Positions 1 to 44,719 of a DNA stretch of 44,719 nucleotides are shown piece after piece. The stretch covers positions 1 through 44,719 of the forward strand of contig JAVBXM010000237.1 in the NCBI GenBank assembly GCA_030824585.1, given 5' to 3'. Every line of letters starts with the position of its first letter. The first letter of the stretch is position 1. This DNA comes from Phaeospirillum sp. GTDB lineage: Bacteria; Pseudomonadota; Alphaproteobacteria; Rhodospirillales; Magnetospirillaceae. The notes beneath the pieces are model-generated. The model was not told the DNA's origin and searched no databases. It saw only the letters and a program-made list of their open reading frames with translations. Both the position numbers and the translations under genes were made by a program.

Positions 1-728
1 CGAGCATCAAGCGTGGGGGCAACACCTTGTTCCGCTTCTCGGCGCGGCGGATGATCCCGGCGCACGCCTTCGCGCTCAAGAAGTACTTGGACGGGATCGG
101 CCCGGTCTCCAGCACCTGCAACAACGAACACACGACGGCGGCGTTGGGCCAGGCCGAAATATTGGGCGTCGAGCACCCGCCACGCGACTGTGCGCGCGGG
201 TCCAACGACAACACCAGCGTCCGACCATTTGCCCCCTGGCGGGACAACCGGACCATCTTCTCCGGCCAGTCCACCCAGAAGGCATCCGAAGGCATTGTCG
301 CGGGTGGACAGGACTCCGGGGACATTTTCCCAAATAACCCAAGCTGGGTCGATGGCATCGGCGAATTCCACGAATTTGAGGGCAAGGTTGCCACGGGCAT
401 CGTCCAGCGACTTGCGCAGGCCCGCCACCGAGAACGCCTGGCAGGGCGTGCCACCCACCAGCACGTCGATCTTGCCCCGCCATGCGGTGCCGTCGATGGC
501 GGTCATGTCGCCCAGGTTGGGCACCGTCGGATAGTGGTGGGCCAGCACCGCGCTGGGAAACGGCTCGGTCTCGGCGAAGAAGGCGGGCCGCCAGCCCAAC
601 GGCTCCCAGGCGACCGTCGCCGCCTCGATCCCGGAGCAGACGCCGCCATAGACCAGCCCTTCGGCGGCCAAGGCGCACGACATCGCGCCGATGGCCGGGG
701 GGACCGGCTCGGGAAGAGCAAGCTGCAT
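1..728 (-). CDS. DNA (cytosine-5) methyltransferase, 3' part off the left edge
   Basis: This gene reads leftward and leaves the window, so only about the first 242 residues are seen. It would transfer a methyl group from S-adenosylmethionine to C5 of cytosine in a specific duplex site. Visible motifs are an N-terminal SAM-binding stretch (GGVCSGIEAA, about residues 28-37), the catalytic Pro-Cys-Gln loop (GGTPCQAFS, Cys near 96), and the ENV motif (WENVPGVLS, near 133). A further stretch, YFGLAQRRRRVF, matches the conserved QRR motif VIII. The ATG at 728 (MQLALPEP) precedes motif I by about 30 residues, which is normal. It is last in the phage-like minus-strand series, as orphan phage methyltransferases often are. 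No partner restriction gene is visible. The target site cannot be told from the sequence. Confidence 0.88.
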   Translation of the reverse strand, partial: MQLALPEPVPPAIGAMSCALAAEGLVYGGVCSGIEAATVAWEPLGWRPAFFAETEPFPSAVLAHHYPTVPNLGDMTAIDGTAWRGKIDVLVGGTPCQAFSVAGLRKSLDDARGNLALKFVEFADAIDPAWVIWENVPGVLSTRDNAFGCLLGGLAGEDGPVVPPGGKWSDAGVVVGPARTVAWRVLDAQYFGLAQRRRRVFVVAGAGDRADPVQVLLEREGVRRDHPPRREAEQGVAPTLDA

Positions 729-734
729 GGGGAT

Positions 735-908
735 GGTAACCGGGCTGTGGGTGGTAACCGCCGGGTGGTAACCGGCGAGGTGGTAACCTGGGACGTGGTA
801 ACCGGGCGGTTACCGGGGTTGGTTACCACCCCGCCAGAAACACGAAAGGCGCGCGGTCCTTGGACTTGCGCGCCTCATGGGGTGGTAACTGGTAACCGGG
901 TGGTAACC
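735..908. repeat. Array of GGTWACC heptamers upstream of the methyltransferase
   Basis: GGTAACC or its complement GGTTACC occurs at 735, 753, 767, 782, 797, 808, 821, 891 and 902, with a one-base variant (GGTAACT) at 884. The spacing is 11-18 bases inside the first group. The core is close to a perfect palindrome (GGTNACC). The array starts seven bases upstream of the methyltransferase ATG at 728 and so lies in its leader or promoter region. From about 909 to 1153 I see no convincing gene; a possible 77-residue frame there has no recognisable features. Confidence 0.75.
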
Positions 909-1153
909 CAGAAATTCAGGCTGTCGCTAGCGAAATCCGGCGCTGTTGCCCCCCGCATAGCGCAAGAGCCAGGGAGGACCCGCTTTGTTTCGCGTAGCCC
1001 ACCGTACTCTTTCGCTTGACTGCGATTGGCACTTGACTTGATGGCATCGCCGCCATCCATCCGCGCCTCTCGCAAGCATGACTGGATATTTACCCCAAAC
1101 CGCCCCACTTGGTCTCAGCGAAAAGTGTCCGCCTCGGCGTTTCTTTCCGACGA

Positions 1154-1558
1154 TCAGGAATCAGGGACCAGGACGGCCTGAATATCGCTCTGGGAGAAGT
1201 CGTTGCCCTTGAACAGCAGCGGCAGCCCACGCCCGGCGGCAAGGGCGTAGGCGGCACAGTCGCCGAAGTTGAGGGCGGCGGGGTGACGCCCCTTGCCGAA
1301 CCGCAGGAAGGCGTCGCGGGCAAGCTCGGACTGGCGACGATCAAACGGCACCACCTCGATGCCGACCCGCTCGATCAGGGCGTCGAGATCATCGGCAGCC
1401 TCGGCTCCCGACCGACCGGTCAGCACCATGGCGGCTTCCAGATGGCTGACCGCCGACAGGATGCAGCCATCGGCATCGGCGATGGCCCGCGCCATCCGTG
1501 GTGCGTCGTCCTCACCCTGCAGCAGCGCCACCACGGCGGAGGTGTCGAGGACGATCAC
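1154..1558 (-). CDS. PIN-domain ribonuclease toxin (VapC family)
   Basis: A 134-residue PIN-domain protein, the usual size for VapC toxins, which are Mg-dependent ribonucleases that cut tRNA or rRNA when not held by their antitoxin. The expected acidic residues are visible: Asp5 in the opening MIVLDTS, a Glu in SHLEAAMV, the Asp of NFGDCAAYALA, and Asp in the C-terminal GNDFSQSD. The start is a GTG at 1558 overlapping the stop codon of the antitoxin gene, so the two are translationally coupled. The order antitoxin then toxin on one transcript is the norm for type II systems. It sits in the phage-like module and may stabilise it. Confidence 0.9.
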   Translation of the reverse strand: MIVLDTSAVVALLQGEDDAPRMARAIADADGCILSAVSHLEAAMVLTGRSGAEAADDLDALIERVGIEVVPFDRRQSELARDAFLRFGKGRHPAALNFGDCAAYALAAGRGLPLLFKGNDFSQSDIQAVLVPDS

Positions 1559-1905
1559 GACGGCAGGCCGTCATCGCCGTAGAGATCGGCCTCGGAAAAG
1601 CCGGGATTGATCACCGGGCGGGCCGCGCCATGACGGGCAATCGCCATGATGTCGGCGAACAGTTCATCCGCCCTGGCGCGATCCCGTGCCGGGCGGCGGC
1701 GAACGCCGTCGTCGATGAATTCCGCCCCCGCCTCCTCCAGCGCCCGCTGAACCTCCTTCACCGTGCCGGGAGAGACCCGCTGAACGCCATTGAACGCCTC
1801 CAGCCGGCGAATAGTGGCGGCGGAGATGTGGGCGCGACGCGCCAGATCATCCTGCTCGATGCGGAGAAGCGCCCTGGCGGCGCGAACCTGTTCGGACGTA
1901 ATCAT
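1555..1905 (-). CDS. Antitoxin: XRE-type HTH fused to a VapB-like tail
   Basis: A 116-residue protein from ATG 1905. Residues about 1-60 form a lambda-repressor-like helix-turn-helix (VRAARALLRIEQDDLARRA, then SAATIRRLE). The C-terminus ends FSEADLYGDDGLPS, a tail typical of VapB-type antitoxins that wraps around PIN toxins. The central part is charged and probably helical. It should repress its own promoter and neutralise the PIN toxin encoded by the overlapping next gene. The combination of an XRE DNA-binding domain with a PIN-binding tail is less usual than AbrB or ribbon-helix-helix. A longer frame upstream has no ribosome-binding support; the promoter at 1912-1940 argues for 1905 as the start. 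Confidence 0.82.
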   Translation of the reverse strand: MITSEQVRAARALLRIEQDDLARRAHISAATIRRLEAFNGVQRVSPGTVKEVQRALEEAGAEFIDDGVRRRPARDRARADELFADIMAIARHGAARPVINPGFSEADLYGDDGLPS

Positions 1906-1911
1906 GAGCGA

Positions 1912-1940
1912 TATATAGCACCTTGCGCTGTTTGGTGCAA
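1912..1940 (-). promoter_or_regulatory. Promoter of the toxin-antitoxin pair, probably leaderless
   Basis: On the minus strand TTGCAC (1940-1935) and TATATA (1917-1912) are separated by exactly 17 bases. The -10 box ends six bases before the A of the ATG at 1905, so transcription should start at or next to the start codon. A GCACC...GGTGC inverted repeat with an 11-base spacer lies between the two boxes and could be the autoregulatory operator. Confidence 0.65.
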
Positions 1941-1979
1941 TTGAGCAGGAGCGGTGGTGAACCGCCCCTGCTCCAACCG

Positions 1980-2423
1980 TCACCGCGATACCGCCTGCAT
2001 CCGATCGATCAGGAACTGGCGTGATCGTTTGACGGGCACCGTGCGGCCCTGCAGCCGCCAGGCGATGACGCAAAGGCCGTACAGCCAGTGCTGATGGACG
2101 GCGGAACGCTGCATGCCCACCGACCAGCAGATGACCTTCCAGCGGTCGCCATTGGCCCGCAACCAGACGATCTTGGCATCGGTGGGATCAAGCCAGGTCA
2201 GCCACGGCAATGCCTCGTCCATGCGGGTGATGGCGGCTGCCGATGGTGGCGGGCGGCGCAGCTTCACCTCGGCGACGCCGTAGGATTCCCAGTATTCCCG
2301 CACATAGGGCGGCCAGGTGCTGGCGTGGCCCTGCACCCTGGATTCGGGAAGGCGGCGCAGGATGTCAGCGGCTTCGGCGAGACGCTCTTCAACCTCGGTC
2401 GGTGTCAGCTTGGCTTCAGCCAT
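1980..2423 (-). CDS. Phage-type protein resembling the DUF6362 family
   Basis: A 147-residue protein starting at ATG 2423, chosen because AAGGAGG lies seven bases upstream. It begins with an acidic helical stretch (LTPTEVEERLAEAADILRRL), has a Trp-rich middle (WPPYVREYWESYG) and ends with a putative helix-turn-helix-like segment (GMQRSAVHQHWLYGLCVIAWRL) followed by RSRQFLIDRM. The pattern recalls DUF6362 proteins found in alphaproteobacterial prophages; that family is assigned from memory and its function is unknown. It overlaps the upstream small gene by eight bases, so both belong to one operon. DNA binding is possible but not shown. Confidence 0.6.
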   Translation of the reverse strand: MAEAKLTPTEVEERLAEAADILRRLPESRVQGHASTWPPYVREYWESYGVAEVKLRRPPPSAAAITRMDEALPWLTWLDPTDAKIVWLRANGDRWKVICWSVGMQRSAVHQHWLYGLCVIAWRLQGRTVPVKRSRQFLIDRMQAVSR

Positions 2424-2613
2424 GATCCGCCTCCTTGGCCGGACGCGGGCCATAGAGCTTTTGTCCAAGCTGGCGGATCAGTTCGCGCTCGGGCCAGGTG
2501 AGGCGCTGGTCATCCTCGGCGATGACCAGGACACCGCATTCTCGCCAGCCGTCACGCTTGACCCGCTCGGCATTGCGGCGCTCGCCGCCGAAGCCCTTGG
2601 GGAAATACGTCAT
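2416..2613 (-). CDS. Small hypothetical protein, 65 residues
   Basis: Starts at ATG 2613 (MTYFPKGFGGERRN) with GGGAGG seven bases upstream. A longer in-frame version without a ribosome-binding site was rejected. The protein is basic at its N-terminus and acidic in the middle (VIAEDDQRLTWPERELIRQL). I recognise no domain. It overlaps the next gene (2423) by eight bases and its start overlaps the stop of a 30-codon frame (2702-2610), so it is coupled at both ends. Function unknown; context suggests a phage or plasmid accessory gene. Confidence 0.6.
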   Translation of the reverse strand: MTYFPKGFGGERRNAERVKRDGWRECGVLVIAEDDQRLTWPERELIRQLGQKLYGPRPAKEADHG

Positions 2614-2702
2614 CGCCCACCTCCCTGGGAATCGACCGCCCAGGCCGGTAGCGCCGGAATGCTTGCAATGTCGCCCTGAACGGGCAGAGTCGGGACTGCC
2701 AT
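2610..2702 (-). CDS. Possible 30-residue peptide gene
   Basis: ATG 2702 to TGA 2610 encodes MAVPTLPVQGDIASIPALPA and ten further residues. AAGGAG sits six bases upstream, and the stop overlaps the next start as ATGA. Those two signs make translation likely, perhaps as a leader that couples expression of the 65-residue gene. It is rich in Pro and Ala and no family is recognised. It could also be a chance frame. Confidence 0.4.
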   Translation of the reverse strand: MAVPTLPVQGDIASIPALPAWAVDSQGGGR

Positions 2703-2781
2703 GAGGATCTCCTTCCATGGGATTGTCGTGGTGTGGGCGGCGGCGGGGTGTTCTTGGTGGGACGACCCGCCGCCGTTCGGC

Positions 2782-3333
2782 TCAGAATGGGATCGGGTCG
2801 CCCTCCTTCCAGTCGATGGTGGCCGGACCGGTGCGGGTGATCTCGGCGCCGGGAAAGGCCTGCTTGACGCCCAGCACGGTGTCGCCCAGCGCGGCGATCA
2901 GCCGGGCGATCTCGGCCAGGGTGAACACTCTGCCGTGACGGCAGACGGCACTGGCCTCGGCCTCGGTGCGGACGATGGCGACGATCTCGCCGGTCTCGGG
3001 CAGGACGCATTCCCACACCTGGGGCGACAGCGGCTGGCCGCCGGTTTCGGTCGCCGCCTTGTCCAGAGCCGTCCAGGCCTTGCGCATGCCCTCGGCCTGG
3101 ACCCGGACATAGGTCTCCCGCCCGCTGGCGATGGCGGCTTCGAGCTTGCCGCGCTGGGCATCGAACTTGGCCCGCAACAGATCGGACACCAGCAGCCGCA
3201 GTCGGCCGATGCCCCATTTGCGCTCCATGTCGACCGCGATCAGGTCCAGGCCCTCGACCATGGATTGGATGACGGCATTGGACGGCGCCCACGGGTCGGA
3301 GGCGAGGTCGGACGGGCGTGCCGAATGGGTCAT
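2782..3333 (-). CDS. Hypothetical phage/plasmid protein, 183 residues
   Basis: The protein has a helical N-terminal two-thirds (residues about 20-110, including DLIAVDMERKWGIGRLRLLV and SDLLRAKFDAQRGKLEAAIA) and a more mixed C-terminal third with a Tyr/Glu-rich strand pattern and CRHGRVFTLAEIARL. It lies between the primase-helicase gene and the small genes above on the same strand. I do not recognise the family. The N-terminus resembles proteins encoded next to phage replication genes, but this is only an impression. The ATG at 3333 is the only good start. Confidence 0.65.
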   Translation of the reverse strand: MTHSARPSDLASDPWAPSNAVIQSMVEGLDLIAVDMERKWGIGRLRLLVSDLLRAKFDAQRGKLEAAIASGRETYVRVQAEGMRKAWTALDKAATETGGQPLSPQVWECVLPETGEIVAIVRTEAEASAVCRHGRVFTLAEIARLIAALGDTVLGVKQAFPGAEITRTGPATIDWKEGDPIPF

Positions 3334-3424
3334 GACGGTCTCCCGCTAGTCTGAGGCGTGGACGGCGCGGATGGGCGCGAGATCCTCGCGCGCGCATCCG
3401 CGCGGAGGGGGGTATGGGGGGAGG

Positions 3425-3705
3425 AACTTCCGCCGCAAACCTCCGCAAGCAAAATCAATGGGTTAGCAGTCAACCTCCGCGACTTCCGCATCGGACTTCC
3501 GCAAACGGGATAAGCCTTGCGTTTCCAATGGGTTATCGGCTTCGGCAGGGTCGATTTGCGGAGGTTGCGGAAGTTGACCTCCGCAGACTTCCGCAAACTT
3601 CCGCAATCGGTGCGGAGGTTGCGGAGGAGGAACTTCCGCAAGACTTCCGCAACTTCCGCAAATTCTGTGGTTTCAATCTGTTGCGTCATTGGGGACCTCC
3701 GCAGC
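3425..3705. repeat. Dense array of TGCGGARGT octamer-like repeats
   Basis: Between the primase-helicase gene and the 3333 gene, and running into the end of the primase-helicase frame (3673), the motif ACTTCCGCA or ACCTCCGCA recurs about 15 times in both orientations. Runs of direct copies lie at 3545-3620 and 3635-3665. Some copies abut with no spacer. The rest of the 3334-3672 stretch holds no convincing gene; the minus-strand frame through it encodes only a low-complexity Leu-Arg-Lys repeat. Its position beside a replication gene suggests iterons or a protein-binding array. Confidence 0.75.
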
Positions 3706-5835
3706 ACCGGATACCGGCCGCAAGCCCTTGCGCTTGGAATTGCGGTCGACCACATCGACCTTGAGCCGGCGCAGATCGCACAGCCGGAGATAGGCGGCGC
3801 GGACCAGTTCGGTCGGCAGACCGAGCCGGGGCGGCAGCGCCTTGAGCAGATGGCGGTCGCGGGCCTGGGGGGCATCGCTGTAGGGATCGCCGGCATCCCA
3901 GGCCCGCCCGATTTCGGCCAGTACGGCGTCGAGGACGTCGGGCGGCACCTGGGCGGTCGTCGTGGCGGCGATATCGGCCAGATCCTCCGGCACCAGCACG
4001 CCGACCTCGTCGCCATTGGCGATGGTGACGCCTTCGCGCCGGAACCAGCGGGCATCGGCTGAGATCAGGCCGAGATTGGCCTTGGCGTCGTCGAGGCGGA
4101 TGTAGCGATGGCGGTTTTCGGCCGAGACGTTGAGTTTCTCGGCATCGGATGGGCTCATGGAGAACAGGGTCTGCACCACGCGGGCGATGCCCGGCAGGGC
4201 GCTGGCACCACGCGCCGTGTTCATGTTGCCGGCATGACCATCGCTGGAGCCTTGCGGCGGCTTGGCGGTGTGGTGGACCAGCAGCACGGAGCAGTCGCCC
4301 TTCTGGGCGATCTCGCGGAACATGGCCGCCACCGTTTTCATCTGGTCGTTGCTGTTCTCGTCGGCGGCATGGGTCTCGACGAAGGGATCGACCACCAGCA
4401 CGCCGATGCCATGGCGGCGCACATGCTCGATGCAGGCATCGACGTCGGGGCGGCGCAGCACATTGCCGGCGCTGTCACGCGTCGCCACCAGCAAGGGGCG
4501 ATCGGCACCGCTGTTCAGCGCCACCCGCCCCCGGATCTCGGCAAAGGGGATGCGCCAGAATTCCAGCACGGCGGCGAGGCGGCGTTTCAGTTCGTCGAGA
4601 TCATCCTCGTTGTTGTAGAGCCATACCCTGGCGGACTCATGGACGGCGAGATTGGTGATCTCGCGGCCGGTGGCAACCGCCACCGCCTGCTCGATGCTCA
4701 GCGTCGATTTGCCGACGCCAGGCGGCGCCACCATCACCGTCACCGCCCGGCGCAGCAGCATGCGGCCCAGCACCCAGCGGCGGCGAGGGATCAGGCCGGG
4801 CGCGAAGGCGTCGAGAAAGCCCGGCTCCAGCGGCGGCCCCGAGCTGAAATCCTCCTCGAGAGCATGATCGGGATCGGGGATGGCCCATTTGGCGCGGCCC
4901 CCGGCGATCATGGCCGCCACCTCGACGTGGGTCTGAGCGGCGGTCCAGCCCGGCAGGGTCAGGGATTCGGCGGCGGCGATGATTTCGGCATCGGACCAGC
5001 CCCGCGCGATCCAGTGGCCGGCGAGACGGACCATGTTGTCGTGCCAGTGATCGCCGGCCCGCACTGCCGCCATCACCCCGGCGACGCCAACGCCCTGGGC
5101 GGCATTGCCGATGGCGAGGCCGGATTGGGAGGTATCGGATGTTGGGGCGGGTTCAACCGCTTCCTCCGGCGGAAACACCTTCGCCAATTGACCGGGCAGA
5201 TACAGCACCGGCCTGCCGTCGGCGAAGGTGTGCAGCTCGGTGCGCTCCAGCACCCGGCCTGGTTTGGACGGCCACGCCACCGATCCGGCCAGACGCATGA
5301 CGCGGGACGGATTGACCACCTTGATGTCACCGCCGAAGGCCAGGGCCAGCGCCCGGTTCTGACGGCGACAGAGGGCCGTGTCACGCTCGGGCGATTCGTG
5401 CCGCCACCACAATTGCACCCGCAAATGGGGATGGCGGCCGGTGACCACGGCGGCGGTGGGCGGGCAATGCCGATACCGCGATTTGGCGGCATCGGCGGCG
5501 CCGGCATCGTCGAGATCCACATAGAAGGCGGGCAGCGCCAGGACATCGTTATCATCGGCGCGCCCGAACGGTGGCGTCCCGGATTTACGCAAGGCGGCGC
5601 CCACATAGATGTTCTGGCCGGGAATACGGTTGGTGGCGGCGGCGAATTCGGCCGCCTCGTCCAAATCATCGGTGCCGACCAGCCGGGCGTGCTGCAACCG
5701 GCCGCCGGCGCCGTCGGTCCAGGCGATTTCCACCAGCCCGTCCTGGCAGCCATCCAGATCGCCGCCGAACAGATGCTCCAGATGGCGGAGCATGATCGCG
5801 GCATCCGGTTCAAGCAAAGGGGTGACGTTGGTCAT
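3673..5835 (-). CDS. RepA-like primase-helicase (AAA ATPase)
   Basis: A 720-residue replication protein. The N-terminal part (about 1-220) resembles RepB/primase-type domains of phages and plasmids, with an acidic active-site candidate in FYVDLDDAG (about 104-112) and a basic/aromatic segment VVTGRHPHLRVQLWW (130-144). The second half is a RecA-fold hexameric helicase: Walker A VAPPGVGKSTLS (369-380), a Walker B-like VLVVDPFVETH, and VLLVHHTAKPP, which carries the sensor His. It should load on or unwind the replication origin of the element and may prime synthesis. The C-terminus is acidic-basic and overlaps the TGCGGARGT array. Upstream on the same strand are the ssDNA-binding candidate and the nuclease. 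Whether the element is a prophage or an integrated plasmid is not settled. Confidence 0.85.
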   Translation of the reverse strand: MTNVTPLLEPDAAIMLRHLEHLFGGDLDGCQDGLVEIAWTDGAGGRLQHARLVGTDDLDEAAEFAAATNRIPGQNIYVGAALRKSGTPPFGRADDNDVLALPAFYVDLDDAGAADAAKSRYRHCPPTAAVVTGRHPHLRVQLWWRHESPERDTALCRRQNRALALAFGGDIKVVNPSRVMRLAGSVAWPSKPGRVLERTELHTFADGRPVLYLPGQLAKVFPPEEAVEPAPTSDTSQSGLAIGNAAQGVGVAGVMAAVRAGDHWHDNMVRLAGHWIARGWSDAEIIAAAESLTLPGWTAAQTHVEVAAMIAGGRAKWAIPDPDHALEEDFSSGPPLEPGFLDAFAPGLIPRRRWVLGRMLLRRAVTVMVAPPGVGKSTLSIEQAVAVATGREITNLAVHESARVWLYNNEDDLDELKRRLAAVLEFWRIPFAEIRGRVALNSGADRPLLVATRDSAGNVLRRPDVDACIEHVRRHGIGVLVVDPFVETHAADENSNDQMKTVAAMFREIAQKGDCSVLLVHHTAKPPQGSSDGHAGNMNTARGASALPGIARVVQTLFSMSPSDAEKLNVSAENRHRYIRLDDAKANLGLISADARWFRREGVTIANGDEVGVLVPEDLADIAATTTAQVPPDVLDAVLAEIGRAWDAGDPYSDAPQARDRHLLKALPPRLGLPTELVRAAYLRLCDLRRLKVDVVDRNSKRKGLRPVSGAAEVPNDATD

Positions 5836-5917
5836 GATCGACGGCTGGTCCAGGGACGGTGCTGTGGGCGCTCTCCAAGGGCCCCGCCGGAACGACGGGG
5901 CCAGAGGACAGCGTCCG

Positions 5918-6550
5918 TCAGAACTCGGACGACATCAGGGGATCGGCTTGGGGCTGGCTCTGGCTGGGAGGCGCCACCGGCTTCTGTCCGCTGGGCTGGG
6001 CCGCAGTCCGCGTGCCGGGAGCCTGGACGTTGGATTCTACCGCCACCACCTCGACCAGATCGGCGGGGCGCTCCACCCATTTGGTGATCCGGAACACCGG
6101 GCGGTAATTGGTGCCGTAGCGATCCTTCATGGGCTGCACCGAGTCCAGCACCACCACCGGCACCTGGCCGCGATGCTCGTCCCGGCCCGCTTCCCAATCG
6201 GCATAGAGGGCGTTGACGGCATTGCACAGATGCAGGCTGTTGCCCGACATCTCGCGCACGCCGCCCAGGGCGTTGCGGCTATAGACCTGCAGCACGAAGC
6301 CACGTTTGAAGCCCTCGCCCTCGGGACGGGGGGCACTGTCGCCATTGGGATGGTCGAGCAGCCGCTCGGGAGCCTGACCCTCACGGAAACGCAGCCAGCC
6401 GGTGACGATGCGCTCCAGATCGAAGATGGCGGTCAAATTGGCGATCTCGATCTGGTCGCCTTCGGCGTCATTGATGGCCAGCCGGCCCGACTTGGCGTTG
6501 AACTTAAGGTAATTGGCGGCCTCGCCGCTCGATCCGATGTTAAGGGGCAT
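5918..6550 (-). CDS. Phage protein, possible ssDNA-binding protein
   Basis: A 210-residue protein starting at ATG 6550 (MPLNIGSSGEAANYLKFNAK) with AAGGA upstream. It has a beta-rich core of about 160 residues (for example GRLAINDAEGDQIEIANL and PVVVLDSVQPMKDRYGTNYR) and a disordered tail rich in Pro, Gln and Ser ending DPLMSSEF. A compact core with a disordered tail ending in an acidic/hydrophobic tip is the layout of ssDNA-binding proteins, and the gene lies directly upstream of the primase-helicase. I do not recognise the exact family, so the role is inferred from layout and neighbours only. Confidence 0.55.
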   Translation of the reverse strand: MPLNIGSSGEAANYLKFNAKSGRLAINDAEGDQIEIANLTAIFDLERIVTGWLRFREGQAPERLLDHPNGDSAPRPEGEGFKRGFVLQVYSRNALGGVREMSGNSLHLCNAVNALYADWEAGRDEHRGQVPVVVLDSVQPMKDRYGTNYRPVFRITKWVERPADLVEVVAVESNVQAPGTRTAAQPSGQKPVAPPSQSQPQADPLMSSEF

Positions 6551-6578
6551 GATGCATTTCCTTTGCGATTGGCAGTGA

Positions 6579-7331
6579 TCAGATGCCGTAGAGGTCGCGC
6601 CCGGCGGCACGGGTTTCCGCCGACCAGCGGAATTGCGAGTAATCGGGTACCAGCAGGCCGGCTATCTCGGCGGCATCGGCGCTAAGCGCCAGCAATCGCG
6701 ACATGGCGAGCGCGATGCGCCGGGCCTGGGCCAAGGCCTCGTGCGGCTCCTCCAGCCGGTACACCGTGCCCTTGGCCTTGGTGGCGTAGCAGAACCGCTG
6801 CTCGCGGTTGCCCGAGGCCGAGAAGTAGATGGCACCCTGGACCCGGTGCTCTTGGCTCATTTGCGACGGCAGGCGGGCAGAGGTCTTGAGATCCACATCG
6901 AGGCCGTGGGCGTCGAAGCTGAAATCCTTGAAGCCGATCACCGGCACCGCCACGTCGTCGAGACGCACCTCGATGCGCTGCTGGGTGGCCGAGGGCACGC
7001 CGTAAGGCCGAAGCGCCTCCAGGGCATGGCCGACCATGCCGGGGATTTCGGCGCCCTTCTCGTCGCGCCTGGCATCACCCGACAGCAGGGTCAGCTCGCG
7101 GTAACGCTTCTGGGCGATGGCGGTGCAATCCTCCACCGCCATCGCCGGATCGAGCAGGCCGGCGGCAACGCCCGCCTCCACCGAGGTGCCGCAATGGGCG
7201 GCGACACCGACACTGCCGCGCACCTTCAGCAGGTATTCCACCACCCACAGGGCCGGGCTGGCGCGGTACAGGTTGAGCTGGCTGGCCGACAGATGGGCGA
7301 GGCCGTGGCGCTCGAACGGATTGGCGGTCAT
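6579..7331 (-). CDS. PD-(D/E)XK-type nuclease, Cas4/RecB-like
   Basis: A 250-residue protein. It opens with LSASQLNLYRASPALWVVEY, the typical N-terminal helix of RecB/Cas4-like nucleases (SxSxLxxYxxCP form). The catalytic core is visible as GFKDFSFDAHGLDVDLKTSA, with the Asp of the first strand, then Asp-Leu-Lys as the D/E-x-K element, followed by QGAIYFSASG, the QxxxY helix. It probably processes DNA ends during phage replication or recombination. The Cys cluster of iron-sulfur members is not evident. Start ATG 7331 overlaps the stop of the upstream gene as ATGA. Confidence 0.75.
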   Translation of the reverse strand: MTANPFERHGLAHLSASQLNLYRASPALWVVEYLLKVRGSVGVAAHCGTSVEAGVAAGLLDPAMAVEDCTAIAQKRYRELTLLSGDARRDEKGAEIPGMVGHALEALRPYGVPSATQQRIEVRLDDVAVPVIGFKDFSFDAHGLDVDLKTSARLPSQMSQEHRVQGAIYFSASGNREQRFCYATKAKGTVYRLEEPHEALAQARRIALAMSRLLALSADAAEIAGLLVPDYSQFRWSAETRAAGRDLYGI

Positions 7332-7627
7332 GCCCGGCCTCCCGTCGTCCGCGGCCCATGGGCCTTGATGGCGAGATAGGCCACCCGGTCTTCGGCGACC
7401 CGGCGCTGGGCCAACACCACCCGCCCCTGCCCAGCCAGATCCATGGCGCAGACCGCGACGCGATTGATCTCGGCCCGCACCGGCTCCGGCAGGTGCGAGA
7501 TCCGGAATGCGCGGTCGCAACCGAGATGGCCCTCGTGATAGGCGATCCGCTCGCCGGGGGCGGCGCGGTCGAGCCAAGCGAGGAAAGCGCCCTCCCCCAA
7601 CACCGGCATGGCGGTGGCGGCGATCAT
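7328..7627 (-). CDS. Hypothetical phage protein, 99 residues
   Basis: A small protein with LGEGAFLAWLDRAAPGERIAYHEGHL near the start and a Gln/Arg-rich helical middle, then VAYLAIKAHGPRTT. Proteins with this GE-x-IxYHxGxL pattern occur in alphaproteobacterial prophages; no function is known to me. It overlaps the HTH gene upstream (7624-7627) and the nuclease gene downstream (7328-7331) by four bases each, so translation of the three is coupled. Confidence 0.65.
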   Translation of the reverse strand: MIAATAMPVLGEGAFLAWLDRAAPGERIAYHEGHLGCDRAFRISHLPEPVRAEINRVAVCAMDLAGQGRVVLAQRRVAEDRVAYLAIKAHGPRTTGGRA

Positions 7628-7887
7628 TTGGCGCCTCCCGCCGCCGGGGCGGTGGCCGAGGTGCTTTCCCGCACCTGCTCCGCCTCATAGGCGTCGATGT
7701 CCTCCTGGCGATAGCGCACCCGGCCTCGAATCTTGAGATAACGTGGGCCTATTCCCAGCCAGCGCCACCGCTCCAGCGTGCGTGGGCTGATCGCCCACCG
7801 CGTGGCGATGTCTTCCTGGGTCAAATACGGCAACGGCCGGATATCACCGGTCACCACCTTGGGCTGGTCAGATTTGATCTGTGACAT
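7624..7887 (-). CDS. AlpA/excisionase-like helix-turn-helix protein
   Basis: An 87-residue protein whose central part reads LTQEDIATRWAISPRTLERW and then GPRYLKIRGRVRYRQEDIDA, the winged helix-turn-helix of the MerR/excisionase (HTH_17) group. Such proteins bind near att sites as excisionases, or activate phage early genes. It is the first gene of the minus-strand replication module, and the GTGACAT array (8004-8130) lies just upstream, so that array may be the operator of this operon. No integrase gene lies in the window. Confidence 0.82.
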   Translation of the reverse strand: MSQIKSDQPKVVTGDIRPLPYLTQEDIATRWAISPRTLERWRWLGIGPRYLKIRGRVRYRQEDIDAYEAEQVRESTSATAPAAGGAK

Positions 7888-8003
7888 GGCACCTCACTAC
7901 GAATTGCGCCCCCGACCGCGTCGGAACGAGAGCAATAGATTGAATTCGCAGTGATTTTCATGATTTCGCGCCGAGAGAGATATGGATGGTCACAAACAAA
8001 GTT

Positions 8004-8130
8004 GTGACATATTCGAGCCTGTCGCCCGAGAATTGCTGCGGCTTTGCGGGAAAAGCTGTGACATCGGGCCGGAAAGTCGTGACATCCGACCTGAATGTCG
8101 TGACATCGGGTCAGTCGGACCCGATGTCAC
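8004..8130. repeat. GTGACAT repeats at 21-base pitch with an inverted copy
   Basis: GTGACAT starts at 8004, 8058, 8079 and 8100; the last three are exactly 21 bases apart, two turns of B-DNA. An inverted copy (ATGTCAC) is at 8124-8130. The last direct copy and the inverted one form a perfect 13-bp inverted repeat (8100-8112 and 8118-8130) with a five-base loop, which also spans the stop codon of the QueC-like gene (8111-8113). The array lies upstream of the HTH gene that heads the replication module. It could be iterons or an operator set; the stretch 7888-8110 contains no gene. Confidence 0.8.
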
Positions 8131-10009
8131 CGAGTTGCCCAGGCTGGATCTGGAGCAGGTAGGGATTGAGGCGATAGCCACGCCAATTGACGTTCTGGAT
8201 AACGGCATCGTCGGCAATCTGAACATCCAGCTTGTCCAGGAACTGCTTCTCGATGGCGTTACGGGTCCGCACGACTCGCTTGCGCAACGTCGGTTCCTCG
8301 ATCCCCAAACGCTCGGCAAGAGCATCGCTTTTAATCAGGCGATGCTCTTCGTGCGGAAGACCGGCCGCCACGTCTGCGGCGAAATCAGCCACCAGAGCCC
8401 GCAAGAGCTTGAATCCTGCTCCGGCGAGTTTGACACCACCACGGAAAAGAATGCGCTCCTTTTCCTCATCCACGGCAAAAAACAGTCCGTTGGCGGATCG
8501 CCGGGAGACATCAGCTGCGGCCTGCTCGGAGGCGGGCGGCTCGACCTCAGCCGGGTCCACCGTTTCCATCGATCGCATGGACGTGGATTTCAGCAACATC
8601 AACAGCGATGTATCCGGCAGGCCCAGCGTATGCGTCAAACTGGCGTTGTTGCCCAATTCCCAATCAACGACGCGGGCCACCGTTTGGCCGTGACGTCGGA
8701 GCAGATCGTAGACCTTCGCCGCCGCCTCGTCCGGCGGCCCCGGCAGATAGGGAAGCACCCGAAACGCCTGCCCGAACGTGCTGAAGAATCCTTGCTCGGA
8801 CATGCCTGCCAATTTCATGGCGTTCAGCACATAGGATTCAGCCATCACCACGTCCGTACCGGGCCTTCGCTCGCCCTTGAACAGATCGACGGAATAAGCA
8901 TCGGCCGACTCGTATTCCCCCAGGCCAGCTCCCAGGATACCGAAGCGGCGATCAAGGCATTGAGAACAGACACCACAATGGCGCTTGCGCTTGGTCGCCT
9001 CGCGCACGCGGGTGCAACTGAATGTCTCAGCGATCAGATCGGCACAGCCATGTTTGGCGATGACGCCGACCACGTCGCTCTTGGTCAACCACAGATATGG
9101 ATTTTCGACCAAGACCGCCTCACCCAACAGCAGCGAGAACAGCGAGGTGAAATCGGCCAGCACATGGGGATGGGTGGTACGAGTGGCACGCGCGCCCAGC
9201 ACATGCTCGGCCAGTGGAAGATTGATGCTGACGACACCATTCTCGTAAAACCGGATCGTGCGTTGCCCGAACAGATGCGCCACCACCAGTCCCAGGCTCG
9301 CGAACAAAAATGACCGCGTCCGCTGGGTGAACTCGACGGATTCTTCCTGGCCTTTATTGACACTGACATAGACGTGAAAAAGCTGACTGGCCTGAGTCCG
9401 GTTACGCAAGGCAACCAACAGCGCCGATTGCCGAGATGTCACCATGGACGAACCCCGATGGCTGACCAACGCCACCTTGCGACCGCTGCCGATCAGGCAG
9501 TCCACCGCCCCGGCAAAGGAATCGAGGCCGCCGGAGAACAACATCACCTCATCGGGAACGAACCCACGATCCGCCGAATGGCCGAGATCAAGATAGGGCT
9601 GCAATCCGGTGGCCGGTGAACGATGCTCGACGAATTCAAAGGCATAGGCATCCTCAGACAGAAAACCCAGCGTCTCGCATAATGCCTCGATCACATCCCG
9701 ACGATTCCAGAGGTCTGGGCGACGCACCGGAATGATGAAGCGGAACTGGCGTCGCCATTCCGCTCCCATACTCCGCATTCCATCCCGGCCGCGCCGGGTG
9801 AACTGGTCGGCGCAATAAACGTAGGACGCCACCTCCAGCAGGTCCGCCAACACGGCCGGAACATCCTGCACCATGCGGGCGCAGAGATCTCCGAGCCTGA
9901 GATTGACTTTCTGCGGCGTGCCCTCCGGCGCATTGACGTCCATTTCCAGAACGTCCCTGGCGCCCGGCACACCCGCCACGCCACCGCAGACGACCAGCCG
10001 CTCAGCCAT
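8111..10009 (-). CDS. QueC-like PP-loop protein with C-terminal winged helix
   Basis: A 632-residue protein. Residues about 1-150 form an N-terminal domain of the kind seen in defence-associated QueC-like proteins (QatC). The core is a QueC-type ATP-pyrophosphatase: LFSGGLDSFAG with the PP-loop SGGLDS at 159-164, and a zinc site with Cys332, Cys345, Cys348 and Cys351 (HCGVCSQCLDRR). QueC makes preQ0, the 7-deazaguanine base; relatives in Qat and type IV CBASS are thought to use similar chemistry on proteins. Residues about 535-630 look like a winged helix-turn-helix (ALAERLGIEEPTLRKRVVRT, later GYRLNP). Start ATG 10009 has GGAGAG upstream and overlaps the stop of the partner gene by eight bases. 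No other queuosine genes are near, so a housekeeping role is unlikely. Confidence 0.8.
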   Translation of the reverse strand: MAERLVVCGGVAGVPGARDVLEMDVNAPEGTPQKVNLRLGDLCARMVQDVPAVLADLLEVASYVYCADQFTRRGRDGMRSMGAEWRRQFRFIIPVRRPDLWNRRDVIEALCETLGFLSEDAYAFEFVEHRSPATGLQPYLDLGHSADRGFVPDEVMLFSGGLDSFAGAVDCLIGSGRKVALVSHRGSSMVTSRQSALLVALRNRTQASQLFHVYVSVNKGQEESVEFTQRTRSFLFASLGLVVAHLFGQRTIRFYENGVVSINLPLAEHVLGARATRTTHPHVLADFTSLFSLLLGEAVLVENPYLWLTKSDVVGVIAKHGCADLIAETFSCTRVREATKRKRHCGVCSQCLDRRFGILGAGLGEYESADAYSVDLFKGERRPGTDVVMAESYVLNAMKLAGMSEQGFFSTFGQAFRVLPYLPGPPDEAAAKVYDLLRRHGQTVARVVDWELGNNASLTHTLGLPDTSLLMLLKSTSMRSMETVDPAEVEPPASEQAAADVSRRSANGLFFAVDEEKERILFRGGVKLAGAGFKLLRALVADFAADVAAGLPHEEHRLIKSDALAERLGIEEPTLRKRVVRTRNAIEKQFLDKLDVQIADDAVIQNVNWRGYRLNPYLLQIQPGQLGDIGSD

Positions 10010-10847
10010 CGGCATCTCTCCGCTTGCGCAATTCCCTGCGTATTTTGTCGAATGCGACATGCCCGAAACGGGCCGCCTTGTCCTGGTCGATGCCGCCCTC
10101 ATAATTGCTCTTCGAGAACCAGTCCCGCGAGAATTCCTTGACGATCCTGGCAGTCTCACGGGCGTGGGTATCGAGCGCCCCCTCGAATTCCTTATGTTCG
10201 CGCGCAGTCTGAAAACGCTTACCCACCCCCACATGATTCGGCAATTCACGGCTAAGGTAATAGCCCAGATGCCGTCGGGTCAGACGGGCAAAGAAATCCC
10301 GCGACAACACGCTGAACTGATCTGGCGTCCCCAAGCCGGCCAACGCACCCCGGACATCCTCGAAAGAGGTCCCGAACAGCCCAGGGAGTTCACGACTGGC
10401 GACAGCGTTGAGGCTTTCTGCTGCAGACAACTGGGCCATCTCGCCCAGGTCCGTCCGCCCACCAGTCGTTCGGACATGCCGATCTACTGCGTCGGTAAAC
10501 GCGGTGACGATCTCCACCAGGGATGGTCGATCGCTCAGCTTCAGGCCGAGCATCCTGAGTTCTGGAATGAAATGCTCACCCATCCGCGCAGCAAATGGAA
10601 TCTGGGTCAGCAACCAGAATGCATGCCGGAGTGCCTGATCCTTCCCGGCATCGATCATATCCCGCTCGGCAGCCACAGAAGTCGCCTCGGCAATATCCCG
10701 CATATCGGCACCGCCGCCGATCATCTCGACGACGCGTTGCCACTTCTTTGTGCGAGGAAGCGTGCCGAGACGCTGATGACCCAAGATAGCCCCTTTCTCC
10801 ACGCTTACTTCGACCGCCGCCTCATCTTTTACGGGGCCAAACGCCAT
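10002..10847 (-). CDS. Unrecognised partner of the QueC-like protein, 281 residues
   Basis: I do not recognise this protein. It is soluble and mostly alpha-helical. The N-terminus is MAFGPVKDEAAVEVSVEKGA, followed by a basic segment (LPRTKKWQRVV), a Gly-rich turn (EMIGGGADMRDIAEAT), and long helices. The C-terminus is highly charged (KIRRELRKRRDADG). It is encoded immediately upstream of the QueC-like protein, sharing eight bases, so the two are made in a coupled way. In the Qat system an unknown protein, QatB, is paired with the QueC-like QatC; the same relation is possible here but I see no sequence signature. The ATG at 10847 is the only start before an upstream stop. The 150 bases between it and the TetR gene hold nothing I can name. 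Confidence 0.7.
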   Translation of the reverse strand: MAFGPVKDEAAVEVSVEKGAILGHQRLGTLPRTKKWQRVVEMIGGGADMRDIAEATSVAAERDMIDAGKDQALRHAFWLLTQIPFAARMGEHFIPELRMLGLKLSDRPSLVEIVTAFTDAVDRHVRTTGGRTDLGEMAQLSAAESLNAVASRELPGLFGTSFEDVRGALAGLGTPDQFSVLSRDFFARLTRRHLGYYLSRELPNHVGVGKRFQTAREHKEFEGALDTHARETARIVKEFSRDWFSKSNYEGGIDQDKAARFGHVAFDKIRRELRKRRDADG

Positions 10848-10997
10848 GCTGTGCCTGAAGATCGAGTTGCCCGCGTACCCATCACACTAGGAGATGTGCA
10901 ACTTTCTTCAGCCCAATACCGAACAGCCTAGCGTCACGCTCTATCCCATAGATATTTCCCGGCAAGCGTGTCCCATCCCTTCTTGCCAGCGGGTCAC

Positions 10998-11630
10998 TCA
11001 ACTTCTGTTCATGATGCCGTGCAACAGGGTTGCCCGAAGGGTGTTCGCAAGGTTCTTGCCTGTCAGTTCCTTGGGCCGACGGTACCACTCAACCAGCACA
11101 CCATCATGGCCTGCCATGACGATGGCGGTAAGGTCGTGGGCAGAGAGATCCGTGCGGAAGACTCCTTCCGATTGACCTTGGACGATGACCCCCTCGATAG
11201 CCGTATACATGCGACGGTAGATGGACTTCACCTTGTCCTCTATCTCGTTGCTGGCACCGCTGAATTCGATGGAAACCAAGATGAGCAACAGCACATGCTC
11301 AGGCCGCGTCAGACCGAGAATCGACTGGCTGTGAATGAATTTCACAAGCTTAGCATCTGCCCCCGGCCCAGCCTCGGCGATATGGCTGGCGATAGGACTT
11401 ACCACGTACTCTTCAGCCTGCTCTAGGAGGCGAAGCATGATGGCGTCCTTGGTCTTAAAGTAGAAGTAGACAGCCCCCTTGGTCAGCCTCGCCTTGGCTG
11501 CAATATGATCAATGGTAGTGGCGCGGTAGCCATTCTTCACGAACAAGTTCAAGGCACAAGCAAGGATATTCTCCAGGCTGGCGGCTCGCTGCTCTTCTTT
11601 CTTGTTCGGCTTTTTCGTCGTCACATCCAT
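10998..11630 (-). CDS. TetR-family regulator, probably MbdR-like repressor
   Basis: A 210-residue TetR protein (ATG 11630; an in-frame ATG at 11645 is also possible). The N-terminal helix-turn-helix reads NILACALNLFVKNGYRATTI then AAKARLTKGAVYFYFKTKDA, the classic TetR form; the rest is the helical ligand-binding and dimer domain. It is divergent from the catabolic operon that begins at 11823, with an ATAC-N10-GTAT-like operator between them. MbdR of Azoarcus, as I recall it, is a TetR repressor that binds ATAC-N10-GTAT and releases DNA on binding 3-methylbenzoyl-CoA. The three operators in this window fit that site, so this gene is the natural candidate for the repressor of the whole cluster. 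The ligand is inferred, not seen. Confidence 0.88.
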   Translation of the reverse strand: MDVTTKKPNKKEEQRAASLENILACALNLFVKNGYRATTIDHIAAKARLTKGAVYFYFKTKDAIMLRLLEQAEEYVVSPIASHIAEAGPGADAKLVKFIHSQSILGLTRPEHVLLLILVSIEFSGASNEIEDKVKSIYRRMYTAIEGVIVQGQSEGVFRTDLSAHDLTAIVMAGHDGVLVEWYRRPKELTGKNLANTLRATLLHGIMNRS

Positions 11631-11758
11631 GGCTCGCGGTTCCATCGTGCTGCATAGGCCGTCAAAACAGTCTGACCAGTTAGTATCAATGTCCGCCCAG
11701 GTCAATTCGAAAGCGCCCCCCTGGAGCCCCATCGCCGGAAAAGGGTTAAAGCTCGCCG

Positions 11759-11787
11759 TTGACCTTTACAAACCGACTGTATAGTAT
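11759..11787 (+). promoter_or_regulatory. Promoter of the racemase-to-pat operon
   Basis: TTGACC (11759-11764) and TAGTAT (11782-11787) are separated by 17 bases. The predicted start near 11794 leaves a leader of about 30 bases before ATG 11823. The operator at 11768-11789 covers the spacer and the -10 box, which is the geometry of steric repression. Confidence 0.7.
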
Positions 11788-11789
11788 GT
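11768..11789. promoter_or_regulatory. TetR operator 1 (degenerate ATAC-N10-GTAT)
   Basis: A 22-bp imperfect palindrome. Read on the minus strand it starts ACATACT and ends CGGTTTGT, against ACATACT...CGGTATGT in operator 2 and ACATACT...TGGTATGT in operator 3, all with the same length. On the plus strand one half is AAAC rather than ATAC. It lies between tetR and the racemase operon, so it may serve both. Confidence 0.75.
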
Positions 11790-11822
11790 TTGTGAGGCTG
11801 TGAAGATAGGATTGCAAACACT

Positions 11823-12959
11823 ATGGGGCCCTTGGCGGATCTGAAGGTTGTCGAACTTGCCGGACTTGGTGCCGCCCCGTTCTGTGCCATGTTGCTGGCC
11901 GACCTGGGGGCGGATGTGATTCGTGTCGATCGCTCTGACGCCAGGGGAAAGGGATCGAGCTTCGACATCTTGAATCGAGGTCGCCGCTCGGTCGCCTTGG
12001 ATTTAAAAAAGCCGGCGGGCATCGCGGCGATCATGCGATTGGTCGGACAAGCCGATATCTTACTCGAAGGCTTCCGGCCCGGGGTGATGGAGCGGTTAGG
12101 ACTTGGCCCGGAGCACTGCCTGACCGCCAATCCCCGGCTGGTTTACGGCCGAATGACTGGCTGGGGGCAGGAAGGTCCCTTGGCCAAAGCTGCCGGCCAC
12201 GACATCAATTACATCTCGCTCACGGGTGTCCTGGAAGCCATCGGCACCAACAGCGCAAAGCCCGTTCCCCCACTCAATCTGGTGGGAGACTATGGCGGCG
12301 CCATGTTGATGGCTTTTGGCTTGGTTTCGGCCGTTCTGGAGGCAAAAAGCAGCGGTCTGGGCCAAGTGGTGGACGGTGCCATGCTGGATGCCGCCGCACT
12401 TACCATGAACCGCTTCCTCGGCCTCCACGCCGAAGGTAAATGGCGCCTTTCCCGCCAGTCAAACTACCTGGATGGCGGCGCCCATTTTTACGACACCTAT
12501 GCCTGCGCCGATGGCCGCCATGTGGCCGTCGGCCCAATCGAGCCGCAATTCTACCGCCAACTGCTGGAGCACCTCGGGGTGGAGCTTGACCCATCCCACC
12601 AATTGGACGCTCAAACATGGCCAGAGCAGAAGCAGATCCTGGCTCACGCCTTCATGGGGAAAACCCGTGATGAATGGACGGACTTGCTCGAAGGAACCGA
12701 CGCCTGCGTTTCCCCCATTCTTGATCTGGTCGAAGCCCCGGAGCATCCACATAACGCCGCACGGCAAACCTTCCGCTCCCTGGACGGCGTCATTCAGGCC
12801 GCCCCTGCGCCTCGGTTCAGCCGCACCCACGCCGAACTGGACCTGCCGCCACCACAGGCCGGCCAGCACGATGAACAAGCCCTTTCCCGCTGGGGCATCT
12901 CCACCGAGGAAATCGCGAGCTTCCGCCACGGCGGGGCCTTTGGCGCCGATCAACCTTAA
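11823..12959 (+). CDS. Alpha-methylacyl-CoA racemase
   Basis: A 378-residue member of the family III CoA-transferase fold, but of the racemase branch. It epimerises the alpha carbon of 2-methyl-branched acyl-CoAs by proton exchange. The racemase catalytic residues are in place: His126 in [12 protein letters not shown], Asp156 in [10 protein letters not shown] and Glu240 in [11 protein letters not shown], matching His126, Asp156 and Glu241 of the mycobacterial enzyme. The Asp used by true family III CoA-transferases is not in the corresponding place. As first gene of the ring-degradation operon it suggests that the pathway forms 2-methylacyl-CoA intermediates of mixed configuration, such as 2-methylglutaryl-CoA from 3-methylbenzoate. 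ATG 11823 has AGGA upstream. Confidence 0.85.
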
Positions 12960-12988
12960 AAACCTTCAACACTGCGAAGAGGACCGTC

Positions 12989-13831
12989 ATGGCCATCGAC
13001 TTCCACTGCAATTTGTTCACTCCCGAGGCCATCGAGCGGCACTGGTACGGCCAACCCGAAATGTACCGGCTGATTAAGTGGTGGAAGATGGAGGAGCGTG
13101 TGAAAGGCGTCACCGTGGATGACTTCGTCGCCATGATGGACGCCGCCGGGCTGGAAAAAGCGCTGATCCCCGCCATCCGCATGATGTCTTATCAGAAGAA
13201 GACCATGGTCTGGGACATCACCGAGGAAGAGGTCCACGCCGCTGTCAGTCGCCACCCCGACCGGCTGGTGGGCCTGTGCGGCTTCAATCCCCTGCAGAAA
13301 CTAGACAGTGTCCGCAACGTGGAACGGGCAGTGAAGGATTACGGATTCAAGGGCGTCTACATCCACACCTACGGCTTCGGCATTCCGCTCGACCACCGGC
13401 TGTACTACCCGCTTTACGCCAAGTGCGTCGAACTGGGCATCCCGGTCTCCATGCAGGTCGGCCACTCCGCCGAGCACATGCCCAACGAACTCGGCCGCCC
13501 CATCCACCTCGACAACATCGCCCTCGACTTCCCCGAGTTGAAGCTGATCGGCGCCCATACCGGCTGGCCGTGGACCGAGGAGATGATCTCGTTAGCCTGG
13601 AAGCACGAGAACGTCTATCTCGGCATCGACGCCCACAATCCGAAATACCTGGAACCCACCCTGGTCCATTTCATGAAGACCCGGGGCCAGAACAAGGTGA
13701 TCTACGGCACAAACTACCCGGCCATCACCCATGCCGAGTCCATCGCCAGCATCCGGAACGAGCTAGGACTGACCGAAAAGGTGGCCGACAAGATCCTGCG
13801 CGGCAACGCCGCCCGCGTTTACGGGCTCTGA
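12989..13831 (+). CDS. Amidohydrolase-fold protein with an incomplete metal site
   Basis: A 280-residue TIM-barrel protein of the amidohydrolase-2 (ACMSD/LigW-like) superfamily. The first-strand motif is IDFHCN, with His6 but without the second His of the usual HxH. His159 (VGHSAEH) and His190 (IGAHTGWPW) are present. The catalytic Asp at the end of the last strand is replaced by Asn242 (YGTNYPA). A mononuclear or altered site, or a non-catalytic role, is therefore likely. Hydrolysis of a ring, lactone or thioester, or decarboxylation, would be possible in the family. It is encoded 29 bases after the racemase and two bases before the thiolase, so it belongs to this pathway, but its substrate is unknown. 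Confidence 0.75.
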   Translation: MAIDFHCNLFTPEAIERHWYGQPEMYRLIKWWKMEERVKGVTVDDFVAMMDAAGLEKALIPAIRMMSYQKKTMVWDITEEEVHAAVSRHPDRLVGLCGFNPLQKLDSVRNVERAVKDYGFKGVYIHTYGFGIPLDHRLYYPLYAKCVELGIPVSMQVGHSAEHMPNELGRPIHLDNIALDFPELKLIGAHTGWPWTEEMISLAWKHENVYLGIDAHNPKYLEPTLVHFMKTRGQNKVIYGTNYPAITHAESIASIRNELGLTEKVADKILRGNAARVYGL

Positions 13832-13833
13832 TC

Positions 13834-15027
13834 ATGGCAAACGCAAACGACATCGTCGCCATCAGCGCCGTCCGCACCCCCATGGGAGCCTTCGGCGGCA
13901 GCTTCAAAGACATCCCCGCCTACGACTTGGGCGCCGTCGCCATCCGCACCGCGCTGGAGCGGGCCGGCATCACCGGCGAACAGGTGGATCAGGCGATCTA
14001 CGCCAATTGCCGGCAGGCGGGCAACGGCCCCAATCCGTCGCGAACCGCCGCCGTGCGCGGCGGCATCGCCCTCGACCGGCCGGTCTTCACCGTCAACATG
14101 GCCTGCCCGTCGGGCATGAAGGCGATGATGCTGGCCGGGTTGGAGCTCGCCAGCGGCGGCTCCAAGATCATCGTCGCCGGCGGCATGGAATCCATGAGCA
14201 CCATGCCCTATCTGCTGAAGAACGTCCGCTGGGAAGGCTTCAAGCTGGGCGACAAGACCCTGTCCGACAGTTGGAGCGACACCCTCGACCCCCTGTGCGG
14301 CTACGGCATGGGCATGACCGCCGAGAATCTGGTGGCCAAATATTCCATCGGCCGCCAGGAGCAGGACGACTTCGCCCTGGCCTCGCAGAAGAAGGCGGCG
14401 GAGGCCCAGGCGGCGGGAATGTTCGACAGCGAGATCGCGCCGGTGACCCTTGCCGCCAGCCGCGACCGCGACGAGACCGTCGTGGCGCGTGACGAATCCA
14501 TCCGGCCCGACACCTCGCTGGAGCGCATGGCCAAGCTGAAGCCGGTGTTCAAGAAGGATGGTTCGATCACCGCCGGTAATTCCTGCGGTATGGGCGACGC
14601 CGCCGCCGCCTTGGTCCTGACCACCCGGGGACATGCAAAATCTATTGGTAAGGCGCCGCTGTTCTCGGTGGTGGCCTCGGCTCAGATCGCGGTCGAACCC
14701 GCCACCATGGGCGACGGCCCGGGCTGGTCCATCCCCCTGGCCCTGACGAGGGCGGGGATGACCCTGCCCGACATGGACTTCATCGAGGTCAACGAGGCCT
14801 TCGCCGCCCAGATGATCGCCAACGAACGGGTGTTGGGCTGGGACCGCGCCCGGGTTAACGCCTTCGGCGGCGCCATCGCGCTGGGCCATCCCACCGGCAG
14901 CACCGGCGCCCGCCTCCTGGTGACCTTGGACAACATCCTGCGCAAGCGGGACAAGGAACTGGGGATCGCCTCCATCTGCGGTGGTGGCGGCGTCACCACC
15001 GCCATGATCATCCGGCGGGAGAGTTGA
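13834..15027 (+). CDS. Thiolase (acetyl-CoA acyltransferase)
   Basis: A 397-residue thiolase. The nucleophilic Cys91 is in VNMACPSGMK, the His loop is NAFGGAIALGHPTGSTGAR, and the second catalytic Cys lies in SICGGGGVTTAM near the C-terminus. It cleaves 3-oxoacyl-CoAs with CoA and should act on 3-oxo(methyl)pimelyl-CoA and shorter 3-oxo intermediates. ATG 13834 follows the amidohydrolase stop by two bases; no strong ribosome-binding site is visible, so translation may be coupled. A second thiolase (29012-30202) is in the opposite operon; the two probably act on products of different chain length or branching. Confidence 0.9.
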   Translation: MANANDIVAISAVRTPMGAFGGSFKDIPAYDLGAVAIRTALERAGITGEQVDQAIYANCRQAGNGPNPSRTAAVRGGIALDRPVFTVNMACPSGMKAMMLAGLELASGGSKIIVAGGMESMSTMPYLLKNVRWEGFKLGDKTLSDSWSDTLDPLCGYGMGMTAENLVAKYSIGRQEQDDFALASQKKAAEAQAAGMFDSEIAPVTLAASRDRDETVVARDESIRPDTSLERMAKLKPVFKKDGSITAGNSCGMGDAAAALVLTTRGHAKSIGKAPLFSVVASAQIAVEPATMGDGPGWSIPLALTRAGMTLPDMDFIEVNEAFAAQMIANERVLGWDRARVNAFGGAIALGHPTGSTGARLLVTLDNILRKRDKELGIASICGGGGVTTAMIIRRES

Positions 15028-15029
15028 GC

Positions 15030-15794
15030 ATGGCCGCCGAAATCCTGCTGGAAAAGCGCGCCGACCGAATCGCCGTGCTGACCCTCAACCGCCCCAACGC
15101 CCTGAACGCCATCGACCGCGCCATGGTGCAGGCCTTGCGTTCTGCCATCCGAGACATCGAGGCCGACGATACCATCGACGTGGTGATCATGGCGGCGGCG
15201 GGCGAAAAGGCGTTCTGCGTCGGGGTCGATCTCAAGGAGCGCCAGACCCTGAGCGACGACGAAGCCTACGCCTTCCGCCTAGGCGAGCTGTTCCCCATGT
15301 ACGAGGAACTGGAGAAGCGGACCAAGCCGGCCATCGCCGCCGTCAACGGCCATTGCCTGGCCGGCGGATTCGAGCTGGCGTTGTCCTGCGACATGATCCT
15401 GGCGACCGAGCGTTCCACCTTCGCCCTGCCCGAGGTCAAGTGGGGATTGATCCCGGCGGCCGGCGGCTGCCGCAAGCTTCCCAAGCTGATCGGGACGGCG
15501 CGGGCCAAGGAACTGATCCTCACCGCCGCCACCATCGACGCATCCAGGGCGGAACACCTCGGCCTGATCAACCGCATCGTCCCGGACGAAAGCCTGATGG
15601 ACGAGGCGCTGGCCCTGGCCAGGCGGGTCCAGGCCAATGTCCAGGTGGCGGTCAGGGGGGCCAAGCGCTGCATCGATCACGCCATGGACATGGAGCACTC
15701 CACCCTCTTCGACATCGAGGTCTCCACCGGCTGTTACGCCGCCAAGGATCGCAAGGACGGCATCGCCAAATTCGCCGAGCGCAAGCTGTCATAA
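15030..15794 (+). CDS. Enoyl-CoA hydratase (crotonase family)
   Basis: A 254-residue crotonase. The CoA-binding/oxyanion region is EKAFCVGVDLKER; both catalytic Glu of hydratases are present, one in AGGFELALSCD and one in ALPEVKWGLIPAAGG. It should hydrate a trans-2-enoyl-CoA in the beta-oxidation part of the pathway. ATG 15030 is preferred over an in-frame TTG at 15024 because GGGAGAG lies seven bases before it. The gene is directly followed by a 3-hydroxyacyl-CoA dehydrogenase, the next step. The exact acyl chain cannot be read from the sequence. Confidence 0.88.
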   Translation: MAAEILLEKRADRIAVLTLNRPNALNAIDRAMVQALRSAIRDIEADDTIDVVIMAAAGEKAFCVGVDLKERQTLSDDEAYAFRLGELFPMYEELEKRTKPAIAAVNGHCLAGGFELALSCDMILATERSTFALPEVKWGLIPAAGGCRKLPKLIGTARAKELILTAATIDASRAEHLGLINRIVPDESLMDEALALARRVQANVQVAVRGAKRCIDHAMDMEHSTLFDIEVSTGCYAAKDRKDGIAKFAERKLS

Positions 15795-15809
15795 AAGGGA
15801 ACATCACAG

Positions 15810-16667
15810 ATGAAAAAGATCGCCGTCATCGGCGCCGGTGCCATGGGGCGCCAGATCGCCCTGCAATGCGCCCTGTCCGGCTTCAAGACCAGCCTAAACG
15901 ACTCGCGTCCCGAAGGCCTGGCCGAGGCGGAAAGCTTCGCTCGTCAGTATCTGGATGACCGAGTGGCCAAGGGCCGGCTGAGCGAGCCGCAAAAGACGTC
16001 GGCGCTGGCCAATCTTCACTTCACCGCCGATCTGGCCGAGGCGGCTGCCGACGCCGATCTGGTGATCGAGGCCATCATCGAGAAGTTCGAGCCCAAGGCC
16101 GAGTTGTTCAAGGCCCTGGACCGGCTATGTCCGGCCAAGACCATATTCGGCAGCAACAGCTCGAATATGCGGGGGTCAAGGCTGGCCGAAACCACCAGTC
16201 GCCCGGACCGGGTGCTGAACATCCATTTCTTCAATCCGGCCCTGGTGATGGAACTGGTGGAGGTGGTGGTCCACCACAAGGTTCCGGACGAAGTGACCGA
16301 TGCAGTGGTGGACTTCTGCAAGCGTATCGGCAAGGCCCCGGTGGTCATGCGCAAGGAAATTCCCGGCTTCATCGTCAACCGGGTCTTCCGTGCCCTGACC
16401 CGCGAGGCGGTCAGCCTCTACGAGGAGGGCTACGCCAGCGCCGAGGACATCGATCTGGCGGTGACCAAGGGCCTCGGCCACCCCATGGGGCCGCTGCGCC
16501 TGCTGGACACCACCGGCATCGATGTCTCCTACCTGGCACGCCAGGACGAGTACGAGGAAACCGGGGTCGAGGCCGCCAAGCCCAACCGGATCCTCAAGGA
16601 CATGTACGAAAAAGGCGAGTGGGGCAAGAAGACCGGCAAGGGTTTCTATACCTACCCCAAGGATTGA
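15810..16667 (+). CDS. 3-hydroxyacyl-CoA dehydrogenase (HBDH type)
   Basis: A 285-residue NAD-dependent dehydrogenase, the usual length of the short single-function family. The N-terminal Rossmann motif is [15 protein letters not shown]; the catalytic His-Glu region appears as [18 protein letters not shown], and the conserved [11 protein letters not shown] and [22 protein letters not shown] are visible. It oxidises 3-hydroxyacyl-CoA to 3-oxoacyl-CoA, fitting 3-hydroxypimelyl-CoA (or a methyl derivative), the product of the ring-opening hydrolase encoded two genes on. The start ATG lies 15 bases after the hydratase stop with AGGGAAC upstream. Confidence 0.9.
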
Positions 16668-16678
16668 AGGAGCATTTG

Positions 16679-17746
16679 ATGTCCAAGCAAGCTTACCGCT
16701 GGGTGATGACGGGTGTCGGCCAACCCATGGAGAGGCAGGCGTTCGACCCTTTCCCGCCCAGCCACGGCGAAGTGGTGATCGAGATCTCCGGTTGCGGCGT
16801 CTGTCACACCGACCTTGGCTACTACTACGACGGTGTTCGCACCAACCATGCCCTTCCGCTGACGCTAGGCCACGAAATCAGCGGCCGCGTGGTTGCCGTC
16901 GGAGCCGGGGCGCAAAACTGGCTGAACAAGGCGGTGATCGTGCCGGCGATGTTCCATTGCGGCGAGTGCGATCCCTGCAAACGCGGCAAGGGAACCCTGT
17001 GCATCAACGAGAAGATGCCCGGCAACGACATCCATGGCGGCTTCGCGTCCCACATCAAGACGCCCGCCCATGGCCTGCTGGCGGTGGATGAAGCCCGCTT
17101 GGCCAAGGCCGGTCTCAACTTGGCCTCGGTCTCGGTGGTGGCCGACGCAGTCACCACCCCCTTCCAGGCGGTAAGCCAGTCTGGGATCGGCCCGGGCGAC
17201 CTCGCCATCGTCAATGGGGTCGGCGGGGTCGGTGGCTATTGCGTCCAGATCGCCAAGGCCTTCGGCGCAACGGTGATCGCCATCGACGTGGACCCGGTCA
17301 AGCTGGACATGATCGGTCAATATGGCGCCGACCTGATCCTGAATGCCCGCGAGATGGATGGCCGCGAGTTGAAGAAGCGCGTTGCCGCCTTCGCCAAGGA
17401 ACGGGGCCTGCGCCCCATCGAGTGGTTCGTGTTCGAATGCTCGGGCACCAAGGTTGGCCAGGAAACTGCCTTCGGCCTGATGGTCAAGGGATCGACCCTG
17501 GCGGTGGTGGGCTTCACCATGGACAAGGTCGAGATTCGCCTCTCCAACCTGATGGCGCTGCACGGCCGCGCCCTGGGCAACTGGGGCTGCGTCCTGCCCA
17601 ACTACGGGCCGACCCTGGACATGGTCCTGGCGGGTAAGGTGCAGATTCTGCCCTTCGTCGAGGAACACCCGCTGGACCAGATCAACGAGGTGTTCGATGC
17701 CGTCCATCATCGCCGGATCGCCCGGCGCGTCGTATTGGTTCCCTGA
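16679..17746 (+). CDS. had: 6-hydroxycyclohex-1-ene-1-carbonyl-CoA dehydrogenase (Had)
   Basis: A 355-residue zinc alcohol dehydrogenase. The catalytic Cys is in [19 protein letters not shown], the catalytic His-Glu in [11 protein letters not shown], and a four-Cys structural zinc site in [16 protein letters not shown]. The NAD motif is [18 protein letters not shown]. In the class I benzoyl-CoA pathway Had oxidises the hydroxyl placed by Dch, giving the 6-oxo compound cut by Oah; here Oah and Dch are the next two genes, which decides the assignment. ATG 16679 has GAAGGAG upstream. With a methylated ring it would act on the methyl analogue. Confidence 0.9.
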
Positions 17747-17748
17747 TC

Positions 17749-18858
17749 ATGATCAAAGATATCGTCACCAAAACCGCGCCTTCGCAGTTGGTGGATCATT
17801 CCGCCTGCCCAGCGCCGTCGTCCCCAGGCATCCTCTATGAGAAACACCCGACGGCGGCGGAAGGACTCTTCAACGTCTGGGTCACTATCGACAACCCCAG
17901 GCAGTTCAACAGCTATTCCATCGACATGCTGAAGGCGTTGCAGCAAGCCTTCAGAACCGCCGGCGAGGCCCGCGACGTGGTCGCGGTGGTGCTGACCGGC
18001 GCCGGCAGCAAAGCCTTCTGCACCGGCGGCGACGCCATGGAATTCGCCACCTATTACGCCGGCAATCCCCAGGAATTCCGCAGGTTCATGCGGCTGTTCG
18101 ACGACACCATCTCGGCCATCCTCGCCTGCGACAAACCGGTGATCTGCCGGGTCAACGGGCTGCGTAGCGGCGGCGGCCAGGAGTTGGGCCTAGCGTGCGA
18201 TTTGTCGGTCGCCCAGGATCTAGCGGTGTTCGGCCAGGCTGGCCCCAAGCATGGCGGCGCCATGGTCGGCGGTGCCACCGACTTCCTGCCGGTGATGATC
18301 GGAGCGGAGGAGGCCATGGCCGCCGGTATCCTGTGCGATCCCATCTCGGCCCACAAGGCGCGGCGGTTGGGCATGATCAGTGCGGTGGTTCCGGCGCTGA
18401 AGGTCGACAGCCGCTTCATCCCCAACCCGTCCGTCGTCACTGACCGAGTGGTGGACGAGTTCGGCGAATTCATCCTGGGCGAACCCAAAGCCGGTGGGGA
18501 GATCAAGGCGGCCAAGGAGATCGTGGCCAAGGGCGAGATCGACCTGTCGCGTCTCGACGCCAAGGTTGAGGAGCTGTGCTCCAAATTCCTCCATATGTCG
18601 CCCGAGGCCCTGACCAAGACCTTGGAGGAATTGCGCAAGCCCAAGCTCGACGCCTGGAACCGCAGCAAGGAGGGCAACCGCGCCTGGGCCGCCATCAACA
18701 TGACCACCGAGGCCCATGCCGGATTCAAGGCCTTCGCCGTGGGCAACAAGGAGGTCGGCCGCGAGGTCAACTTCGTGGCTCTGCGCCAGGCCCAGGCCAT
18801 AGGCGCGCCATGGACACCTGACCTGATCGAGGCGTTGATGCCCGGGAGGATTTCATGA
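17749..18858 (+). CDS. oah: 6-oxocyclohex-1-ene-1-carbonyl-CoA hydrolase (Oah)
   Basis: A 369-residue crotonase-family ring-opening hydrolase, longer than ordinary hydratases and close to the known length of Oah. Family landmarks are FNSYSIDMLKALQQAF, AFCTGGDAMEFATYYAG, the Gly-rich loop LRSGGGQELGLACD, and GPKHGGAMVGGATDFLP. The C-terminal extension has the conserved AGFKAFAVGNKEVGREVNFV. It adds two waters to the 6-oxo-enoyl-CoA, hydrating the double bond and breaking the C1-C6 bond to give 3-hydroxypimelyl-CoA or its methyl analogue. The start follows the had stop by two bases; the stop overlaps the dch start (ATGA). Confidence 0.93.
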   Translation: MIKDIVTKTAPSQLVDHSACPAPSSPGILYEKHPTAAEGLFNVWVTIDNPRQFNSYSIDMLKALQQAFRTAGEARDVVAVVLTGAGSKAFCTGGDAMEFATYYAGNPQEFRRFMRLFDDTISAILACDKPVICRVNGLRSGGGQELGLACDLSVAQDLAVFGQAGPKHGGAMVGGATDFLPVMIGAEEAMAAGILCDPISAHKARRLGMISAVVPALKVDSRFIPNPSVVTDRVVDEFGEFILGEPKAGGEIKAAKEIVAKGEIDLSRLDAKVEELCSKFLHMSPEALTKTLEELRKPKLDAWNRSKEGNRAWAAINMTTEAHAGFKAFAVGNKEVGREVNFVALRQAQAIGAPWTPDLIEALMPGRIS

Positions 18859-19625
18859 CCGATACCCCCCTGCAGACTTGGCTTGACCGCGACGGCAGGC
18901 TGCTACGCCTGCGGCTAAATCGGCCCAAGGCCAATATCGTCAACGCCGCCATGATCAAGGCCCTGGACGCCGCCCTGGCTGCGCAGGAGGGCAACAAGGA
19001 CCTGTCCGCCGTCCTGCTGGACCATGCCGGGCCGCATTTCAGCTTCGGCGCCAGCATCGAGGAGCATTTCCCCGACCAGATGGCCGACATGCTGGCGGTC
19101 CTGCACGGACTGCTGAAGCGCATGCTGTTCTATCCTTGCCCCATCCTGGTGGCGGTTCGCGGCCAATGCCTGGGTGGTGGCCTGGAGGTCGCCCTGGCCG
19201 GCAGCATGATTCTGTGCTCTCCCGACGCCAAGCTGGGCCAACCCGAGATCAAGCTGGGAGTCTTCGCCCCCGCCGCCAGTTGCCTGCTGCCCGAGCGGAT
19301 CGGCCCTGCGGCGGCGGAAGACTTGCTTTACACCGGCCGCAGCGTCGGTGCCGACGAAGCGCTACGCATGGGAGTGGTCGACCGCGTTTCTGAAGACCCG
19401 GAGGCAGCCGCACTGGCTTGGTTCGACGAACATTATGCCCCGTTGAGCGCCTGCGCGTTGCGGTTTGCCGTCAAGGCGGCTCGTGGGGCTTTGGCCCACC
19501 GGGTATCACTGCGCCTCGACGAGGTCGAGCGGCTGTGCGGCGTCGATCTCATCAAGACGAAAGACATGATGGAAGGACTCGTGGCGTTCCAGGAAAAGCG
19601 CCCCCCCAAATGGAGCAATTGCTAG
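18855..19625 (+). CDS. dch: Cyclohexa-1,5-diene-1-carbonyl-CoA hydratase (Dch)
   Basis: A 256-residue crotonase of the dienoyl-CoA hydratase branch. Landmarks are LRLNRPKANIVNAAMIKALD, HFSFGASIEEHFPDQM, the loop GQCLGGGLEVALAGSMILCS and LGQPEIKLGVFAPAAS. It adds water to the cyclic diene made by the reductase, giving the 6-hydroxy-1-ene-CoA used by Had. Wide sequence distance from the two ordinary hydratases in the cluster and adjacency to oah and had make the assignment firm. GGAGG lies just before ATG 18855, which overlaps the oah stop. Confidence 0.92.
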   Translation: MTDTPLQTWLDRDGRLLRLRLNRPKANIVNAAMIKALDAALAAQEGNKDLSAVLLDHAGPHFSFGASIEEHFPDQMADMLAVLHGLLKRMLFYPCPILVAVRGQCLGGGLEVALAGSMILCSPDAKLGQPEIKLGVFAPAASCLLPERIGPAAAEDLLYTGRSVGADEALRMGVVDRVSEDPEAAALAWFDEHYAPLSACALRFAVKAARGALAHRVSLRLDEVERLCGVDLIKTKDMMEGLVAFQEKRPPKWSNC

Positions 19626-19629
19626 AGCC

Positions 19630-20049
19630 ATGGCCATCCTTATCACCTATCGAGGGACCACCTATCCGTGGCAATGCGACCATATGGGCCATGTCAACGT
19701 CATGTGGCACGTCTCCAAGTTCGACGAAGCGACATGGCCATTCTTCTCGGCCATGGGGCTGACGCCTTCCTATCTGCGGGGACGTTACGCCATGGCGGCA
19801 GTGCAGCAGAACATTACCTACAGGGCAGAGTTACTAGCGGGCGACATCATCGAAGTCCGCTCCCGGGTTCTGGAGGTGCGCGATAAGGTCATCCGCTATG
19901 TCCACGAGCTTTATCGGATCGAGCCCGAGGCCCTTTGCACAGTCTGCGAGTTGACGACGGTCCATTTCGACCGCGAAACACGCCGTTCCTGTCCTCTCCC
20001 GCCGGAGATTCGAGCTCAGGCGACGCGGTTGATGGATCACGACGCATGA
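19630..20049 (+). CDS. Acyl-CoA thioesterase, 4HBT hot-dog family
   Basis: A 139-residue single hot-dog protein. The active-site helix start is WQCDHMGHVNVMWHVSKFDEA, with the Asp-x-x-Gly-His-Val-Asn pattern of 4-hydroxybenzoyl-CoA thioesterase relatives. It hydrolyses an acyl- or aroyl-CoA. In anaerobic aromatic clusters such enzymes are thought to release CoA from dead-end or excess thioesters. It lies four bases after dch and just before the acetyltransferase gene. The real substrate is unknown. Confidence 0.85.
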   Translation: MAILITYRGTTYPWQCDHMGHVNVMWHVSKFDEATWPFFSAMGLTPSYLRGRYAMAAVQQNITYRAELLAGDIIEVRSRVLEVRDKVIRYVHELYRIEPEALCTVCELTTVHFDRETRRSCPLPPEIRAQATRLMDHDA

Positions 20050-20078
20050 TCCCGGTTTCGCCATGAAAGGATAGGGGT

Positions 20079-22670
20079 TTGTCCATCACCAACCTGACCC
20101 ATCTGCTCGCTCCCCGCACCATCGCCGTGATCGGCGCCTCCGACCAGCCGGGCTCCCTCGGTGCCACGGTGATGCACAATCTTGTGGACGGGCGCTTCGG
20201 TGGCCCGGTGATGCCGGTGGCGGCGGGACGGAGGGCGGTGGCCGGGATACTGGCCTATCCGAATATCGCCTCCCTGCCGGTCGCTCCCGACCTCGCTGTG
20301 ATCTGCACGGCGGGAAGCGACGCCCCGGCCTTGATCGAGCAGCTTGGGCAACGCGGCTGCCGAGCAGCAATCATGATGGAAGCCCCTGGCGACCGTACCA
20401 CCTTCATGGCCGCCTCAAAGTCATGCGGGCTACGCGTTCTGGGCCCCGACAGCCTGGGCCTCATGGTTCCATCCGCCCGGCTGAATGCCAGCCTGGGACA
20501 CGTCCCCGTCCTGCCGGGTCAGATCGCCTTCGTGTCCCAGTCCGGGGCCATGTTCTCCACCATTCTCGACTGGGCCAACACCCGTGGCATCGGCTTTTCC
20601 CATTTCATCAGTCTGGGCGGCGGCGAAGACGTGGATTTCGGCGACATCCTTGACTATTTGGCCAATGACGAAGCAGCCAGGGCCATCCTGCTCTATGTGG
20701 AGGACATCCCCAACCGTCGGGATTTCGTGCCAGCGGCGCGTGCGGCGGCGCGCAACAAGCCGCTGCTGCTGATCAAAGCCAACCGAGCCGACAACAACCG
20801 CCCGATCGGAGCGTTCCTGTCGGAGACCCTCGCCGCGCCGGACGAGGTGTTCGACGCGGTTGCCCGCCGAGCTGGCGCGCTGCGGGTCGATCACATGGAT
20901 GAGCTGTTCGCAGCGGTCGAGACCTTGGCGCGCAACCGCCATATGAAGGGCGAGCGTCTGGGTATCGTGTGCAACGGCGCCGATCTCGCCCTGATGGCGG
21001 CGGACGAAATGGCTCTGATCGGGGCTGGAGAGCCGGCCCGGTTGATAAATCTGGAGACGGCAGCCCAACCCGATCGTTATGGCGCGGCCCTGACCGAACT
21101 GGTCGAAACGTCGAACCTGGACGCGACCTTGGTCATCCATGCCCCCACCGCATTGTCGAACGGCGGCGCTTGCGCCAGGGCGGTCGCGGCCGCTCACCAG
21201 CGGGTCGGAGGTGCATTGCTGACCTGCTGGCTCGGCGGCGAGTCATCAATGACCGCGCGCTCATTGTTCGCCGAGGCGGGATTGCCCAATTACGAGACGA
21301 TCGGCGACGCCATCCGTGGATTCCGGCATCTAGTGGACTTTCACCGCAATCAGGAAATGCTGCTGGAAACGCCGCCGTCCGACATTTTGGAACTGCACTC
21401 CGCCAGACGGAGTGCCCGCGCGATCATCGACCGGGCACTCGATCGCGCCGACGGATTCCTCACCGACCCGGAAACCCGTGAATTGCTGTCCTTCTACGGC
21501 GTCGCCACGGTGGAGAGCGTCCTGGCCGCCACACCAGAGGACGCGGCGCAGGCGGCCACCCGCATGGGCTTTCCCGTCGCCTTGACCTATTCCTCGCCCG
21601 ATGTGCCCCGCAAGTGGGATGTGGGCGGCGTGGCGCTCAACCTTGAGAACGCTGAGGCGGTTCGGACCGCCGCCGAGGCCATCTTCCACCGGGTGGCCTC
21701 AACCTCGCCGGAACTGCGCTTCGACGGCTTCGGAGTGCAGAAAATGGCGCTGCGGCCCCATGCACGCCAGTTGATGATCGGCATCGCTTGCGACCCTCTG
21801 TTTGGGCCGGTGCTGGTATTCGGCGAAGGTGGGCGGGCGGTGGAGGTCATTCGCGACCACGCCCTGGCCTTGCCCCCGCTTAATCGCCCCCTGGCGCGGC
21901 GCCTGATCGCGCAGACCCGTGTTTCGTGGCGCCTGGAGGCCCAAGGCGGCCGTCCGGCGGCCGATCTGGACGCCATAGCCGACGCCCTGGTAAGGGTGTC
22001 GGCTATGCTGTCCGATAATCCAGAGATCATCGCCTGCGACATCAATCCGCTGTTCGCCGATGATCGCGGCGTTCTGGCGGTGGATGCGAGAATCCGGACG
22101 GCCCCTCCGGATCAGTCCGATCTCCGTAGCTTCTCCATCCTGCCTTACCCGGCCGAACTGGAGGAACCTGCGACACTCCGTGATGGCTCGGCCGTGGTGC
22201 TTCGGCCTATTCGCCCCGAGGATGAACAGGCCCATGCAGATCTCGTGAACCGGATGAATGAAACAGATCTTCGTTACCGGTTCTTCGGCACCCCGCAGAG
22301 ATTTGGCCACCACCAACTCGCCCGGCTGACCCAGATCGACTATGACCGGGAGATGGCCTTCATTGCCAGCCGGCCAGTTCCCGGGCAGGGGTGGGAAACC
22401 TTGGGCGTTGTGCGGACGGTCGCCGACCCAGACAACCGCAAGGCTGAGCTTGCGATTTTGGTTCGCTCCGACCTTAAGGGAACTGGGCTGGGCAGCACCT
22501 TGATGACCAAGATCATCCGCCATCACCAGACCCGGAAAACCCACGAGATCGGCGCGCAAATTCTGTCGGATAACACCGCCATGCTGGCGCTGGCGAGAAA
22601 GTGCGGTTTCATTTTGACGCCAAGCGAGGACCCGGAGGTGACGGAATGCCTCCTGGTCCTCGGCGACTGA
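20079..22670 (+). CDS. pat: Pat-type protein lysine acetyltransferase
   Basis: An 863-residue protein with the two-part build of Salmonella Pat: an ADP-forming acyl-CoA synthetase-like region (about 1-690; TIAVIGASDQPGSLGATVM, VLGPDSLGLM, IAFVSQSGAMFSTILDW, then an ATP-grasp-like part) and a C-terminal GNAT domain (about 695-863; VVLRPIRPEDEQAHADLV, TQIDYDREMAFIA, AELAILVRSDLKGTGLGSTLM). Pat enzymes acetylate the catalytic Lys of acyl-CoA synthetases and switch them off. The start is a TTG at 20079 with AGGATAGGGG upstream; the nearby ATG runs into a stop. It ends the plus-strand operon, converging on a second acetyltransferase gene. A genuine ADP-forming acyl-CoA synthetase is less likely because the GNAT half is complete. 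Confidence 0.82.
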   Translation: MSITNLTHLLAPRTIAVIGASDQPGSLGATVMHNLVDGRFGGPVMPVAAGRRAVAGILAYPNIASLPVAPDLAVICTAGSDAPALIEQLGQRGCRAAIMMEAPGDRTTFMAASKSCGLRVLGPDSLGLMVPSARLNASLGHVPVLPGQIAFVSQSGAMFSTILDWANTRGIGFSHFISLGGGEDVDFGDILDYLANDEAARAILLYVEDIPNRRDFVPAARAAARNKPLLLIKANRADNNRPIGAFLSETLAAPDEVFDAVARRAGALRVDHMDELFAAVETLARNRHMKGERLGIVCNGADLALMAADEMALIGAGEPARLINLETAAQPDRYGAALTELVETSNLDATLVIHAPTALSNGGACARAVAAAHQRVGGALLTCWLGGESSMTARSLFAEAGLPNYETIGDAIRGFRHLVDFHRNQEMLLETPPSDILELHSARRSARAIIDRALDRADGFLTDPETRELLSFYGVATVESVLAATPEDAAQAATRMGFPVALTYSSPDVPRKWDVGGVALNLENAEAVRTAAEAIFHRVASTSPELRFDGFGVQKMALRPHARQLMIGIACDPLFGPVLVFGEGGRAVEVIRDHALALPPLNRPLARRLIAQTRVSWRLEAQGGRPAADLDAIADALVRVSAMLSDNPEIIACDINPLFADDRGVLAVDARIRTAPPDQSDLRSFSILPYPAELEEPATLRDGSAVVLRPIRPEDEQAHADLVNRMNETDLRYRFFGTPQRFGHHQLARLTQIDYDREMAFIASRPVPGQGWETLGVVRTVADPDNRKAELAILVRSDLKGTGLGSTLMTKIIRHHQTRKTHEIGAQILSDNTAMLALARKCGFILTPSEDPEVTECLLVLGD

Positions 22671-22676
22671 TAGACT

Positions 22677-23582
22677 TTAGGTGAGCTCTCGGGCGAAGGA
22701 GAGCGCCTCAGTAGGCTGAAAGCCGTTCCGTTCCAGGAACGACAGAAGGCCGTACCCATTCCATGGAACCACGGTTCGGACACGCTCGATACGGAGCGAA
22801 ACCAAATTCTGGAACAGTTGGGTCATTAATGCGGCACCAACGCCATGGCCATCAAATCCAGGGCGGACGCCAATGGTGTCAAGAACAGCGGCCGGACTGG
22901 TTTGACCGAATTCGCCGTAATCCACCCTCGCCATAACAAATCCAACGGCGATTCCATCCTGCTCGGCCACCATCGACACCCGAACCCCGGACTGCTCTAG
23001 AACCTCGGCAAATTTGCGCTTGTAGAAGGCTGATCGATCCAGCCCCATAGCCTTGCGGTCGATGGCGGTCACGGCATTGAAATCGGCCTCGTTCATACTA
23101 CGGACAACGATGGTCGCGTCATCTTCCCGAGCCTCCAGCGATGTAAGGGGGCGCTCCAGCACCACCTGAGGCGAGATGGAGAACTTCGATACAGCGAACA
23201 GACGTACCAGCCCAAGCTGTTCCCAGTGAGCCTGACTGATTATTCGCCGGGCACCGTGCGCCTTGGCCAATGAAGCTATGTCTTCAAGCAACTTAAGGCC
23301 GATTCCCTGGTGTCTGGCATCGGATTCTACGCCCAGGGCGTCGAGGACGGCGACAATCTCTCCACCCCCGAATTCACCTTCAAGAATATGAGCGGAGGCG
23401 AACCCGGCCAGTTTTCCATGGGTCCACGCCCCGATCTGGATGAACCCATCGGATGCCGACTCCTGGGCGCCAAACCGTTTCTCGAAGAAACCACGCCGGG
23501 AACGGCCGCTAATCAGACGGTCACACTCGACAACCTTCTCAAGGTCCTTTGCCGTCAATGCGGCGATCGTGACTTTACTCAT
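22677..23582 (-). CDS. Tandem-GNAT acetyltransferase
   Basis: A 301-residue protein made of two GNAT domains. The first (about 1-150) has ALGVESDARHQGIGLKLLED, the second (about 155-301) has TIGVRPGFDGHGVGAALMTQ, both being the acetyl-CoA pyrophosphate loop (Q/R-x-x-G-x-G/A). ATG 23582 has AGGAGG eight bases upstream and follows bcrD by ten bases, so it is the last gene of the reductase operon. Such acetyltransferases beside benzoyl-CoA reductase genes (BadL in Rhodopseudomonas, as I recall) acetylate the aryl-CoA ligase. A small-molecule substrate is also possible. It nearly touches pat, which is transcribed towards it. Confidence 0.85.
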   Translation of the reverse strand: MSKVTIAALTAKDLEKVVECDRLISGRSRRGFFEKRFGAQESASDGFIQIGAWTHGKLAGFASAHILEGEFGGGEIVAVLDALGVESDARHQGIGLKLLEDIASLAKAHGARRIISQAHWEQLGLVRLFAVSKFSISPQVVLERPLTSLEAREDDATIVVRSMNEADFNAVTAIDRKAMGLDRSAFYKRKFAEVLEQSGVRVSMVAEQDGIAVGFVMARVDYGEFGQTSPAAVLDTIGVRPGFDGHGVGAALMTQLFQNLVSLRIERVRTVVPWNGYGLLSFLERNGFQPTEALSFARELT

Positions 23583-23592
23583 GATATGCCTC

Positions 23593-24432
23593 CTACGCCG
23601 CTTGCCCGAGGCGGGCCAGCTTTTCGTGACGGAAGGCGCCCCACAGCGCGGCGCCGATGGCGCCGGCATAGATGGAGTCCGGATTGGCCACGGCCACCAG
23701 GTTGACCTTCTCCTGCTCGGCCGCTTCGTTCAGCGCGGCGACCAGGCCGGTGTCGAGAGCCAGACCGCCGGTGACCTGGACGATACCTTCGACCGCACCG
23801 ATGGACTTCAGCAGCTTGGCCAGACGCACCGCCATGGACACATGGATGCCCTTGAGGATGTTGGAGGCCGTGATGCCACGCGACACCATGTTGATGACGT
23901 CGGTCTCCGCCAGCACGGCGCAGATCGACGAGACCTTTTCCGGATCGTCGGCCTTCATGGACAGCGAGCCGATCTCGTCCTGAGCGATACCCAGGTAGCG
24001 GGCGATGTTCTCGAGGAACTGGCCCGAGCCCGAGGCGCACTGGCTGGTCATCTTGTAGGACAGCACCTTGCCCGAACCATCCATGCGGATGGCGCGACCG
24101 TTCAGCGCTCCGATATCGAGCACCGCGCGGGCTTCCGGGTTGAGGTACAGGCCGCCACGGCCGTGGGTGGTCATGGAGTAGAAGTGACCGGTGGCGAACT
24201 TCAGGTTCTCGGCATCGCCGGTGGACGCCACATAGGCGACGTCCTTGGCATCGACGCCGGCGGTCTTCAGCATGTGGTCATAGGCTTCGGTGGTCAGCTG
24301 GAAGGGGTCGCGGTTGCGGATACGCGCGGTTTCCTTGCCCAGCCATTCGACCTTGTCGCCGTTGACCTTGAACACGACGGTCTTGATGCAGCCAGAGCCA
24401 ATATCGACGCCGGTGGTGATAAGTTCAGACAT
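23593..24432 (-). CDS. bcrD: Benzoyl-CoA reductase subunit D (ATPase)
   Basis: A 279-residue ASKHA-fold ATPase. It has the phosphate loops VDIGSGCIKTVVFKV and VLDIGALNGRAIRMD, and the cluster-ligand Cys132 in SQCASGSGQFLENIARYLG, the form typical of BcrD. With BcrA it forms the module that couples hydrolysis of two ATP to the transfer of electrons through a bridging [4Fe-4S] cluster to the BC module, driving ring reduction. GGAGGAG lies just before ATG 24432, and bcrA ends 21 bases upstream. The protein is cytoplasmic and oxygen sensitive in known systems. Confidence 0.94.
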   Translation of the reverse strand: MSELITTGVDIGSGCIKTVVFKVNGDKVEWLGKETARIRNRDPFQLTTEAYDHMLKTAGVDAKDVAYVASTGDAENLKFATGHFYSMTTHGRGGLYLNPEARAVLDIGALNGRAIRMDGSGKVLSYKMTSQCASGSGQFLENIARYLGIAQDEIGSLSMKADDPEKVSSICAVLAETDVINMVSRGITASNILKGIHVSMAVRLAKLLKSIGAVEGIVQVTGGLALDTGLVAALNEAAEQEKVNLVAVANPDSIYAGAIGAALWGAFRHEKLARLGQAA

Positions 24433-24453
24433 AAGTGTCTCCTCCCTTCCCGA

Positions 24454-25746
24454 CTAGTTCACGACCGCACGGACGGCGAAGGTAGCTCCGCCTAGCGCAC
24501 CGGTGTAGATCGAGTCCGGGTCGATGTTGATCTGGACGTCGCCGTAGTTTTCCTTGATCAGCTTGCGCAATTCGCGCACCGCCGCCTCGTTCTTGGCGAC
24601 GCCGCCGGTGAAGGTGAACTGGTCCTTGACGCCGCCGGCGCGCGACAGGATGGACATGGCGCGCAAGATGATGGCGCGGTGCAGACCGGCCAGGATGTCT
24701 TCGCGCTTTTCGCCCAGAGCCAGACGGTCACGCAGTTCGGCACCCGCGAACACGGTGCAGGTGGAGTTGATGCGCACCTGCTTGTTGGACTTCATGGCCA
24801 ACGGCCCCAACTCATGCAGGCCCATGTTCATCTCGTCGGCGATGTAGCCCAGATAGCGGCCGCAACCGGCGGCGCAACGGTCGTTCATCTGGAAGTTCTC
24901 GACGATGCCGACGGGATCCACCTGGATGCCCTTGGTGTCCTGGCCGCCGATGTCGAGAACCGTGCGGGTCTCCGGGTACATCATATGGGCGCCCAGGCCG
25001 TGGCACAGGATTTCCGAGCGGATGTGCTCCTTGGGGAAAGGCAGGCGGACGCGGCCGTAGCCGGTGCCGACCACGTAGGTCTCCTCCAGCGGAATGGCGA
25101 GCGCCGACTGCACCGGGGCCAGGATCGAGGAGCCGGTCATGGTGCCCTTTTCCAGGGCGCGGACGAACTTGCCTTCCATGTCGCCGGCCGGCGGACGGTT
25201 TTCCACTTCGATGATCGACTTGTCATAGACGTTGAGGATCAGGTCGAAGCCGAGATTGGCTTCCTTGCACACCGCCTCGCCGTGGCTCATGAACTCGGCG
25301 CCGGCCAGATCGCGGAAGAAGTCGGACTTGCGCTTGACGCCGGGGGCGTACTGGGCGGCCGAGCTCTCGCGCAGACGGCTGAAGGTGCCTTCCAGCGCCT
25401 CGATCACCACCTTCTCGCGGCCGGCGAAGCGCGGGCCCTTGATGTTGGTGATGCAGGTCTGCTCCAGATCCTCGAGCTGTTCGAGGAACTGGACATGGCG
25501 GAAGTTGCGCTCGAGGTCCGACAGGATGTCGTCGACCTTGCCCGACACTTCCGCCACGTTGGACAGAGCGCGGCGGAACAGGGTGAGACGGGTGTCGATC
25601 AGCGCTTCCTGCTTGGAAACGGCGGCGGCGGTGTCGTAGTTGGAGCGCGAATTGGTGATGCCGCGTCCCAGGATCTGGAGGTTCTCATCCATCACCACGG
25701 CTTTGGTGGTGGTGGAGCCCAGATCGATGCCAATGAAACAACGCAT
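24454..25746 (-). CDS. bcrA: Benzoyl-CoA reductase subunit A (ATPase)
   Basis: A 430-residue ASKHA ATPase. Residues 5-16 give [12 protein letters not shown], the first phosphate loop; [12 protein letters not shown] (263-274) is the second. Cys291 and Cys295 are in [20 protein letters not shown], where the ligand to the intersubunit [4Fe-4S] cluster is expected. The long central insert (about 70-230) is normal for BcrA/BadF. It pairs with BcrD as the ATP-driven electron activase. Its start is four bases from the end of bcrC. Confidence 0.95.
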
Positions 25747-25750
25747 GATG

Positions 25751-26911
25751 TCAGCTCCACAGCTTGATGGAATCGGCGAACGTGCCAGCTTGCTCGCGGA
25801 TCGGCTGCATCTGGCCCGAATTTTCGGCGTATTTGAAGGCGATGTAGGGGATGCCTGCTTCGGTGAGGGCGTGGCAGACCATTGGACGGTCCAGCAGGGC
25901 GGGGTCGCAAAAGGATGGGGTGGCGTAGATCACACCCTCGGCACCGCAGGCCTTGACCGCATCCACATGGAACTTGCCCTTGACCTTACCGTCGGGCACG
26001 TACTTGCACGAGGTTTCCACCGAGTTTTCAATATAGGTGGTGGCCAGTGCCTTCAGTGGATCACCCTCGGTGAGGACGTCGACCATGAGGAAACGGTTGA
26101 CCAGAGCGTAGTCGTCATCGACCACATAGCAGCCAGCCATCTCGATTGACTTGATCAGGTTGAGCGGCGGCTGCTCGCAGAACGAGCCAAAGATTGCGAC
26201 CCGCACGTTGTCGCGCTTGGGCCGATCCTCGGCGGCGGCGGCGGTAATGTAGTCGCGCAGCATCTGGTTGTGCTCTTCCACATCCATCATCAGGCCGGCC
26301 CGCATCAGCAGGTAGACCTCTGAGGTCGGGGCCAGCCAGGGCTGATTGGCGCGGAAGGCGTAGACCTCGCGCACCAGGCGGCGGTTCTCGTTGTAGAGCC
26401 GGATCGAGTTGCGGATGTCGTCGTCGCTGATCGTGCGGCCGGTGAGATGCTCCAGGCCCTCGCGTAGCTCGACCAGTTCCTGGGTGTAATAGGTGCCGCC
26501 CAGCGAGGCGTCGAAATTCTGCGGGGTGTCAAAGAACTTGGTCCACACATTGGGGAACATCATCTTCCAGATGCCCGACAGGTTGCGGATAACGTCGCAG
26601 ACGAACGGGAAGATCATGCCTTCGACGAAGTCGAGGCGGTTGGTCACCCCCAGTTCGATGGTCGAGCGCGGAATGCGGCAGATGTAGCTCTGGTAATAAG
26701 CATCGCCGTGGATGACTTCCATCTGGTCGCCGCCGCCGAAGATCCCCAGCGGCAAGCAACCGGCAGCATGGATCATTTCGAGCGGAGCGTAGACGGGCAG
26801 GAAGCCGACCACCTTGCGGCTGGGCTTGGCGGCCTTCCACTTGCGGGCATAGTTGAAATCCAGATCCTCAATCATCCGTTCACAACGGCTGACGATATCG
26901 GCGACTGACAT
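25751..26911 (-). CDS. bcrC: Benzoyl-CoA reductase subunit C
   Basis: A 386-residue protein of the HgdB/BcrC family that, with BcrB, carries the iron-sulfur clusters and the aroyl-CoA site where the ring takes two electrons. Features are [47 protein letters not shown] and [20 protein letters not shown], giving conserved Cys for cluster binding. ATG 26911 has GAGGGGTGAGGA in front. It heads the bcrC-bcrA-bcrD-GNAT transcript and has its own operator at 26966-26987. Its partner bcrB is not next to it but 7.9 kb upstream on the same strand. Confidence 0.92.
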
Positions 26912-26965
26912 TCCTCACCCCTCTCATGGCAGTAGAATCCCGAGATCGCCTCGGGTCCGCAGAAT

Positions 26966-26987
26966 ACATACTAGGTGGTCGGTATGT
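26966..26987. promoter_or_regulatory. TetR operator 2 (ATAC-N10-GTAT), bcrC promoter
   Basis: A 22-bp palindrome beginning ACATACTAGG and ending TCGGTATGT on the plus strand, with ATAC and GTAT separated by exactly ten bases. It is 55 bases before the bcrC start. On the minus strand a -10-like TAGTAT/TATGTA overlaps it, but no good -35 box lies 16-18 bases away, unlike at the other two operators. The promoter may need an activator, or bcrC may also be read from the operon upstream. Confidence 0.85.
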
Positions 26988-27047
26988 TTTCTGTTTGATC
27001 ACGGGAGTCAACCAGCTTTTTGACAGCCGCCGACATCCTCTCTTCGG

Positions 27048-27863
27048 TCAGTTGGACAACAACGTTGGGATGGTCATATGGCGCAGTATGTAGGCCGCAC
27101 CACCCGCATGCCACGGCACCAACGCAGAATGGGAGTGAGCCCCCATCACCAGCAGATCGGCCCCCAGGTCGCACAGCCGGGATAGCAGAACATCCATCTT
27201 ATCAAGGCCATCGACTGGCATCCGCTCCAAACGGGCATCGATCCCCCAACGCGAAAGATGATCGACGACGTCCACATGGGGAACATCGCCCATGCTGGTG
27301 CCTCCCTCGTCGGTGGTAGCATGCAGCGACAAGACAGTCACCCCCCCGGTGGCAACCATCAGCGGCTTGGCGTCATTCAAGGCCCGCACCGCTTCCCGAT
27401 CGGCATTCCACGCCACCACCATATGCTCTCCCAAGGTTGGAAAAGAACCGGAATGGGGCACCACCAGCACCGGCCGACCACAATGCAGGACCACATGTTC
27501 GACAAGATCCTCGGGGACCTGCTTGGTCTTTGATTCGAATTGGCCCATCACCACCAGATCAGCGTAGCGGGCACAGAACATGGTCTCAGACAGGACATGA
27601 CCAGGTTCGCCATGCGATAGCTGCCACCAACGCGAGGCAATACCAGCCTCCTTCACGGCGGCGTCAAAGACCGCTTTAGCCCCGTTGCGAACCTTGACCA
27701 GGACATCGCTGGCATGACGCGCCACGGCACTGGGCTTAAAACTGTCGATCCGGGCAAATAACCCCGTCAGTACGGCGCCGTGACGCTTCGCCAGACCGAT
27801 GGCCATGTCGAGACGAACCGAATCACGCTCACCACCATCAAGATGGACGAGAATGTCCTTCAC
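27048..27863 (-). CDS. Tandem universal stress protein (UspA family)
   Basis: A 271-residue protein of two Usp domains. The first begins VKDILVHLDGGERDSVRLDM, with YADLVVMGQFESK and HVVLHCGRPVLVVPH near its end; the second ends with LGADLLVMGAHSHSALVPWH and ILRHMTIPTLLSN. The nucleotide-binding Gly pattern is only partly kept. The start is taken as GTG 27863 because GGGGGAG lies seven bases before it and the homology begins there; longer frames overlap the dehydrogenase gene. It is the last gene of the long minus-strand operon. Its role in the pathway is unknown; stress proteins are often encoded in anaerobic aromatic clusters. Confidence 0.85.
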   Translation of the reverse strand: MKDILVHLDGGERDSVRLDMAIGLAKRHGAVLTGLFARIDSFKPSAVARHASDVLVKVRNGAKAVFDAAVKEAGIASRWWQLSHGEPGHVLSETMFCARYADLVVMGQFESKTKQVPEDLVEHVVLHCGRPVLVVPHSGSFPTLGEHMVVAWNADREAVRALNDAKPLMVATGGVTVLSLHATTDEGGTSMGDVPHVDVVDHLSRWGIDARLERMPVDGLDKMDVLLSRLCDLGADLLVMGAHSHSALVPWHAGGAAYILRHMTIPTLLSN

Positions 27864-27864
27864 A

Positions 27865-29010
27865 TTAAATCTCCCCCTGTTGCGCCAGTACTCTGGAGAT
27901 AACCAGTCTTTGGATGTCGCTGGTGCCTTCGTAAATCTGACAGGCTCGGACATCGCGATAGATCCGCTCCAGTGGAAAGTCCGCCAAGTAGCCATAGCCT
28001 CCCAGGGTCTGAATGGCGTCTGAGCACACCTTCTCGGCCATTTCGGTGGCCAGAACCTTGGCCATGGACGCCTCCTTGAGGCAGGGGTGGCCAAGATCCC
28101 GCAATTCGGCAACGTGAAAGACATATTGCTCCGCGGCCTCGATGCGAATGGCCATGTCGGCGAGGCGGAACGCCACCGCCTGATACTCGATGATCGGCTT
28201 GCCGAACTGCTTGCGCTCCTTGGCATAGGCCAGGGCAATATCAAAGGCGCCACGTGCCATGCCCACCGATTGGGCCGCGACACCCAGTCGCCCTCCGTCC
28301 AGATTGGCCAGGGCGATCTTGAGGCCCTCGCCCTCTGCCCCCAGCAGGGCATCGGCGGGAACCCGCATGTCCTCGAACGCCAGGGCGCAGGTGTCCGACG
28401 ATCGCTGGCCCAGCTTCTCCTCCTGCCGCACCACGGTCCAGCCTGGCGTATCGGTCAGTACGACGAAGGCGGAGATGCCTTTCTTGCCAGCCGCTGGATC
28501 TGTCACCGCGAACACGATCCCGACATCGCCGTTCCACCCGGAGGTAATAAATTGCTTGGCTCCGGAAATGACCCACGCCCCGCCGTCACGGCGTGCCCGC
28601 GTCTTGATGGAGGCCGGATCGGATCCGGCCTCGGACTCGGTCAAGCAGAAGCAGCCAATATTCTCACCCCGCGCCATAGGACGAAGGAATCGTTCCTTCT
28701 GTTCTTCGGTCCCAAACTTCAGGATCGGTAGGCAGCCCACCGAGGTGTGCTCGCCCATGATGGTGGAAACCGTCCCGTCACCGGCGGCCAGTTCCATGAT
28801 GGCGGCAACATAGGAAACGTAATCAGTGCCTGCGCCGCCCCACTCGGACGGCACCACCATGCCCATGAAGCCGAGGCGGCCCAGTTCCGCCAGTTCGGCA
28901 GCGGGAAAGCGGCGTTCCCGATCCCGCTCACCGGCTCCCGGAACCAGACGTTCGCGCGCAAAGCGCCGCGCGATGTCGCGGATGGCCTGTTGTTCCTCGG
29001 AGAGGATCAT
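27865..29010 (-). CDS. Acyl-CoA dehydrogenase, short/branched-chain type
   Basis: A 381-residue flavin dehydrogenase. Seen are CFCLTESEAGSDPASIKT (flavin and substrate loop), FITSGWNGDVGIVF, QTLGGYGYLADFPLERIYRD and the C-terminal IYEGTSDIQRLVISR, whose Glu is the catalytic base of short-chain and branched-chain members. It forms an alpha,beta double bond in an acyl-CoA and passes electrons to ETF. Together with the racemase and the HSD10-like SDR it could oxidise a 2-methylacyl-CoA such as 2-methylglutaryl-CoA. A glutaryl-CoA dehydrogenase is possible but I do not see its Arg/Ser signature clearly. One base separates it from the thiolase gene. Confidence 0.88.
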   Translation of the reverse strand: MILSEEQQAIRDIARRFARERLVPGAGERDRERRFPAAELAELGRLGFMGMVVPSEWGGAGTDYVSYVAAIMELAAGDGTVSTIMGEHTSVGCLPILKFGTEEQKERFLRPMARGENIGCFCLTESEAGSDPASIKTRARRDGGAWVISGAKQFITSGWNGDVGIVFAVTDPAAGKKGISAFVVLTDTPGWTVVRQEEKLGQRSSDTCALAFEDMRVPADALLGAEGEGLKIALANLDGGRLGVAAQSVGMARGAFDIALAYAKERKQFGKPIIEYQAVAFRLADMAIRIEAAEQYVFHVAELRDLGHPCLKEASMAKVLATEMAEKVCSDAIQTLGGYGYLADFPLERIYRDVRACQIYEGTSDIQRLVISRVLAQQGEI

Positions 29011-29011
29011 G

Positions 29012-30202
29012 TCAGAGGGCCAGTTCCACCATCATCGCCGTGGCCTCGCCGCCGCCGATGCACAAGCTGGCGACGCCGCGCTTCATGCCATACTGCCGGA
29101 GCGCCGCCAGCAGGGTGACAACGATGCGCGCCCCCGAGGCGCCGATGGGGTGGCCCAGGGCGCAGGCGCCGCCATGGACGTTGACCCGGTCGTGGTCGAT
29201 CTTGAGGTCGTGCATGGCCGCCATGGCGACCACCGCGAAGGCCTCGTTGATCTCCCACAGGTCGATATCGCCGGGTTTGCAGCCGACCTTGTCCAGCAGC
29301 GCCTTGATGGCGCCCACCGGGGCGGTGGTGAACAGGGCGGGGGCCTGGGCGAAGTTGGAATGGCCCAAGATGGTGGCCATGGGTGCTAGGCCGCGCTTTT
29401 CCGCCTCGGAGCGGCGCATCAGCACCAGGGCGGCGCCGCCGTCGGAGATGGACGACGAATTGGCCGCCGTCACCGTGCCGTTGTCGCGGAAGGCCGGCTT
29501 TAAGGAGGGGATCTTGTCGGGCTGGGCCTTGCCCGGTTGCTCGTCGATGGACATCAGCGTGTCGCCCTTGCGGCCCTTGACGGTCACCGGGGTGATCTCA
29601 GCGGCGAAGAAGCCGTCGGCGATGGCCTTCTTGGCGCGCTCCAGCGAGGCCAGGGCGAAGCCGTCCTGGGCGGCGCGACTGAACTTATAGCTGTCGGCGC
29701 ACTCCTCTGCGAAACTGCCCATCAGCCTTCCCTTGGCGTAGGCATCCTCCAGCCCGTCGAAGAACATGTGGTCGAGCACCCGACCGTGGCCAAGGCGATA
29801 GCCGCCGCGCGCCTTGTCCAGCAGGTAGGGCGCGTTGGACATGCTTTCCATGCCGCCCGCCACCATCACCTTAGCGGTGCCGGCCACCAGCAGGTCGTGC
29901 GCCAGCATCGCCGCCTTCATGCCGGAGCCGCAGACCTTGCTGATGGTGGTGCAGCAGGCCGCCTGGGGGATGCCAGCGCCCAAGGACGCTTGACGCGCCG
30001 GCGCCTGGCCGACGCCGGCCGGCAGGACGCAGCCCATGAACACCTCGTCGATCTGGTCGGCGGCGAGACCGGACCGCTCCACCGCCGCCCGGATGGCGGT
30101 TGCCCCCAGCTCGGGGGCGGCGAGGCCGGCCAACTCGCCCTGGAAGCCGCCCATGGGGGTGCGGGCGGCACCGACGATGACGATGGGATCGGAAGCGGTC
30201 AT
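29012..30202 (-). CDS. Thiolase
   Basis: A 396-residue thiolase; start ATG 30202 (MTASDPIVIVGAARTPMGGF) with GGAGGAAATCC-like spacing is not obvious, but the family N-terminus begins here. Catalytic Cys91 is in ISKVCGSGMKAAM, the His loop is GGACALGHPIGASGAR, and the second Cys is in SLCIGGGEATAM. It differs from the first thiolase (13834) in its nucleophile context (SKVCGSGMK against NMACPSGMK), so the two are not recent duplicates. It probably ends a beta-oxidation round that starts with the adjacent ACAD and hydratase genes. Confidence 0.9.
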   Translation of the reverse strand: MTASDPIVIVGAARTPMGGFQGELAGLAAPELGATAIRAAVERSGLAADQIDEVFMGCVLPAGVGQAPARQASLGAGIPQAACCTTISKVCGSGMKAAMLAHDLLVAGTAKVMVAGGMESMSNAPYLLDKARGGYRLGHGRVLDHMFFDGLEDAYAKGRLMGSFAEECADSYKFSRAAQDGFALASLERAKKAIADGFFAAEITPVTVKGRKGDTLMSIDEQPGKAQPDKIPSLKPAFRDNGTVTAANSSSISDGGAALVLMRRSEAEKRGLAPMATILGHSNFAQAPALFTTAPVGAIKALLDKVGCKPGDIDLWEINEAFAVVAMAAMHDLKIDHDRVNVHGGACALGHPIGASGARIVVTLLAALRQYGMKRGVASLCIGGGEATAMMVELAL

Positions 30203-30227
30203 GGGAGGAAATCCTTCTTGAATGATG

Positions 30228-31010
30228 TCAGCTACCGCGCTTGGCGAGGCGCTCCAGATAGGCGTCATGGCCCTCGCTGCGATGGGCGATGCCCTGATAG
30301 GCAGCGGCCATCTCCAGGGCGTTGTCCATGGACGAATCGCGGGCCTGACGCAGCAGCGACTTGGCCATCCGCACCGAGTCCGGCGGATTGACCGCCATCC
30401 GCCGGGCCAGGGCCTTGGCCTCGTCCAGCAAGGCGTCCTGCTCGACGACCTTGGACACCAGTCCCCAGGCCAGCGCCGTCTCCGCCGCAATCGGGTCGCC
30501 GGTCAGCGCCATTTCGGCGGTCCGGGCATAGCCCACCACCCGTTGCAGGAACCAGCAGCCGGCATCGCCAGGGATCAGGCCCAGTTTGACGAAGATTTCG
30601 CCGAAGCTGGCCTTGGTGGAAGCGATGCGGATGTCGCACATGCAGGCGAGATCGCAGCCAGCCCCCATGGCGGGGCCGTTGACGGCGGCAATCAGGGGAA
30701 CCTCCAGCCGGTCGATGGCCCGGGGAATCCGGTGGATGCCGGCTCGGTAGCGGCGGCGAACCTCCATGGAGTCGCCACCGAACATGCCACTCTTGCCAAT
30801 CATATCCTTGAGATTGCCCCCGGCGCAGAAGGCCGACCCGGCCCCGGTCAGGATCACCGCCCGCAGGGAGCGTTCGGCGTTGATCTGCGCGAAGGCGGCT
30901 TCGAAGGCGGCGAACTGTGACTCCTCGCCCAGGGCGTTGCGTTCTTCTGGGCGGTTCATTGTCAGCGTGACGACCCCGTCCGCCTCGTCCCACAGTAGGA
31001 AATCGCTCAT
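30228..31010 (-). CDS. Enoyl-CoA hydratase
   Basis: A 260-residue crotonase. Start ATG 31010 (MSDFLLWDEADGVVTLTMNR). The oxyanion region is GSAFCAGGNLKDMIGKSGMF; the active-site helix is GPAMGAGCDLACMCDIRIAS, where the first catalytic Glu of typical hydratases is replaced by Asp, and SFGEIFVKLGLIPGDAGCW carries the second Glu. The Asp change may mean another crotonase activity, such as isomerase. It lies between the heterodimeric ACAD genes and thiolase, as expected for beta-oxidation of a dicarboxyl-CoA. Confidence 0.85.
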   Translation of the reverse strand: MSDFLLWDEADGVVTLTMNRPEERNALGEESQFAAFEAAFAQINAERSLRAVILTGAGSAFCAGGNLKDMIGKSGMFGGDSMEVRRRYRAGIHRIPRAIDRLEVPLIAAVNGPAMGAGCDLACMCDIRIASTKASFGEIFVKLGLIPGDAGCWFLQRVVGYARTAEMALTGDPIAAETALAWGLVSKVVEQDALLDEAKALARRMAVNPPDSVRMAKSLLRQARDSSMDNALEMAAAYQGIAHRSEGHDAYLERLAKRGS

Positions 31011-31023
31011 GTCGCAAAGGTCC

Positions 31024-32064
31024 TTACATTGGATCAGCTTGGGCGGCGGTGACAAAGGCCCAAAGCCCGTCGCCACCCCTGGGAATCACGATGTCAGCGA
31101 TACGTTCGGCCCATTCGGCCTCGGAACCGAACTCGGCCCGCCAGGACCACAGGCGGCGGCTGGCGAAATGCAGCGGATGCTCGCGGGCGAAGCCCATGGC
31201 CCCCAGCACCTGATGGGCGATGGAGGCGGCCTTTCCCGCCGCCTCGCCGGTCCTGACCTTGGCGGCCGCGATGGCGAAGTCCTTGTCTCGCCCGACATCA
31301 AGGGCAACAAAGGCCTGCTCGGCCGCCATGGCGGCGGCTGCGCTTTCCTCGGCGAGGGCCGCCAGCATATGCTGAACCGCCTGGAAGCCGCCGATCAGCT
31401 TGCCGAATTGCTGGCGTTCGCCGGCATAGGCCAAGGAGCGCTCCAACAGCGTGGCGATGGCTCCGGCCATCTGGGCCGAACGCAGCAGCGCCCCCAACTG
31501 GCGCGAGGTCTCGGCCCCGAAGCCGGGGGGGCAGGGCGCCGACTGGATCGATACCCCGGCGAAAACCAGATCATCCCGGGGCTCGCCCGCCAGATTGTCG
31601 CCGGGAACAACCGCACAGCCTTCGACGGGCAGAAGCACGACCTGGTCACAGGCGGTGGCCACCACATGGGTGAGATGCCGTCCCCAGGCAACCCTGGACA
31701 ATCGCCCCCGGGCGGAGCCGCCTTCAACAACCAGACCATCGCCAGCCGCCAGTCCCAGCCGTCCCTCCGGCGCCTCGATCCCGCTCATGGCCAGCAGCCA
31801 GCCCGCAGCGATGGCTTCGGGAAGCGGCAGCGGCAAAGCATGACGCCCGGCTGCCATCGCGACCAGATAAGCCTCGCGCCAGCCGAATTCCCCCCCCTTC
31901 TCCTTGGGCTCGGCCAGCATGATCGGCAGGCCGTTCTCCTCCAGCTTCGACCAAAGGTCACCCTCCCAGCCGCCGCCCTCGGAACGCTCCAGTAAGGTAT
32001 GATCGACGGAATCCACCAGCAGCCGCTGGATCATGTCCTCGATGATGTTGCCGAGCTCGCTCAT
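31024..32064 (-). CDS. Acyl-CoA dehydrogenase, small (PimD-like) subunit
   Basis: A 346-residue acyl-CoA dehydrogenase-fold protein, shorter and more divergent than usual, with a degenerate flavin loop and without the catalytic Glu in the usual C-terminal place. The C-terminal helices are recognisable (AYAGERQQFGKLIGGFQAVQ, QVLGAMGFAREHPLHFASRR). Such proteins pair with a larger subunit to form heteromeric dehydrogenases of pimeloyl-CoA or sterol side-chain type. Its start overlaps the stop of the large-subunit gene (ATGA at 32061-32064), which supports a one-to-one complex. Confidence 0.85.
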   Translation of the reverse strand: MSELGNIIEDMIQRLLVDSVDHTLLERSEGGGWEGDLWSKLEENGLPIMLAEPKEKGGEFGWREAYLVAMAAGRHALPLPLPEAIAAGWLLAMSGIEAPEGRLGLAAGDGLVVEGGSARGRLSRVAWGRHLTHVVATACDQVVLLPVEGCAVVPGDNLAGEPRDDLVFAGVSIQSAPCPPGFGAETSRQLGALLRSAQMAGAIATLLERSLAYAGERQQFGKLIGGFQAVQHMLAALAEESAAAAMAAEQAFVALDVGRDKDFAIAAAKVRTGEAAGKAASIAHQVLGAMGFAREHPLHFASRRLWSWRAEFGSEAEWAERIADIVIPRGGDGLWAFVTAAQADPM

Positions 32065-33206
32065 CGCAATCCCAATCCTCGCGCAATGATTCCTCGCAGG
32101 ATTTCCCGCGTGCCGCCCCGAAGCGAAAAACAGGGCGCCAGTTGAAGTAGGTTGGCGTGAACCCGCTCGGCGTCCCCCCCCGACAGACTGGGCTCCAATC
32201 CCAGAACATCGTGGAGCATTTCCGGCAGCGACTGCTCGAAACTGGTGCCCAGATCCTTGACCAATGACGCCTCCAGATTGGGGGCATGGCCGGCCTGAAG
32301 TTGGCCTGCAATGGACAGAGACATCTGCCGCAACACCGCAACATGAGCCATAGCCTTGCCGATGGCGACACGAAGGCGATCCCCCCCGTGCCCCTCAGCA
32401 GCAACGGTAACCATCTGGATCAGGGCTTGTAGGCTGGAAAGATAGCGTTCAGGACCGCTTCGTTCATAGGCAAGTTCCGCCATCACTTGGTTCCAACCGT
32501 CGCCCTCTCTACCGATCACAGCCGAGGCAGGCAGGCGTACATCCTCAAAAATCACCTCGTTGAAATGCTCGCCGCCGGTGATGTCGGTGATGGGCCGGAC
32601 GGTCACACCGGGGGCCGACAGATCGATCAGCACCTGGGACAGGCCGGCATGGCGGTCCTTGGCCTCGCCGGAGGTTCGTACCAGGGCGATCATGTAATGG
32701 GAGAGATGGGCGAAGGTACTCCATATCTTTGCGCCGTTGAGGACCCAGCCGCCATCCGCCGGTTTGGCCCGGCTCCGCACCGAAGCGACGTCGGAACCCA
32801 CATTGGGCTCGCTCATCCCCACGGCGAAATAGACCTCACCCTTGGCCATGCCGGGCAGCAGTTCGCGGCGCTGCTCCTCGGTTCCGTAGCGCAGCAGCAG
32901 CGGCCCGCTCTGGCGGTCGGCGAACCAGTGGGCGGCGACCGGCGCGCCGGCAGCCAGCACCTCCTCCAACATGACGTAGCGCTCCAGGGCTGAACGCTCG
33001 CCGCCGCCAAACTGTTTCGGCCACGTCATGCCGATCCAGCCCCTGGCACCCAGTGCCTTGCTGAACGTGGCATCGAAGCCGGTCCAGGTGTCGGCACGGC
33101 GTTCGACCGGCATTCCTCGCAATGCCTCGGTTAGAAATTCCCGGACCTCACACCGGAGATTCTCGGCCTCCGGCGGAAGAGAGAGCGGCTCAAATCTAAA
33201 ATTCAT
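32061..33206 (-). CDS. Acyl-CoA dehydrogenase, large (PimC-like) subunit
   Basis: A 381-residue flavoprotein with FAVGMSEPNVGSDVASVRSR (flavin/substrate loop), WVLNGAKIWSTFAHLSHYMI, and a catalytic-base candidate in ELAYERSGPERYL. The C-terminus FSLRGGTREILRGIIARGLG is typical of PimC/FadE-like large subunits. With the overlapping small-subunit gene it should oxidise a dicarboxyl-CoA (pimeloyl- or methylpimeloyl/glutaryl-CoA) using ETF. It starts two bases after the ligase stop. The substrate range is inferred from family and context. Confidence 0.88.
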   Translation of the reverse strand: MNFRFEPLSLPPEAENLRCEVREFLTEALRGMPVERRADTWTGFDATFSKALGARGWIGMTWPKQFGGGERSALERYVMLEEVLAAGAPVAAHWFADRQSGPLLLRYGTEEQRRELLPGMAKGEVYFAVGMSEPNVGSDVASVRSRAKPADGGWVLNGAKIWSTFAHLSHYMIALVRTSGEAKDRHAGLSQVLIDLSAPGVTVRPITDITGGEHFNEVIFEDVRLPASAVIGREGDGWNQVMAELAYERSGPERYLSSLQALIQMVTVAAEGHGGDRLRVAIGKAMAHVAVLRQMSLSIAGQLQAGHAPNLEASLVKDLGTSFEQSLPEMLHDVLGLEPSLSGGDAERVHANLLQLAPCFSLRGGTREILRGIIARGLGLR

Positions 33207-33208
33207 GA

Positions 33209-34783
33209 TTAACTCATCGTCCTCAGGCGGAACCGTTGAATCTTACCTGTTGCCGTCTTCGGCAGGTACTCAACAAAATGAATCCATCTTGGATACTTAT
33301 ATGGAGCCATTTCCTTCTTGCAGAAGTCCCGAATTTTATCCGCCAGCCCGTCACTTTTCCTGTTCGGGTCCTTCAAGACAATCCAGGCCTCCGGCTTGAT
33401 CAGTCCCGCCTCGTCCGCCCTGGCCACCACCGCTGCCTCTAGCACATCAGGGTGCGAGATCAGCGTGCTTTCGATCTCGAAGGGAGCCACCCAGATACCG
33501 CCGACTTTCATCATGTCGTCGTTGCGCCCGCAGAAGTAATAATAGCCATCCTCGTCACGGCGATAGGTGTCGCCGGTGTCCAGCCAGCCGTTCTGGATGG
33601 TGGTGCTGGTTTTTTCAGGGTTATTCCAGTACTTACGGGTAACTGAAGGCCCCTTGACCCATAGTCGGCCGGTCCTGTCGTCAAGAACCTCCTTCCCCGC
33701 CTCGTCAATGATCTTCACCTGATAACCAGGCACCACCTTGCCGCTGGTGTTGGCCCTCATCTGACCGATCCGGTTGCAGATATAGGTGTGCAACGCTTCG
33801 GTTGATCCCACGCCATCGGTGATAGGGATGGGGGCGATCTCGGTCCAGCGTCGCTGCAATTCCTCGGGTAACGCCTCGCCCCCGGAAACACAGCGACGCA
33901 AGGAGGCCAGATCCTTGCGGCCCAGGGCCGAACTGGCCAGAAGTGCTGCAAGGTAGGTGGGAACGGCAGCGAATACAGTAGGCTTGAATGTGCGGAAGAT
34001 TTCCGCCGAGATGTCCGGTGTCGGCCTCCGAGTATCCAGTACCGCTGTTCCTCCCACCCATAAGGGAAAAGTCATGGCGCAGCCCATGCCGAAGGCGAAG
34101 AACAGCCTGGGAATGGAATAGAATATGTCGCTTTCCTGGCAGCCCTGGGCATTGACGGCATAGAGCTGGCAAGTGGCGACGATATCCTGATGGACATGGA
34201 TCACCCCCTTCGGCCGCCCGGTAGTGCCGGAGGAGTACAGCCAGAAACATTCGTCGTCGGCAGAAGCCGGGATAGCGCTCAGGGTTGTCGGCTCCACCGC
34301 TGCCAAATCATGCAGGCAAGAGTCGCCATGCCTGACCAACACCAGGTGAGCCGGTTTAACGCCCTCCTCGAGGGCAGCATCTACCGGCACCCGGAATTCC
34401 TCCGAATAGATCAGCGCCTTCGCTCCGGAATCCGAGATGATGAAGGCGTAATCAGGTGGCGTCAGCATGGTGTTCAACGGCACCGGAATGATCCCGGCCT
34501 TCACTGCCCCCCAGAAGGCGTAATAGAATTCGGGGGCGTCCTTGACGACCATCAGCATCCTATCGCCGGGATGGAGGCCAAGGCGCAGAAGAGCGTTACC
34601 ATATCGATTGACATTGGCGACCAGGGTTTCGTAGTCCACCGTCTCGGCGAAGCTGAGAATGGCGGCCTTCTTTCCCCGACCCTCGGCGACATGCCTGTCG
34701 ATGAAGGGAACCGCGACGTTGAATGGGGTCGGGAAATGAAATTCCGGACCGGTTTCGCCCTGGCGCATTTCAACCTTTTGCAC
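33209..34783 (-). CDS. Benzoate-CoA ligase family enzyme (aryl-CoA ligase)
   Basis: A 524-residue AMP-forming ligase of the benzoate-CoA ligase family. The AMP motif is YSSGTTGRPKGVIHV (183-197), then GGEALPEELQRRW, GWLDTGDTYRRDEDGYYYFC and DDMMKVGGIWVAPFEIE. The catalytic Lys514 lies in LPKTATGKIQRFR, which fits the PX4GK motif targeted by Pat-type acetylation. It would turn the imported aromatic acid into its CoA thioester with ATP to AMP, forming both the reductase substrate and the likely inducer. The start is GTG 34783 with GGAGG five bases upstream; ATG 34768 is the alternative. Specificity for benzoate against methylbenzoate cannot be read from the sequence. Confidence 0.9.
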   Translation of the reverse strand: MQKVEMRQGETGPEFHFPTPFNVAVPFIDRHVAEGRGKKAAILSFAETVDYETLVANVNRYGNALLRLGLHPGDRMLMVVKDAPEFYYAFWGAVKAGIIPVPLNTMLTPPDYAFIISDSGAKALIYSEEFRVPVDAALEEGVKPAHLVLVRHGDSCLHDLAAVEPTTLSAIPASADDECFWLYSSGTTGRPKGVIHVHQDIVATCQLYAVNAQGCQESDIFYSIPRLFFAFGMGCAMTFPLWVGGTAVLDTRRPTPDISAEIFRTFKPTVFAAVPTYLAALLASSALGRKDLASLRRCVSGGEALPEELQRRWTEIAPIPITDGVGSTEALHTYICNRIGQMRANTSGKVVPGYQVKIIDEAGKEVLDDRTGRLWVKGPSVTRKYWNNPEKTSTTIQNGWLDTGDTYRRDEDGYYYFCGRNDDMMKVGGIWVAPFEIESTLISHPDVLEAAVVARADEAGLIKPEAWIVLKDPNRKSDGLADKIRDFCKKEMAPYKYPRWIHFVEYLPKTATGKIQRFRLRTMS

Positions 34784-34835
34784 CTTTTCCTCCCTGGCTT
34801 TTCGTTTCTTCGTTTGCCGTAGAAATGGGCGGCGA

Positions 34836-36131
34836 TCAGGCCGCCTTGCTGCCGCCGCCACGGCGCTTCTGCTCGATCATCTGGAAGTAGCTTTCCAGTC
34901 GGTTCTTGACGTTGGCAGCCGAGAAGTAGCGGGGGTCAACCAAATCGGTTTCAATGAAGGCGCCGGGCTTGCCGGTACGGCGTTCCACTTCCTTCATCAT
35001 CATCAGCTGGCCGGCGGAGAAGCTGTTGCAGCTCTTGATCGAGTTGATCAGCAGGCCATCGGCCTCGTACTCCTCGATATATTCGGCCAGCATGTCGACG
35101 CGGGTCGGCAGATTCAGGTTGGAGTATACGCCGATGACATAGTCGGCCAGGCTTTCCAGCGGATTATCTGGATCATGACGGAAGCCGTAATCATAGACTC
35201 CGCCGACCTTGGTGTAGCTGGACGCCACCACCACCGCGCCTTCATCAACGAACATCTGCCAGAATTCACGGAAGTGGGTCCAGTTGGGCGGGCCTTCGAC
35301 CACCAGACGGTATTTTTGGTCGGTGAGGACCGTTCCATCGGGCGTGACGAAGCCTTCCTTACGATCGATGCGGCCCTGAATTTCCTGGCGCAGCATCTTG
35401 TAGTAGTCGACGGCGTCCTGGGTGCCGCGAAAGGCGGTAAAGATCGGGCCGATGTAGTACACGCCGCCAAAATAGGAATCGATGGGGGACGGCTTGTTCT
35501 TGGCCGACTTGAGGCACCACACCAGATCATCCTCGGCCTTGGCAGAGGCCCGCATGTACTCACGCAGACGATCGATGTCGAATTTGACACCCGAAACCTG
35601 CTCCATGCCGGGAATGACCACTTCCTTCAGCTGCTTGATCACATAGTCGCGCATGTTCGAAGTGACCCGCCCGTCACCCTCGTAAGGCACGTGCAGCATG
35701 ATGGTGGGACACTTGTACTCTTCGCGAAGAAGCTCGAACCACTTCATGAAAGTGTAGCAGCCGGTGTAGCAGAGCATCAGCATGTCGGGGGCCGGAAAAG
35801 GCTTGCCGTTGGGGGCGATGTTGCCCTTGGACATCATTCCGATGTCAGCCTTCACGTAGGTGCAGACATCCTCTGAATGTCCGCTCTTCTCCGCCTCCAT
35901 GATGTGCCCGCCAGAAATCTTCTTCATTCCATTCTGGATGGCGTTGATTTCGGGCAGATTGTTCAGGATACCGAAGGTCATGAATAACTCGTTCAGATTC
36001 CCAGGAACAAAGGTGGACGACACCTTCCGCCCCGTCTCATGCTTGGACGTGATCGCGTCGTAGTTGCGGGCAATCATTTCCTTTTGCTTCAGCATGGAGG
36101 CTTCTTTGACGACACTCTTATCGGCAGCCAT
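34836..36131 (-). CDS. bcrB: Benzoyl-CoA reductase subunit B
   Basis: A 431-residue HgdB-family protein. Features are MLCYTGCYTFMKWFELL, MLHVPYEGDGRVTSNMRDYV, YFGGVYYIGPIFTAFRGTQD, RLVVEGPPNWTHFREFWQMF and NSIKSCNSFSAGQLMMMKEV; the Cys in the first and last are expected iron-sulfur ligands. With BcrC it forms the electron-accepting, substrate-binding half of the reductase. Start ATG 36131 with AAGGATG upstream. In Thauera the order is bcrC-B-A-D in one block; here bcrB is carried in the transport/ligase operon, before the ligase gene, and apart from bcrC, bcrA and bcrD. Confidence 0.93.
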   Translation of the reverse strand: MAADKSVVKEASMLKQKEMIARNYDAITSKHETGRKVSSTFVPGNLNELFMTFGILNNLPEINAIQNGMKKISGGHIMEAEKSGHSEDVCTYVKADIGMMSKGNIAPNGKPFPAPDMLMLCYTGCYTFMKWFELLREEYKCPTIMLHVPYEGDGRVTSNMRDYVIKQLKEVVIPGMEQVSGVKFDIDRLREYMRASAKAEDDLVWCLKSAKNKPSPIDSYFGGVYYIGPIFTAFRGTQDAVDYYKMLRQEIQGRIDRKEGFVTPDGTVLTDQKYRLVVEGPPNWTHFREFWQMFVDEGAVVVASSYTKVGGVYDYGFRHDPDNPLESLADYVIGVYSNLNLPTRVDMLAEYIEEYEADGLLINSIKSCNSFSAGQLMMMKEVERRTGKPGAFIETDLVDPRYFSAANVKNRLESYFQMIEQKRRGGGSKAA

Positions 36132-36169
36132 GACTTTTTCATCCTTGTTCGAGTTAAGCGCGCGCCGCG

Positions 36170-37354
36170 TCAGGCGATTTTGCATCCCGTTCCGGGGTCG
36201 TTAACCGCCTTTTGGGCCACGCCCAGGACGACTTCCTTTCCGCCTTTCACTTGGCGGAGATAGACGTCCTGAATGGGATTGTGGGACTTGGAGAGGATGA
36301 AGGTTCCGCGCGGGCTCTTGATTTCGGCCTTTTCCATGGCGGCGATGATTGCAGCCTTGGCACCGGCGTCACCTTTCGCAGCCTCCAGACCGACGGCCAT
36401 CAACTGGCCCGCGTCATACCCCTGGACGGCATAGAAGTCGGCTTCCTTGCCATAGGCGGCCTTGTACGCAGCCCGGAACTTGTGGTTCTCCGGATTGTCT
36501 AGCGCGTCGGCGTAATGCAGGGTAGTGAGGATACCTTCTGCCGCCTCGGCGTAATCCGGCAGAACACCGTCGGTGAGGAATCCCGGCCCCAGCAGCGGAA
36601 TGGACTTCAAGCCGACGGCAGCGTAGTCCTTAATAAACTTCGAGGCCCCCGACCCGGCGAAGAAGGCATAAACCGCGTCGGGCTTCAACGAGGCGATTTC
36701 GGTCAGATGGGCCTGGAACTCGGTGTCCGGAAATGGCAGGGCCATCTGCTTGACCACCTTGCCGCCCAGGTCGGTGAAGCGATCGACGAAGGCGTTGATC
36801 ATCTCTTCGCCCGCCGCATACTTCCAGGTGATGGTGACGACGTTCTTGTAGCCGCGATCGATAGCCACTTTGCCCATGGGGGCGTTGGCCTGCCAATTGC
36901 TGAACGATGTCCGGAAGATGTTCTTGGCGCAAAGCGGCCCCGTGGCCGCGTTGAATCCGGCATTCGGGATAATAGTCAGAACTTCGGTTTCACGGGCGAC
37001 CTTGACCATGCCCATGGCCACTCCGGAATGCACGGGGCCGACCAGAAAATCCACCTTCTCGCCTGTCACCAACCGGTGGGTGTTCTCCGGGCCTTTGGCC
37101 GGATTGGATTCGTCATCGACCATGACGAACTCGACCTCGCGGCCGGCGATCTTCCCGCCGCGTTCCGCAAGGGCCAGCTTGATGCCGTTGGTAACGCCGA
37201 TCCCGGGACCGGCATAGGCCCCGCCATGAGACAACAGCAACCCGACCTTTATTTTGGCCTGCTGGCCGATGGCGAAGCGCGTCGGAACAAAGCCCAAGGC
37301 CGCAGCCCCGGCGATTCCCGTCAAAACCGACCGACGATTTAAAGGACCAAACAT
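36170..37354 (-). CDS. ABC transporter substrate-binding protein (Liv-type)
   Basis: A 394-residue periplasmic binding protein of the branched-chain amino acid/aromatic acid (Peripla_BP_6) class. The signal peptide MFGPLNRRSVLTGIAGAAAL has a twin-arginine motif followed by an Ala-rich stretch, so export may go through Tat. The mature part begins AKIKVGLLLSHGGAYAGPGI. It should catch an aromatic acid and hand it to the LivHMGF-type transporter encoded divergently at 38290-41603. It is the first gene of the long minus-strand operon, and the operator at 37393 covers its promoter. Confidence 0.9.
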   Translation of the reverse strand: MFGPLNRRSVLTGIAGAAALGFVPTRFAIGQQAKIKVGLLLSHGGAYAGPGIGVTNGIKLALAERGGKIAGREVEFVMVDDESNPAKGPENTHRLVTGEKVDFLVGPVHSGVAMGMVKVARETEVLTIIPNAGFNAATGPLCAKNIFRTSFSNWQANAPMGKVAIDRGYKNVVTITWKYAAGEEMINAFVDRFTDLGGKVVKQMALPFPDTEFQAHLTEIASLKPDAVYAFFAGSGASKFIKDYAAVGLKSIPLLGPGFLTDGVLPDYAEAAEGILTTLHYADALDNPENHKFRAAYKAAYGKEADFYAVQGYDAGQLMAVGLEAAKGDAGAKAAIIAAMEKAEIKSPRGTFILSKSHNPIQDVYLRQVKGGKEVVLGVAQKAVNDPGTGCKIA

Positions 37355-37386
37355 GTTCCCCTCCCTGGGCAGCCCGCATAATTAGG

Positions 37387-37415
37387 TTTACAACATACTG
37401 GTTGACTGGTATGTG
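37387..37415 (+). promoter_or_regulatory. Promoter of the SDR/ABC transporter operon
   Basis: TTTACA (37387-37392) and TATGTG (37410-37415) are 17 bases apart. The start codon of the SDR is at 37446 with AGGGAGG in front. Operator 3 fills the space between the two boxes. Confidence 0.6.
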
Positions 37416-37419
37416 TCAA
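37392..37419 (-). promoter_or_regulatory. Promoter of the binding-protein/bcrB operon
   Basis: On the minus strand a perfect TTGACA (37419-37414) and TATGTT (37397-37392) are 16 bases apart. This leaves about 30 bases of leader before ATG 37354. It overlaps the plus-strand promoter and operator 3, so one bound repressor could shut both directions. Confidence 0.7.
37393..37414. promoter_or_regulatory. TetR operator 3 (ATAC-N10-GTAT)
   Basis: A 22-bp palindrome starting ACATACTGG and ending CTGGTATGT, with ATAC and GTAT spaced by ten bases. It lies between the divergent promoters of the transport/SDR and the binding-protein/bcrB/ligase operons. Confidence 0.87.
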
Positions 37420-37445
37420 GCGTCGTTATCGCAGGGAGGCCACAA

Positions 37446-38207
37446 ATGGATCCGATGGGTGTTGCCGCATTAGTGGTTGGAGGGGCGTCCGGACTGGGCG
37501 AAGCCGTGGCAAGAGCCCTTGCTCATGAAGGAGCAAAGGTTGCCATCCTGGACCGTGAGGCCGACAAGGCAGGAGTTGTCGCAAGGGAAATCGGCGGCTT
37601 TTCCAATTCCTGCGACGTCACCAACACGGAAAGCCTTGAGACCGCCATCACTTCAGCCCGGACGGCCCACGGCCCGGCTCGCATCGTCGTCAATTGCGCG
37701 GGCATTGCCCCGGCGGGAAAGATCTTTGGCCGCAAGGGAGCGTTGCCGCTGGACGATTTCGCCCGCGTCATCAACATCAACCTGGTCGGATCCTTCAATG
37801 TCATGCGTCTGGCCGTGGCTGACATGATGGGATTGGAGCCCATCAGCGGCGGCGAGCGCGGCGTGATCATCAACACCGCCTCCATTGCCGCCTTCGAAGG
37901 CCAGGTCGGTCAGTGCGCCTACGCGGCATCCAAGGGAGGGGTCGCCTCCATGATTCTGCCCGCAGCCCGTGAATTGGCACGATCGGGAATCCGCGTTCTC
38001 GCCATTGCCCCAGGTGTCTTCGGCACCCCGATGGTAACCGGCATGCCAACTGAGGTGCAGGATTCCCTGACCGCCAAGACTCTGTTCCCCCATCGATTGG
38101 GAGAGCCAAGGGAATACGCGGCACTCGCCCTCCATATGATCGAGAACCAGATGCTGAACGGGTCAACCATTCGACTGGATGGGGCCATGAGAATGGAGGC
38201 CAGCTGA
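37446..38207 (+). CDS. Short-chain dehydrogenase, HSD10 / 2-methyl-3-hydroxyacyl-CoA type
   Basis: A 253-residue SDR. The NAD motif is VVGGASGLGEAVARAL, and the catalytic Ser146, Tyr159 and Lys163 lie in INTASIAAFEGQVGQCAYAASKGG, the pattern of type II 3-hydroxyacyl-CoA dehydrogenases (HSD17B10-like). These oxidise 3-hydroxyacyl-CoAs and in isoleucine breakdown prefer the 2-methyl form. An upstream GTG is in frame, but AGGGAGG before ATG 37446 decides the start. It is the first gene before the ABC transporter. In this cluster it would fit the oxidation of a 2-methyl-3-hydroxyacyl-CoA from the ring. Confidence 0.87.
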   Translation: MDPMGVAALVVGGASGLGEAVARALAHEGAKVAILDREADKAGVVAREIGGFSNSCDVTNTESLETAITSARTAHGPARIVVNCAGIAPAGKIFGRKGALPLDDFARVININLVGSFNVMRLAVADMMGLEPISGGERGVIINTASIAAFEGQVGQCAYAASKGGVASMILPAARELARSGIRVLAIAPGVFGTPMVTGMPTEVQDSLTAKTLFPHRLGEPREYAALALHMIENQMLNGSTIRLDGAMRMEAS

Positions 38208-38289
38208 CAGCGGTTTGAATTTCCGCCGCACAGATCACCGAAAAGGTGACGGTCCATAGCGGCACGAGGCTTCTGCTTGGAGAGTAAAC
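38208..38289 (+). promoter_or_regulatory. SDR-to-livH gap with a small hairpin
   Basis: The 82-base gap has a TCACC-GAAAA-GGTGA hairpin (38236-38250) without a U-run, so it is not a clear terminator. GGAGAG lies before the livH ATG. It may lower or stabilise the distal message. Confidence 0.35.
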
Positions 38290-39150
38290 ATGGATATCTG
38301 GATGGCTCTCATCCAGATGCTGAACGGCATTCAGTACGGCTTGCTGCTGTTTTTGGTGGCAAGCGGTCTGACGCTGATATTCGGCATCATGGGAATTATA
38401 AACCTGGCCCACGGCGCTTTCTACATGCTGGGGGCCTATCTGGCGTGGTGGCTGGCCGGGATTACCGGCAGCCTGGGAGCGGCGGTGCTGCTGTCGCTGC
38501 CCTTGGCGGCAGGCATCGGGTATGCCATCGAGGTGCTGCTGGTCCGAGCGCTCTACAAGCGCGACCACCTGGACCAAGTGCTGTTGACCTACGGCCTGAT
38601 CCTGATCTTCAACGAAGCCCAGCGTGTCTTCTGGGGCAACGATGTCCACGGTGTCGCGGCGCCAGCGATGCTCGACTGGTCAATCAAACTCACCGACACC
38701 TTGTCCTACCCGGTCTATCGGCTAGCGCTGTCTGGTGTCTGTGGCGTGCTGGCAGTAGCCATGTATTTGGTCATATCCAAAACCCGCTTCGGCATGTGGG
38801 TGCGGGCCGGGGCCTCCAACCGCGACATGGTTGCCGCGCTGGGCATCGACGTGAAGCTGCTGTTCGGGCTGGTGTTCGCGGTGGGCGCCGCCCTGGCCGG
38901 GCTGGCCGGCGCCATCTCCACCCCAATCTCCTCGGTGGCTCCGGGCATGGGCGACAACGTGCTGATCCTGTGTTTCGTGGTGGTGGTGATCGGCGGCGTT
39001 GGCTCGGTCAAGGGCGCCTTCCTGGGTGCCATGCTGATCGGCCTGGCGGACACCTTCGGGAAGGTGTTCGTTCCCGACTTCGCCAGTTTCACGGTTTACG
39101 GCGTCATGGCGGCGGTGCTGCTGTGGAAGCCCAAGGGGCTGTTCTCATGA
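38290..39150 (+). CDS. livH: ABC transporter permease, LivH type
   Basis: A 286-residue inner-membrane permease with about eight hydrophobic segments (for example LNGIQYGLLLFLVASGLTLI and FGIMGIINLAHGAFYMLGAY). GIINLAHGAFY and GIDVKLLFGLVFAVGAALAGLAG are landmarks of LivH. It forms one half of the channel for the acid bound by the substrate-binding protein encoded at 36170. Its stop overlaps the LivM start as ATGA. Confidence 0.9.
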   Translation: MDIWMALIQMLNGIQYGLLLFLVASGLTLIFGIMGIINLAHGAFYMLGAYLAWWLAGITGSLGAAVLLSLPLAAGIGYAIEVLLVRALYKRDHLDQVLLTYGLILIFNEAQRVFWGNDVHGVAAPAMLDWSIKLTDTLSYPVYRLALSGVCGVLAVAMYLVISKTRFGMWVRAGASNRDMVAALGIDVKLLFGLVFAVGAALAGLAGAISTPISSVAPGMGDNVLILCFVVVVIGGVGSVKGAFLGAMLIGLADTFGKVFVPDFASFTVYGVMAAVLLWKPKGLFS

Positions 39151-40139
39151 TCTCGACCTCGGTTCCCAAACGTCTCGCCATCCTGCTGCTGGCAGTCTTG
39201 ACCGTCCTGGCGCTGTTTCCTGTCTGGGGCAAGCTGGTGTTCGCCGCCAAATTCGCCTTCCTGATGCAGAAGCTCACCGGCATCATGATCCTGGCGATTC
39301 TCGCCATGAGCCTGGATCTGCTGGTGGGCATGGCCGGGCTGGTCAGCTTTGGGCACGCTGCCTTCTTCGGCCTGGGCGGCTACATGCTGGCCATGCTGAG
39401 CCCGCAATACGAGGCCGCCAATCTGTGGCTGGTGCTGCCAGCGGCTGTGGCGACCTCCGCGTTGGCGGCCACCGTGGTGGGTTTTTTGTCCATCCGCTCC
39501 TCGGGCATCTACTTCATCATGGTGACGCTGGCCTTCGGTCAGATGGGCTTCTACTTCTTCAACGATTCCAAGGCTGCCGGCGGCTCCGACGGAGCCTATG
39601 TCCATGTCAAACCGGCGGTGGAGGCTTTTGGCGTCACGCTGCTGGACTTGGACCAGAAGCTCACCTTCTTCTATGTGGCACTAGGCGCCATGGTGGCTGT
39701 CTACGCCTTTCTCAAGGTACTTCTGGCCTCACCATTCGGCCGGGTGGTTTCTGCCATCGGGGTCAACGAAAACCGGGTGCAGGGGCTTGGCTTCAACCCC
39801 AGGGCCTACAAGCTGGCCGCCTTCGTCATCGCGGGCGGAGTGGCCGGCCTGGCCGGCTTCCTCGCCGCCAGCCAGTACGGCTTCGTCAATCCCGCCATGC
39901 TGGGCTGGCACCAGTCGGGCCACGTGCTGGTGATGGTGATCCTGGGCGGCATGGGCACCCTGTTCGGTCCAGTCCTGGGCGCCTTCATCCTGGAACTGGC
40001 CCACTTCGCCTTCGAGAGCATGACCGACCACTGGCTCTTGCCCATGGGCGCCCTGATCATCGCCATAGTTCTCCTCCTGCCCAAGGGAGTGGCGGGACTA
40101 TTGCTACAATGGGGCAAGGACAAGGAGGACGCGACATGA
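39147..40139 (+). CDS. livM: ABC transporter permease, LivM type
   Basis: A 330-residue permease, the partner of LivH. It has a short N-terminal hydrophobic segment and LDLLVGMAGLVSFGHAAFFG, then GGSDGAYVHVKPAVEA, followed by GLAGFLAASQYGFVNPAML and a conserved MVILGGMGTLFGPVLGAFIL. Start ATG 39147 overlaps the livH stop and its own stop overlaps livG, so the permease and ATPase genes are tightly coupled. Confidence 0.9.
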   Translation: MISTSVPKRLAILLLAVLTVLALFPVWGKLVFAAKFAFLMQKLTGIMILAILAMSLDLLVGMAGLVSFGHAAFFGLGGYMLAMLSPQYEAANLWLVLPAAVATSALAATVVGFLSIRSSGIYFIMVTLAFGQMGFYFFNDSKAAGGSDGAYVHVKPAVEAFGVTLLDLDQKLTFFYVALGAMVAVYAFLKVLLASPFGRVVSAIGVNENRVQGLGFNPRAYKLAAFVIAGGVAGLAGFLAASQYGFVNPAMLGWHQSGHVLVMVILGGMGTLFGPVLGAFILELAHFAFESMTDHWLLPMGALIIAIVLLLPKGVAGLLLQWGKDKEDAT

Positions 40140-40900
40140 GCCAGTCCGACTTCATCCTGGAAACCCGGGCGCTGACCAAGGTGTTCGGCGGTTTGGTCGC
40201 CAACTCCGAGGTAACCATCGGCTTTCGCGAGCGCCAGGCCCATGCGGTGATTGGGCCCAACGGCGCGGGAAAGAGCACATTTGTCAACCTGCTCACCGGC
40301 CATCTGACGCCGTCAGGCGGTCAGGTGCTGCTGAAGGGCGCCAACATCGCTGGCTTTCCTGCCCACAAGGTCTCGCGGCTGGGTATCGGGCGCAGCTACC
40401 AGAAGACCAACGTGTTCCCCAGCTTCACCTGTTTCGAGAACACCCGGCTGGCGGCACAGTCACGGCTTGCCACCTCCATGCGCTTCTTCCGTCCCGCCTG
40501 CTCGTACAAGGCGGTGTCCGAGCAGGCGGGATGTGCGCTGGAGGCTGCCGGATTAGGACCCAAGGCCAGTCGGATGGCGGGTGCCCTGTCCTATGGCGAG
40601 CAGCGCCAGTTGGAAATCGCCATGGTGCTGGCGACAGCCCCGGAAATCCTGGTCCTGGACGAGCCCCTGGCCGGCATGGGCAAGGAAGAGTCCGAGAAGA
40701 TGGTGGGCCTGCTGAAGGGGCTGGCCCGCGATTACACCCTGATCCTGGTGGAGCACGACATGGATGCGGTATTCGCCATCGCCGAGGTGCTGTCCGTAAT
40801 GGTCAACGGCACGCTGCTGGAAAGCGGGCCACTGGAGCAGGTGCGGGCCAGCAGAGCGGTGCAGGACGCCTATCTCGGCGACGGCGCGGAGGCGTACTGA
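40136..40900 (+). CDS. livG: ABC transporter ATPase, LivG type
   Basis: A 254-residue ATPase. Walker A is GPNGAGKST, the signature is LSYGEQRQLEIAMVLA and Walker B ILVLDEPLAGMGKEES, followed by the switch His in LVEHDMDAV. The start overlaps the livM stop. It drives import of the aromatic acid with LivF. Confidence 0.92.
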   Translation: MSQSDFILETRALTKVFGGLVANSEVTIGFRERQAHAVIGPNGAGKSTFVNLLTGHLTPSGGQVLLKGANIAGFPAHKVSRLGIGRSYQKTNVFPSFTCFENTRLAAQSRLATSMRFFRPACSYKAVSEQAGCALEAAGLGPKASRMAGALSYGEQRQLEIAMVLATAPEILVLDEPLAGMGKEESEKMVGLLKGLARDYTLILVEHDMDAVFAIAEVLSVMVNGTLLESGPLEQVRASRAVQDAYLGDGAEAY

Positions 40901-40901
40901 C

Positions 40902-41603
40902 ATGCTGAACGCCACCGGCATCCACACTTATTACGGCAATGCCCAGGTGCTGCACGGCATCGACTTCCATGTGGCGGAAGGCGAGACCGTCGCGCTCATG
41001 GGCCGCAATGGCATGGGCAAGTCGACCCTACTGAAAAGCATGCTGGGCATCGTAGCTCCCCGCCGGGGCAAGGTGAGGGTGAACGGCGTCGACGTCACCG
41101 GCCATGAGACATCGTCCATCATCCGACGCGGGCTGTCCTATGTGCCCGAGGGACGCGGGATGTTCCACAATCTAAGTGTGCGCGAGCACCTATTGATGGC
41201 GGCCAGGCCCGGCATCGACGGCAGGCGCGACTGGACCTTCGACCGAGTGCTGGAGACCTTCCCTCGCCTAGCAGAGCGACTGGACAACTTAGGCACGCAT
41301 CTCTCAGGTGGCGAGCAGCAGATGCTGTCCATCGGCCGCGCTCTGATGACCAATCCCCGGCTGCTCATCCTGGACGAAGCCACCGAAGGGTTGGCTCCGC
41401 TAATCCGACGCGACATCTGGCACACCATCCGCGCCATCAAGGCCACCGGCATTGCCTCCATCATCGTCGACAAGAATGTGAACGTCCTCCTCGATTTTGC
41501 TGATCGCGGGGTCATCCTGGTCAAGGGCGAAGTGGTCTGTGACGGTCCGGCAAAAGCCATCAAACAAGATAAGTCCACCCTATCCACCCATATCGGCATC
41601 TGA
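40902..41603 (+). CDS. livF: ABC transporter ATPase, LivF type
   Basis: A 233-residue ATPase with Walker [10 protein letters not shown], signature [16 protein letters not shown] and Walker [16 protein letters not shown]. It is one base after livG and is the last complete gene of the catabolic cluster on this strand. The next gene, a broken chemoreceptor, starts nine bases on and may be read with it. Confidence 0.92.
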
Positions 41604-41612
41604 GCTTGGGGA

Positions 41613-42895
41613 ATGATCATGCGCCCATCGCTCGCCAACATGAATATTTCGATCAAGGTGTACGCTACCCCGGTTCTGCTGATGGCATCGCTGATCATCT
41701 TGCTGGGCGTGTTCTTGCTTGGAATGTCTCGGCAATCGACCGCCTTATCGGATCTGCGCGCGGCGTCTTTCGAGCGAGCCAGATTCGCAGCCGAAGTCGA
41801 ACGCCTATGGTGGTTGTCGCCAGAGCCATAACCGGCCCGGTCAATCACCTCACGGATGCCATGGTTGGGTATGCGGCGGGGGATCTGTCGGCTGAAACGC
41901 CACTCCTGGACCGCCGCGATGAAATTGGAGCCATGGCGCGGGCTGTGGCGGTCTTTGTCGATGGCCTCAAACACACCGCCGAACTGGAAAAAAAGCAGCG
42001 CCATCTCAGAGAAGCGATGGCGGAGAAAGCCCGTGAACGAGAAATCCACATTGCCGCGTTCGATGCTTCCATGGACGAGGTTCTTGCCTCAGTCATGCAA
42101 ACCGTCGCCAGCGTCCGAGATGTCTCTGATCAGCTGGAAGGGAATGTGCAGCAAGCCACATCCCGAGCATCAACCGTGGCGGCGCGAGCCGGAGAGGCGT
42201 CAAGCGACGTAAACACCGTCGTCAGCGCGGCAGAACAACTGGGCCTGTCGGTCTCGGAAATCTCCCAACAGGTTTCCATGACTGCCGCCATCGCGGGAGA
42301 GGCCGTCCATGGCGCGCAAACAGCAAACAATTCGGTCGGTAGCCTGGAAGACGCATCGCGGCGAATCGGTGAGATCGTCACCCTCATTAACCATATTGCA
42401 CACCAGACCAACCTCCTCGCTCTAAATGCCACCATCGAAGCGGCCAGGGCCGGCGATGCGGGCAAGGGATTCGCCGTTGTTGCGGGTGAAGTTAAGAATC
42501 TCGCCAACCAAACAGCGAAAGCCACCGAAGGAATCGCAGGCCAAGTCAGCGGCATCCAATCTGTTAGCCGAGAGGCGGCAAACATCATCAGACATGTCGG
42601 AGAAACCATCACCCGCGTCAATGACATCGTCGTTGGGATCGCCTCGGCCGTTGAGGAGCAGTCGGCAGCCACGCAAGAAATCGTCCGCTCAATCCAGCAG
42701 ATTGCCATCGGAAATTCCGACATCACCAGCAACATTGCCGATGTGTCCCTTGCGACCGAAGCCACTGGCCAGATCACCACCATGATGCTGTCGGCAGCGG
42801 GGGATCTATCGGCTCAGACTGAAGGGCTCCGCAAGGAAATCGCGGGTTTTCTAAGCAAGGTCAGGGACGAAACAACCGCGGAAATAAGGATCTGA
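41613..42895 (+). pseudogene. Chemoreceptor (MCP) with internal deletion and frame change
   Basis: The first frame (41613-41831) has an N-terminal membrane segment ([20 protein letters not shown]) and the beginning of a periplasmic domain, then runs out of frame near AEVERLWW. A second frame (open from ATG 41807 to 42895, 362 residues) starts in the HAMP domain ([20 protein letters not shown]), then a long coiled coil, the conserved hairpin tip ([20 protein letters not shown]), and [15 protein letters not shown]. The rest of the ligand domain and the second membrane helix are missing, so about 100-150 residues were lost with a frame change near 41800. A soluble HAMP-signalling fragment could still be made. 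It lies beside the transporter, suggesting loss of chemotaxis to the aromatic acid. Confidence 0.8.
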
Positions 42896-42901
42896 CCCGA
42901 T

Positions 42902-43129
42902 ATGCCACTCTTTTTTGATGACGAAATCGAACGGCTTCGAGTCGCCTTGGAGGCCGAGATCGCAGGCATATGCTTCGACTGGAACGAAGGCGCCCAGGCA
43001 GCCCTTCGACTCGCGGAGCTATACCCGGACATCGCCACCACCATGCGCGAGGTCGCAGCCCGGATGAAGGCACGCCAGTGCGACAACATCATGAATCCAA
43101 ATTATTCGACAGGTGGGAGCGCAAAATGA
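42902..43129 (+). CDS. Small hypothetical protein, 75 residues
   Basis: An acidic small protein starting MPLFFDDEIERLRVALEAEI, with IAGICFDWNEGAQAALRLAE and ELYPDIATTMREVAARMKAR, all helical. AAGGA lies upstream of ATG 42902, and the gene follows the MCP fragment by six bases. I recognise no family. It could be a small partner of the receptor or an island gene. Confidence 0.5.
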   Translation: MPLFFDDEIERLRVALEAEIAGICFDWNEGAQAALRLAELYPDIATTMREVAARMKARQCDNIMNPNYSTGGSAK

Positions 43130-43139
43130 GCAATTACAA

Positions 43140-43400
43140 ATGAGCCCCGCTCAATTTCGCGCCAGTCAACCAGGAAACCGAGGCCCTGCCAGAAGGAGGG
43201 CAGGTTCTCCGATCTCGGGAGAATTTGAAGCCCTATTCCCGCTGCCTGGGAGACCTTCTTGTTCATTGGGCTGATCGCTTGCCAAACGGAAATAGTTCTC
43301 CCGCGAGCTGAGTCCCTCTCGGCTCGCCCCCCACCCGAACACCTCCCAATGGGTGGGAACTTGGGCGGTTGCCTTCCGGCAACCGCCCGCTTTTTTATTA
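43140..43400 (+). other. Hairpin-rich noncoding stretch ending in a terminator
   Basis: No convincing gene is seen between 43130 and the IS fragment. Several hairpins follow each other: CCTGCC/GGCAGG at 43185-43204, TTCTCC/GGAGAA at 43205-43222, GCGAGC/GCTCGC at 43303-43326 and the terminator at 43363. The clustered stems could belong to a small RNA or to the end of a lost mobile element. No promoter was found at the left end. Confidence 0.35.
43363..43397 (+). terminator. Rho-independent terminator
   Basis: A perfect 11-bp stem (GGGCGGTTGCC with loop TTCC) at 43363-43388, followed by GCTTTTTT. It ends plus-strand transcription before the IS fragments. Confidence 0.85.
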
Positions 43401-43477
43401 GGCCGTAAACTCATAAACAGGGTTCCCTTTCGTTCGGTGGCGTGATTCAAGGATTCCCTCTGGCATGGAGGGCATTG

Positions 43478-43766
43478 ATGGCGCGGCGGCGGTACGAATT
43501 GACGGATCACGAATGGCTGATCATCGAGCCGTTGCTTCCGAACAAGCCCCGAGGCGTACCCCGTGTTGATGACCGTCGGGTTTTGAACGGCATCCTGTGG
43601 CGCTTTCGCACGGGTTCGCCTTGGGCGGAGGTTCCCGAGCGCTACGGCCCATCGACCACCTGCTACAATCGATTCGTCCGCTGGCGCAGGGCGGGCGTCT
43701 GGGACCGACTTCTGGAGGAAATCTCCAAGGTTTACGATGGCGACATCATCATGATCGACTCGACCT
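43478..43766 (+). pseudogene. IS5-family transposase fragment (N-terminal)
   Basis: About 96 residues of an IS5-type transposase: MARRRYELTDHEWLIIEPLL, DDRRVLNGILWRFRTGSPWA and the beginning of the catalytic region (IIMIDST). The normal continuation after the DST motif is replaced at about 43766 by sequence in the opposite orientation that codes for an IS30 transposase, so the element is truncated and inactive. Confidence 0.75.
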
Positions 43767-44179
43767 GTGGCCTTGGCCCGCACCAACAGGCGATGGAGTT
43801 TCTGGCGCCGGCCATGCGGGCCGTAGATCCAGGCATAGATTGTCTCGGCGCTCACCCTGTGCTCTGCTTGCTCCAGCTTGAGCCGGCCGGCGATCTGCTC
43901 CGGGCTCTGTTCCATAGCAAGTGCATCCAGGATGCGGGTTATCAGCTGGCTCAAGCGCTCGATCTTCGGCAGGCGCCGCTTGCGGGCCAAAGCCATTCGT
44001 TCGGCCGAGGCCGGCTGGTATCCCGACGCCGGAAGGCGGTTTCGCTCAAGTTCCCGGCTGATCGTCGAGGCCGACCGCCCCATCAGGCGGCCGATGGCGC
44101 GACGAGATTTACCGTCTGCATGCAGACGGTAAATCTCGCATCTCTCGTCAAGGCTGACGTGATCATATCTCTGTCCCAT
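43767..44179 (-). pseudogene. IS30-family transposase fragment (N-terminal)
   Basis: About 137 residues from ATG 44179: the HTH region SLDERCEIYRLHADGKSRRA, then STISRELERN, and ISAETIYAWIY-type sequence (VSAETIYAWIYGPHGRRQKL). After LLVRAKAT the frame enters the IS5 fragment in antisense, so the DDE catalytic part is gone. It separates the IS5 fragment from the Fic fragment. Confidence 0.75.
44103..44138. repeat. Perfect 36-bp palindrome inside the IS30 fragment
   Basis: Two 18-base arms meet without a spacer at 44120/44121 (arm end CCGTCTGCA, arm start TGCAGACGG). It encodes EIYRLHADGKSR of the transposase HTH, so it may be a by-product of coding, but its length could allow a cruciform. 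Confidence 0.85.
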
Positions 44180-44476
44180 ACCTCGGCACGCGACCTGTTC
44201 GCACTCATCTCTGCGGATCGCACAAGGGTGCTGGGGTCAGGAAAGACCTCGGTTGCCGCAGTCCGACTGTTCGAGGCGCTCCCCCGCCATCCTGTCGTGA
44301 CCGTCGCCTCGGCAATGGCCCTGATCGACACCAGCAAGCCAACGGCAATCCGCTCCATTGAAGCTCTGGTCGGTGCCGGCATTCTCGTCGAGACGACAGG
44401 CAAAAAGCGGGATCGCAGTTTCGCCTACCAAGGCTACGTCAACCGACTGCGTGTCGGAACGGAATTGGAGAGGTAA
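44180..44476 (+). pseudogene. Fic-family protein, C-terminal remnant
   Basis: About the last 95 residues of a Fic protein: ARDLFALISADRTRVLGSGK, then the winged helix LIDTSKPTAIRSIEALVGAG and the ending FAYQGYVNRLRVGTELER. The catalytic HPFxxGNGR part is missing, cut by the IS30 fragment. Fic proteins are AMP-transferases, and many are toxins or regulators. This copy is probably inactive. From 44477 to 44563 I see nothing more. Confidence 0.7.
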
Positions 44477-44563
44477 TGACGCTGCGCTTCGTTTCGCATT
44501 CGTTCGCGCCACCTTGCTACCTGGGTGCTACCATGGGCGGCTTTTGCGATCTGGAGTAAGAAT

Positions 44564-44596
44564 CAAAAAGCCCGTAACTTATTGAAGTTACGGGCT
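44564..44596 (-). terminator. Terminator of the initiator tRNA gene
   Basis: On the minus strand a perfect 12-bp stem (AGCCCGTAACTT) with a four-base loop (44569-44596) runs into a T-run (44568-44564). It lies a few bases after the tRNA 3' end. Confidence 0.88.
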
Positions 44597-44599
44597 AAT

Positions 44600-44677
<78 letters not shown>

Positions 44678-44719
44678 GTAAGTTTGTTGGCCTTGGTACT
44701 GGCCTGAAAAGGGTACACC

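Follow-up and report, generated by a model that had tools for sequence, protein, structure and literature searches.

The closest described system is the mbd regulon of Azoarcus sp. CIB for 3-methylbenzoate, which is controlled by the TetR-type regulator MbdR, a protein of known crystal structure (4uds). The accessible text of the original study gives ATACN10GTAT as the MbdR operator and 3-methylbenzoyl-CoA, not benzoyl-CoA, as its inducer; its discoverers expected that promoters responsive to MbdR would occur very rarely in nature (PMC4424350). A second system of interest is the mbr cluster of Magnetospirillum sp. pMbN1. As far as the accessible description goes, this strain has a dedicated 4-methylbenzoyl-CoA reductase, which is Bcr-like, and a predicted ABC uptake system (Orf870-960), and the authors speculated on a regulatory role for the predicted TetR protein Orf880 (PMC4268860). 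Operators are not mentioned in that part of the mbr description, and the accessible part of PMC5874301 adds nothing on them. A literature search by title and abstract opening, which mostly covered papers available without subscription, returned no alphaproteobacterial MbdR.

The DNA analysed here, a stretch of 44,719 nucleotides from Phaeospirillum sp. referred to as the window, very probably carries an alphaproteobacterial MbdR regulon, in which four catabolic units are repressed until an aryl-CoA releases the repressor. The window has 150 ORFs of 100 amino acids or more; a Pfam scan took in 38 ORFs and found one TetR gene among them, adjoining the first operator, as the original prediction had it. 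This gene (10998..11630, minus strand, probable ATG start at 11630) encodes a protein of 210 amino acids, which by its sequence is an orthologue of MbdR: 138 of 202 residues are identical to those of the crystallised protein, and 35 of 42 in the DNA-binding domain. Nothing points to a closer tie with an unrelated TetR subfamily: its best solved relative is 4uds (E 9e-90), and the next follows at 8.6e-13. The next closest TetR protein in its own genome is 24% identical (E 1.7e-9). For comparisons at the level of the whole cluster, Aromatoleum toluolicum was used as a stand-in for strain CIB; the MbdR proteins of the two are identical over 202 residues.

Three palindromes of 22 bp are present where they had been predicted. 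Operator 1 (11768-11789, ACAAACCGACTGTATAGTATGT) lies between the TetR gene on the minus strand and a CoA-transferase/ring-cleavage unit on the plus strand. Operator 2 (26966-26987, ACATACTAGGTGGTCGGTATGT) precedes bcrC on the minus strand, 54 bp from its start codon at 26911. Operator 3 (37393-37414, ACATACTGGTTGACTGGTATGT) separates two divergent units, one with the binding-protein gene (start 37354, minus strand) and one with the SDR and transporter genes (ATG 37446, plus strand). Together, the three operators head four catabolic units. The proposed core ATAC-N10-GTAT is exact in operators 2 and 3, while operator 1 reads ACAAAC-N10-GTATGT and thus has one AAAC half. The two exact cores in the window compare with 0.05 expected from dinucleotide shuffles and 0.19 from plain composition. 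Promoter-like boxes, which had been predicted at each operator, were recognized as consensus matches at two of the three: operator 1 has them on both strands (9 of 12 bases each), operator 3 overlaps TTGACA-N16-TATGTT on the minus strand (10 of 12 bases), and at operator 2 no overlapping boxes reached the threshold.

MbdR has been described to repress its own promoter P3R as well, in a weak autoregulation. Apart from operator 1, which is upstream of the TetR gene, the sole candidate for such a function here is a fourth site, weak and only tentatively assigned, immediately upstream of that gene (11667..11688). It ranked fourth by two matrices (13.8 and 19.5 bits) and scored only 4.5 bits in genome G149, in which it is not conserved. 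With up to three mismatches the window holds four matches against 1.27 expected, a number reached in 3 of 100 shuffles. A site with three mismatches at 20704 was discarded, as it lies within a coding region.

Unit 1 (11823..22670, plus strand) encodes a type III CoA-transferase, an amidohydrolase, a thiolase, two enoyl-CoA hydratases, a 3-hydroxyacyl-CoA dehydrogenase, Had, Oah, a thioesterase and an ADP-forming acyl-CoA ligase-like protein with a GNAT domain. Unit 2 (22677..26911, minus strand), under operator 2, comprises bcrC, bcrA, bcrD and the gene of a GNAT protein; the scores of BcrC, BcrA and BcrD exceed the NCBIfam cut-offs, which makes them subunits of a bcr-type reductase. Subunit B is encoded apart from these, in unit 3 (27048..37354, minus strand), by bcrB (34836..36185, minus strand; TIGR02260, 798.7 bits with a cut-off of 486.55). 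The same unit specifies the binding protein, a ligase of the benzoate-CoA ligase family, three acyl-CoA dehydrogenases, an enoyl-CoA hydratase, a thiolase and Usp. Unit 4 (37446..42895, plus strand) contains the genes of an SDR protein, Liv-type permeases and ATPases and a methyl-accepting chemotaxis protein; the first permease ORF (38290-39150) was outside the Pfam scan and is named from its A. toluolicum match and its position. A search with a CutC model gave no matches, which hints at the absence of a close glycyl-radical enzyme.

The resemblance to the mbd system goes beyond the regulator and the operator core. Operators lie over promoter boxes in CIB, as operators 1 and 3 may do here, and operator 3 precedes a binding-protein gene as the CIB operator does at PB1, a position deduced from A. 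toluolicum. Fourteen proteins for uptake, ligation and ring cleavage share 54-86% identity with their A. toluolicum counterparts, with the amidohydrolase at 86%, the other ring-cleavage enzymes at 68-78% and both the regulator and the ligase at 68%; ACAD3, ECH_c and ACAD2 are 55, 53 and 34% identical, respectively. Even so, the circuit as deduced from the genes does not simply duplicate mbd. In CIB the reductase is mbd-type and here it is bcr-type, with bcrB and bcrCAD under different operators. The ligase gene has the promoter PA in CIB, whereas here it is inside the operator 3 unit, with no site of up to three mismatches before the gene. Operator 1, with its AAAC half, heads a unit that starts with a CoA-transferase gene not found in the A. 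toluolicum stretches read; this CoA-transferase is among the 8 of 30 compared window proteins for which those stretches have no separate place. The kind of system is already known; its novelty lies in the host lineage, in a reductase that is different and split, and in a deviant operator that is conserved.

As an MbdR orthologue, the TetR protein would bind as a dimer to the three 22-bp operators (ACATAC-N10-GTATGT, with the one AAAC half in operator 1). It would thereby block RNA polymerase at the promoter of its own gene as well as at those of the four catabolic units. The unit 3 ligase would activate the substrate to an aryl-CoA, and this compound would release the repressor, so that the genes for uptake, activation, dearomatisation and ring cleavage come on together. 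The releasing ligand is most likely 3-methylbenzoyl-CoA and possibly 4-methylbenzoyl-CoA; benzoyl-CoA is an unlikely one. With operator 3 heading the unit of bcrB and operator 2 that of bcrCAD, we infer that the shared repressor keeps the two parts of the reductase in step.

The same circuit could instead be the counterpart of the pMbN1 mbr cluster, with a 4-methyl substrate and a TetR protein that answers to 4-methylbenzoyl-CoA. This is the less likely assignment, albeit one with a real chance of being right, for pMbN1 is a Magnetospirillum with the reductase, the uptake system and the suggested TetR control named above. In addition, the accessible text of the pMbN1 paper writes MbrBCAD twice beside BcrCBAD, a spelling that could reflect a subunit B encoded apart from CAD, as in the window; MbrCBAD is also written once (PMC4268860). 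On the other hand, it is the A. toluolicum mbd set that the regulator, amidohydrolase, ring-cleavage enzymes and ligase match, and 22 of the 29 residues in the stretches proposed to discriminate the inducer of MbdR are identical in the window TetR. Furthermore, the numbering of Orf880 suggests that in pMbN1, compared here by description only, the TetR gene is adjacent to that of the binding protein, unlike in the window (PMC4268860).

The palindromes might also have arisen by chance, or be operators of another TetR protein of the genome. The bare ATAC-N10-GTAT core gives some ground for this, as it occurs 13 times in the genome, once close to a different TetR-like stretch (contig C18), while chance levels range from 4 (backwards control) to about 20 (plain composition). 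The core alone therefore cannot define the regulon, and its genome counts were dropped as proof. Many such sites elsewhere would have spoken against the original prediction: they exist for the eight-base core, with 11 outside the window, but not for the 22-bp operator. With at most one mismatch, ACATACY-N8-RGTATGT was found at three places in the genome of 4.94 Mb, all of them the operators 1 to 3, and the backwards control gave none; composition predicts 0.8 matches at this level and 0.02 without mismatch, compared to three and two found. At up to two mismatches, six places versus four in the control were obtained, so that looser matches say nothing. The three genomes of the genus with this TetR have 3, 4 and 3 matches with at most one mismatch, nine of which are cluster sites, three in each genome. 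Where MbdR is missing (14 genomes, no hit at E up to 1e-30), a single match was found in total, and the backwards pattern gave five over all 17 genomes. In six genomes searched with up to two mismatches, the numbers found and in the control were 6/4, 9/7, 5/5, 6/5, 11/8 and 6/17; such totals are not clearly above the control, and only position near MbdR is informative. In view of the confinement of the 22-bp motif to the cluster, its co-occurrence with MbdR and the low identity of the next closest TetR protein, an origin by chance or a link to another regulator is very improbable.

A matrix made from 11 Aromatoleum sites ranked operators 3, 2 and 1 as the top three in the window (30.0, 27.7 and 25.9 bits), with a best score of 12.4 bits in 40 simulated first-order Markov sequences. 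This matrix is partly circular, because the sites were collected with a window-derived pattern and the 11 were picked by the analyst from 18 with up to three mismatches, leaving out a duplicate (L063:13137) and six weak or misplaced sites (L059:1940, L060:4995 and 6498, L061:2362, L062:2375 and L071:16531). The same operators ranked first with a matrix from two distant relatives (stretches G097 and G674; four of six sites used, L068:12063 and 13059 left out). Scored on the inner eight positions alone, the three sites were among the best 1.4, 1.7 and 0.4% of positions in the window.

Conservation of the footprints points in the same direction. Compared to G149, the operators are identical at 22/22, 22/22 and 20/22 positions (64/66 together), and the bases outside them at 117/170, 70/114 (operator 2) and 47/70, or 61-69%. 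A 20-bp core of operator 1 is identical upstream of the amidohydrolase gene in A. toluolicum and A. buckelii, within dissimilar flanks, and its half with the one mismatch is conserved in Aromatoleum. In A. toluolicum, the site preceding the binding-protein gene agrees with operator 3 and with its TTGACA. Exact ATACT-N8-AGTAT sites were also seen near the TetR gene in relatives whose TetR is 41 and 46% identical. That the likeness of the sites merely reflects recent inheritance or transfer of the segment, with no protein reading them, is suggested by the 94-100% identity of most cluster proteins matched between the window and P. caucaseum SO-1, a pair that for this reason carries little information, but is scarcely credible given the diverged surroundings in G149, the survival of the operator 1 core from alpha- to betaproteobacteria and the sites of these more distant relatives. 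The MbdR-type regulon, as a counterpart of the mbd circuit, is thus supported by orthology of the TetR protein, by its co-occurrence with sites at the unit heads across genomes and by site conservation against diverged flanks, as far as these can be read from sequence; binding and repression are expected from them.

A near-identical control system for anaerobic methylbenzoate breakdown would thus exist in a Magnetospirillum-type bacterium and in the distantly related Azoarcus, extending MbdR to the Alphaproteobacteria with operators that can be tested. It would also be a concrete candidate for TetR control of the kind on which the pMbN1 workers, in the accessible text, could only speculate (PMC4268860). 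The comparison further indicates that a regulator and its operators can be retained together where the central reductase is of another type: subunits B, C and D are 32% identical to those of A. toluolicum, and subunit A 49% over a part of 202 residues. A second bcr cluster in the same genome (contig C41) encodes much closer proteins, with 98% identity for BcrA, 95% for BcrD, 88% for BcrC and 81% for BcrB. It differs from the window in its contiguous bcrCBAD genes and in Had, Oah and hydratase, which are only 61-63% identical, and is without an MbdR-type site at up to two mismatches. We tentatively suggest, as one possibility among others, that the MbdR switch acts as a portable layer of control and has outlived an exchange of the reductase. 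The dedicated BcrB under operator 3 would then be an exchangeable substrate-recognition subunit working with a near-generic BcrCAD, in which gene conversion may hold BcrA and BcrD close to the benzoate copy, and the repressor would determine which subunit is used in addition to the level of the pathway. A class I benzoyl-CoA reductase that is split yet co-regulated makes it possible to test what subunit B contributes to the choice of substrate.

The reductase subunits of A. buckelii are below the cut-offs of all named Bcr and Bzd types, and the label bzd-type for the Aromatoleum reductase was dropped for this reason. In the reading of a portable switch, the Magnetospirillum relatives have a bcr-type reductase with an operator of its own (operator 2) where Aromatoleum has the mbd-type enzyme.

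The three palindromes of the original prediction were found by reading the sequence at 11768-11789 (op1), 26966-26987 (op2) and 37393-37414 (op3). Their proposed consensus, ATAC-N10-GTAT, is exact in op2 and op3, but op1 reads ACAAAC-N10-GTATGT. One of the three sites does stand at every unit head, namely that of the TetR gene (10998-11630, minus strand) and those of the four catabolic units, with op1 and op3 each located between two divergent transcripts. Promoter-like boxes, claimed for all three operators, overlap op1 and op3 by match to the consensus; none reached the threshold at op2. The exact core is present twice in the window, against 0.05 expected from dinucleotide shuffles or 0.19 from composition. 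As a genome-wide regulon marker it failed: 13 copies are present in 4.94 Mb, 11 of them outside the window, and chance would give 4 (backwards control, i.e., the reversed pattern) to about 20 (composition), so that the 8-base core by itself cannot define the regulon. The longer ACATACY-N8-RGTATGT occurs at six places when up to two mismatches are allowed (control 4) and, with at most one, at three, all of which are the window sites (control 0). It is the outer bases, beyond the core, that make the difference.

The predicted kinship of the TetR protein to Azoarcus MbdR was borne out by alignment: identical residues number 138 of 202 overall and, for the DNA-binding domain, 35 of 42. MbdR (4uds) is also its best solved relative (E 9e-90; next chain 8.6e-13), and the next TetR in its own genome is 24 % identical. 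The MbdR operator is published as ATACN10GTAT (PMC4424350). The protein differs by one residue in 210 from the TetR of Paramagnetospirillum caucaseum SO-1 (99.5 % identical); the corresponding TetR of a Rhodospirillaceae MAG (G149) is 92 % identical. The host is a relative of SO-1 within the same genus. The cluster of A. toluolicum could stand in for that of Azoarcus sp. CIB, since the two MbdR proteins are identical over 202 residues and the site before its ligase gene, ATAC-N10-GTAC, is as published for the CIB PA operator (PMC4424350).

A matrix of 11 of 18 listed Aromatoleum sites ranked op3 (30.0 bits), op2 (27.7 bits) and op1 (25.9 bits) as the top three of the window, the best score in 40 simulated first-order Markov sequences being 12.4. 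Because the Aromatoleum sites had been collected with a window-derived pattern, the inner eight positions were scored separately; each operator was within the top 1.7 % or better of the window. The same top three were obtained with a second matrix, made from four of six listed sites of the distant relatives G097 and G674. Fourth by both matrices is 11667-11688, directly upstream of the TetR gene, which is not conserved in G149 (4.5 bits). Between the window and G149, 22/22, 22/22, and 20/22 operator bases are kept versus 117/170, 70/114, and 47/70 of the surrounding intergenic bases. The 20-bp core of op1 recurs without change ahead of the amidohydrolase genes in both A. toluolicum and A. buckelii, amid flanks with no clear similarity by eye, which argues that its AAAC half is a conserved variant rather than decay. 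Op3, including its TTGACA, is matched in A. toluolicum by the site that precedes the binding-protein gene.

MbdR relatives are present in 4 of 317 genomes of the host's order (E up to 1e-30, own genome counted); in the order to which A. toluolicum belongs, 399 sampled genomes yielded 2 (E up to 1e-35, A. toluolicum counted). Seventeen genomes of the genus were compared: the 22-bp motif with at most one mismatch occurs 3, 4, and 3 times in the three with MbdR, 9 of these 10 being cluster sites, and once in total in the 14 without; the backwards pattern gives five over all 17. Allowing at most two mismatches, four of six matches in A. buckelii and 4 of 11 in A. toluolicum are on the MbdR stretch, within 54 and 16 kb of MbdR, respectively; as the backwards controls are 17 and 8, the signal is one of position, not number. 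All three exact ATACT-N8-AGTAT copies of G097 (TetR 41 %) are inside the TetR cluster, and the single one of G674 (TetR 46 %) is separated from the TetR gene by 3.3 kb; up to one mismatch yields 9 (control 11) and 7 (control 5). In the G097 cluster (L058:3103-16704), this distant MbdR-like TetR is accompanied by two bcrB genes; there are sites immediately before the separate bcrB, close to the TetR gene, and ahead of the oah-to-bcrCBAD genes.

Thirty window proteins were compared with the A. toluolicum stretches, where 22 of them have their own place. Identities are 86 % for the amidohydrolase, 78 % for HCDH, 77 % for ACAD1, 75 % for Had, 72 % for ECH_b, 70 % for the thiolase, 69 % for ECH_a, 68 % for MbdR, Oah and the ligase, 63 % for the binding protein, and 54-62 % for the Liv subunits; ACAD3 (55 %), ECH_c (53 %) and ACAD2 (34 %) match less well. 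No such place was found for the CoA-transferase, second thiolase, thioesterase, ADP-forming ligase-like protein, GNAT, Usp, SDR and MCP. The last, a methyl-accepting chemotaxis protein (41606-42895), is encoded at the end of the transporter unit, and op3 control may thus extend to chemotaxis.

Among the shared steps, the reductase is the main exception to this likeness: subunits B, C, and D are about 32 % identical to those of A. toluolicum, and A reaches 49 % across a part of 202 residues. The window subunits score over bcr-type cut-offs; those of A. buckelii exceed none of the named Bcr/Bzd cut-offs. The window's own subunits are 98 (BcrA), 95 (BcrD), 88 (BcrC) and 81 % (BcrB) identical to bcrCBAD on contig C41 of the same genome. 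The genes are split between the op3 unit, which holds bcrB, and the op2 unit, which holds bcrCAD, as in SO-1 (across two contigs). In G149, op2 stands before bcrCBAD, and the binding protein is followed by a second bcrB. At 23593-25746, bcrA and bcrD are 93 and 92 % identical in nucleotides to their SO-1 orthologues, versus 99 % for bcrB and 100 % for bcrC, and resemble the C41 copy about as much (94 and 90 %), a pattern that looks like gene conversion. The own genome has three BcrB and two BcrC; the third BcrB paralogue (about 77 %; contig C206, L051:2558-6239) adjoins a MarR-type regulator and a benzoate-CoA-ligase-like gene, and the 40 kb read around it showed no bcrC, bcrA or bcrD. Its counterparts in G134 (SO-1), G143, and G147 likewise had none in the 8-14 kb read.

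The TetR protein would act as a repressor at the three operators, and an aryl-CoA inducer would open the four catabolic units together; with the reductase split, co-regulation of op2 and op3 would be a condition for balanced subunits. Orthology to MbdR favours 3-methylbenzoyl-CoA as the probable ligand. The MbdR paper names this inducer, reports no response to benzoyl-CoA or phenylacetyl-CoA, does not contain "4-methylbenzo", and proposes acyl-group discrimination by residues within 107-123 and 165-176 (PMC4424350), of which 13/17 and 9/12 are kept here. The physiology of Magnetospirillum sp. pMbN1 favours 4-methylbenzoyl-CoA; for this strain, TetR Orf880 was suggested as regulator, with no operators described in the part of the account seen (PMC4268860). 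The regulator-operator pair is already known; new, as far as the literature search shows, are its presence in an alphaproteobacterium, a reductase that is both different and split, and an op1 that deviates yet is conserved.

At the left, a QatC-like protein (8111-10249; NCBIfam 211.6 bits, cut-off 280; PADLOC QatC E 2.3e-57) lies near an AAA_25 ORF (3673-5835) and a PD-(D/E)XK ORF (6579-7688), neither with a PADLOC match; together they are a possible Qat-like defence island. Transposase-like ORFs (DUF4096; HTH_38) lie at 43166-44476, by the right-hand edge of the contig that carries the cluster.
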